Source: a virus
Length of the DNA stretch: 41,289 bases
Strand: one strand, 5' to 3'
Virus record (IMG/VR): IMGVR_UViG_3300005264_000163
Span: 1 to 41,289 of that record
The translations under genes and the position numbers were made by a program. The notes beneath the pieces were generated by a model that saw nothing but the letters and a program-made list of their open reading frames with translations, was not told where the DNA came from and made no database searches. Position 1 is the first letter of the stretch; every line of letters starts with the position of its first letter. Below are positions 1 through 41,289 of this stretch, one piece after another.

Positions 1-104
1 TTTTACTTGACAATCTGAATGTATCGGCTTCTTGCCACCAATAACGAGGAGCCCTAACTTCAATCCATATATATATATGTTCTAAAAATTTATTATGTCC
101 ACCA
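1..104. repeat. Terminal redundancy, left copy (circular contig overlap)
   Basis: Bases 1-104 are identical to 41186-41289 at the other end. The gene crossing the join reads through in one frame when the ends are merged, so this is an assembly overlap of a circular molecule rather than a biological terminal repeat. A circularly permuted linear virion DNA would look the same. Confidence 0.97.
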
Positions 105-241
105 TCTTTTGTGCATAAATTAAGAGCAACTTTTCGCATATGATCTGGTGATTGGTCCTTATTATATGATAAACCTATCATAGATTGTATATAACCAAAT
201 TGACCTAACATTTTGACAGTTATTTCATGAGATTTATCCAC
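1..241 (-). CDS. Conserved phage protein, ThyX-related look, N-terminal part (crosses the cut)
   Basis: This is the N-terminal 80 residues of a gene that continues at 41185 and ends at 40897. The GTG start at 241 is chosen because AAGGGA lies just upstream and no in-frame ATG has a better site. The part seen here ends in the block APRYWWQEADTFR, followed across the join by SQSTMH. I recognise this R-Y-W-W / D-T-F / S-T-M-H pattern from a family of hypothetical proteins common in phages and prophages; it recalls flavin-dependent thymidylate synthase-like folds, but no ThyX RHRxxS motif is present. Function unknown. It follows the gene at 267-782 in the same unit. Confidence 0.75.
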   Translation of the reverse strand, partial: MDKSHEITVKMLGQFGYIQSMIGLSYNKDQSPDHMRKVALNLCTKDGGHNKFLEHIYIWIEVRAPRYWWQEADTFRLSSK

Positions 242-266
242 AATATTCCCTTTCTTATAAAATTAA

Positions 267-782
267 TTATTCTTCTGAATTTTTAGCTTCTAAATAAACT
301 GTTATCATTTCACATGTACCATCAGGATCCACACAACAATGCTCCTCTTTGCATGAATTACACCAGGGATTATCTTGTTTAAATGATTTTTTTATATTCT
401 CAAAATATTGTGCTGCTATTTCTTTATTTCTACTGGAAAATAAATCAATTTCAGCAGCAATTAGAGCACCAGATTTAACCAATAAATCCAATCTTTCTTC
501 TGGAGAATAAGAAGAAGGATCTGGAACAGAATTGCCTGGATTATAGCGTCTTTCACCATAATCAAACCGTTTATCAAATTGCTGATCCCACGGCCAAGGA
601 TCGAAAAAAACCGGACCATTAGCCAATTCATCTTTTATATAAATTCGAAATGGAGTTGCAAAACAAATTGCAGCAAGCGACAAGGATCCATCATTATAAC
701 GATCATCTTTTTCAGCGGTCCACCCCTCTTCATCAATTTGTCTTCTACGCTCTGTATATATCAAATCAATTCCCATTTGCAT
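267..782 (-). CDS. MazG-like conserved phage protein
   Basis: 171 residues from the ATG at 782, chosen over the upstream GTG at 791 because AGGTGG lies 7 bases before it. The N-terminus carries ERRRQIDEEGW followed by an acidic D-D patch, and the middle has a W-P-W-D segment and LLVKSGALIAAEID. This arrangement is typical of a widespread phage family of all-alpha, MazG-like (nucleotide pyrophosphohydrolase-like) proteins. Enzyme activity is inferred from resemblance, not shown. The C-terminus adds a Cys/His cluster (CNSCKEEHCC) that could bind a metal and is not part of the family core I know. Overlaps the upstream gene by 17 bases. Confidence 0.6.
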   Translation of the reverse strand: MQMGIDLIYTERRRQIDEEGWTAEKDDRYNDGSLSLAAICFATPFRIYIKDELANGPVFFDPWPWDQQFDKRFDYGERRYNPGNSVPDPSSYSPEERLDLLVKSGALIAAEIDLFSSRNKEIAAQYFENIKKSFKQDNPWCNSCKEEHCCVDPDGTCEMITVYLEAKNSEE

Positions 783-1149
783 AAAATCCACCTTTTGAAT
801 TAGTTATTCCACATTTTATATATCCATATTCTTTACCACGCTTACAATAGTGATCCTTTTCAGCTATTTTATATATTACACAATATAAACAGCCATTATC
901 AAAACCATAAAATCTATTTTTTCCAAAAATACCAATATTATTTCTATTTAATAAATATTTCATGTTATCATTATCAATTTTTAAACCAATAATTGTTTTT
1001 TTCATTTCCGCAATTTCATTTTCATCATATAGTGGAATCCATTCATTGGCGTCTATACACCTATAACATGGATCCAAAGGAAGATCCATTTCGATTTTCA
1101 TGCTATCATATTTACACAATTTGCAGGGTTTCTGTTTTGTACCGGCCAT
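766..1149 (-). CDS. Cys-rich hypothetical protein
   Basis: 127 residues. Two CxxC pairs near the N-terminus (CKLCKYD and CYRC, residues about 10-31) are spaced like a zinc knuckle, and more Cys and His residues follow (CLYC, HYC). Starts ATGGCCGG. Not recognised; a zinc-binding accessory protein is the most that can be said. Lies in the early unit between a frameshifted small gene and the MazG-like gene, and overlaps the latter. Confidence 0.55.
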   Translation of the reverse strand: MAGTKQKPCKLCKYDSMKIEMDLPLDPCYRCIDANEWIPLYDENEIAEMKKTIIGLKIDNDNMKYLLNRNNIGIFGKNRFYGFDNGCLYCVIYKIAEKDHYCKRGKEYGYIKCGITNSKGGFYANGN

Positions 1150-1160
1150 AATATTCTAAA

Positions 1161-1414
1161 TTATATATTGATCCTTTGTTTAATAAATGTATAAACAAGT
1201 TTTATTTTTACCCTAACAATTGTCCAATATTTTTCATGCGTTATAGGTTTTATAAATTCGAGAATCGATTTTAATTCAGGCAATTTTGAATTATCAACCA
1301 TTTCTTCTTCAGGTATTGAAGATATAATATCATACTAACATATTCACTAAAATCAACTTGAAATTCAGCATTTTTTGTTTCATTTTTATTATTAAAAAAG
1401 CCTAGATGGTCCAT
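1161..1414 (-). CDS. Small hypothetical protein, frameshifted
   Basis: Read from the ATG at 1414 (MDHLGFFNNKNETKN...). The first frame gives about 30 residues ending FSEYVSMI and then degrades. The adjacent frame continues from about 1330 as ISSIPEEEMVDN..., through FIKPITHEKYW, to a stop at 1161. The two together make a plausible protein of about 84 residues that fills the gap between its neighbours. The break is near 1321-1335 in an AT-only stretch. Function unknown. Confidence 0.4.
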
Positions 1415-1462
1415 GGACCGCCCACATTAAGTGCTTGCCCTACGACCATCCATTTTTGGCAT

Positions 1463-1759
1463 TTATTCATTTATGATTCCCAATAAAGTAAAAGCTTCTT
1501 GATAATTAATTTCTATCCAATTGGCACCACAATCAGATAAAGTACAATTAGATTGCACATCAATACATTTTAATCTTGGAACAATAGATAGACAACAAGG
1601 TTGATCAACAGGTTGATTACATTTAGAACATTTAAAAAACATGAATCCATGTCCAATATATTTAATCTTTTTTGGTTTACCATGATTGGAATCAGCACAC
1701 ATGATTGGTCCATCAGGATCTGTGAAAATCCGGCCACAATCACATTCATATTTTTTCAT
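1463..1759 (-). CDS. Small zinc-finger-like hypothetical protein
   Basis: 98 residues with a start-proximal YECDCGRIF and a later CSKCNQP...CC cluster, resembling zinc ribbon knuckles. The remainder (NWIEINYQEAFTLLGI) is unremarkable. Could be a small DNA- or protein-binding accessory factor; not recognised. Second gene of the early unit, 21 bases after the preceding stop. Confidence 0.5.
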   Translation of the reverse strand: MKKYECDCGRIFTDPDGPIMCADSNHGKPKKIKYIGHGFMFFKCSKCNQPVDQPCCLSIVPRLKCIDVQSNCTLSDCGANWIEINYQEAFTLLGIINE

Positions 1760-1780
1760 ATTATTTCCAAATTTATTTTA

Positions 1781-2461
1781 TTAGAATTTCATAGTTGGTG
1801 CATAGTGTGTCCAACCTGCTATTTCAATAAATTTCTTAATATAACAACTATTGATTAATATATCATTATCTTTACGACTGTAGCTAATATGAAATTTATC
1901 AAAAATCCAATTACCATTATTTTTTTGACCGAATAAATAATATTTATCATATTCAAATTTTGTTTCATCTGTAATTGGCACCCAAAATGATTTTTCTTCT
2001 TTCAATTGCTTTGCAATTTCCAAAATAGTTTCGAGAAGCATTTTAATTTCTGGATTTCTATTAGCATATTTAATGTAGGAATAGGCTTTTTTATAATATC
2101 TATAATTATGACCATTCAATTCCATATGCTGATCATAATCCTTTTTTGTAAAGAATATATTTTCATCTTCATTCACTTCTTGTTTTGAATAAACTTCACA
2201 ATGCTCTGAAACAAATCCATCAAAATCATTCCCTTCTTTCTGGCACCATTCTTTTAAATCCTTTTCATTCCAGGTTTCATTGTCCTGATAGACAAAATAA
2301 ACATTTTCATCTGTATAGTCTTTTGGTGCAGGAAGTTCTTTAATACATCGCACTTGATAATAATAAGGATTGGCAGTAGCTCTATTGTCTTGTATCTCAA
2401 TTTGAAGGGCAAAATCAATAAGAAAATCAATAGCTTCTTTTGAAAGATTTAAATTTTGCAT
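1781..2461 (-). CDS. Phage hypothetical protein with DUF551-like C-terminus
   Basis: 226 residues. First gene of the early minus-strand unit, with AAGGAG at 2466-2471 correctly spaced before the ATG and a good promoter immediately upstream. The N-terminal segment DNRATANPYYYQVR resembles a family of phage proteins of unknown function. The C-terminus (WVPITDETKFEYDKYYLF ... GWTHYAPTMKF) resembles DUF551, whose members end in a THW/Y-x-P motif. No catalytic motif is visible. Confidence 0.55.
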   Translation of the reverse strand: MQNLNLSKEAIDFLIDFALQIEIQDNRATANPYYYQVRCIKELPAPKDYTDENVYFVYQDNETWNEKDLKEWCQKEGNDFDGFVSEHCEVYSKQEVNEDENIFFTKKDYDQHMELNGHNYRYYKKAYSYIKYANRNPEIKMLLETILEIAKQLKEEKSFWVPITDETKFEYDKYYLFGQKNNGNWIFDKFHISYSRKDNDILINSCYIKKFIEIAGWTHYAPTMKF

Positions 2462-2486
2462 ATAACTCCTTGTTTGTGGTATTTTA

Positions 2487-2515
2487 AATATATCACAATT
2501 TTAAATAAAATGCAA
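2487..2515 (-). promoter_or_regulatory. Sigma-70-type promoter of the early unit
   Basis: On the minus strand: TTGCAT (-35, 2510-2515), a 17-base spacer, then TATATT (-10, 2487-2492), followed by a short leader and AAGGAG before the ATG at 2461. The spacer ends in TTGTGA, a feature shared with the promoter at 27894-27922. Confidence 0.65.
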
Positions 2516-2516
2516 G

Positions 2517-2540
2517 ATAATAATTATTAATTATTAATTT
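2517..2540. repeat. AT-rich palindromic intergenic repeat
   Basis: A TAATTATTAATTA-type tract just upstream of the early promoter. Similar tracts recur at many gene borders: 13376-13400, 21951-21986, 23641-23658, 30295-30320, 30708-30730, 31201-31223, 31781-31819 and 36370-36398. Confidence 0.5.
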
Positions 2541-2566
2541 AAAACTAATATTCTTTAATTGATCAA

Positions 2567-2674
2567 ATTACGAAAAATGCAATGTTTTAACACGCAGCGC
2601 AGCTGGGGCCCGATATCAAAATTGGGTTAACTAATTGATTTTTATAGGGAATTGTATTTTACGAAATTCGTAAT
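2567..2674 (+). repeat. 108-bp inverted element, copy A (MITE-like)
   Basis: Bounded by ATTACGAA at one end and TTCGTAAT at the other. The end at 2660-2673 is itself a palindrome (TTACGAAATTCGTAA). Its reverse complement aligns without gaps to 33971-34078 at about 80% identity (21 differences in 108 by hand count). Both copies contain AATCAATT and TTTTGATATC blocks. It fills most of the gap between the last tail gene and the early promoter. Likely a small non-autonomous mobile repeat or a protein-binding site. Confidence 0.65.
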
Positions 2675-2688
2675 GGAATTGACAAATA

Positions 2689-3302
2689 TTATTTAAGCTT
2701 ATGCTTTTTTAATTGTCTATTAAGATTCTTTTTAAACAATCTATCTTTTTTTCTCATTGATAATAAGCTAGCCGGTTTCAGCCATGGCCTGGCTTTAGTA
2801 ACAATTGATTTTTCCGGCTTATAAGTTCTGACGGGAAAAGCCTTATTTTTAAGAACTTTATAAATACCATAAGGTGTTGAAGCAAATCTTTTCTTTAATG
2901 TTCTTGCAACCTTTAGAGCAGCAGCCATTCTTCTTTTTGGATTTGTAATCTTTTTGCTCCCCCTTACCAGCCCGGCCTTTCTAAATCTAATTGTCTTTTT
3001 AGGATCCTGACCTCTTGCTGGAACAAGAAGCTGTGTTCTAAATCCAGCACCCCTGCTTTTAATTTGCTTTAATTCTCCACCCTCTTCCTGTCTTGCTGCG
3101 ATTCAATATATTTTCTGGTCCTTGCACTTTTATAATCAAAGACTTTATTCATTGTATCTTTGCTGGTATCTTTGATTTCAAACGCTATATCATTGATATA
3201 ACCACGGACAGCAGCAGGAATTAATTTTTTAGGTGCCGTGACAGAATACCAATCCATTGCTTTTTTATAATCATCAGTATCTAATATTATCGTATCAGCC
3301 AT
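2689..3302 (-). CDS. Phage tail-region hypothetical protein, basic C-terminus, frameshifted
   Basis: Last gene of the late operon. Starts with ATG at 3302, overlapping the hub stop. The first frame gives 77 residues (MADTIILDTDDYKKAMDWYS..., ending QQDRKRVEN). From about 3085 the next frame continues GGELKQIKSRGAGFRTQLLV and runs without a break to a stop at 2689, about 204 residues in all. The C-terminal half is very Lys/Arg-rich. Position after gpN and gpP homologs suggests a baseplate or tail completion role, but I do not recognise the family. The break is probably a single indel near 3075-3090. Confidence 0.5.
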
Positions 3303-4436
3303 TATACCGGCACCACAGCAGCTTCAAGAACACCTGTAAATGAAGCCTGCCTTCCACCACTTGTTGCTGTGGTAAGTTTTACAGACCTTATCACATGCCT
3401 TTCACTGCTTTCAATTTGAAGTGAAGGATCTTTTATGGTAAATACATTGCCAGGTTTTAAGATATTATCATTATCATCAAGCCAGGAAGGAATCGAAGAA
3501 GATATGATTTGAGCATCTGCAAGGGCCTTTTTTGCTTCATTTTCAATTTTATTTCCTTCGTTTTGCTTTGAAGAAATAATCACTATAAAGCTTTGTTCCA
3601 TCATAAACGGCACTATTTTTCCTTTCAGGATTTTCAGGCTTATCAATTGTAAGAACTTCTTCAGAACCTTTTACAAGCCGATTTATCAAAAGATCACCAT
3701 CAGCTGTATTTGACAATATAATGCTGCGATCTTTTGCCATTTTAACAAGAAAAGAACCAATAAATTCTGTTTCAGCAATTGAAATTTCATCATATATAAT
3801 ATTAGCTTGTTCCTGTGCTGCATTTGTGACTTTCACATCAATTCCAAAAGGATTACAAAGCTGTGAAGCAATCTGTTTGAACGAAAGACCATCAAATTTT
3901 CTTGGATATTGATTAGGTGGAAGATTACATTCACCCAAAACACCGGTTTTTGAATATCCCTTTGCAACAATCGAAGTTGAATCATCACCTGAAGTAATTT
4001 CAATAATTGGAATTACACCAGTTAAAATCTTTTTTTCCTGGAAAAATATTCTGGTTGATTGATATTTGAATCGTTTTAAAACATCCTTATATGGCTCCAC
4101 ATTATTATATGAAACCGCAATTGAAAAACTATCGGCAATTTGATCCAGATTCAAATCTATGGTTATTCCTGACCAGGCACGGAATATTTCACCATTGATT
4201 TCAATTTGAATATCACCTGTTTCAGTTAAAATTTCTGTTGATGGTTGTGTCCCAACATCTGGAATTATGAGTATTTCACCAGGATAAACAAGATCTTCAT
4301 TTGCAAGATCACCACTTGTACGACCATTTAAAAACGGATTCGCTTTATATATCTTTAAATATAAAGAAGGGTTTGAATAGTACAAACCCGCAATTGATCC
4401 AAGGGTATCACCCTTTTTAACTGTATGCTGTTTCAT
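3302..4436 (-). CDS. Baseplate hub (Mu gpP / late control D-like) with N-terminal LysM, frameshifted
   Basis: The first about 60 residues are a LysM domain (HTVKKGDTLGSIAGLYY ... YPGEILIIPD). A late-control-D type hub follows (FRAWSGITIDLNLDQIADSFSI, then GYSKTGVLGECNLPP). The frame breaks near 3580-3590: the upstream frame ends at 3549, while the other frame carries the family C-terminus (SSKQNEGNKIENEAKKALAD ... PGNVFTIKDPSL) to a stop at 3302. Repaired length is about 377 residues, normal for Mu gp44/P-like hubs. The hub forms the central tube of the baseplate above the spike. Four-base overlap with the gpN-like gene upstream. Confidence 0.75.
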
Positions 4437-5743
4437 TATGTGTAATAAATCAATTCTGTTCCTGGTTGTACCTGAAATATTTTAATTCCTCTGATTTTAT
4501 TTATCAACATAAAATCTTCAACTTTTTGCTGCAAATCATCAATGTTTGTTGCACCTAATAATTCATAGACTAAAGAATATAAATCACTAATTTTATTAAC
4601 AGTAACAGTTCTTTCCTGCTTTAATTGAAATATTAATTCCTCCAGCTTATTAGAAGTAATTGCTACAATAGATAACATTTGCTTAATTGCGTCTAAATCT
4701 GGTTCATAGGAATTCAATTCATCTGCAAGAATAACAGAATCTATTTGAGCAAAGAATTCTACTGACCATTCATAAATAGTATCTATTATATCAAAAACTT
4801 CCTGTCTGGTGCTAAAATCATCAATTTTTGAAACTATGGATCCCTGGCATATTCCAATGATAATTGCTGGAAATATTAGTTCATAATTTGTGATATCCTT
4901 TATAATTAAATCTTCCTTAAGTGATTTATAATATTCAACTTTTGATTTTGGTGTTAATTTTTCTTGATCGGTTGTTGTTTTCCCTACCAAACCAACATAA
5001 CCACGCATTACCAGGGCTGCAGATTTAGGGGTACTATCTATTGTCGATATTAAACTAAGGGCTGAAAAACGTATGCTTTCGGCTTCTGCAAGGAAATCTG
5101 TAGAAGTACCATAAAATGTATTAATTGCAGTGGCTACCTTTTCAGTTATGGTATTTAATTCATTTTTTGTTTCTGAAATTGGAAATATACTGTCATCAAC
5201 ACCGAATGGTACTAAAGTTTCCTGTCCGGCCAGCCCGGTTTGAGAAACATTTTTTATTTCAATAACATCAACAAAATTATCAGCAGCATCTTCTGTGGCA
5301 TTTGTTGAAATATTATCTACTTTTACAATGGAATTTTCAGTATTTTCCGGCCTTCTTCCTGCAATTGTCTCATGCATCGATATATTAAATGCAGTTTCAT
5401 TTGCACCACTAACAAGATTATCATTTCTACGCAAAGACAATACAGCACATCTGAATGGTTTTTTGTATAATGGATGATAAAATAATACTGGCCTTATATC
5501 TTTTGTGGCTTCTTCAAATTGTGTTGCAACCTGATCATGATCGGAACCGCTAAACCATAAGGGAAAAGAAAAGGAATCACCACCAGCGCTTAATTTTTGC
5601 ACATAATCACCAGAAAATTCAGAAAAAGTGAAAATAACGGCTCTATCGGTCCGGGATTTAGGAATATCCTTTAATTCTATTGCAAATTCCTGACCATTTC
5701 CAGTAACAATTTTTGAATCTCTAATTCTGTCTTGCCAACTCAT
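4436..5743 (-). CDS. Mu gpN-like tail/DNA circularisation protein
   Basis: 435 residues. The N-terminus, MSWQDRIRDSKIVTGNGQEF..., with FSGSDHDQVATQFEEA and PFRCAVLSLRRND, is typical of the DNA circularisation N-terminal domain of Mu gpN (gp43)-type baseplate proteins. The rest is mostly predicted helical and less conserved. Followed at once by the gpP-like hub, the same N-P pair as in Mu. Expected to act in the baseplate and the initiation of sheath assembly. Confidence 0.8.
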   Translation of the reverse strand: MSWQDRIRDSKIVTGNGQEFAIELKDIPKSRTDRAVIFTFSEFSGDYVQKLSAGGDSFSFPLWFSGSDHDQVATQFEEATKDIRPVLFYHPLYKKPFRCAVLSLRRNDNLVSGANETAFNISMHETIAGRRPENTENSIVKVDNISTNATEDAADNFVDVIEIKNVSQTGLAGQETLVPFGVDDSIFPISETKNELNTITEKVATAINTFYGTSTDFLAEAESIRFSALSLISTIDSTPKSAALVMRGYVGLVGKTTTDQEKLTPKSKVEYYKSLKEDLIIKDITNYELIFPAIIIGICQGSIVSKIDDFSTRQEVFDIIDTIYEWSVEFFAQIDSVILADELNSYEPDLDAIKQMLSIVAITSNKLEELIFQLKQERTVTVNKISDLYSLVYELLGATNIDDLQQKVEDFMLINKIRGIKIFQVQPGTELIYYT

Positions 5744-5789
5744 TATTCAACCTTCACCTTTGAACTAATTACGATATCTGGCATTGGAA

Positions 5790-6101
5790 TTATTGTATTT
5801 CAATTTGTCCGTCATTTTTTATATATAAAGATCCTTTTATAATACCAGTCTCACTTCTTCCATTAATCTTTATTTCACCATCTTTGATATCTGTTTTTAA
5901 TTGCACACCCAAAACAACAGCTTTTCCTGTTTTATCTAGAGGTATTAATAAACATTTTTCATCTTTTAATGGTATAGTTTCAATTCCAGGCATTGTAAAT
6001 ACTGTATGTTCTTGTGAATCATCCAGCAGTACTTCAACAAGCAATCTTTTTAAACCATTTTTAATTGCTGATTTTATAGCTTTTACAATACTAGGCTTCA
6101 C
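5790..6101 (-). CDS. Mu gp45-like baseplate spike protein (short)
   Basis: 103 residues from a GTG at 6101 with AGGAAAAGG just upstream. An N-terminal helix is followed by a beta-rich OB-like segment (HTVFTMPGIETIPLKDEK, then KTGKAVVLGVQLK) and a repetitive beta tail (KINGRSETGIIKGSLYIKND). This matches the layout of Mu gp45 / gpV-type central spikes, though it is much shorter than Mu gp45. It precedes gpN and gpP here, whereas in Mu it follows them. Confidence 0.65.
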   Translation of the reverse strand: MKPSIVKAIKSAIKNGLKRLLVEVLLDDSQEHTVFTMPGIETIPLKDEKCLLIPLDKTGKAVVLGVQLKTDIKDGEIKINGRSETGIIKGSLYIKNDGQIEIQ

Positions 6102-6110
6102 ACCTTTTCC

Positions 6111-6338
6111 TCATTTTTCAATAGCTTGAATTTTAGTGAATTCAATTTTTAAATCAGTGATATTTTGATTCATATCTTCCAATTTATTTAAAATAATTTG
6201 ATTTTGGATTGCATAATCAGATTGTGAAACAAATTTGCTTTTGAAACTACCAATATAAACACCTACGACAACCAAAGCAGTACAAAATCCACCTGAAGCC
6301 AGTATAAGACCTATGAAAGTTCCCATTGATATATGCAC
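6111..6338 (-). CDS. Small single-pass membrane protein with coiled coil
   Basis: 75 residues. One strong membrane segment (FIGLILASGGFCTALVVVGVYI, cut here to its core near residues 8-29), then a helix with coiled-coil character (ILNKLEDMNQNITDLKIEF). This XhlA/holin-like or spanin-like layout could make it a second lysis protein, but it sits among tail genes, away from the endolysin at 26.8 kb. Function uncertain. Confidence 0.5.
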   Translation of the reverse strand: MHISMGTFIGLILASGGFCTALVVVGVYIGSFKSKFVSQSDYAIQNQIILNKLEDMNQNITDLKIEFTKIQAIEK

Positions 6339-6349
6339 AAATTTCCCTC

Positions 6350-7933
6350 TTAATTTCTTAATTTTTTAACTGAAAATGTGACATCGGCCAATATAATATC
6401 CTGTGTATTGGTATCATTCCATACATATAATTCAAGCTTTGTACCGGCTGTTAACGAATCTTGACCCGATATACTTACAGAACCGAATTCACCACCACCC
6501 CCGGCCATATTTCTATGTGCATGTAACATATCATGTGAGACTGTGCCACTTGAACTATAGATACCAAAACCGTATGCAGCAGCTGGTCCACCAACAGAAT
6601 CAGGTGTTATTGATAATATTATTTCATATATACCATCTTCAACAATTTCGATATCTTGATTAGGAATTGAAGGAATTATTTTACTAGTATTAGGCCCCAA
6701 TTGATCAAAATAGTCAAATTTCTTTTTATTTCCTTCTCCTATTCCAGAAATGGTTGTTACAGTTGCATTGTCTCTTGTATATATACATCCTTGTTCATGG
6801 CCAATAAGATTATCAATAATACCATTTTCTTTACCTTTTAATTTATCTTCAGCAGAATCATACCAGATTTCACCATCGTTTGTGGCAACATCACTTTCAC
6901 CTAATATTATTGAACCGCCTGAAGTTAAATAACCTAATAAATTAAATTGCCAAAATTTATCTAATATCAACAAACTGCCAGGACCGGCTGCCGGTGTATA
7001 AAAACTTATGGTAAATGAACCACTAGCAGCGACATTTAAGGTAAAGGCATTTTCGCCATTTGTAGAAACAATTTGCATGAGATTATTAATTGCTGCATTT
7101 TTCCAAAAATTATAATCACCAGTAGTTGGATTTTCATAAAAAACAATGTTCGGAGAGAATACAATTCTTGGAAGATCTTTTATATAATTAGGATCCCATT
7201 CTGAAGATATCGGAAATACTGTAATACCAGGTTGTGTTGGTGTAACAGTCTGTGCAATAATATCTTCCCCCCAAAAATTAAAGGCATCTACCATTGGCTT
7301 GCCTTTAATAATCACATCAACAAGAAAGTATGTTGTGGTATCTGTAAAATTAAAATCTTCAGCAAGCTCACCGACTACATTTTTAGTATTTAATAAATCA
7401 GTATTATTATTCAAATCCACTGTAATAAATCCAGCACTAAAAAAACTGGAATCACCAGCATAAATACTCGTTCCCTTTGTTGCAACGACAGGACCGGCTG
7501 TTCTATTTCTAACTTTTAATGTAACTATTCCTTGAACAGTCAGTTTGCCAATGGCTTCACTTACTCCAAGCCATGTATTATAATCATTGCTGCTTAAACC
7601 ATATGAATAACGACACAAAAGATTTAAATTAGAAACGTCAAGATCAGGTGCATCAATTATAACTTTATTAGGAGTTGGAACAGTACCAATCAATGAAAGA
7701 AGTGCTGTTTTAAATTGTGATACATCTATATTTTCCGCTGATTCATTGGGAACAATTCCCGCTTCTTTCATAACTGCAAGCATTGCATATCCGCAATCCG
7801 TCATTAAATTTGTTTCAAGTAATGGTGTTCCATTTCTTGCACTTGGTGGATCACTGTTTCTGGCTCTTCCATATGGATATGATGCATCAGGAGGATCTAT
7901 ATTTGGAACACCCTGTCCAGTTAAAGTTCTCAT
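6350..7933 (-). CDS. Tail fiber paralog 2
   Basis: 527 residues, AGGGG before the ATG. The first about 95 residues (PNIDPPDASYPYGRARNSDP, PPSARNGTP, MLAVMKEAGIVPNE) are the same anchor domain as in the genes at 8350-10965 and 10974-11578, so all three probably dock at the same baseplate site. The middle contains one copy of a roughly 150-residue module (TPTQPGI ... GPGSLLILDKFWQFN ... DGEIWYDSAEDKLKGKENG) that recurs in the longer fiber. The C-terminus is a beta-rich, probable receptor-binding head with a C1q-like look (GIYEIILSITPDSVGGPAAA). Confidence 0.7.
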   Translation of the reverse strand: MRTLTGQGVPNIDPPDASYPYGRARNSDPPSARNGTPLLETNLMTDCGYAMLAVMKEAGIVPNESAENIDVSQFKTALLSLIGTVPTPNKVIIDAPDLDVSNLNLLCRYSYGLSSNDYNTWLGVSEAIGKLTVQGIVTLKVRNRTAGPVVATKGTSIYAGDSSFFSAGFITVDLNNNTDLLNTKNVVGELAEDFNFTDTTTYFLVDVIIKGKPMVDAFNFWGEDIIAQTVTPTQPGITVFPISSEWDPNYIKDLPRIVFSPNIVFYENPTTGDYNFWKNAAINNLMQIVSTNGENAFTLNVAASGSFTISFYTPAAGPGSLLILDKFWQFNLLGYLTSGGSIILGESDVATNDGEIWYDSAEDKLKGKENGIIDNLIGHEQGCIYTRDNATVTTISGIGEGNKKKFDYFDQLGPNTSKIIPSIPNQDIEIVEDGIYEIILSITPDSVGGPAAAYGFGIYSSSGTVSHDMLHAHRNMAGGGGEFGSVSISGQDSLTAGTKLELYVWNDTNTQDIILADVTFSVKKLRN

Positions 7934-7941
7934 TATTACCC

Positions 7942-8340
7942 CTATATTACAATTATATTAACAATTCCAGACAAATTTACTTCAAGATCTTTTGGAAGAT
8001 TATTATAATCTTCATTACTAATTTCAACATCGATAATATTAAATTCATCAAGTTTTTCATCTTGGTTGATATATTGATGAAATGAAGATTCAAAAGCGAT
8101 TTTATCAGTAGGATTTTGAAAGGTATAATATGGTGGTTTTTCTGCATTCTTGACAATTGCTCCACCATATTTTGTAATTTGTAAATAAAATGGTGTTTTA
8201 AACCATTTTACCATTTTATCCATATGATCTAAAAGCTTCATAATAGAAATGGCATTATTAAAATTTAATTTCAAGGTTAATAAATGTTTCAACCCGGATT
8301 GTATTAATCCTTCATAAATTTTATTTCTGTTAATATTCAT
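7942..8340 (-). CDS. Hypothetical protein between two fiber genes
   Basis: 132 residues, AAGGATT before the ATG. Helical N-terminus (KIYEGLIQSGLKHLLTLKLN) and an acidic C-terminus ending in a hydrophobic strand (LSGIVNIIVI). Sits in the position where fiber assembly chaperones or cap proteins are often found. No family recognised. Confidence 0.5.
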   Translation of the reverse strand: MNINRNKIYEGLIQSGLKHLLTLKLNFNNAISIMKLLDHMDKMVKWFKTPFYLQITKYGGAIVKNAEKPPYYTFQNPTDKIAFESSFHQYINQDEKLDEFNIIDVEISNEDYNNLPKDLEVNLSGIVNIIVI

Positions 8341-8349
8341 TTTTAATCC

Positions 8350-10965
8350 TTAAGTATCATTTATTTTTTTACCTGAAAACCTTGTTTCCTCTTGATTTTG
8401 TATAGTTGCATTAAAACCTGTTAGATTCTGACAATAAACTTCTAAAGTATCACCACTTCCAAGTTTTATTGCCATTGAAACACTAATAAATCCTGTTGCC
8501 GCATTTTCAAAATCAACAGTTTGACCTGCTTTTGTTGTTCCATTATGTCTTATTTTTAATGAAAATATACCACCCCACGAAACTGTGACTTCAACCCTTG
8601 CATGAACATCAATGTATGCATCAGTCGAACCATTAGTATATGTGGAACTTCCAGTACTCCAGTTTCCACCTTCATCAAGATTTTCTGTTTGAAAAAGAAC
8701 TTTAACATCAGAAGATCCGGCAATTACCTGGCTGCTATTATTTTCAACATCAAAACCATATTGATCAATACCACCACCACCATCAATTAAATCACTATCG
8801 ACACCATTCTCACGACCTCTAAGTTTATTGGTTCCAGTATCATACCAAATTTCACCATTTTGACGTGTTCCACTTACTCGATCACCAACAATTAATGAAC
8901 CAAGTATTTGAAGTATATTTCTATTTAGAACAAGAAGATCCAACATGGTAAAAAGAGTATCAGCAACTGATTCAGAATCATCACTTCTTTTTATTGTGTA
9001 TGTGCCTGAAGATCCATCATATTCAACGGACCATCCAAAATAATCACCGCTTCCCTGAGATCTACGATATTCATCAGAACTATTTGTATAGAGTTGAGAG
9101 GTATTTATTAATTTTGAAAGTTGATCGACTATACCATGTCTGAATCCTATTTCTATTCCAATATCAAGAACATCCCAATTATTTTGAACAAAATCACCAA
9201 CACCAAGCCAATTTTCATTGAGATATACATTTTCAGGATAAACACCAACACTTTCAGCAAGATAAATCCAACGAATTGCAGCATTATATTGCGCAAGCGT
9301 TAAATGATATCTTTCTCCAGCTCCACCACCTTGAATTCCATTTTTACTATTGTGATTATTAATTGCATATGAAACGCCATTTTCACGGCTTTTCATTTTA
9401 TTTGAATCACCTGCATCTTTCCAAATGTCACCATCTATTATTGATAATCCATGATCACCGAGTCTGATTGCAGCAGTAGTATTTAATAGTCCATTATGAT
9501 CAAATTGCCAAAAATGATCAAGTGTCAATAGATCACCAGGACCACCAGTTGGTGAATAAAATATTATTGTAATTTGATATGGATTTTTTATTATAACACT
9601 TGCATCCAGACCATTTGTTGACACCAATTGTCCAAGATTATTATATGCTGCATTTATGAACTCTCTCAATTCATCAGCTGTATTGTTATAATATTTGACA
9701 ACATTTTCTTTAAAGACAATTCTATTAAAATCTTTTATTTCAGGTGGATCCCATTGAGAAGATATTTGTTCAAGCGCAATACCTGGTTGAACAGGTGTAA
9801 CAGTTTGTTCGGTAGCATCTTCTGTCCATAATGAATCTGCTGTAATCAAATCACCGGTCACACCATTTTCACGGCCCTTCAATTTCCCGCCCACTGAATC
9901 ATACCAGATTTCACCATCATTAACGGCAATATCACTTTTGCCTAAAATCAAAGAAGCGCTTGACAATATAAAACCCTGTTTATTAAATTGCCAGAATCTA
10001 TCCAATACCAAAAGACTTCCCGGCCCACCAGAAGGAGTATAAAAACTAATTGTAAAAACTCCAGTGTCAGAAATGTAAAGCGTAAAAGCCCCTTCACCAT
10101 TTGTAGAAACAATTTGCATAAGATTATTAATTGCAGCATTTTTCCACAAATTGGCTTCACCAGTTGATATGTTTTCAAAAAATACCATATCAGCCGAAAA
10201 TACAAATCTTGGATGGTCCTTTATATATGTAATATCCCATTGAGAAGATATCTGTGATATTGCAATCCCTGGTTGTGTCGGTGTAACGGTTTGTTCAGTC
10301 AAATCTTCAATCCAGAAATTATTACTGTCAACCATGGGCTTTCCCTTGATCACAACATCGACCAAGAAATAAGATACTGTATCTGTAAAATTGAAATCTT
10401 CCGCAAGTTCACCAACAATATTATGTGAATCAAACAGATCACCATTATCATTAAGAGTGTTCTGAATATATCCAGCACCGTAAAAACCCATATCACCGGC
10501 AAAAACATTTGTTCCTTTTGGTGCAACTACTGGAATACCAGTCCTATTTCTGATTTTTAATTTAGCAATGCCTTTTACGGTCAATTTTCCTTCTGATTCA
10601 CAAATACCTACCCAATTATTGAAATCATCATTACTTAATCCAGTATCATATCTACAAAGAAGATTTACTTTAGTAATATCAAGATCTGGTGCATCGACTA
10701 TTACCTTATCTGTAATACCGATTAATGCAAGTATAGCATCTAAAAATTGAGAACTATTAATGTTTTCCGGCAATTCATTTGGTATTATAGATGCTTGTTT
10801 CATTACCGCTAATAATGCATATGGTATATCAGTAAGAAGGTTTTCTTCCTGAATAGGAGTACCATTCCTTGCACTTGGAGGATCACTATTTTTTGCCCTG
10901 CCATGTGGATAATCAGTGCTTGGAGGATCGATATTTGGTATACTTTGACCGTCAAGTGTTCTCAT
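8350..10965 (-). CDS. Tail fiber paralog 1 (long, with internal module duplication)
   Basis: 871 residues, AGGAAT before the ATG. Shares the N-terminal anchor (PNIDPP.DYPHGRAKNSDPP) with the two other fibers. It then carries two tandem copies of a module beginning TEQTVTP.QPGIA..QISSQWD and ending LKGRENGV or MKSRENGV, plus a third partial copy (GEIWYDTGTNKLRGRENGVD). The C-terminal about 130 residues are a distinct beta-rich tip (SSTYTNGSTDAYIDVHARVE). Nucleotide similarity to the 6350-7933 gene is high in the module (compare 7055-7110 with 10095-10150), which would allow recombination. Confidence 0.75.
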   Translation of the reverse strand: MRTLDGQSIPNIDPPSTDYPHGRAKNSDPPSARNGTPIQEENLLTDIPYALLAVMKQASIIPNELPENINSSQFLDAILALIGITDKVIVDAPDLDITKVNLLCRYDTGLSNDDFNNWVGICESEGKLTVKGIAKLKIRNRTGIPVVAPKGTNVFAGDMGFYGAGYIQNTLNDNGDLFDSHNIVGELAEDFNFTDTVSYFLVDVVIKGKPMVDSNNFWIEDLTEQTVTPTQPGIAISQISSQWDITYIKDHPRFVFSADMVFFENISTGEANLWKNAAINNLMQIVSTNGEGAFTLYISDTGVFTISFYTPSGGPGSLLVLDRFWQFNKQGFILSSASLILGKSDIAVNDGEIWYDSVGGKLKGRENGVTGDLITADSLWTEDATEQTVTPVQPGIALEQISSQWDPPEIKDFNRIVFKENVVKYYNNTADELREFINAAYNNLGQLVSTNGLDASVIIKNPYQITIIFYSPTGGPGDLLTLDHFWQFDHNGLLNTTAAIRLGDHGLSIIDGDIWKDAGDSNKMKSRENGVSYAINNHNSKNGIQGGGAGERYHLTLAQYNAAIRWIYLAESVGVYPENVYLNENWLGVGDFVQNNWDVLDIGIEIGFRHGIVDQLSKLINTSQLYTNSSDEYRRSQGSGDYFGWSVEYDGSSGTYTIKRSDDSESVADTLFTMLDLLVLNRNILQILGSLIVGDRVSGTRQNGEIWYDTGTNKLRGRENGVDSDLIDGGGGIDQYGFDVENNSSQVIAGSSDVKVLFQTENLDEGGNWSTGSSTYTNGSTDAYIDVHARVEVTVSWGGIFSLKIRHNGTTKAGQTVDFENAATGFISVSMAIKLGSGDTLEVYCQNLTGFNATIQNQEETRFSGKKINDT

Positions 10966-10973
10966 TATTATTC

Positions 10974-11578
10974 CTATTTTGCTTTTATTAAAACGAGTAC
11001 AACTTTATAAGGCTGTAAATTATTATGTGCATCCCCATCACCCTTTGCTAAGGTAGCGCCCTGATTTACTTCGATATCATTAGATGCACGTGGCATGACA
11101 CCAGCACCATCACCACCGCCATTGTATCAAAATCTACATCTGAAGAATCTTTTCCAACAACAACCCTACCACGAAAATCAGGCAATGTGGATCCACCGAG
11201 AAAAACACTTAATTCAGGATAATCCACAGGATTGAATGCAGAACCATCACAGACAAGCCAGTTTGTAGAAGGCGAACTATCACCATAATGAAATTTTAAA
11301 TCACCAACGCTGAAAAACATATTTCTTAATGCTCTTATAAAATCTGAATTATTTACATTTTCATCAACACCATTTGGTACAACACCGGCATTAACTAAAC
11401 AGGCATATAATGCTTGCATTGTATCACCGAGCGTTTCTATCTGTATCGGTGTTCCATTTCCACTACCTGCCGGATCATCATTTTTACATTTTCCATAAGG
11501 GTAATCAGTTGGTGAAGCACCAGAATCTAATCTGGGAAGAGGACCACCACCAGGACCAGCTGTGAGATAATTAAACAT
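10974..11578 (-). CDS. Tail-collar fiber, third paralog of the anchor domain, frameshifted
   Basis: Anchor domain (DYPYGKCKNDDPAGSGNGTP ... LVNAGVVPNGVDENVNNSDF) fused to a phage tail collar domain (VGDLKFHYGDSSPSTNWLVC, then YPELSVFLGG.TLPDFRGRVVVG). The uncorrected frame ends at 11066 in a non-collar sequence. Shifting frame near 11125 gives GGGDGAGVMPRASNDIEV... HNNLQPYKVVLVLIKAK, the normal collar ending, with a stop at 10974. Repaired length about 201 residues. Confidence 0.75.
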
Positions 11579-11589
11579 TTTAAACCTCC

Positions 11590-13362
11590 TTAAATATAGT
11601 CAATTAAAAGTACAGCCCACATTCCCATAGGCTTAGTTTCCAAAATTAATTCCCTGAATGCTGCTTTTCTTGAAAGCTCAACATTTGCCCTATCAAGCTT
11701 GATTTCACCACCAATAAAAAATGTATATTCCCATTTTCTAGGATCTGAAGATAATTTTGTTCTATATTTCAATTCATCCTTATCGGAATCTGTAAAATTA
11801 ACACACAATTCAGTATCTGGAATATCTGGATCAATTATACCTTCTTCAGAAACAAAACGAACTTCTTTGCCAGAACCACCAATAATTCCCTTAAAATTTA
11901 TTGTATCACTAAAAGTAATTTTATTTCCTGATACTAATTCAGTACTTGTATTACGATGCACATAAACATCATAACCACTATCCTGAAGTGCTTTTTCCAA
12001 AGCAATAAGTGATATTTTACCTGCATTAATAAGCGCAGAAATAATTGCTTTGATTCTATCATCAATAGTACCAACACCAAGCAAATCAAGAATAAATTCC
12101 CATATGACAAGCTTTCCCGTTAAAGATGTTTGTGGACCAAGCATGGCATATGTTGAAAATAATGTATACAATTCATCATTTAAACGAACTGTTTCATCAA
12201 TCTCTTCACCGAATAATAGAAATTTTATTTTTGAAATGATAATTAATTCATCTGTTATTCCCTGGATTTTATCAGCAATTACTTTTAAAATAGCTCTCAT
12301 AATCTGACCACGCCATGCACGGCCAGTTGGCAATCTGGCTATTATTGAACTATAATGATTAATTGAAATTGATACAGGGATTGGTGGTGGTTTTCCTTCA
12401 TATAAAAAAGTTCTGATTCCATTATCACCAGAACCTTCAACAACTACACCAAATTCTGAATCTAGTGCAATTCCTTTGCCGCCACCAGATAATGGAAATG
12501 AACTGATAGGACCACTCATGACACCATTATCATCATATGTGTATGTATATATGCCGTAATCACCCACAATTGCAACTTGTGATTCTATATCCAAATGTAT
12601 ATCTTCACTTAAATCAAAAGCTGGTTGCTCATGTGAATGAACAATCATACCAGAATCAGGATATTTATATACATCCGTTCGATCTTCAGCACAAAAGAAT
12701 AATAAACTTCTTGATCTATCAACATTTACTGCCTGTCCTGACAGGGCACCACGATTATCACTTGTAACATATGTCAATACTCCAGTAGCAGGATTTAATT
12801 TAAATACCATTACAGTACCAATTTGCAAAGCCAAAAATACTAAATCTCTACCCGGTGTCATATCAGTAACAACACCACGTATTTCATATGGAGATGCAAC
12901 GGTATCTAAATATCCATTTACAAAAAATCCAGTTGAATTATATTCAATTGTTCTACAATCTACAAATCCAGCTATAATTGCTAAATTTGGAATTCCTTGA
13001 ACAAGCGCAACATCATAGGCACCAAAACTACCAGGATTAACTTCTGGAGGTCTAAAAGTAAGCAAACCATTATCATCATAACTATTCGAATAAACACCGC
13101 AAAGTCCTAATGGATTGTTTATGTTCGGTATCATAACAACTTTATTTATTATATCAAGACCTGGCATTCTACCTGATATATTACTTATCGGTTTGGAATC
13201 TGCCAATATTAAATCTGCTTCATTTGTATATTTATATGAATCTAATCCACCATTTTCACGACCTGCAAATAATAGTTTTCTTCCAATAGTGGTATCCATC
13301 CGGACACCATTATAAGGCTCTAAAGCATATACATTTTTTAAAGTTAATTGGCCAAGCGACAT
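11590..13362 (-). CDS. Beta-propeller fused to a Mu gp48-like (DUF2313) baseplate protein
   Basis: 590 residues. Residues about 1-330 show repeated propeller blades with lactonase-like signatures (VYSNSYDDNGLLTF, FKLNPATGVLTYVTSDN, YTYTYDDNGVMSG). Residues about 335-590 begin SSIIARLPTGRAWRG, the typical opening of YmfQ/DUF2313 (Mu gp48-like) tail proteins, and end WAVLLIDYI. gp48-like proteins link the baseplate wedge to the fibers and are normally about 200 residues with no propeller. The extra domain could bind a surface glycan or shield the baseplate. It follows the gp47 pair, as gp48 does in Mu. Confidence 0.7.
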   Translation of the reverse strand: MSLGQLTLKNVYALEPYNGVRMDTTIGRKLLFAGRENGGLDSYKYTNEADLILADSKPISNISGRMPGLDIINKVVMIPNINNPLGLCGVYSNSYDDNGLLTFRPPEVNPGSFGAYDVALVQGIPNLAIIAGFVDCRTIEYNSTGFFVNGYLDTVASPYEIRGVVTDMTPGRDLVFLALQIGTVMVFKLNPATGVLTYVTSDNRGALSGQAVNVDRSRSLLFFCAEDRTDVYKYPDSGMIVHSHEQPAFDLSEDIHLDIESQVAIVGDYGIYTYTYDDNGVMSGPISSFPLSGGGKGIALDSEFGVVVEGSGDNGIRTFLYEGKPPPIPVSISINHYSSIIARLPTGRAWRGQIMRAILKVIADKIQGITDELIIISKIKFLLFGEEIDETVRLNDELYTLFSTYAMLGPQTSLTGKLVIWEFILDLLGVGTIDDRIKAIISALINAGKISLIALEKALQDSGYDVYVHRNTSTELVSGNKITFSDTINFKGIIGGSGKEVRFVSEEGIIDPDIPDTELCVNFTDSDKDELKYRTKLSSDPRKWEYTFFIGGEIKLDRANVELSRKAAFRELILETKPMGMWAVLLIDYI

Positions 13363-13375
13363 TTTAAACTCAATT

Positions 13376-13400
13376 TATAATTATTAATTATTATTTATTA
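13376..13400. repeat. AT-rich palindromic intergenic repeat
   Basis: TTATAATTATTAATTATTAT-type tract in the short gap between the second baseplate J gene and the propeller gene. Same family as the tract at 2517-2540. Confidence 0.4.
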
Positions 13401-14441
13401 AATATAAATTATATTACTCACTCTAAAAATTTCATTTTGTTCAACTTCTCTTTCTCTTTCAGATATATTCCAATATGCATCACTTATAACACCGCCATAA
13501 ATTGCCACTGCATCAAAAATGACAGAAACGAGTTCAACACGTCTTAATGTATCATTTTTTGCAGTACTTCGATCAACACCATCAACAAAAGGCTTTATTG
13601 ATTTAAAATAATTTTCTACAGTTGAAAGAATATTATTCTGCCACAATCTGAAAGTGGTATCTTACTATCAATTTTCCTTATTACCGCATCAATTAATTCA
13701 GGACTGGCTATACCATCACCAATAGTACTTTCAATAACAATCCATGCAGAACCAAGAAGATCATCATTATCACCAGCATAAGGATAAACTCTTTTAACAC
13801 CACTGACCTCTTCAGACCAAAGAACATAATCACCTCTGGCACCTCCCCTGGGAGGGATTCTATAAGCCTGAAGAACATCTTCTTTATATTCAGTTATAGA
13901 TTCTGATTCTGTTGGTTCAACAACAACTTCAGTTATTAATGAAGGATTATCAATACCAGCAAGGATTTGCGTAGAACTAATTAAATCACCCGGTTTCAAC
14001 GCTGCTGGAATTCCACCAATGTCTGAAATTACAACACCTTCTGATACTCCAGTTTCACTACTACTGGTAAATCTTGCATTTGTTGCATTAAAATTTAATA
14101 TGCTTGAAAAATTTACCCGATCAGTATCTGAACCCTCATTAACAACAACACGCTCTTTTAATGTGTAACTAAAACCTGTATTTGTATTTATAAAACTATT
14201 TCCAGCTTCATATATTCCACCAGTACCTTCAAATTGCACCCTATATTCACCACGACCTTCAACAAATGGTTTCCTTCCTAAATATACCAGCATTCCACAA
14301 TTCTTTTGCATGAGATTCTGCAATTGCTTTTTCAACAGTTTTTTTATTGAAATCAGGATTGTACGATGGGAAAAAAGCTTGAACAGCTAGAACTATTCCA
14401 TCAAATATTTCCTGTGTCAAATTTGCGAACGATTTAAACAA
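13398..14441 (-). CDS. Second baseplate J (Mu gp47)-like protein, two frameshifts
   Basis: Starts at 14441, overlapping the first baseplate J gene by 8 bases. Three open segments in successive frames: 14441-14259 (MFKSFANLTQEIFDGIVLAV...), about 14290-13616 (YLGRKPFVEGRGEYRVQFEG ... RGGARGDYVLWSEEVSGVKR), and about 13660-13398 (STVENYFKSIKPFVDGVDR). Joined they give about 346 residues with a standard baseplate J layout. GARGDYVLWSEEVSGVKRVY is clearly homologous to GNREDLLFWSLQIAGIRRVY in the upstream gene, so the two are paralogs. Breaks near 14285 and 13650 look like single indels. Confidence 0.65.
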
Positions 14442-15351
14442 AATTATAACTTCCTAAAATGGGTATATTGCCTTGTGGCAATTGATCCACAATTATTTCT
14501 GTGCCAAGATATTTTATAATTAAATCATTAATAGTATATCTATATGGTGGTTTCGTTATAACATTTTTGATTTGTTGCAGATATTGACCTGCAATAACAA
14601 AATCTCTTCTTATTGAATCAACATATTTTATATAAGGTTCAGTATCATTCAAAATACCATAGGTAATATCAAGTATTTTTGCTTGAACTTCACCTTCTGA
14701 AGAAGAACCACCAAGAACGCTTGGTTCAATATCAAATTCAAAATCATAGGATCTTAATATTATTGGTACAACATTTATTTTTGATGAAGATATTGTTGCT
14801 TCTTGGTCAATCAATTGTTTAACTAAATCCATTTGTATCCCGGTAGGTATACCATTTCCTGCTGTATTTCTTACATATAGAAATGCACCGTCAAGCCTGC
14901 CTTCAATATCATCAACATTTATTTCATTAACATCTCTGGATCCAACATAAGGATAAACTCTTCTAATGCCTGCAATTTGGAGACTCCAAAAAAGCAGATC
15001 TTCTCTATTTCCACCTCTAGCAATTGGTCTCCATGCTGCAAGAATTTCTGCTCTATAATCTTCTGGATCTTCATCAACAGCAAGCGTTCTACCAAGTATT
15101 AATTCACCCCATTCTTCGAGACTGCCAATATCTGAAGTACGTATACTTTCAGCAGTAGTTGGTGGTAATTGTCCCGATACTTGCAAAGCAAATTCATTTA
15201 CTAGTGAATATTCAGGTGCAACCGCAAGTGAATGTATCCTTTCAGGATTCTTTACTCCTGGCAATGTTTGTCTTGAATAATCAATACCTTTAATGTATCC
15301 AATTATATTATTATACAACCTATCGATTATTATCTTTACCGTTTCAAACAT
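14434..15351 (-). CDS. Baseplate J (Mu gp47)-like protein
   Basis: 305 intact residues. LAVAPEYSLVNEFALQVSG and the GG-x-R-x-D..FWS.QI.GI.RVYPY block are hallmarks of baseplate assembly J / gp47 wedge proteins. Immediately follows the gp46-like gene, as in Mu. Forms the wedge ring that opens when the tail contracts. Confidence 0.8.
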   Translation of the reverse strand: MFETVKIIIDRLYNNIIGYIKGIDYSRQTLPGVKNPERIHSLAVAPEYSLVNEFALQVSGQLPPTTAESIRTSDIGSLEEWGELILGRTLAVDEDPEDYRAEILAAWRPIARGGNREDLLFWSLQIAGIRRVYPYVGSRDVNEINVDDIEGRLDGAFLYVRNTAGNGIPTGIQMDLVKQLIDQEATISSSKINVVPIILRSYDFEFDIEPSVLGGSSSEGEVQAKILDITYGILNDTEPYIKYVDSIRRDFVIAGQYLQQIKNVITKPPYRYTINDLIIKYLGTEIIVDQLPQGNIPILGSYNFV

Positions 15352-15816
15352 TTAAAAACTCAATCTCTGAAGTGTTTCTTTCCATAAAAAAGAAAAGGTT
15401 TCTGGCTCAGTCTGTGAAGGCTGTTTTATGACGATATCAATTTTCAATTCACCGGGATTCAAAATACTTGCTTCAGCACTGACTGATTCTACCAACTGCT
15501 GTTGAACTAAAAATTGAAGATCCACTTCAGCAGCACTTTCAAATTCAATTAGATTTCCAGAATTAATTGCTGTATGTGCAAGCATCTTTTCAAATTCGCT
15601 ATTAAATTGCTGTGTTTCATCATTCAAATAATCAACATTACCCCAATAATCAAGATATAATGCCCCTCTTGGTTTTCTATCAACTTCAGTACTGCCCTCA
15701 AGATTCCCACCAAATAGTGATATATAACATATTGTTTTCAAACTATTGTCAAGTAATATACCTTCATCATTAAGGGCATAATCACCACCCGAAAGCGTTT
15801 CATACATTTCAATCAT
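15352..15816 (-). CDS. Mu gp46-like baseplate protein
   Basis: 154 residues. The central LFGGNLEGSTEVDRKPRGAL and YWGNV segment matches the phage GP46 family (small baseplate wedge proteins of Mu-like tails), and the C-terminal beta strand (LKIDIVIKQPSQ) fits too. Starts ATGATTGA directly after the tape-measure stop, so translation is probably coupled. Confidence 0.7.
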   Translation of the reverse strand: MIEMYETLSGGDYALNDEGILLDNSLKTICYISLFGGNLEGSTEVDRKPRGALYLDYWGNVDYLNDETQQFNSEFEKMLAHTAINSGNLIEFESAAEVDLQFLVQQQLVESVSAEASILNPGELKIDIVIKQPSQTEPETFSFLWKETLQRLSF

Positions 15817-17473
15817 TTAAAAACTCCATGCAGGTGGAAGATCCAATTTAAAAGAATCGGGCGATCCTGTCTGTTTTGTAACTTGCGCACGACCGGTTTC
15901 ATCTTTTATAGTAACTTCAGCTGTAGATTTCTCTATTGTTTCATTTGTTTGTTGTAATGTTTTAACAGTTGCTTCAGGCCCTGCAACACCTGGTGTTTTT
16001 ATTCCTTGCCTATTCTCTTCTTCTTCTTCTGATTTCTCAATACGAAGCTTTGCACTTGCTTCAATTTCTTGCTGTCCTAAATCACCTAATTTTTTCAAAC
16101 CTTTTCCCACAAAAGGAACAAATGCAAAAAGCTTTGCAAGGATCTGTATCACACCGACAATACCTGCAAATATAAAATCAATAACAACTTTAAAAGCCAA
16201 TTTAATCTTGTCAAAATGTTTAATGAGTTGAATAATTATAAAAATTAAAGCAGCAATTCCAAGAATTATTAAGCCTATTGGAGAAGATGAAAAAAGAAAA
16301 TTAAATACTGCTATAGCAGCATTGACTGCGACAATTGCAGCAACGAGCAAACCAAGCACAGCAACAGCAGAAGTTATTGCAATAACTATATCAATTAATA
16401 TTGGCCCAAATGGACCCAACAATTCAAATGCCTTAGACATAATTCTAGTAAATTTAGTAACAGCTTTTATTGCCAGTTTAAATGCAGGTGCAAATGCTTC
16501 AAATAATTGTATTTTTAAACCTTCAATTGCACTATTCATTTCTCGAAGTGCACCATCAGTATTATCACGCATAACAGATGCTAATGTTTTTGTAAATCCT
16601 GTTGCACCTTGCAATTCTGCTGTATAATCTCTTAATGCTTTTCCGCCATTATTTAATAAAATATTAACACCTGCAATTGGGATCTTACCAAATATATCAT
16701 TCAATGCAGCTGCTCTTTTTACACCTTTTGGCAATTTATTATTCATTTCATCCAATAATCTGGAGAAATCTTTTAAATTTCCATTTTCATCTGCCAGAGT
16801 TATTCCCATTTGTTTAAACGCTCTTCTTCCAGCAGATGTTGGTGCTTGCAATTTTAAAAACACATTTTTTAGTGTTGTTCCAGCCTTTTCACCCTTTATT
16901 CCTGCATTAGCAAGCAATCCAGCAGCAGCACTGAATTGTTCTATATGAACACCTGCTGCACTGGCAACCGGACCGCCAGAACGAATTGCTTCAAAAAGCT
17001 GTTCAATACTGGTATTTGCAGTAACAGAAGTTTTCGCCATTACATCTGAAACCCTGGCTAGATTTTCCTGTAACTGGACACTATCCTTGGTCATTAAATT
17101 AAAAGCACCAAGTGAATCAGTTGCAATATCAGTTGCCTGCCCTAAATCAGTTTGTGCTGCTGTTGCAAGATCCACAGCACCGGGAAGTGCTGCTATTGAT
17201 TGACTGGCATTGAAACCGGCCAAAGCAAGAAAATTCAAACCTTCAGCAGCCTCAGAAGCTGTAAATTCTGTTGTTTTTCCTACTTCTTGTGCAGATTGTT
17301 TCAATTGGTCAAAAGCTTCTGATCCTTTTCTTATCTGACCGGGAAATTTTGCAGCAGCACCGACCAATGTTTTTTCAATTACGCATATTTCTAGAACCGG
17401 TTTTTCCAACTTTCTTAAAAACCTTTGACATTCTGTCAACTGCTCTTAATCTTGTTGATACTGAAAAGGGCAT
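15817..17473 (-). CDS. Tail tape measure protein, frameshifted near the N-terminus
   Basis: Start chosen at the ATG at 17473, which has AAGGA 8 bases upstream and encodes MPFSVSTRLRAVDRMSKVFK. That frame stops after about 32 codons. The adjacent frame carries IEKTLVGAAAKFPGQ and the TP901-type tape measure core (GKTTEFTASEAAEGLNFLAL). A long hydrophobic stretch (about residues 345-415) matches the membrane-inserting segments of tape measures. Break near 17375-17400. About 550 residues, short for a contractile tail, so the tail should be short. Confidence 0.8.
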
Positions 17474-17484
17474 TACAGCATTCC

Positions 17485-17670
17485 TTATTTCTTTTTTGTT
17501 TGTTTTTCTATTTTTTCAGAAAGTTTTTCACAACCCCTGAACCAGAACAAAAGACCATTATTATCAAAATCATCTAAATACATTTGATGCGGTGCTGGTA
17601 TACAATTAAATGTTGAATAGACACTATAAAAAATGTCTTCAACCGCATCAAATGCGATCATCCCAAAAAA
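17485..17670 (-). CDS. Tail assembly chaperone, frameshift extension (Mu gp42-like)
   Basis: Continues the upstream chaperone in the -1 frame. After slippage at 17664-17670 the reading is G-M-I-A-F-D-A-V-E-D..., ending EKIEKQTKKK at 17485. An internal ATG at 17661 also exists but has no good ribosome site. The tail is charged and helical, as expected for the T half of G/GT-type chaperones. Lies directly before the tape measure, the invariant position of this protein. Confidence 0.7.
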   Translation of the reverse strand, partial: FFGMIAFDAVEDIFYSVYSTFNCIPAPHQMYLDDFDNNGLLFWFRGCEKLSEKIEKQTKKK

Positions 17671-18137
17671 TAGAAGTACATCAAATCCGTAGCAGTAATT
17701 AAATCACTCATTTCCATGTTATTGATCAGACCAAGATTTTTACCGGAAAGTGTGCAAATTGCTACAATCATCCTGGTATTATCATCAGGATTTTTAAATT
17801 TTCTATTTTTATGAAATGCATCAGCATTCATTCTTGGCGCATAGACCAATTGTTCAATTGGTTCATCAAATTCTTCTCCAATAGGGAATTGCAATTTGTG
17901 GGTTATTTTACCGGTTTCATTATCAATTTTAAAAGTACCATCAACAATGTTTGCAATTACATTTTCAATTGCTTCCTTTGTATCAGGATTTTTATCATCA
18001 ATCAACCGCTCTTTAACCCTGCGGACCTCATACAGCCATTTATAAAATTCTTTTTCTGCTTGTTCTTTAGAAACCTTTATAATAGGTTTCTTTTGTCCGC
18101 TATTTGTTTGTGGTTTTTCTGAACTCATAAAGTTCAC
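17658..18137 (-). CDS. Tail assembly chaperone, short form (Mu gp41-like)
   Basis: 159 residues from a GTG at 18137 with AAAGGAAAA upstream (an ATG three codons later is possible). Middle region NVIANIVDGTFKIDNETGKI and C-terminus MSDLITATDLMYFYFLG resemble Mu-type tail tube/tape-measure chaperones. Sits between the tube and tape measure genes and ends at a slippery site that gives a longer product. Confidence 0.7.
   Translation of the reverse strand: MNFMSSEKPQTNSGQKKPIIKVSKEQAEKEFYKWLYEVRRVKERLIDDKNPDTKEAIENVIANIVDGTFKIDNETGKITHKLQFPIGEEFDEPIEQLVYAPRMNADAFHKNRKFKNPDDNTRMIVAICTLSGKNLGLINNMEMSDLITATDLMYFYFLG
17664..17670 (-). promoter_or_regulatory. Programmed -1 frameshift heptamer T-TTT-TTG
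   Basis: In the zero frame the codons are TAT TTT TTG GGA TGA. The heptamer T-TTT-TTG fits the X-XXY-YYZ rule, and the zero-frame stop comes two codons later. Slipping by -1 enters a 58-codon open frame. Known in lambda G/GT and Mu 41/42-type genes. Confidence 0.7.
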
Positions 18138-18155
18138 TTTTCCTTTCTGTTAAAG

Positions 18156-18548
18156 TTATCCTATTTTTTTAGCTTGGCCATTACCTGAAAGTGCCAATGG
18201 TAAATAACCAGTATTTGAATCATATTTCATTTCACCTTCAACCGAACCGGTCATTTTATAAACAAAACCATCAATATGCTGCCAGGTGAAAACAGCATCA
18301 ACTGGTGAATCAGAAACTTTTTGAAGATATTCCAGATCCTGATTTTCCATATCTATTTCAACTTGCAAGCCTTCAAGCATCCAAGGCTTTGCAGTCTGTT
18401 TTTTGTGGCCAGACAAATTGCCGTTTATTTGTCTTTCTCCCTGATAACCACCGATATCAAAAGTAATTCCTTGATCGGCTTGAACCGCAAGTGTGCGATT
18501 CCCCACAACATTGTGATTTATTGATAATTCAAGAGTATCACCGCTCAT
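18156..18548 (-). CDS. Tail tube protein (Mu gpM-like)
   Basis: 130 residues, beta-rich, with GYQGERQINGNLSGHKKQT and FVYKMTGSVEGEMKYDSNTG resembling the inner tube subunits of contractile tails (Mu gpM / tube superfamily). Lies directly after the sheath gene and before the chaperone. AGAGG precedes the ATG. Confidence 0.75.
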   Translation of the reverse strand: MSGDTLELSINHNVVGNRTLAVQADQGITFDIGGYQGERQINGNLSGHKKQTAKPWMLEGLQVEIDMENQDLEYLQKVSDSPVDAVFTWQHIDGFVYKMTGSVEGEMKYDSNTGYLPLALSGNGQAKKIG

Positions 18549-18584
18549 TTTGCACCTCTTTATTTAAAGTTAAAGTTTATTTTC

Positions 18585-18620
18585 AAAAGCAGCCGCCCCA
18601 AAGCCCAAAAGGACGACTGC
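18585..18620 (-). terminator. Hairpin with T-run between sheath and tube
   Basis: On the minus strand GCAGTCGTCC pairs with GGGCGGCTGC (10 pairs including G-U) across a 12-base loop, followed by TTTT. It is the only GC-rich stretch in the gap and looks like a partial terminator or an mRNA-stabilising 3' end for the sheath message. Confidence 0.5.
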
Positions 18621-18639
18621 ACCACAAACAAACCACCTG

Positions 18640-20184
18640 CTACCCGAAATTAAAGCCAGCAAAGGCTGTAGTTGAACTGATACGAACTGTTGAAGTTCTT
18701 TTATAATTGAAAGTTGTTTCAAATCTCTTTGCATTGACACTTGATATTTCAACCTGCAAAGAAGCTTCTGCAAAAGGAACGTCTGCAATCAGAGCCTTTT
18801 TCCCAAGATCTTCAAAGAGATCAAAAAGAATTGCTTTCCAATCCTTTGGTTTGATAACATCGGTTGAAACACCTGAATCAACAACATCGGTATCATTAAC
18901 GATTGTTTTTGCAACAAGAAATGTTTCTTCAGTCAACCGATATTGATAAATAACATTAAAATCGATACCAACAATATCACGGCAATAACGCCAATCTTTT
19001 GCCTGTTCAGCCTGTGTTGCAAGCCTTCTGAAAGTAATGAAATCTTCAGATCTGTAACCAAGCGCTTCATCAAAAGTAACAGTTGAAACACCACCTTTGA
19101 CAAGGTCATCTCTGGTATTATAATCTTTCATAACACCAATATCATTATTAACAGGGAAAGGCATATCAGGATAATAAACATCAGCCACTGTTGAATGTGG
19201 TCTATTATTCATTACCAACATAAAAGAACCAAGCATATTTGCAGCTGCTTCAAAAGTAAACCCAGGGCTGTTTGGTGCCGGTGCAAGACAATTTGTCAAA
19301 TCCGATTCACGGCCAGCAGCCAGAGCTAGAAGAGTTGCTTTTACTGCAACTTTTGTTCCAAGACAGGCAATAAAAGGCTTTACGGTTTTCGCATTCCACC
19401 TGCCAGTGCCACCAGTATCAGGATCAGGAACACCATTGAAATTTTCAAAAACATCAAAAAGAGTTTCATCAAAAGTATTTATTATTCCTGTGGTCCAAAC
19501 TTCACCGATATTTGCAAGTGCTGTAGATAAATCAAATGCACCTGCACCATTAATAAATGTAGGAAGGGCATATGTGAGACCGGCATCATCTGTACCAATA
19601 TCAATAGTTAAGCTAATTTCATTGGCTGTTAATGTTTGCCATTTACTTTCCATATCAACTTCACCAGCACCGCCAGCAGATGCCGTGACAGAAGAAGAAA
19701 GTAATCCATTTAAAGCAGCAATAATCTTTGTGGCAACATCTGTTGCAGTGTCACCAGTTTCAACAACATACTGTGCAGATTGAGAATCAATAAATTTTCT
19801 ACCATTCAAAACAACTGTGTGTGTGACGGTTTTATCAGCAGTTCCTGTGATTGTCAATTTTCCTGTAGATTTCGCACCAGTCGTTTCAAGAATGGGGAAA
19901 ATATCAACTGGAATGTTGCCAATTCCACCACCATTAATTGGTTTCAAAATTCTCATAACGTAATATGCAGGACATATACCAAAGAGATCCAAAACTTCTT
20001 GAACACTGGAAACGGTATGCCTTACATTATAATCTGTAAATCCAGCTTGCAAACTTTGCTGTATCACAGAAAAAATGGTTATTCTTTGCGGAAGATTTCT
20101 GGCGGCTTCAGAAAAATCTTTGAAACCGAGTGCATAACCAACTGTTCTTGCAACAGCAGCCTGATCAATTGCATTTGACAACAT
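18640..20184 (-). CDS. Contractile tail sheath protein
   Basis: 514 residues from the ATG at 20184, chosen because GGGGGTG lies 7 bases upstream (a weaker ATG is at 20199). Middle part KATLLALAAGRESDLTNCLA and the C-terminal block (VIKPKDWKAILFDLFEDLGK ... RFETTFNYKRTSTVRI) fit the Mu gpL-type sheath family, in which the C-terminal domain is conserved. First gene of the tail module, followed by the tube. Shows that the particle is a myovirus. Confidence 0.8.
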   Translation of the reverse strand: MLSNAIDQAAVARTVGYALGFKDFSEAARNLPQRITIFSVIQQSLQAGFTDYNVRHTVSSVQEVLDLFGICPAYYVMRILKPINGGGIGNIPVDIFPILETTGAKSTGKLTITGTADKTVTHTVVLNGRKFIDSQSAQYVVETGDTATDVATKIIAALNGLLSSSVTASAGGAGEVDMESKWQTLTANEISLTIDIGTDDAGLTYALPTFINGAGAFDLSTALANIGEVWTTGIINTFDETLFDVFENFNGVPDPDTGGTGRWNAKTVKPFIACLGTKVAVKATLLALAAGRESDLTNCLAPAPNSPGFTFEAAANMLGSFMLVMNNRPHSTVADVYYPDMPFPVNNDIGVMKDYNTRDDLVKGGVSTVTFDEALGYRSEDFITFRRLATQAEQAKDWRYCRDIVGIDFNVIYQYRLTEETFLVAKTIVNDTDVVDSGVSTDVIKPKDWKAILFDLFEDLGKKALIADVPFAEASLQVEISSVNAKRFETTFNYKRTSTVRISSTTAFAGFNFG

Positions 20185-20210
20185 TTTTTTCACCCCCATT
20201 AAAAAGGTTA

Positions 20211-20882
20211 TTATGGATATAAATCTTCTGTTTCTATTTTAAATTTACCGGTATCAGCATCAATTTTTGAATAATTCTCTTCCAATTCTTCAACAGCAAC
20301 ACCGAGATTTTTTTCTTTAAATTCAACACTCAATGCCAAATTGCCGGTAATAATATTATCAATATTAACTCTATTTTCATTTTCTTGTGGTCTATAATTA
20401 TTTAAATCTTCAATCCATCTTCTTTCAATGAATGGCCTCGCAAAACCAAGTGTCACATAATTTCCATGCATAATAATGGAACGAATAACACCAATCATTT
20501 TTTGTAAAACAAGTGATGCTTTTTTATCACCACGATCATCTTCAGTCCCTTTATGATGAACATTTACATCAATTATAATTCTAGTATTAGATTCTTGATT
20601 TGTTATTTGCGTTCCTTTTCCCAAAAGCGAACGATCCCAATAGAGATTTATATTATTTAATTCTGTAATATCGAACCTAACAAATCTTTCAACAAAAAGA
20701 TTCAGTTCATCTGTTGCATCTTTCTGTTGATCAAAAAAGGATCTTAAAAGCGCTTCATAAATTGGATCCGGTGCAGCAACTGCAAGTGCAAGTTGTTCAT
20801 TCAATTCAGTATATAAAATTGATGCAACTGCATCACGAACAATTTCAAAAGAATTATTTGTATTTAATAATTGTGTTATCAC
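20211..20882 (-). CDS. Neck/tail terminator-region protein
   Basis: 223 residues from a GTG at 20882 that overlaps the previous stop (TAGTG). Contains VHHKGTEDDRGDKKASLVLQ and GFARPFIERRWIEDLNNYRP. Its place between the head genes and the sheath suits a tail terminator or gp37-like neck protein. Family not recognised with certainty. Confidence 0.5.
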   Translation of the reverse strand: MITQLLNTNNSFEIVRDAVASILYTELNEQLALAVAAPDPIYEALLRSFFDQQKDATDELNLFVERFVRFDITELNNINLYWDRSLLGKGTQITNQESNTRIIIDVNVHHKGTEDDRGDKKASLVLQKMIGVIRSIIMHGNYVTLGFARPFIERRWIEDLNNYRPQENENRVNIDNIITGNLALSVEFKEKNLGVAVEELEENYSKIDADTGKFKIETEDLYP

Positions 20883-21277
20883 TATTCGACATCTTCCACA
20901 AATAAAAGAGAACAACCAAAAGTATTGCTTGGCCTATTGTCAACAACCTTCACTTTTCTTGATTTTCCATTTGCATCTACAAATCTTATTATATCATCTA
21001 GCAAATCTGGATCATCAGGAAATTTTTCATCTCTAAAAACCGGATAACCAAGATCAACAAGATCTGGAATATTAACCAAAATATGAATTTGTCTTGAATT
21101 GATTTCTTGACCGGTTTCAGGATCTACAGCTGTATTATGAAACGTTACATTCCCCTGTGTATTAACAATAATAATCGGATCTGTATTAGATTCAAGATTA
21201 ATATCAAATTCATAACCGCCTTCTGTTATTATTTGACGGTTTAAAGCCCTTTGTTCTGTCAATAATTGACCGGTCAT
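20882..21277 (-). CDS. Head-tail joining/neck hypothetical protein
   Basis: 131 residues. Beta-rich middle (TQGNVTFHNTAVDPETGQEI, ILVNIPDLVDLGYPVFRD) and FGCSLLFVEDVE at the end. Lies where lambda FII-like head completion or head-tail adaptor proteins are coded. Stop overlaps the next start by one base. Confidence 0.5.
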   Translation of the reverse strand: MTGQLLTEQRALNRQIITEGGYEFDINLESNTDPIIIVNTQGNVTFHNTAVDPETGQEINSRQIHILVNIPDLVDLGYPVFRDEKFPDDPDLLDDIIRFVDANGKSRKVKVVDNRPSNTFGCSLLFVEDVE

Positions 21278-21286
21278 ATAAATCAG

Positions 21287-21688
21287 TTATTCTCCTTCTT
21301 CCCGGACCTTTACAGCATGAAGCTTTTTAACTTCTTCAATATATGCAAGCGTATCAGCATATGCTTCTTTTGCAAGCTGCTCCTTTGTATGTGCCAGACC
21401 ATACTGTTCTTTTTTGCGTAGCTTTCCTGCTTCCTTTTTGGCTTTTTGTCTGACTACCTTTGCCTGTTCAGTCAAGGATGCTATCAACTTTTGCAAGATA
21501 TTAGCATCAGCCTTTTCAGGAATTGCCGGAAAACCTTTTATTTCTTTTAGATATTCAGCACTCTCCAGCCTGGCAATGGTCTTTTCATCAATATCTTTTT
21601 TATCAATTGTTATACCAGGCTTAAAATGCTTTCCCTTATGTAAAATAGCCTGGAGCACTTTGAAATTTTTAATTTTCTGTTCTGCCAT
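21287..21688 (-). CDS. Head-region accessory protein with KGKHFKPG domain and helical tail (gpFI-like position)
   Basis: 133 residues from the ATG at 21688. An earlier in-frame ATG at 21748 is rejected because a hairpin lies between them and the paralog at 21760-21930 begins at the equivalent residue. The first about 50 residues (KVLQAILHKGKHFKPGITID) match the 56-residue neighbour. The remainder is a long Lys/Ala/Glu helix (QKAKKEAGKLRKKEQYGLAH). Position after the capsid recalls lambda FI, which is also helical and charged, but sequence similarity is not evident. Confidence 0.55.
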   Translation of the reverse strand: MAEQKIKNFKVLQAILHKGKHFKPGITIDKKDIDEKTIARLESAEYLKEIKGFPAIPEKADANILQKLIASLTEQAKVVRQKAKKEAGKLRKKEQYGLAHTKEQLAKEAYADTLAYIEEVKKLHAVKVREEGE

Positions 21689-21721
21689 TTTTTTTGACCC
21701 AATATTGTTTGTGGTAATGAA

Positions 21722-21750
21722 GTATGCAGGCTGAAATTCAACCTGCATAC
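21722..21750. promoter_or_regulatory. Perfect 9-bp hairpin between paralogs
   Basis: GTATGCAGG pairs with CCTGCATAC across an 11-base loop, next to an eight-T run on the plus strand. It matches in sequence the hairpin at 21987-22010, so gene and hairpin were probably duplicated together. May set relative expression of head genes. Confidence 0.55.
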
Positions 21751-21759
21751 AAATTTTTT

Positions 21760-21930
21760 TTAATCCTTTTTCTTCTTGTCTTCAGTTTCCAGACAATTGG
21801 ACTTAACCAGTCTATCGATTGTTTTTTGATCTATTACATTAGAATCAACGACTGATCCCACTTTATAATGCTTACCTTTGTGCAAGATAGCCTGAAGAAC
21901 CTTATATTTTTTTGATTTTGCTTCTGCCAT
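21760..21930 (-). CDS. Small paralog of the KGKHFKPG-domain protein
   Basis: 56 residues (MAEAKSKKYKVLQAILHKGK then HYKVGSVVDSNVIDQKTIDR). It aligns over its whole length with the N-terminal domain of the next gene (VLQAILHKGKH.K.G...D...ID.KTI.RL), minus the helical tail. GGGGTAAAAATT precedes the ATG. Role unknown; possibly a head-completion subunit. Confidence 0.65.
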   Translation of the reverse strand: MAEAKSKKYKVLQAILHKGKHYKVGSVVDSNVIDQKTIDRLVKSNCLETEDKKKKD

Positions 21931-21950
21931 AATTTTTACCCCGTTAAAGT

Positions 21951-21986
21951 ATAATAATAATTAATGATTAATAATTAATATTAATT
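21951..21986. repeat. AT-rich palindromic intergenic repeat
   Basis: Tract of TAAT/ATTA units directly next to the hairpin at 21987-22010. Same family as the other intergenic tracts. Confidence 0.4.
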
Positions 21987-22010
21987 GTGTGCAGGTTTTA
22001 CCCTGCACAC
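21987..22010. promoter_or_regulatory. Perfect 9-bp hairpin after the capsid gene
   Basis: GTGTGCAGG pairs with CCTGCACAC across a 6-base loop, 10 bases past the major capsid stop. No T-run follows on the minus strand, so an mRNA-end stabiliser or attenuator is likelier than a full terminator. Confidence 0.55.
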
Positions 22011-22020
22011 TTCTGCAACC

Positions 22021-23133
22021 TTACGCAGATACTGTCAGTGCACCGAAAGTATCATTTGTTCTTGGAACTAGCAAGGGCCGACTTGCAGCACGAAGATAAA
22101 CACCTTCATTTGTTCCATCACTGATTTCTTTCGTATCCACATACACATCCATTGCAGTACTTTCACCAACAATGGTAATATTTGGTGAAGGAAGAAAACC
22201 GGTTAGATCCTTTGGAATGGTTTTGATCGTATCAATACCAGCAAAATAACGCTGATAATCGCCCTTTGAAGAAAAGAATACGACTTTTTTACGATCTATA
22301 AAATCAACAGTGCCGTCAACAACGTCATCTGCATCTTTTGTTTCATACCATTCATCATAAGTCCAAAATGTTACATTTACACCAGCAAAATTATATATTC
22401 CAATTCTCTGAAACCCATTAAGCATAATAGGTTCAAAAGTCAAATTTCCCCGATCAATCCTTCTGTTGTCAAGCTCTTTAAGAACTCTATCATTCTGAAG
22501 AAAATCTGTTAATGCGGTTTGACCAAATATTAAATTATCAACTCTGGTCCTACCACTTTGATTTATCAGCTTAATATGTGCTTCTATATCACTGATCGGA
22601 TCACCTGCACCAGCTGTCCACAAAGTGCCAACAGTTGCAAAATGGGTAGAAGGACTCTCAAAATCAATATCATTCACTGGATATCCATAAACAGAACTGA
22701 AACGAATTTTTCCAAACTGAAATATTTCAGCAGCCTGAAGCACCATGCCAAGTTCAATCCTATCCAGAAGAAGTGCAAGATCATCAGCAGTTTTATCCAT
22801 CAACAATGCTGTTTTGTCAATATCATCATAGATGGTTGTTCCTGCCTGCCTGCCTGCTGTCTGACCAATTGAATAATTTGATCTCTCTTTGTATGCTGGT
22901 GGTGAAAATTCAACATTTTTGTACTTATCGGTTTCAATGGTGTCATAACCACCATTTTTTTCCTTCGCCTTTGGCAATGTTCTGGCTCTTTTAATGATAT
23001 CAAATGTTACCTTATCACCACCAAAGATATTTCTTGGCCTGCTCTGGAAAAGGCCAACAAGCCCATTTTCAACCTTTTTATATTGGTTGACCAAGCCAGC
23101 AAAAAGCGTATATGCTCCATTAGTATCAGCCAT
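22021..23133 (-). CDS. Major capsid protein (lambda gpE family)
   Basis: 370 residues. SRPRNIFGGDKVTFDIIKRA, the central DRIELGMVLQAAEIFQFGKI and VDNLIFGQTALTDFLQNDRV are typical of the lambda E / HK97-fold capsid family, as are the C-terminal RAASRPLLVPRTND and length near 340-370. Preceded by the decoration protein gene and followed by small head genes, the lambda D-E order. Confidence 0.88.
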   Translation of the reverse strand: MADTNGAYTLFAGLVNQYKKVENGLVGLFQSRPRNIFGGDKVTFDIIKRARTLPKAKEKNGGYDTIETDKYKNVEFSPPAYKERSNYSIGQTAGRQAGTTIYDDIDKTALLMDKTADDLALLLDRIELGMVLQAAEIFQFGKIRFSSVYGYPVNDIDFESPSTHFATVGTLWTAGAGDPISDIEAHIKLINQSGRTRVDNLIFGQTALTDFLQNDRVLKELDNRRIDRGNLTFEPIMLNGFQRIGIYNFAGVNVTFWTYDEWYETKDADDVVDGTVDFIDRKKVVFFSSKGDYQRYFAGIDTIKTIPKDLTGFLPSPNITIVGESTAMDVYVDTKEISDGTNEGVYLRAASRPLLVPRTNDTFGALTVSA

Positions 23134-23210
23134 AGCTTTTTTCCTTTTTTTTAAGTTTAAAAATTTGTTATTTAATAATATCAGATCAAAGTTAATTGTT
23201 CAGAAAAAGA

Positions 23211-23612
23211 TTATAGATTTTCACGGAAAATCGGAATCATGCCTTTGTTTTCCAGCTGCAAGCGGTATGAAAGGGAAGCACCAGCTGGAATGGTGTCAAT
23301 ATCACCAATTGATAAACCATTCTGTGTTTCAAAAAGCTTCTGATCAATATGGCCATCAATCACCCTTTCAATATCATGTGTGGTAACACCAGCATCAGCT
23401 GGGACCAAAAGATCATTGAGCAAAATTCCCTGGATAGGTTCAGCCAGGTGAAGTGAATGTTCCTGAAAAATTGTTCCATCAGCCGCCTTTTGAACCAGTG
23501 CAGATCCTTTCGGTATGGTTCTTTCAGCACCAGCGGCAACTTCCAAGGTTGTTTTAACCTTGTTATTTGCACCAAGAAGTAGTGCTCTGTTATCAACAGT
23601 TGTGGATGACAT
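23211..23612 (-). CDS. Head decoration protein (lambda gpD family)
   Basis: 133 residues. NNKVKTTLEVAAGAERTIPK, the QGILLNDLLVPADAGV block and GASLSYRLQLENKGMIPIFR are the usual gpD elements. gpD trimers stabilise the expanded capsid. Standard place between the protease/scaffold gene and the capsid gene. Confidence 0.82.
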   Translation of the reverse strand: MSSTTVDNRALLLGANNKVKTTLEVAAGAERTIPKGSALVQKAADGTIFQEHSLHLAEPIQGILLNDLLVPADAGVTTHDIERVIDGHIDQKLFETQNGLSIGDIDTIPAGASLSYRLQLENKGMIPIFRENL

Positions 23613-23640
23613 ACTACCACCTTTTTTTGAAGTTAAAAAT

Positions 23641-23658
23641 TAATAATTATTAATTAAT
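23641..23658. repeat. AT-rich palindromic intergenic repeat
   Basis: TAATAATTATTAATTAAT tract between the protease and decoration genes. Confidence 0.35.
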
Positions 23659-23683
23659 GCCTATAAATTTGAAAGAAGTGAAA

Positions 23684-24070
23684 TTATTTATTTATTTTCA
23701 TGCCAAGCTTTTCAAAAGATTTTTCAAGCTTGCCACCATCGACCATACCATCTTCAACCGCACCAGCAGCAGCTGCTGCTGTTTCACTAGGCTCATTAGT
23801 TGAAGTTGTTTCATGACCATCGTCATCAGCATTCCGATTTTCCGCAACGATAGCTGCGGCATTTTCATCAGAATAGATAACACAACATGCTGCATCACAC
23901 GGCTTTCCCTCTTGAATATTTGCAACAATTGTTTCTGTTTTCGCCTTGCCGATCCATGATAAGTGTGCATTAACTCTGGCAAGTTCAGCCTTCTGGCCTT
24001 CAATCTGACCATCACCAAAAATCTGTTTATACAGATCACCATGATCTTTTTTCAGTATTTCAAGATCCAT
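23684..24070 (-). CDS. Nested in-frame scaffold protein (lambda Nu3-like)
   Basis: Inside the protease gene an ATG at 24070 is preceded by AGAAGGAGAAGATCAA, a strong ribosome site 8 bases away. It would yield the C-terminal 128 residues (MDLEILKKDHGDLYKQIFGD...) as a separate scaffold, just as lambda C contains Nu3. The segment is acidic and Ala-rich, as scaffolds are. Confidence 0.72.
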   Translation of the reverse strand: MDLEILKKDHGDLYKQIFGDGQIEGQKAELARVNAHLSWIGKAKTETIVANIQEGKPCDAACCVIYSDENAAAIVAENRNADDDGHETTSTNEPSETAAAAAGAVEDGMVDGGKLEKSFEKLGMKINK

Positions 24071-25075
24071 TTGATCTTCTCCTTCTGTTAAATTAATGGT
24101 TTCGTTAATATCATCTATACCTTCAATTTTGTCAATCATACCAACTTTCTGCGCATCAGATGCAATTAAATCCCACCCACGGCCAAAATCTTTTTTTACA
24201 ACTTCTTCAGAAACATTTCTACCGGTTGAAATTCTTTTGATAAAAATTTCTTCCAGACTATTAGCATCCTGCTGGAGAAGTTCATCACGCCTTTTTACAT
24301 CCGGCCTTTTATCAGGTGCATTTTTCGAAGTAATTGTATGAAGTTCAACGCCAAGCTCTTCTTCAAATTTAGTCCAATCATAATATTCATAAGACACACC
24401 AACAGAACCAACTTGTACTGTTGGTGAAAGGGCTTTTATTTCATCGGTTTGTGATGCAAGCCAGTAACCACTTGACATTGCCCAAAAATGCACGTCTGCC
24501 CTTGTGGGTTTTTGAACGGCTGCAATAGCTAAACCGGCCTGATCTATCCCATCAACATAACCACCTGGGGTATTTATATCATATACAACTCTCATAACCC
24601 TATTGTCTAAATCTGCAAGTTGTGATGCAATCATAATTTCATTGTATGTTGAAGATCCCCACCCCCATTTTTTATAGGTTGAATCAATTACACGCCCTCT
24701 ACGTAATATGCCGGTAATAGGAATATGTGCTTCGCCATCCTTGACAACATACAAAACATCTTCAAGAGAAGGTTCAATTTCAAAAAGGGATATTATTTTA
24801 TCAACAAATTCTGCACCAAGCTTCTGTTCTATTTTTGCAATTTGATTTTTATCAAGACCAGAAATTTCACCCTCTTTAACAGAAACACGAATAGCAGATT
24901 TATCATGATAAACATTGCCAAGATTTGCACATTGTAATGCAAAATATGAAAGATTTTCCTTCTTTACAGATTCAATATATTTTGAACTTTCAGAGCCACC
25001 CATTTTAAGAAAGGTTATTTTTCCCATCACATATTGTTTTAATACTTCAGGATGAAGAAGCCACAATGAACCCAT
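23684..25075 (-). CDS. S49-family head maturation protease with C-terminal scaffold (lambda gpC-like)
   Basis: 463 residues. The SppA-like fold is visible from about residue 110 (AHIPITGILRRG), with the NTPGG loop at 168-172 and the nucleophile motif AMSSGYWLAS, where Ser201 fits the S-x-x-Y pattern. VGSVGV and a Lys-containing loop (TSKNAPDK) follow. Residues from about 335 on (EGEDQMDLEILKKDH...) form an acidic, Ala/Glu-rich scaffold ending FEKLGMKINK. Three bases separate it from the portal stop. It cleaves scaffold and portal during capsid maturation. Confidence 0.85.
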   Translation of the reverse strand: MGSLWLLHPEVLKQYVMGKITFLKMGGSESSKYIESVKKENLSYFALQCANLGNVYHDKSAIRVSVKEGEISGLDKNQIAKIEQKLGAEFVDKIISLFEIEPSLEDVLYVVKDGEAHIPITGILRRGRVIDSTYKKWGWGSSTYNEIMIASQLADLDNRVMRVVYDINTPGGYVDGIDQAGLAIAAVQKPTRADVHFWAMSSGYWLASQTDEIKALSPTVQVGSVGVSYEYYDWTKFEEELGVELHTITSKNAPDKRPDVKRRDELLQQDANSLEEIFIKRISTGRNVSEEVVKKDFGRGWDLIASDAQKVGMIDKIEGIDDINETINLTEGEDQMDLEILKKDHGDLYKQIFGDGQIEGQKAELARVNAHLSWIGKAKTETIVANIQEGKPCDAACCVIYSDENAAAIVAENRNADDDGHETTSTNEPSETAAAAAGAVEDGMVDGGKLEKSFEKLGMKINK

Positions 25076-25077
25076 AA

Positions 25078-26793
25078 TTACCCCTTATCAGAAATTGAAT
25101 TTTCAAGTTTTTCTTCGATATCTTCAATAGCAGATTCAAATTGTTCCAATTGTTTATGAACAGCTTCAAATCTATCATCAGTATCAATAATATTATTTGA
25201 ATTTTGATTTGTTTCAGAACCTCTTGCATCTTCACGAAGCGCAACTTCAGTTTTTTGTCTTCTGATATTATCAAAATAATCTGTCTTAAAATATTGTTCA
25301 GAAATTGCCTCATTCGTTTGCCAGCCTTTTTCTTCTACAATTTCAAGTGCTTGAACAAGTTTCTTTATATCAACACTGGTTTGTGGCAATCCACGCCAGA
25401 TGGTATTTTGCCAGGCATTTCTGATATAGTAAAGACTATTATTTATTAATGAATTTATATAACCAGGTGCCTTGATAGCTCCATTTAAAATCTCACCGGT
25501 TAACCATTCCACAAAAATTGGATCATTTAATTGTCGTGCAAAATCATAAACCTTTTTATCTGTCGCATCCTTAAAATCAAGATTCGATTGCCGGGAAGCC
25601 GAAAAATTGTTTCCATATTCCATGAAAAATATTTCAGGTGGAATTTCACTTGCATAAGCCATAGGCTTCAAAACAGCTTCCATGAATGGCACAAAATTTA
25701 AATTCGGTCTTTTAGTATCAAAACTGTCAACCTTTTCGTTTTGTGCAAGATTTGCAAGAAATAATCCAGGTTGCTGTTGTTCAAATTGAACATTCCCTGC
25801 ATTTTTAGTTTCTTTCTGTTGCACATCTATCGCACCACGTTTTCTAAAACCTGTTGCACCAGCACCCTGTTTTGGATCTCTATTTCTGGTCATTGCTAAA
25901 TATGAATTGACAAGTGCAGCACGCTGTTCAGAATCCATATATTTTCCTGCTTCATTTAAATTCTGAAGCATTATAGCAAGCAATGGCATCCCACGAACGT
26001 CATCAATTCTTTGTTGTGTTAATTTTACCAGCCATGCCCTTCTTCTTTTTTCTCCCCTTGCAAATGCTTGTACTCTAACATGGCCCAAAAGACTACTTCC
26101 ACCCAATTGTTTTTGATTTATAAAATCAGGATTTCCACCCTTTTCAACCCAATAAGCAACTTCCCTGCCTTTCATATCCAATTCAACACCCCGGACTATT
26201 TTATGCCCTTTTTTGGGCCGGTCTATTGGATTGGAAACATAAAATCCATCAACAAGCTTTATAACGGGAAGGCCACTTTTATTTAATGTATTAATAACAA
26301 GAACATCACCGGAAAGATGCCCTGTATGATACGCCAATCTTTGAATTTTTGAAAAATCATATTGTTTATTCCAGCTGATATACTCTTTATCTCTGGACCA
26401 TGCCAAAAATCTGGCTTCCACATTCCTAGACCATGTGCGAAGCTCTTCATCCGTCAAATTAAATTCAGGGCCTAATATCTCAAAAATAGGTGCCGAATTG
26501 AGCGTTAAACCCTTATTTATTACCTTGGTTTCAAGCCTGGTGAACAAAGCATTTGCATATAAATTTTCACGCAACAATTGAATACTTCTGAATTGTAACA
26601 ATTTAAGATTTACAACTTGAAAATCTTTAGTGATCCCAAAGCCTTTATCAAACTTATCCCCACTATAACCACAAGCAGCAGCAAAAAGATCTATAAAACC
26701 GAACGACCCACCAATAAAAGCGCTTCCAGTTTTTTCAAGCGCTTTTATTTTATTTCGATTTTTTAAATATTTTGAAATAATAGGAATTTTCAT
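25078..26793 (-). CDS. Portal protein (lambda gpB family)
   Basis: 571 residues. RTWSRNVEARFLAWSRDKEY, HTGHLSGDVLVINTLNKSGL, KKGHKIVRGVELDMKGREVA and NFSASRQSNLDFKDATDKKV match lambda-type portals. The C-terminus adds a coiled-coil tail (EAVHKQLEQFESAIEDIEEK). The dodecamer forms the DNA channel and docks the terminase. Unlike in lambda, its gene is separated from gpW by more than 5 kb. Confidence 0.87.
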   Translation of the reverse strand: MKIPIISKYLKNRNKIKALEKTGSAFIGGSFGFIDLFAAACGYSGDKFDKGFGITKDFQVVNLKLLQFRSIQLLRENLYANALFTRLETKVINKGLTLNSAPIFEILGPEFNLTDEELRTWSRNVEARFLAWSRDKEYISWNKQYDFSKIQRLAYHTGHLSGDVLVINTLNKSGLPVIKLVDGFYVSNPIDRPKKGHKIVRGVELDMKGREVAYWVEKGGNPDFINQKQLGGSSLLGHVRVQAFARGEKRRRAWLVKLTQQRIDDVRGMPLLAIMLQNLNEAGKYMDSEQRAALVNSYLAMTRNRDPKQGAGATGFRKRGAIDVQQKETKNAGNVQFEQQQPGLFLANLAQNEKVDSFDTKRPNLNFVPFMEAVLKPMAYASEIPPEIFFMEYGNNFSASRQSNLDFKDATDKKVYDFARQLNDPIFVEWLTGEILNGAIKAPGYINSLINNSLYYIRNAWQNTIWRGLPQTSVDIKKLVQALEIVEEKGWQTNEAISEQYFKTDYFDNIRRQKTEVALREDARGSETNQNSNNIIDTDDRFEAVHKQLEQFESAIEDIEEKLENSISDKG

Positions 26794-26802
26794 AGAAATC
26801 CT

Positions 26803-27372
26803 TTATCCTGCAACTGAATATGTTTTTCCATTATCATTACTCGTTAAATATTTTCTTTTACAAATAAAATCACAAACATCTGATTGGAAAAACAAATTTG
26901 GATCATTACCAAAATGAACCCACTCTGATCCATTTGCAGGGTTATTTTCATATATTATTTGACCAAAATTAACCTTTTTTTCTAAATCAAATTGAACAGC
27001 TGTTTTAAAAAGCCATGCAGCAGAAACACCGACAGGAATAATATCCGCAGCACCAACACCAAAATTATAAAAAGCACCGAATTTATTATATTTATCTGTT
27101 TTTGGTTCTAAGGGTATTGCTTGACCAAAATAATGATCAGAAGTTACAGAAGGATTATAACCGGAAATTTTTAGCCTTTGATAATCAATAAGTGTTCTCA
27201 CGCCTGAAGATATCTTAAAAAGTGAATTTTCAAAATGAGATCTTAATATTTGAAGATTTTCAGCAAGATGCTTAATCATCAGTTGCATTATTTTATTTTG
27301 TGGAAGCCAGGATTGATCTGCACCATGTGGTGCAAATTCATGAAACCAGAAGCTATCGGTAACTTTCATCAT
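26803..27372 (-). CDS. M15-type peptidoglycan peptidase (endolysin), motif split by an insertion
   Basis: 189 residues. The zinc-site elements of the M15 family are present: SDHYFGQA (His80), AAD (Asp110) and EWVHFG (His153), plus SGVRT earlier. In typical members S-x-H-x-x-G-x-A is followed almost at once by A-D; here about 21 residues (IPLEPKTDKYNKFGAFYNFG) lie between. It overlaps the holin-like gene by 4 bases, which supports a lysis pair. The start could be either of two adjacent ATGs at 27372 and 27369. Confidence 0.72.
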   Translation of the reverse strand: MMKVTDSFWFHEFAPHGADQSWLPQNKIMQLMIKHLAENLQILRSHFENSLFKISSGVRTLIDYQRLKISGYNPSVTSDHYFGQAIPLEPKTDKYNKFGAFYNFGVGAADIIPVGVSAAWLFKTAVQFDLEKKVNFGQIIYENNPANGSEWVHFGNDPNLFFQSDVCDFICKRKYLTSNDNGKTYSVAG

Positions 27373-27866
27373 TTTTTAAATTTTTCCCTAATTTTTTTTG
27401 CAACCTTTTTAATATCACCCCTGACCAACTTATCATCAAATACAACCGTAATCAATTCATCCATTTCACGATTTATAAAGCCAGCATTTTTATCCCTGAC
27501 AAAATTTTCAGAATTGTTAATTATTTCATTAACAACATTTTTATCTTTTACACCTGCAAGATTTAAAATATCACCAGATATTTCTTTCGCTCTTTCAGTA
27601 AGCTTTGTTCTTAGTTCATTATCATGAGCAGTAATATCATGAATGGCCGTTTCAAGAATATATTTTTTCAAAAAATCAATATTCGAATTTGAAATATTTG
27701 TTTTCTGAAAAACAAAATTCAGAACCTTCCCGAATACTGAAACAATTTTATCATCTTTTTTTGTTGGAGTTAAACGAACAATCACTTGTAGGACCGCATA
27801 TAGTGCCAGGATAAGAGTAATTAAATCAAATACTGTGACACCTTCGAATAAGTTTATCATATTCAC
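27369..27866 (-). CDS. Holin-like membrane protein
   Basis: 165 residues from a GTG at 27866 (AGGAAAGG upstream; an ATG two codons on is possible). One membrane helix at about residues 11-31 (VFDLITLILALYAVLQVIVR), then a charged helical domain. It overlaps the endolysin gene, so a holin or export role is inferred. The large soluble domain is unusual for a holin. Confidence 0.5.
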   Translation of the reverse strand: MNMINLFEGVTVFDLITLILALYAVLQVIVRLTPTKKDDKIVSVFGKVLNFVFQKTNISNSNIDFLKKYILETAIHDITAHDNELRTKLTERAKEISGDILNLAGVKDKNVVNEIINNSENFVRDKNAGFINREMDELITVVFDDKLVRGDIKKVAKKIREKFKK

Positions 27867-27893
27867 AGAAAACCTTTCCTGGTCATTACCCTT

Positions 27894-27922
27894 ATTTAAT
27901 CACAAAGTAATAAAAAATGCAA
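27894..27922 (-). promoter_or_regulatory. Promoter of the lysis-head-tail operon
   Basis: Minus strand: TTGCAT (27917-27922), a 17-base spacer ending TTGTGA, then TTAAAT (27894-27899). Near-twin of the promoter at 2487-2515. Transcript would run from the holin gene towards the tail genes. Confidence 0.55.
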
Positions 27923-27957
27923 GCCTTGTCAAAGAAAAAATTTAAAAGTAATAAATA

Positions 27958-27986
27958 TTGCAATTTCAAAATCCATAAATTATGTT
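27958..27986 (+). promoter_or_regulatory. Promoter of the replication island
   Basis: TTGCAA (27958-27963), a 17-base spacer, TATGTT (27981-27986). The 20-base motif at 27988-28007 begins one base after the -10, over the expected transcription start. The leader up to the GTG at 28122 holds a 7-bp hairpin (CATCCTT/AAGGATG, 28024-28041). Confidence 0.5.
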
Positions 27987-27987
27987 A

Positions 27988-28007
27988 TTGTTTGACATTC
28001 TGTAACA
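27988..28007 (+). promoter_or_regulatory. Operator-like 20-mer, copy 1
   Basis: TTGTTTGACATTCTGTAACA. The same 20-mer with one change occurs on the minus strand at 34922-34941, again abutting a -10 box. It contains imperfect dyad ends (TGTT ... AACA). Likely target of a repressor or activator encoded by the phage. Confidence 0.5.
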
Positions 28008-28121
28008 CCCTGCTTCAAAATTCCATCCTTAAAAAAGGATGATTATACCGGTGAAACCGCGCGAGAAATTTCAAAAATAGTCTTTTTGTGTTTTTTGCGT
28101 TTAAATTAAAGAGGAATCAGG

Positions 28122-28943
28122 GTGAATTTTCGTAACAAACCCTCGTTCCTCTATTTTTTTTCATTTCTGGAGAATGGACCTATGGAAGAAAATATTGAAT
28201 ATGATATTACACAGGAACCAATAGTTCTTTCAAAAAGCATCATAGATATTTGTCTCAAAACACCAGAACCTTCGGATACAATTGCTTTATACACTTTCCT
28301 GTATTATACTGCAAAATGGCAAAAAACAAACACGGTGAAAGCCAACATTCGCTTTATAATGAAAGCCCTAAAATGGGGAAATCGAAGAGTTTCTGAAGCA
28401 AAAAAGCTGTTAACTGCTGTGGGATTGATTAAAACAGTAAAAAGGAATGTTGCTGATAATATAGGCTGGTATATAGAAATCAAATTCATCTGGTCCAGTG
28501 AAACAGTTAAAAAAATTGCCGATTCCAGCCAAATTAATGGAAGAAGTGCTACCCAGCACTTCTTCAAGAAGTGCCAAAAGGAACATGTTCCTTTTAGTCA
28601 CACAAATGCTTTAAGTACTATTATAAGAAATGCTTTAAGTGCTGTTATGAAAAATACCGCTGATCGGGAAGATCTGCTGAATGAAATGATAAAATTAAAA
28701 TCGATAATACCCCCGGATAAAGAATGGATACTTGTTTTTTTCAAGCTTAATAATTTTAAATCGGATCCTGAAAAATATTTTAATCATTATCAATCTGTTA
28801 ATTGGAAAAAAGGTAATTCAAAAATCACAGACTGGCAGGCAAACGCCTGGTTATGGGAATCAAACGAAAAAAAACTTGTTGTTACTAATGGAAAATGCAG
28901 CAGTAAAGAATTATATGATAAATTAAAATCAAATGCAGTCTGA
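28122..28943 (+). CDS. DnaD/phage-O-like replication initiator
   Basis: 273 residues from a GTG at 28122 with GAGG 7 bases upstream; an ATG at 28182 with GGAG is a possible alternative and would remove the hydrophobic first 20 residues. A winged-helix region (PSDTIALYTFLYYTAKWQKT ... WGNRRVSEAKKLLTAVGLIK) is typical of phage replication initiators. Near the C-terminus, KITDWQANAWLWES resembles the end of DnaD/O-type proteins. Followed by the helicase gene, the classic initiator-helicase pair. Would recruit DnaB to the phage origin, probably in or next to this gene. Confidence 0.65.
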   Translation: MNFRNKPSFLYFFSFLENGPMEENIEYDITQEPIVLSKSIIDICLKTPEPSDTIALYTFLYYTAKWQKTNTVKANIRFIMKALKWGNRRVSEAKKLLTAVGLIKTVKRNVADNIGWYIEIKFIWSSETVKKIADSSQINGRSATQHFFKKCQKEHVPFSHTNALSTIIRNALSAVMKNTADREDLLNEMIKLKSIIPPDKEWILVFFKLNNFKSDPEKYFNHYQSVNWKKGNSKITDWQANAWLWESNEKKLVVTNGKCSSKELYDKLKSNAV

Positions 28944-28954
28944 AAGGTGGTAAT

Positions 28955-30298
28955 ATGTTATTTGATCTCACCCTTGAACAAGACATTTTAACTTCAGCAA
29001 TAACCTGGCTGAAAGAAGATGGTATTGCAAATGCAAAAATTCTGATAGAATCAACAACCGAAAACGATTTTTATAATACAACCTATCGTGAAGTTTACAA
29101 TTTAATAAAAAAAGCATTATCAAAAAAAATAATACCGGACCAGTTAAATCTTGAAAATATTGGCTGTTCTGAAGATGCTAAAAATTGCATTTTCGAACTC
29201 GAATCACATAGATGTTTTACTGACATAAGACCCTTTATCAGAAGATTAAAAGTAATTGCAAAATCAAGAAGGCTCTGCATGGTAACGACCGGATTGCAAA
29301 AAATATTTAATGAGGGCATTGAGAATATTGAAGAAAATTATAATACTGCTGAAGAAAATATTACTACTGTTTTGAAAGAACGAATTTCAGCTGATCAGGG
29401 TCATTTTATGAAAGATAGATTGGGCCATTATTTTGAAAATCTAGAAAAAATGATTAATGAAGAAAAAGAACCGGGTATTCCTACCGGCATTAAAAAATTT
29501 GATGATTTAACAGGTGGATTAAGACCTACTGAATCCGTTCTTATTGCAGGAAGGCCAGGAATGGGGAAAAGCAGTCTTGCACTTTCAATCATAGCACATT
29601 TGATTTTAAACGGTTTCAAACCAGCATATTTCAGTCTTGAATTAAGCGAGACAGAAATATTCAATAAATTATTTTCCATAATTTCTGAAATGCTCAAAAT
29701 AAAAAACAATGAAGATGAAAGCAATATCATCAGATATAGATGGTTGAGAAGACCGAAAGGAAACAAAAACAATCTTAACAGATTGGGAATAATAGCGGGA
29801 ATGATTTATGAATCATTTTTTTATTACAATTGCGATCCATATCAGGATATTGCTGAAATCAAAAGCATTTGCAGGGAATTAAAATATGGGAAAGGTCTTG
29901 ATATAGCTATAATTGATCATTTTGGAAGGATGGTAAAAGATCACCGTCAGGAATATGCAGAATTGACACATATGTCAAGCGAAAGCAAAAATCTGGCAAT
30001 TGAATTAGATTTTGTAACAATGCCCCTGGTCCAGCTGCGGAGAGATTCAGAAAAAACAGGGATGCCAAGTCTATCACATTTAAAAGGTACCGGTGCATTT
30101 GAAGAAGATTCTGATATTGTTCTCTTTCCCTGGAGACCGCATATAATTAATCGAGATCAACACGAACCGGAAGAAGCAATATTAATAACCGGGAAAGCCA
30201 GAAATGATATTATACCGAATATTAATATGCGATTTTCAACAGCTACAACATTGTTTTCATATGATTCAAATGCTGGTGAATTTCATGAAAATGATTAA
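28955..30298 (+). CDS. DnaB-like replicative helicase
   Basis: 447 residues, AAAGGTGG before the ATG. N-terminal DnaB domain (EQDILTSAITWLKEDGI), then a RecA-like ATPase: GIPTGIKKFDDLTGGLRP, Walker A GRPGMGKSS at 199-207, FSLELSETEI, Walker B LDIAIIDHF, and the arginine/sensor region VQLRRDSE ... MPSLSHLKGTGAFEEDSDIV. All are hallmarks of DnaB. Walker B ends IDHFGR rather than the common IDYLQL. Unwinds DNA at the fork. Confidence 0.88.
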   Translation: MLFDLTLEQDILTSAITWLKEDGIANAKILIESTTENDFYNTTYREVYNLIKKALSKKIIPDQLNLENIGCSEDAKNCIFELESHRCFTDIRPFIRRLKVIAKSRRLCMVTTGLQKIFNEGIENIEENYNTAEENITTVLKERISADQGHFMKDRLGHYFENLEKMINEEKEPGIPTGIKKFDDLTGGLRPTESVLIAGRPGMGKSSLALSIIAHLILNGFKPAYFSLELSETEIFNKLFSIISEMLKIKNNEDESNIIRYRWLRRPKGNKNNLNRLGIIAGMIYESFFYYNCDPYQDIAEIKSICRELKYGKGLDIAIIDHFGRMVKDHRQEYAELTHMSSESKNLAIELDFVTMPLVQLRRDSEKTGMPSLSHLKGTGAFEEDSDIVLFPWRPHIINRDQHEPEEAILITGKARNDIIPNINMRFSTATTLFSYDSNAGEFHEND

Positions 30299-30320
30299 TA
30301 ATTATTAATTTATAATTAAT
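30295..30320. repeat. AT-rich palindromic intergenic repeat
   Basis: Tract covering the helicase stop and the gap before the next small gene. Confidence 0.35.
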
Positions 30321-30332
30321 AAAGGAAACAAT

Positions 30333-30512
30333 ATGGTAAAAACAAGAGAATGTTTAAGCTGTAAAGTAAATGGTATATATGATAGTTGTTGTCCACACTG
30401 TCAAGGAAGTGGAAAAGTAATATATAGAGAAGATGATTATTGTGAAAGAAATTGTGTGGGTAAAGGAACTTATTATTGTCCTATTTCTTCTTGTATTTAT
30501 AATGAAAATTAA
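30333..30512 (+). CDS. Small Cys-rich zinc-binding protein
   Basis: 59 residues, AAAGGAAACA before the ATG. Eight Cys: CLSC, CC, a DnaJ-like CPHCQGSGK, then C..NC and C...C. Looks like a compact zinc ribbon. Function unknown; lies in the replication island. Confidence 0.55.
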   Translation: MVKTRECLSCKVNGIYDSCCPHCQGSGKVIYREDDYCERNCVGKGTYYCPISSCIYNEN

Positions 30513-30529
30513 ATTTTATTAATCAAAAA

Positions 30530-30709
30530 ATGGAGTTTGATATATGTAAAAAAACATGTATTGGTGGGATCATTATTAATGATTATTCTTTTCTGCCATG
30601 TAACACAAAAGATTGCCCTTATGAAAAAAAAAGCCTAGATGGTAATATTGAAATTGAGTTTGAAAATGAAACACAAGGTGTTATTATTCGCAAATTAAAA
30701 GAACAATAA
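30530..30709 (+). CDS. Small Cys-containing hypothetical protein
   Basis: 59 residues (MEFDICKKTCIGGIIINDYS...CNTKDCPYEKK...). Two CxxxC-type pairs suggest zinc binding. No strong ribosome site, but the 17-base gap to the preceding gene and full open frame support it. Confidence 0.4.
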   Translation: MEFDICKKTCIGGIIINDYSFLPCNTKDCPYEKKSLDGNIEIEFENETQGVIIRKLKEQ

Positions 30710-30747
30710 TTATTAATTAAAAATTATTATGGAAAAAATTATGAACC
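30708..30747. repeat. Duplicated 40-bp leader, copy 1
   Basis: Matches 31201-31240 at 38 of 40 bases. Includes an AT-rich intergenic tract and the first codons (ATG(G/A)AAAAAATTATGAA) of the following gene. Confidence 0.65.
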
Positions 30748-31202
30748 ACAAAGAACTAGTATTAAAAGCCAGTAAATGGTTAAAGTCTATTGGTTGTACA
30801 GTTGTTTTAGAAGAACTTACAACAAGATGTCGTGAAACACCTGATTCTATTGGATGGAGAGATTCTCTTTCAATTTTGGTTGAATGTAAAACTTCAAGAT
30901 CTGATTTTTTAGCCGATAAAAAGAAATTTTTTAGAATGTCATATGGTGAAAAGTATGCTTTGGGTGACTGGCGTTTTTATATGTGTCCAATAGGAATTAT
31001 TAAACCATGTGATTTAATCGGTACCGGTTGGGGCCTACTGTATGTTGAATCCATTAATAAAAAGATTAAGCGTATTTTAGCACCAAAAGGAAATACTAAA
31101 TGGCATCCAGCACCATTTAAAGGCAACAAAAAAGAAGAAAACATGCTATTGGTTTCTGCTCTTAGAAGAATAACTAAAGGGAAAGTGTTTAGAAATATAT
31201 AA
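30729..31202 (+). CDS. PD-(D/E)xK-like nuclease family phage protein
   Basis: 157 residues from 30729, or 153 from the ATG at 30741 that has GGA at a better distance. SILVECKTSRSDFLADKKKF carries the E-x-K of a restriction-like nuclease core, and PIGIIKPCDLIGTGWGLLYV follows. I know this pattern from conserved phage proteins adjacent to replication genes. Could process recombination or replication intermediates; activity not proven. Confidence 0.6.
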   Translation: MEKIMNHKELVLKASKWLKSIGCTVVLEELTTRCRETPDSIGWRDSLSILVECKTSRSDFLADKKKFFRMSYGEKYALGDWRFYMCPIGIIKPCDLIGTGWGLLYVESINKKIKRILAPKGNTKWHPAPFKGNKKEENMLLVSALRRITKGKVFRNI

Positions 31203-31240
31203 TTATTAATTAAAAATTATTATGAAAAAAATTATGAATC
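31201..31240. repeat. Duplicated 40-bp leader, copy 2
   Basis: Second copy of 30708-30747, placed before the small membrane protein gene. Confidence 0.65.
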
Positions 31241-31371
31241 AAAAATTATTTCCTACAATTATAATAATTCTTTTTATCTGTGCTTCTGGAGTATGCTTTT
31301 ATCATGGTGATTGGAGAAAAGGAATTTGTTGGTTTGCAGCAGCTGTTCTGAATGCAGCAATTACCTTTTAA
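31222..31371 (+). CDS. Small membrane protein
   Basis: 49 residues (MKKIMNQKLFPTIIIILFIC...). One hydrophobic N-terminal helix and a second weaker one near the C-terminus (WFAAAVLNAAITF). Start could be the fifth codon by analogy with the duplicated leader. Role unknown. Confidence 0.4.
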   Translation: MKKIMNQKLFPTIIIILFICASGVCFYHGDWRKGICWFAAAVLNAAITF

Positions 31372-31372
31372 T

Positions 31373-31582
31373 ATGATAACCAAACAATCATCACTACCAT
31401 GTAAAACTTGTGGATCCTATTATCGAAATGGAAACCATTGCAATGTATGTGGAGAATTTTTAATTGAACCAAAATATACAACTCTTAGGAAACAGATAAA
31501 ACCAATGAAGAGATTGTGGAGTAAAAGAAAACATAGATATTTGACACAAGAAGAAATATCAAGAGGGGAAAAGGGTGGTTAA
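31373..31582 (+). CDS. Zinc-ribbon small basic protein
   Basis: 69 residues from the ATG two bases after the previous stop (an in-frame ATG at 31352 overlaps it). CKTCGSYYRNGNHCNVCGEF is a clear four-Cys zinc ribbon, followed by a Lys/Arg-rich tail (LRKQIKPMKRLWSKRKHRYL). Likely nucleic-acid binding. Last gene of the plus-strand island. Confidence 0.5.
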   Translation: MITKQSSLPCKTCGSYYRNGNHCNVCGEFLIEPKYTTLRKQIKPMKRLWSKRKHRYLTQEEISRGEKGG

Positions 31583-31810
31583 AAAGGGCTTAATGAAAAA
31601 ACTTAGGCTTTTCGTTTTGCATAATTTCTCATACAATAACGGCTGCTTTTTTACTGGTCATCATTATAAAAAATAACCCTTGTAGGTATCTCTTCAGCCA
31701 GTCTATTTCAGCAGCGGTTTTTTCGCCATATTTCATTCACAAGCCCTTCACATCTATCAAAACCCCAAATTAAAATATGTAATTTATAATTATTAATCAA
31801 GAATTATTAA
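31583..31810. other. Intergenic, convergent gene ends; possible gene remnant
   Basis: 228 bases between converging units. On the minus strand ILIWGFDRCEGLVNEIWRKN followed, after a stop and a frame change, by LAEEIPTRVIFYNDDQ reads like an eroded C-terminus. No clear terminator is seen; AT-rich tracts fill 31781-31819. Confidence 0.3.
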
Positions 31811-31819
31811 TTAATATAA
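31781..31819. repeat. AT-rich palindromic intergenic repeat
   Basis: Two TTATAATTATTAAT-like units around the end of the gpW-like gene. Confidence 0.35.
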
Positions 31820-32041
31820 ATATACAGTGTTACAAACATCACCTTCAGCTTCTGCAATTTCATTTTCAAGCATAGATTTCATTTCTCGAAGTTGTTCAAG
31901 ATCCGCATTCTTAACACGCTGATCAATCTGGCCGTCATTCAAAGAATGCTCCTGTGCACCGGTAACAATTGAGCTGATTTTATCACATACCTGCTGATAT
32001 AAAACTTTGTTTGCTGCTAGCGTATCATTTAAGAAGGACAT
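31811..32041 (-). CDS. gpW-like head-tail joining protein
   Basis: 76 residues from the ATG at 32041 with AGGGG upstream; an earlier in-frame ATG at 32065 overlaps the terminase end and is less likely. C-terminal DQRVKNADLEQLREMKSMLE matches the pattern of lambda gpW (x-V-x-x-A-D-L-x-x-L-x-x-x-x-x-x-L), and the length fits (lambda 68). gpW plugs the portal and prepares it for the tail. Confidence 0.65.
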   Translation of the reverse strand: MSFLNDTLAANKVLYQQVCDKISSIVTGAQEHSLNDGQIDQRVKNADLEQLREMKSMLENEIAEAEGDVCNTVYLY

Positions 32042-32054
32042 TTCAACCCCTTTT

Positions 32055-33960
32055 TTAAAGTTCAAAATACTCTAATAAGAAAGGTACATTATTTTCACTG
32101 AAAAATCTATTAAAATCTGCCATCATTGACCATTTATCCATTCTTGGAATATCCCATACATCACAAATAATTCTAATATAAATTTCAATTGCAGCCAGGT
32201 TATAAACGTGTGTATCGAGAAAATGGTTGTTTGGTGTTCTTTTTTTGAAGCCTTTTACTGCTTTGGATCCATCAGGAAGATCAACATAAATAGGAACTTC
32301 AGATTCATAGGTTTTAAAAAAATCTTCATCAAACCCATTTCCGGAAATACCCACACCGAACTGTTCACCAAGATTCATTTTTTCAAAACCACCACTGTAT
32401 ATATCATCCGGATAATTAGGAAAATTATATGGCTGGATCTGTGGCCTTCCTTCCCACTGAAGATTTAAATATTCAAACAATTGTATTTTATAATATCGGG
32501 TATCAATATTAAACACCTTTGTTCCATCAATTATAACCTTATGATGCTTTTTGCTTCCTGAAAGTTTTTCGACTCCCCGGACCGGGATTGAAAAGGGATG
32601 CGAATTTGTAAAATGAAAAACTTCATCCCTTCTATAACCACAATCGATTGCCGTTATTGCAATTTCATATTCAATATTATCATCACTTAAATATTTTGAA
32701 TCAATGATATGCTCCAGGGCTTTCCAGGTGTTACCATCCTTATCCAGGGATCCGTGAATTCTTCCCTTTGCTATTATATAAGTCTGCCCACTTAAGCAAT
32801 GTCCAATGATTTCAATACCGAGCCAAGAATCTTTTTTGTTAACGTCAACAGAGCAAGTTAACACCAGAATAGGACCATTTTCATCTGCAATTGCTACTTT
32901 ATTTGGAACAGTTAATGTTGATATATCCCTTCTTTTTTCATTAAAAATACGCTTATGACTGACAGAATGAACAACATCTTAAACTGTACACACCATTGAT
33001 CAAATAGGATCTGTAATTTTTATCAGAAGGCTTTTGTGTTGGTTGCCAATAGCCATGGTTGATCATTTCAAATTTTTCATAATCATTAATCGGCTTTCCA
33101 CATTCACGGCACTTGTAATAAACGGATTCAGGAAGCAAAATATCATTATCATCTGTTTCAAATTTTAGATTATATACACCGTCATTAACATATTTATTAT
33201 TGATCAATCCACCACGCCAGAAAAGAGCTTGGAAGATACCACAGCGAGGACATGGTACCTGCCAGTATCTTTTATCACCCAATTCTATTTGTCGGTATAT
33301 ATGGCTTGTAGCAGCATCCAGGGGCGTAGATAATAGCAGTATCTTTCTGTCGTTATCAAAGGCATCACTTCTATCAATAAATAATTCAACAGGATCACCA
33401 TGCTTTGTAACGACTGGCCAACCGTCAATTTCATCACCCAGAAGTATAGGTGCTGAAAATTGCCTCATTTTATTTGGGTTTTGTGCTCCTATAGCATATA
33501 AAGTACCACCTTCATATTCTTTTTTTCCACGTGTATCACCGGTTTTTCTGCTGAATTTTTTATATGTTATTGGCTTTATCTTATGGCCTATTTTGCAACT
33601 TTCGATCATCGAATCAATCCTGGTATCCATATTGTCTTCAGCAAGCTCCTTGTCGGCTGTAGCGTATCCAATGGATCTAGGATATACATCTATGGTATAA
33701 CCAATGATAGGTTCTAGAATGGCCTGTGTAGCACCAATCTGAACAGGTTTCATCAGCACTGATAATTGTACCGGACTATCCGGAGCAAAATTATCAAATA
33801 TTTCTTTAAAATAGGGAGACCAGCGCCAATCGAATGGACCTGGCCTTTTAGAATATGCTGCGGTTAAACTTCTTTTTTGAGTGCACCACAATGAAGGAAG
33901 AATGAATTTTCTAGAAGGTTTTGCAGAATCAATCAGCTGAATTAGTGGCTCTCTACTCAT
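32055..33960 (-). CDS. Terminase large subunit (lambda gpA/GpA family), frameshifted
   Basis: Segment 33960-32953 has the ATPase: FDNFAPDSPVQLSVLMKPVQ with VQIGATQ in the Walker A position, GDEIDGWP as Walker B, and zinc-like CPRCG ... CRECG. The frame then stops. The nuclease half continues in another frame from about 32985 (VHSVSHKRIFNEKRRDISTL), through LTCSVDVNKKDSWLGIEIIG with the first nuclease Asp, to 32055. Total span 635 codons, normal for gpA, but the linker between the zinc motif and VDV is about 40-50 residues shorter than I expect. It cuts and pumps DNA into the head. Confidence 0.8.
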
Positions 33961-33970
33961 ATATAATTTT

Positions 33971-34078
33971 GTTACGAAATTCGTAAAATATGATTCCCCA
34001 TAAAAATCAATTGATTAAACCAGTTTTGATATCCGGCACCAGCTCCACCTGGTGCAAAATTATTGCATTATTCGTAAT
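33971..34078 (-). repeat. 108-bp inverted element, copy B (MITE-like)
   Basis: Inverted, ungapped counterpart of 2567-2674. Ends TTACGAA and TTCGTAAT, and a 7-bp stem GCACCAG/CTGGTGC lies inside. Occupies nearly all of the unusual gap between TerS and TerL. On the minus strand it reads as a 31-codon open stretch ending in TAA (APGGAGAGYQNWFNQLIF...); copy A carries the equivalent reading (AAGARYQNWVN, stop, LIF...). Confidence 0.65.
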
Positions 34079-34079
34079 A

Positions 34080-34701
34080 TTATAATTTTTCTTCAGCATC
34101 TTCAAAAAATTCATTTTCAGGCATTTCACCTTTCGGAAACTGCTTATTCATAAGAAAAACCAATTTTTTTTGTGCTTCTTCAATTTCATGTAAGAATTTT
34201 TTATCTAGCAATCCAATTATTCCACCCCTAGCACCTTCACCATTTTTCATAACATTTTTAATTATATCATCAACAGAATTATAAGCTATCTGTCTTCGCT
34301 GTTCATAATAAATTTTTAAAAGTGCAACAAAATGACCATGAACAACATCACGTGAATATACTAAATTTAATTTTTCTTGCTTCATTTTCACCCAATTCAT
34401 CAATATTGACGTTCTTTAGAAAGGTTTCATTGTATATAATCTCTTCATCATTGTCATTATCACCTTCAGAATCAGTTGAAATAGGAATTTTTTGTTCTTT
34501 CTCTGTATTAACCGGCTGATTACCATATAAAAATGAAGCTTTCTTGCAAAGGAAGTTTTTATTCAAATCATTTTCAGTATCAATTTCACCATCCTCATTG
34601 AATACAAGTTTTTTATCCCGGTGGATCCAATTAGAAACTGTGGCTCTGGTCACTCCAATTTTTCTTGCAAGTTCTGAAGATTTAATTTTCATAAGATCCA
34701 A
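34080..34701 (-). CDS. Terminase small subunit (Nu1-like), frameshifted
   Basis: N-terminus MDLMKIKSSELARKIGVTRA with TVSNWIHRDKKLVF is the winged helix-turn-helix that Nu1-type subunits use to bind cos. The first frame ends at 34348 (ARKIKFSIFT). The next frame continues from about 34375 (LNLVYSRDVVHGHFVALLKI ... KKLVFLMNKQF) to 34080. The join fits Nu1-like proteins, in which a K-rich helix precedes a conserved R-D-V/G-E-L segment. About 206 residues when repaired. Confidence 0.65.
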
Positions 34702-34738
34702 ATTTTTTTAAAAATATCTTGCCGAGGTATGTACACAT

Positions 34739-34767
34739 TAAATATAATATGTATTCAACCCTGTCAA
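34739..34767 (-). promoter_or_regulatory. Possible promoter of the terminase genes
   Basis: Minus strand: TTGACA (34762-34767) with TATTTA at 17 bases (34739-34744); TATATT at 15 bases is an alternative. About 40 bases before TerS. Confidence 0.4.
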
Positions 34768-34921
34768 CTAAAGGTTTCAAAAATGTTTGATTCTGCGCGA
34801 ATGGCCAGGCATTGCAAGCAATTCCTACCTACCAGGTTTCCTCACAGTACCTTTTTATATTATAATCAATTGATATATAATAACATATAAATTAAAGAAT
34901 TCAATATTTCTGGAAGGATTC

Positions 34922-34968
34922 TGTTACTGAATGTCAAACAATTGTATTGATTTAATAAATTCAATCAA
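34922..34968 (-). promoter_or_regulatory. Operator-like 20-mer copy 2 with overlapping promoter
   Basis: Minus strand: TTGATT (34963-34968), a 16-base spacer, TACAAT (34941-34946), then TTGTTTGACATTCAGTAACA (34922-34941), overlapping the -10 by one base. Same arrangement as at 27958-28007. The rest of 34702-35039 holds no convincing gene. Confidence 0.5.
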
Positions 34969-34983
34969 ATTTAATCATTGAAG

Positions 34984-35016
34984 ATAAAAAAAAGGTGCTC
35001 TTTATAAAGCACCTTT
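34984..35016 (-). terminator. Intrinsic terminator of the early/accessory unit
   Basis: Minus strand: AAAGGTGCT, an 8-base loop region, AGCACCTTT, then a run of T. Located 25 bases past the stop at 35040. Confidence 0.8.
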
Positions 35017-35039
35017 GTTGTTAATAAAAAAAATATTTA

Positions 35040-35273
35040 TTATGCTATTGGTTGAATACTTTCAATAGGAAGAAGATCTTCTACACCCGATACCTGTACA
35101 AAGATATTTTTCTTTTCTTCTCTTGCAGATCCTATCAATGTTCCAGTGTATGTGATTTTTTCTTTATCAGTATATTTTATTAAACTTCCTATAGGATTCT
35201 TTTTATTGAATTCAAGAATCTTTTTTTGTAATGGAGTAAGCTTTTGCTGCTCTTCAGGTTTTTGCTGATCCAT
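35040..35273 (-). CDS. Small hypothetical protein with SH3-like strand pattern
   Basis: 77 residues, GAAAGG before the ATG. A charged, helical start (KPEEQQKLTPLQKKILEFNK) is followed by a beta-barrel-like stretch (GSLIKYTDKEKITYTGTLIG ... NIFVQVSGVEDLLPIESI) recalling Hfq/Sm- or SH3-like folds. Speculative. Last gene before the terminator. Confidence 0.45.
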   Translation of the reverse strand: MDQQKPEEQQKLTPLQKKILEFNKKNPIGSLIKYTDKEKITYTGTLIGSAREEKKNIFVQVSGVEDLLPIESIQPIA

Positions 35274-35304
35274 AATAAACCTTTCTTTGATGTTAATGGT
35301 ATAG

Positions 35305-36058
35305 TTATTTTATTTTGACAATAAACTTCTTTCCATAATTATTATCATATGCATCGAAATATCTATTTGAATAATCAATATATCTTTTAACAATTGTTTT
35401 TGCATAGTCTTTTTGTAAATGATTTTTGATACCTTTATAAATTTCTATACAATTTTTTTGGAATTCTAGTAACAAAATCATATCCATTAATAAAATTGAA
35501 TACCTTTAAACCAAGCATTCTTGATTCAAACACGCCAGCGCCTGTCATATGTCTTGGACATCCAAACGTAATACATTTACTATTCTCTATTTTTAAATTC
35601 TTTATCAGATGTCTGTGTAAATATACAGCTGGTGGTCCACCCCTTGAATGTCCTAACGTGATTATTTGTTTTTGTGGATCCACATTTCTCAAGATATGGC
35701 TGATATCTGGTTTAAATCTAAGAAATATATTATACATATCATGATGAAACATACCCTTTCCCCACGGACCGTCTTTAACAAGTGGATAGGCGGTGAGGTT
35801 TGAGGACCATCTTCTTATTAATTTAATATATTCCTTTTCATTTACACTATCTTTTGTATCAGTGCCTCTGAAAGAAAAAACAAGAACGTTTTTATATTCA
35901 ATTGCAAGACAATAATCAAGCCAATTTTGCATAGGAACAAGACCGATTATATCATTATTTTTAAAAAAATGATGATCAGTATCAGGCTCTTCATAAACCA
36001 GATCAGCCAACTGCCACATATTTATAATATCTGCGTAATTCAATTTTATATCAACCAT
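35305..36058 (-). CDS. Class 3 lipase-like alpha/beta hydrolase, possible frameshift
   Basis: Residues 61-67 FSFRGTD and 136-141 GHSRGG (nucleophile Ser138) are the two signature motifs of class 3 lipases, and the NGYDFVTRIP segment supplies the usual Asp. The first frame ends at 35435 (KKLYRNL). Reading one A fewer in the A7 run at 35453-35459 extends it as NCIEIYKGIKNHLQKDYAKT to 35305, adding the expected C-terminal His region. No signal peptide, so it may act in the cytoplasm or be released at lysis. Not a usual phage core gene; likely a cargo gene. Confidence 0.65.
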
Positions 36059-36068
36059 ATCAATCCTT

Positions 36069-36371
36069 TCATAATAATTCAGCTGCTTTTTCCATCATAG
36101 GACATTCTTTTTTATCACAACAATCAATTGAATAACAATACCATCCTAAATATGCATAAAAATCAGCATTTTCACAAAATTCCAGAATAGAAGGATCCGG
36201 ACCTGCTTTAACATCTGCTTTTGGTTCTCTTTTAGCTGTTAATTCAATATATTCACTATCTTCATAACATTCATTAGATGCTAGAGCAAATGATTTTGCC
36301 TTTCCAAGTGTTTCATGAAACACAATCATTCCAATTTCATCAATTCTAACATTATATGCTTTAAGTTTCAT
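36069..36371 (-). CDS. Hypothetical protein
   Basis: 100 residues, starting MKLKAYNVRIDEIGMIVFHE, with a Cys-rich C-terminus (YCYSIDCCDKKECPMMEKAA) that may bind metal. Not recognised. Lies between the lipase-like gene and the insertion sequence; in the uninterrupted genome it followed the gene now at 38133-38496. Confidence 0.45.
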   Translation of the reverse strand: MKLKAYNVRIDEIGMIVFHETLGKAKSFALASNECYEDSEYIELTAKREPKADVKAGPDPSILEFCENADFYAYLGWYCYSIDCCDKKECPMMEKAAELL

Positions 36372-36398
36372 AATAATTATAAATTATTAATTAATATT
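36370..36398. repeat. AT-rich palindromic intergenic repeat, target of the IS
   Basis: Tract ending in AATATT; the insertion sequence landed at its edge. Confidence 0.4.
36393..36398. repeat. Target site duplication AATATT (left)
   Basis: Identical to 38160-38165 on the other side of the element. Confidence 0.75.
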
Positions 36399-36469
36399 GA
36401 GTTCACTCTAAAAACTTAACAATGGGTAAAATGTGCGCAAAAAAACAGTTGAAAAGTAGCACAAAATAC

Positions 36470-36498
36470 TTGACAAAAGGCGTTGTATAAATTATACT
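36470..36498 (+). promoter_or_regulatory. Transposase promoter
   Basis: TTGACA (36470-36475), a 17-base spacer, TATACT (36493-36498), 30 bases before the ATG. Confidence 0.65.
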
Positions 36499-36527
36499 AA
36501 TCAAAACGTAAAAAACTGCTTAATTCC

Positions 36528-38102
36528 ATGGAAGCATCTTTTTACAAAATTGTTTTTTGCAATATCAAGGAGCAATTGTTTGCTCCTCTTTTCTCAGATT
36601 CCGGCAGCCGGCCCAATGCTCCCGTTAATAGTTTGGTTGCAGCCCTCATTCTTTATCAGAAAAAAGGATGGACAACAGAGGAGCTCTTCGACCGAATCGA
36701 TTTTGACCTTCGTTTACGTTATGCGCTTGGCCTCCAGAGTCTTGAAGAAACGCCATTTTGTCCCGCAACTTTTTTTAATTTTCAGAATCGTTTACTCAAA
36801 TATTTTACTGAAACAGGGATAAACCTATTAGAGCAAGTCTTTGATTCACTGACCCAACAGCAGTTAAAAAAACTGAAACTCAAGACGAATATTCAACGGA
36901 TGGATTCATTTCAGGCGATGTCCAATATCCGAGCATATAGTCGAACACAACTTCTGGTAGAGATGCTTATTCGCCTTTATCGTGCATTAAATAAACAAGA
37001 CCAGCAAAAGTATCGGGAACTATTTACTCCCTATATTGATGAAAGTTCAAGTAAATTTGTGTATCGCTTAAATAAATCCGATATTCCCCATGAACTGGAA
37101 AAACTGGCCCAACTTTATAATACTCTTTATACAGCGTTGAAATCATCCTATGATTCACTTGAAGTATTCGCGGTTTTTGAGCGTGTTTATCACGAACATT
37201 TTTGCATTATCTCCGATACAATAACTGTCAAAAAATCGCAGGAACTTAACTCATCCTGCTTACAATCCCCGGATGATATTGACGCGACATTCCGTAGCAA
37301 GCGTGGTAATGACTATCGGGGGCAGGTTGTTAATGTCACAGAAACAGCCAATCCTGAAAATAGTCTTAATCTAATTACCGATGTTGCTGTTGCCCCCAAT
37401 AACACCGATGACAGCACCATTTTGAATGATCGTATTGACACCATAAAAGAGAAAACCCACGATCTGCATGAGCTTCATACCGATGGTGGGTATGGCAGCA
37501 GTGAGAACGATCAGAAAATGGAACATCATGCAATTAATCACATTCAGACAGCAGTGCGGGGAAAAACACCGGCTGTTTCAATAGAAATAAAAGAAAAGAA
37601 ACCGGGAATGATCGAGGTATCATGTCCTTATCAACAGGTTAAAGCACATAAAACCCGCAAACGCTACAAAGCTTGTTTTCACATGGATCGTTGTTCATCA
37701 TGCCCACTTGCTGAGCAATGCCAGACAATACAGCAAAAGAAAAGACGTGTTTTTTATTTTGATATGGAAATGTTGAAAATGCAGCAACGGATTCATGCAA
37801 TAGAGCAAATACCCTTGGAGCGCCGAAAAATACGGCCCAATGTAGAAGCGACCGTAAAAGAATTTACCAAGGGGTTCAATCATAAGGGCAAGCTGAGAAT
37901 ACGTGGAAAATTCAAGACGATGCTATTTGCCCTTGCTATGTCCATCGGAATAAATCTTGGACGGATATACCGGTATATGCTGGAAAATCCAGGTCTATTT
38001 CCGGATTTTAGTGTCCTTAACTCGTCTGTTAAAGGAGTTATAGCATTTTTCCGGATGTGCGTAAAATTTTCTATGCCAAAACCTCAAAGAACTTTAACCT
38101 AA
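36528..38102 (+). CDS. IS1182-family transposase
   Basis: 524 residues, full length. N-terminal DUF772/InsH-like domain (RPNAPVNSLVAALILYQKKG, FDLRLRYALGL). DDE core: Asp in NLITDVAVAPNNTDD, Asp in ELHTDGGYGS, and the Glu in RRKIRPNVEATVKEF. Cys pair CSSCPLAEQCQ and FALAMSIGINLGRI complete the IS1182 pattern. No frameshift, in contrast to the neighbouring phage genes. Weak ribosome site. Confidence 0.88.
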   Translation: MEASFYKIVFCNIKEQLFAPLFSDSGSRPNAPVNSLVAALILYQKKGWTTEELFDRIDFDLRLRYALGLQSLEETPFCPATFFNFQNRLLKYFTETGINLLEQVFDSLTQQQLKKLKLKTNIQRMDSFQAMSNIRAYSRTQLLVEMLIRLYRALNKQDQQKYRELFTPYIDESSSKFVYRLNKSDIPHELEKLAQLYNTLYTALKSSYDSLEVFAVFERVYHEHFCIISDTITVKKSQELNSSCLQSPDDIDATFRSKRGNDYRGQVVNVTETANPENSLNLITDVAVAPNNTDDSTILNDRIDTIKEKTHDLHELHTDGGYGSSENDQKMEHHAINHIQTAVRGKTPAVSIEIKEKKPGMIEVSCPYQQVKAHKTRKRYKACFHMDRCSSCPLAEQCQTIQQKKRRVFYFDMEMLKMQQRIHAIEQIPLERRKIRPNVEATVKEFTKGFNHKGKLRIRGKFKTMLFALAMSIGINLGRIYRYMLENPGLFPDFSVLNSSVKGVIAFFRMCVKFSMPKPQRTLT

Positions 38103-38132
38103 AATACCATTTGTCAAGTTGGCTTACTTTCT

Positions 38133-38496
38133 CTAAAAATGACTTTTTAGAGTAAACTCAATATTACAATATTTTTCGAGCGTTTCATAATCTTTTATTA
38201 CATCGGCAATCTTAACGGATTGAGCACCACGTTTTTTTTCAGATTTATAATGAATAATTGAAACCGTTATGATTGTTTTTAATCGATAATAAGCATTAAT
38301 AATTGGTTTTGGAACACAATTATTTTGTATTTCATTCTTCTTTTCTTTAATATTTTGAATAATCTCGCAGCTGTCTTTCAATAATTTGATTGTTTCATTG
38401 AAATGTGACAGATTGATGAAATCATTTTCTTTTATTATTCATACACATATCGGAAAATTCTTTTGCAAATTGATTCATGCCTTTGTTTTCTATCAT
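38133..38496 (-). CDS. Hypothetical helical protein, 3' end replaced by the IS and frameshifted
   Basis: From the ATG at 38496 (AAAGG upstream): MIENKGMNQFAKEFSDMCMN..., the frame stops after 24 codons. The next frame carries NDFINLSHFNETIKLLKDSC and KIADVIKDYETLEKYCNI. Now the last codons come from the IS end (FTLKSHF, stop at 38133). In the uninterrupted sequence KYCNI would be followed by Asn and TAA, so the insertion removed almost nothing. Break near 38425 in an A-rich stretch. Function unknown; follows the partition genes. Confidence 0.5.
38160..38165. repeat. Target site duplication AATATT (right)
   Basis: Pair of 36393-36398. Excising the IS and one copy restores the stop of the interrupted gene. 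Confidence 0.75.
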
Positions 38497-38559
38497 ATTA
38501 AAACCTTTTAAAAAATGAAAATTAAAACCCGAGAGGGTTTTATTTCAAACAATTAGTTA

Positions 38560-38850
38560 TTATATATCACTTTTCCAAAATTTATCACATATATCAGGAA
38601 AATCTATAAGAAGTTTATCCTTACATGCTTCATTTACAAATTGATGAATACCTTTAATCTTACTATGAACTTTTAAATGATTAAGAATTTCATATATAGG
38701 CATTGAATAATTCATAGAACTTTTTTTTATACCATGCGTCATAAAATCAGCAACATTCACACTTGCAGATTCTTCTGTAGTCTGTATTATTTTTTCCGAA
38801 AGAGAACCAGGTGTATTACCTTTTTTGATTGAATCAAATTTTTTAGTCAT
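38560..38850 (-). CDS. Small partition partner (ParB-like role, unrelated to canonical ParB)
   Basis: 96 residues. ATG overlaps the ParA stop (TAATGA). A polar N-terminal arm (KKFDSIKKGNTPGSLSEKII) and helical C-terminal half (YEILNHLKVHSKIKGIHQFV) suit a small centromere-binding protein of the type found beside small ParAs, but no ribbon-helix-helix motif is certain. Function inferred only from position. Confidence 0.5.
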   Translation of the reverse strand: MTKKFDSIKKGNTPGSLSEKIIQTTEESASVNVADFMTHGIKKSSMNYSMPIYEILNHLKVHSKIKGIHQFVNEACKDKLLIDFPDICDKFWKSDI

Positions 38851-39719
38851 TATTTCCCCTGATCGGTTAAAAGTTTATTTCGATAATAATTATCTCTAGC
38901 TTTTGCTGATTTATATTCTGCTCTTTTTTCCATTACTTTTTCATAAACATCAGCTTCTTTAATAGGAAAAAGTTCAAAAATTAATTGCAAAAAATATTTT
39001 GCAGCTTTTGAACTTTTTAACCGATTTAAAAATACACTTTTCCCTTCTGTAATCATATCATCCAGCAATTCATCATGCGGAATCAATGTATCAGTTACAT
39101 TCTGTGGATACATCATATTCAATGCTTTAATGAATTCTTTGTGTTTATTAGTTTTGATTTTTCCATGAAATGAAACATCAACATCATTTGGAATTATAAC
39201 AATATTATCCATATTTCGACCTAAACCATTAGTTATAATTGTAATTATCTCATTTAATCCAGTAAAGGAAAACTGTTTTAAAAGTGTTGGCAATAGGAAG
39301 AAATCAGCAACCAGAAGTGCTATTTCATTTTGTATTAATCCAGAACCTGGTGCACAGTCAATAAACACATAATCATAATCAATTAGGCTAATAAAATCAT
39401 TCAACAACATCCTATTTTTAAATTTAGTAGTACCAATTTTTGCAGAACAGGGAACACATTGAAGATTTTCAACCCTCGTTTTATATATTCCACGATGAAT
39501 GAATTTTTCAGGTTCAATAATTCCATCATATAAATCTGAAATATCAGCCTTGTCGATCTTCACATTAAGAGCATTCGATAAATTGTGCTGTTCATCATTA
39601 TCAATGCATAATACTTTAAAACCACACAATGCCAAAGCTTCAGAAATATTCAATGAAATAGTTGTTTTACCAACACCCCCCTTTTTCATTGCAACAGCAA
39701 AAACAGACTTATTTTTCAT
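38850..39719 (-). CDS. parA: ParA-type partition ATPase
   Basis: 289 residues. Deviant Walker A KKGGVGKTT at 12-20, CIDNDEQHNLSNAL as the switch region, and YDYVFIDCAPG as Walker B. Standard for the ParA/MinD/Soj family, and without an N-terminal DNA-binding extension, so of the short (type Ib-like) class. Moves sister copies apart by gradients on the nucleoid. Its presence in a phage suggests maintenance as a plasmid. Upstream lies a likely regulator and downstream the overlapping partner gene. Confidence 0.82.
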   Translation of the reverse strand: MKNKSVFAVAMKKGGVGKTTISLNISEALALCGFKVLCIDNDEQHNLSNALNVKIDKADISDLYDGIIEPEKFIHRGIYKTRVENLQCVPCSAKIGTTKFKNRMLLNDFISLIDYDYVFIDCAPGSGLIQNEIALLVADFFLLPTLLKQFSFTGLNEIITIITNGLGRNMDNIVIIPNDVDVSFHGKIKTNKHKEFIKALNMMYPQNVTDTLIPHDELLDDMITEGKSVFLNRLKSSKAAKYFLQLIFELFPIKEADVYEKVMEKRAEYKSAKARDNYYRNKLLTDQGK

Positions 39720-39728
39720 AATTACCTC

Positions 39729-39959
39729 TTAATATTGTTGTGTGAATTGTTTGTTTCCATCACGGTCAAACCACTGTCTGTAAGGGCCTGCTATGCTATC
39801 TATTTCAAGCTTAATAGTATTCTGCGTTCTGGCATGTTTTCCTTTATGGATATGCTTTATATGCCTATTAGTGTAATTGCTACCATGTATTTCATTAATG
39901 GTCCTAGCAATTGCTTCATAATTAGGCGTTAAATAGGTATAATCAATCGTTTTTGACAT
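39729..39959 (-). CDS. Small likely DNA-binding regulator
   Basis: 76 residues from the ATG at 39959 with GAGAGG upstream (a longer start at 39986 is possible). NYEAIARTINEIHGSNYTNR and HIKHIHKGKHARTQNT resemble a short helix-turn-helix. Could control partition genes or lysogeny. Nine bases from parA. Confidence 0.45.
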   Translation of the reverse strand: MSKTIDYTYLTPNYEAIARTINEIHGSNYTNRHIKHIHKGKHARTQNTIKLEIDSIAGPYRQWFDRDGNKQFTQQY

Positions 39960-39969
39960 AAAAACCTCT

Positions 39970-40503
39970 CTATTTTTTATTATCACTCACAATTTCATTC
40001 AATGATTCCAGCCTGGTTAATAAATGAAGAACATGAATCTTTGGAATTCTATGATGGCCCACCGGACCAAGCAAACCATTCACATCAGCTATTATGACCC
40101 TTTCAGATCTTTTTAATTTATTAATAAAATATTCAGTTATAAAACCTTTTTCAATGCAATATCTTTGGTGCTTTTTTCTTTTTGGAAGAACTCTTGTTTT
40201 CAATTGATGCATTTTAGGCAAATATCCTTTTGTATAATAATATTTAAATCTTTTCAATTCATATATTGTGGCAAATGGCAAATAAAATAGTAAAATTACA
40301 GGTGAGCAAAATATCATAATCGGAATTGTGATGAAACCAAACATCAATAAAAGGATCAATTTCAACACATCAAATAGCTTTGAAATTAATACTGTTAAAT
40401 CATAAGCAATATTATTCATCAATATTATCACTGTTTTCCAATAGATCACAAATCTTGCTTTCAATATGACAATTGAAGCTTTTTTTAAATGCTCTTTTTT
40501 CAT
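39970..40503 (-). CDS. Membrane protein with cytoplasmic tail
   Basis: 177 residues. A long hydrophobic region with two probable helices (LISKLFDVLKLILLLMFGFI, IMIFCSPVILLFYLPFATIY), then a basic domain (TRVLPKRKKHQRYCIEKGFI). ATG overlaps the upstream TGA, with AGGAAAG before it. Possible superinfection-exclusion-like protein, a guess from topology only. Confidence 0.45.
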   Translation of the reverse strand: MKKEHLKKASIVILKARFVIYWKTVIILMNNIAYDLTVLISKLFDVLKLILLLMFGFITIPIMIFCSPVILLFYLPFATIYELKRFKYYYTKGYLPKMHQLKTRVLPKRKKHQRYCIEKGFITEYFINKLKRSERVIIADVNGLLGPVGHHRIPKIHVLHLLTRLESLNEIVSDNKK

Positions 40504-40895
40504 ACAGATTCTTTCCTTTGTTCTTGTTCAATATCATTGCAGTATAATAAAAAAGCCCTGAATTTAATTAAAAAATCAGGTATTTCAGGATTTACTTTTC
40601 TAATTCTTTGATAATATTGTTTTCTATCTGCTTCATTCAAAGAATCAAAATCTTTCTTTAGTTGTTCAGTATTATCTTTTTCTTCCTTAAGTTGTTTTTT
40701 TTGAAGGGATTTCAAGCAATATCTGACACTTAATTTCAACCACTTATCAACATCAGCAGGATTTGCACGATCCATTCTATTAAAGACGTATTCAGGAAAA
40801 CCAGCCCTATTATATTTCTTCATTGAAAATATCTTTTCAACAAATTCTGGACTGGCACCAGCTTCAACAAATTTATTTATTAATTCATCATACAT
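40500..40895 (-). CDS. Hypothetical helical charged protein
   Basis: 131 residues from the ATG at 40895, chosen because it lies just past the stop of the preceding gene; an earlier in-frame ATG overlaps that gene. Mostly helical and charged (YCLKSLQKKQLKEEKDNTEQ, EADRKQYYQRIRKVNPEIPD). The N-terminal pattern recalls small phage replication accessory proteins, but none is recognised. Confidence 0.5.
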   Translation of the reverse strand: MYDELINKFVEAGASPEFVEKIFSMKKYNRAGFPEYVFNRMDRANPADVDKWLKLSVRYCLKSLQKKQLKEEKDNTEQLKKDFDSLNEADRKQYYQRIRKVNPEIPDFLIKFRAFLLYCNDIEQEQRKESV

Positions 40896-40896
40896 A

Positions 40897-41289
40897 TTAT
40901 AACAATTGTTCAAAAGGTAATAATTCAGGATAATCAATTTGTTCTTCAATACTTTTTATAAAAGTTTGCCAGTGTGGTAAACGATGATTTTTTCTTTGAA
41001 GAATTATATTCCTCAATGTTTTATAATTCATATTCCACATTCTTTTTTGCATAAAACCTTCAGGCAATGCACGTTTTAATTTGATTAATTCTTTTGTTTT
41101 TAAAAGTTCGGCATAATATCAGAACATTCAAAATTATCAACACTTAATACATTTTTTAAAATCGTATGCATAGTTGATTGACTGTTTTTACTTGACAATC
41201 TGAATGTATCGGCTTCTTGCCACCAATAACGAGGAGCCCTAACTTCAATCCATATATATATATGTTCTAAAAATTTATTATGTCCACCA
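40897..41289 (-). CDS. Conserved phage protein, ThyX-related look, C-terminal part, frameshifted
   Basis: Continuation of the gene that starts at 241. One frame reads to a stop at 41100-41102 (ending DIMPNF). The other frame continues from about 41115 as YAELLKTKEL..., through NYKTLRNIILQRKNHRLPHW, to a stop at 40897. The second part matches the usual C-terminus of the family (NYExLxNIYxxRKNHKLxxW), so the gene is one unit broken by a single indel near 41105-41120. About 195 residues if repaired, similar to relatives I recall. The stop is two bases before the next ATG at 40895, so the genes are probably co-translated. Confidence 0.7.
41186..41289. repeat. Terminal redundancy, right copy
   Basis: Exact copy of bases 1-104. 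Removing one copy leaves a 41,185-bp circle. Confidence 0.97.

Follow-up and report, generated by a model that had tools for sequence, protein, structure and literature searches.

A probable MITE-like element present twice, in diverged form, in a phage-plasmid-like genome, with one copy between terS and terL

Why would a phage-type genome carry the same 108-bp sequence twice, in inverted orientation and with one copy set between two terminase genes? The genome concerned is IMG/VR virus record IMGVR_UViG_3300005264_000163, and the window is the whole of that record, 41,289 nucleotides. The window has a 104-nt terminal repeat, so the record is taken to be circular or circularly closed. It encodes a GpA-type terminase, a portal protein, a DnaB-like helicase, and ParA, a combination which makes the record phage-plasmid-like, and almost all of its genes are on the minus strand. 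ParA is accompanied by an unclassified partner of 96 amino acids (both within 38560-39719), pointing to plasmid-type maintenance. Paralogous tail-type genes at 6350-7933 and 8350-10965 have common repeated blocks with approximately 70-77% DNA identity and a spacing of approximately 3,041 bp. The initial annotation placed the two 108-bp copies more than 30 kb apart; this is correct in one direction (31.3 kb), but the record is of circular type and across the origin the copies are separated by 9.7 kb.

The initial annotation reported two ungapped 108-bp copies with about 80% identity, and realignment reproduced them with coordinates right to the base and an identity of 81%. The copies and their end blocks are as follows.

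2567..2674, plus strand: copy A of the 108-bp element, 87 of 108 bases identical to copy B, in the orientation ATTACGAA...TTCGTAAT
33971..34078, minus strand: copy B of the 108-bp element, 87 of 108 bases identical to copy A, no gap
2568..2582, plus strand: left 15-bp end block of copy A, TTACGAAaAATGCAA, differing from copy B at the central base only
2659..2673, plus strand: right 15-bp palindromic end block of copy A, TTACGAAaTTCGTAA, differing from copy B at the central base only
34063..34077, minus strand: left 15-bp end block of copy B, TTACGAAtAATGCAA, differing from copy A at the central base only
33972..33986, minus strand: right 15-bp palindromic end block of copy B, TTACGAAtTTCGTAA, differing from copy A at the central base only

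The identity expected from base composition is 28%, and the binomial probability of the observed match is approximately 4e-30 per placement, or approximately 7e-21 after all placements in the window are taken into account. The next best placement of either copy in the window has 52 of 108 matching bases, and an nhmmer search of the window with a two-copy profile found copies A and B but no third copy.

The inverted ends described initially are present as a terminal inverted repeat, ATTACGAA, of 8 bp in copy A and 7 bp in copy B, and homology between the copies stops sharply at these ends. The copies differ by 21 substitutions and zero indels across the 108 bp. The statement that the differences do not fall at the ends needs correction: only two substitutions are within the 30 end-block columns, but each end block has one of them (columns 9 and 100, the central bases of the two blocks), and the final base of the element also differs (T/C). 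The left end block can be written as TTACGAAnAATGCAA and the right one as TTACGAAnTTCGTAA; the latter is a 15-bp palindrome, and only this end of the element is palindromic. The element contains no transposase gene, and no ORF is kept between the copies. A short peptide reading common to both copies, GAGYQNWFNQLIFMGNHILRIS, had been suspected of being a by-product of nucleotide conservation, and the sequence agrees: the changes are distributed 9/7/5 over the codon positions, with no third-position excess and thus no codon bias, and there are stops in that frame in both copies. The peptide had no match in plasmids.

Copy A is located between two minus-strand ORFs (2689-2928 upstream and 1781-2461 downstream) and is antisense to them, while copy B is between terS and terL and is sense to the terminase genes. 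The two copies are at unrelated loci and in opposite orientation relative to their neighbouring genes. Copy A had been described as sitting beside the early promoter, a description the analysis did not support: sequences resembling promoters are no commoner there than in shuffled DNA, and the ORFs on both sides are on the minus strand. Elsewhere in the window, an AT-rich and mostly intergenic motif is overrepresented, with 14 occurrences against 1.7 expected from first-order shuffles, and is possibly a phage promoter or regulator site.

2522, 13379, 21967, 23639, 30294-30300, 30708, 31201, 31788-31802, 36382, and others: motif AATTATTAAT

A second inverted pair of 30 nt at 83% identity (ATTGTTTGACATTC.GTAACA) is located at 27987-28016 and 34913-34942, in two intergenic regions of which one is divergent, and may represent an operator or promoter pair.

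Both copies of the 108-bp element are flush with imperfect direct repeats of approximately 9-11 bp, which are candidate target-site duplications.

2555..2566, plus strand: left flanking repeat of copy A, TTAATTGATCAA, candidate target-site duplication, a local match to the right flank
2675..2685, plus strand: right flanking repeat of copy A, GGAATTGACAA, a local match to the left flank
34079..34089, minus strand: left flanking repeat of copy B, AAAATTATAAT, overlapping the end of terS
33960..33970, minus strand: right flanking repeat of copy B, AAAATTATATA, running into the terL start codon

Scored against random placements of matched AT content and equal spacing, the flanking repeat of copy A has a p value of approximately 0.009. 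For copy B, the repeat consists of 9 exact bp plus a shifted AT/TA and has a p value of approximately 0.0003 against AT-matched placements, or 0.0014 if scored by exact length. Combined by Fisher's method, the two flanking-repeat p values give approximately 4e-5. The pair at each copy differs from the pair at the other, and when flanks are cross-paired between A and B the score is 4.5, similar to background, versus 7.5 and 9.5 for the copies' own pairs. AATT also lies at an identical offset in the right-hand repeat of each candidate duplication.

The initial annotation noted that copy B separates TerS from TerL, which is confirmed, and in relatives these genes overlap.

34080..34701, minus strand: terS region in two frames, an N-terminal helix-turn-helix (HTH) part at 34348-34701 and a C-terminal part at 34080-34403
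32055..33960, minus strand: terL, GpA-type large terminase, in two pieces at 32953-33960 and 32055-32864 (phrog_15, PF20454)

The region called terS is so named from its position upstream of terL; its N-terminal part matches HTH_26/phage-HTH-like domains and its C-terminal part gave no domain match. Between the stop of terS and the start of terL lie 119 nt, which copy B plus one flanking repeat make up entirely. With these removed, the junction reads TAA-T-ATG, that is, a stop, one base, and the ATG of terL; this reading uses the left repeat copy, the right copy being one A shorter before the ATG. The overlap between terS and terL is 8 nt in AeroV_348 and 17 nt in VP16T, whose small gene carries only a hypothetical annotation. 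These relatives do not have the element, but at approximately 39% TerL identity they are too distant to serve as a base-level empty site. The gap in the window and the overlap in relatives together look like the result of an insertion into a tight gene junction.

Several core genes in the window are broken. In terL, approximately 49 residues are missing at the break (32963-32983) in comparison with relatives, with a shift of frame, and terS (34348-34403), a LysM/late-control-like gene (3549-3646), and a baseplate J-like gene (14259-14441) are split between frames, as possibly is the start of the tape-measure gene (approximately 17380-17440). Such breaks are as expected of a decaying prophage-plasmid or of assembly indels. 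The terS frame split and the terL gap bear on whether the phage is functional; they do not affect the repeat itself.

Copies A and B are probably two old insertions of a single MITE-like element without a transposase. A MITE, putatively host-derived, was among the origins initially put forward; that it is a MITE gains support from the flush flanking repeats, the terminal inverted repeats, the opposite orientations relative to genes, and the nearly seamless terS/terL junction that removal of copy B and one repeat would leave. The element resembles MITEs in being short, in lacking a transposase, in having terminal inverted repeats, and in occurring as two copies at unrelated loci. The flanking repeats correspond to a target-site duplication of approximately 9-11 bp whose exact length is uncertain. 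According to this model, a transposase supplied in trans, probably from a host insertion sequence (IS), would recognize the TTACGAA sequence at each end and move the 108-bp unit into AT-rich target DNA, of which approximately 9-11 bp would be duplicated. Of the two insertions, one would have hit precisely the tight terS/terL junction, in sense orientation, and the second, antisense to its neighbours, a site between two minus-strand ORFs. The copies would now be without a function for the phage. The imperfect flanking repeats and the 19% divergence between the copies imply either old insertions or an origin of the two copies from distinct members of one family. The record evidently accepts insertions, since it carries a complete IS1182-type element.

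36397-38161: complete IS1182-type element with 18-bp inverted ends, TTGAGTTYACTCTAAAAA

Some features count against a MITE: the inverted repeat has a length of just 7-8 bp, the flanking repeats match imperfectly, no IS with the same ends was found, and no further copy turned up in the window or in the collections and genomes searched, although MITEs are usually multicopy in a host. One other class of small mobile element was considered and rejected. The IS200/IS605-derived PATEs have near-terminal palindromes, no terminal inverted repeats, and no target-site duplication (PMC3119063, partly general knowledge), while the 108-bp element has terminal inverted repeats and repeats resembling a target-site duplication, with a palindrome at one end only.

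Pac and cos sites are often located at terS/terL, where copy B lies, and the phage encodes a ParA; a cos/pac-linked site and a centromere for the ParA partner had both been suggested initially. A duplicated packaging (cos/pac) or partition (parS) site is nevertheless highly improbable. Copy A is 9.7 kb from copy B and adjoins no packaging or par gene, copy B looks inserted into its tight junction, neither copy adjoins the par genes (38560-39986), and just two diverged, inverted copies do not amount to iterons. Recombination or duplication within the phage could also have produced a pair of inverted copies, which would then flank a movable or invertible 9.7-kb segment, and the 9,673-bp arc between them does include parA, lipase-like, and IS genes. 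The same arc contains terS, homologous inversion would be poorly served by copies only 81% identical, and each copy has its own flanking-repeat pair, all of which makes this origin extremely improbable. That the element is a small structured RNA, a terminator, or a regulatory leader has a probability close to negligible. Copy B folds somewhat better than shuffled sequences (z approximately -2 to -2.5), but its hairpin is not kept in copy A and the orientation relative to transcription differs between the copies. Covariance folding, proposed as a check in the initial annotation, gave one compensatory pair among 22 and no convincing covariation; Rfam contained no match to the element, and no terminator was found at either copy.

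The conservation of the end blocks raises the alternative that each element is a portable pair of repressor-type operators, two 15-bp sites (TTACGAAnAATGCAA and TTACGAAnTTCGTAA) spaced by 91 bp, to which a Cro/CI-type regulator would bind. The regulator would come from the phage or a co-resident prophage, with operator pairs set at two points of the genome. Finding two or fewer of 21 changes in the 30 end-block columns has a p value of approximately 0.03, and the chance of both being central is 1 in 435, both figures being post hoc; zero indels with 21 substitutions and end-block changes confined to the centres would also fit a constrained binding element. Arrays of similar sites are present in three apparent prophages.

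L088, 1994-2107: array of TTACGAAnTTCGTAA-type sites beside Cro/CI-type genes
L004, approximately 5420-5535: array of TTACGAAnTTCGTAA-type sites beside Cro/CI-type genes
L013, approximately 1444-1558: array of TTACGAAnTTCGTAA-type sites beside Cro/CI-type genes

In the L088 contig, two occurrences of TTACGAAAAATGCAA and one of TTACGAAGTTCGTAA lie between divergent Cro/CI-type HTH genes, and the L004 and L013 loci, both from Lachnospiraceae, have similar three-site arrays beside HTH genes. These arrays share the same or similar 15-bp motifs with the element ends, but their sites are in the promoter region of a repressor, at other spacings, and without the element interior. Sites in L088 and L004 are at 0, -56, and -98/-100, in contrast to the 91-bp spacing in the element. 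In addition, L088 was found by searching for these very motifs, and its prophage is unrelated to the window phage. Neither end motif recurs in the window outside the elements, so none of its regulator genes has a promoter bearing such sites, and no repressor gene was identified next to either copy, where an operator region of the Cro/CI type would have one. Much of the element interior is conserved as well, and the flanks resemble target-site duplications. Operators alone are thus a very unlikely explanation. A combination of the two ideas, in which both ends of a mobile unit double as Cro/CI-type operators and transposition spreads repressor-binding pairs into phage genomes, is very unlikely; if true, copy B could bring the packaging genes under the control of a prophage repressor.

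A MITE-like insertion remains the best explanation. Relatives of the element were sought in several collections. BLASTN, the check proposed initially, found no full-length relative among phages and plasmids, the matches covering 23-35% of the query and being chance-like. Patterns searched in IMG/VR (core, right end, core with gap, and both ends) gave matches that share the motif only and no full-length relative, and a pattern of both ends with a free interior gave 10 matches in GTDB species genomes, again with the motif only. No full-length relative was present in approximately 1,240 sampled genomes (369 from the class of genome G001, and 192, 249, 247, and 183 from four phyla) or in 8 further genomes reached through loci. 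One match, in L082, extends over 35 nt but agrees with copy A for no more than 15 nt, and it was regarded as chance. The right-end palindrome, in four spellings, was in no paper of the literature searched. No IS with ends matching ATTACGAA was found. These negative results are weak because there was no host lineage to guide them and the phage is without a close relative, and an empty search result without a positive control shows little. Searches of IMG/VR with TerL, capsid, ParA, and transposase found two distant TerL loci and no close phage relative. In the host search, the best ParA matches were at approximately 30% identity and those of the portal, helicase, and TerL at 40% or less, while matches to the IS1182-type transposase in plasmids and four genome groups were at approximately 22-41%, mostly approximately 30%. 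A host carrying the parent IS is postulated, and the TTACGAA ends provide a ready tag by which that IS, and with it the host of this otherwise orphan phage, could be sought.

MITE-like elements have been documented extensively in the chromosomes and plasmids of bacteria. The presence of a full-length pair, now diverged, in a phage-plasmid-like genome, with one member in the terminase operon, suggests that passengers of this sort also become established in phage-type replicons, and the elements could travel with those replicons. The element is of an ordinary kind, probably mobile and MITE-like, while its sequence family was not found elsewhere in the searches above. The IS1182-type element is another transposable insertion in the same genome and has the only transposase identified in the window, but its ends, TTGAGTTYACTCTAAAAA, are unrelated to ATTACGAA, so it is not an evident parent or helper. 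The MITEs of Haloquadratum and Thiomargarita are transposase-less, are thought to be mobilized in trans, and have little beyond their ends in common with the helper (PMC3119063, PMC4853749). Compared by description, the 108-bp element is similar in being a transposase-less repeat that may depend on a transposase in trans, but theirs are chromosomal families with many copies. MITEAba12 of Acinetobacter is 113 bp long and non-coding, with a 9-bp target-site duplication, AT-rich targets, 16-bp terminal inverted repeats in common with the co-resident ISAba12, multiple copies in genomes, and proven mobility (PMC6382973). The element in the window differs in having terminal inverted repeats of 7-8 bp, no parent IS found so far, and only two diverged copies in a phage record. 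By description, however, the two are alike in their very small size, lack of coding sequence, terminal inverted repeats, target-site duplication length, and AT-rich target, and among described elements MITEAba12 appears to come nearest to it in size and in the length of the duplication.
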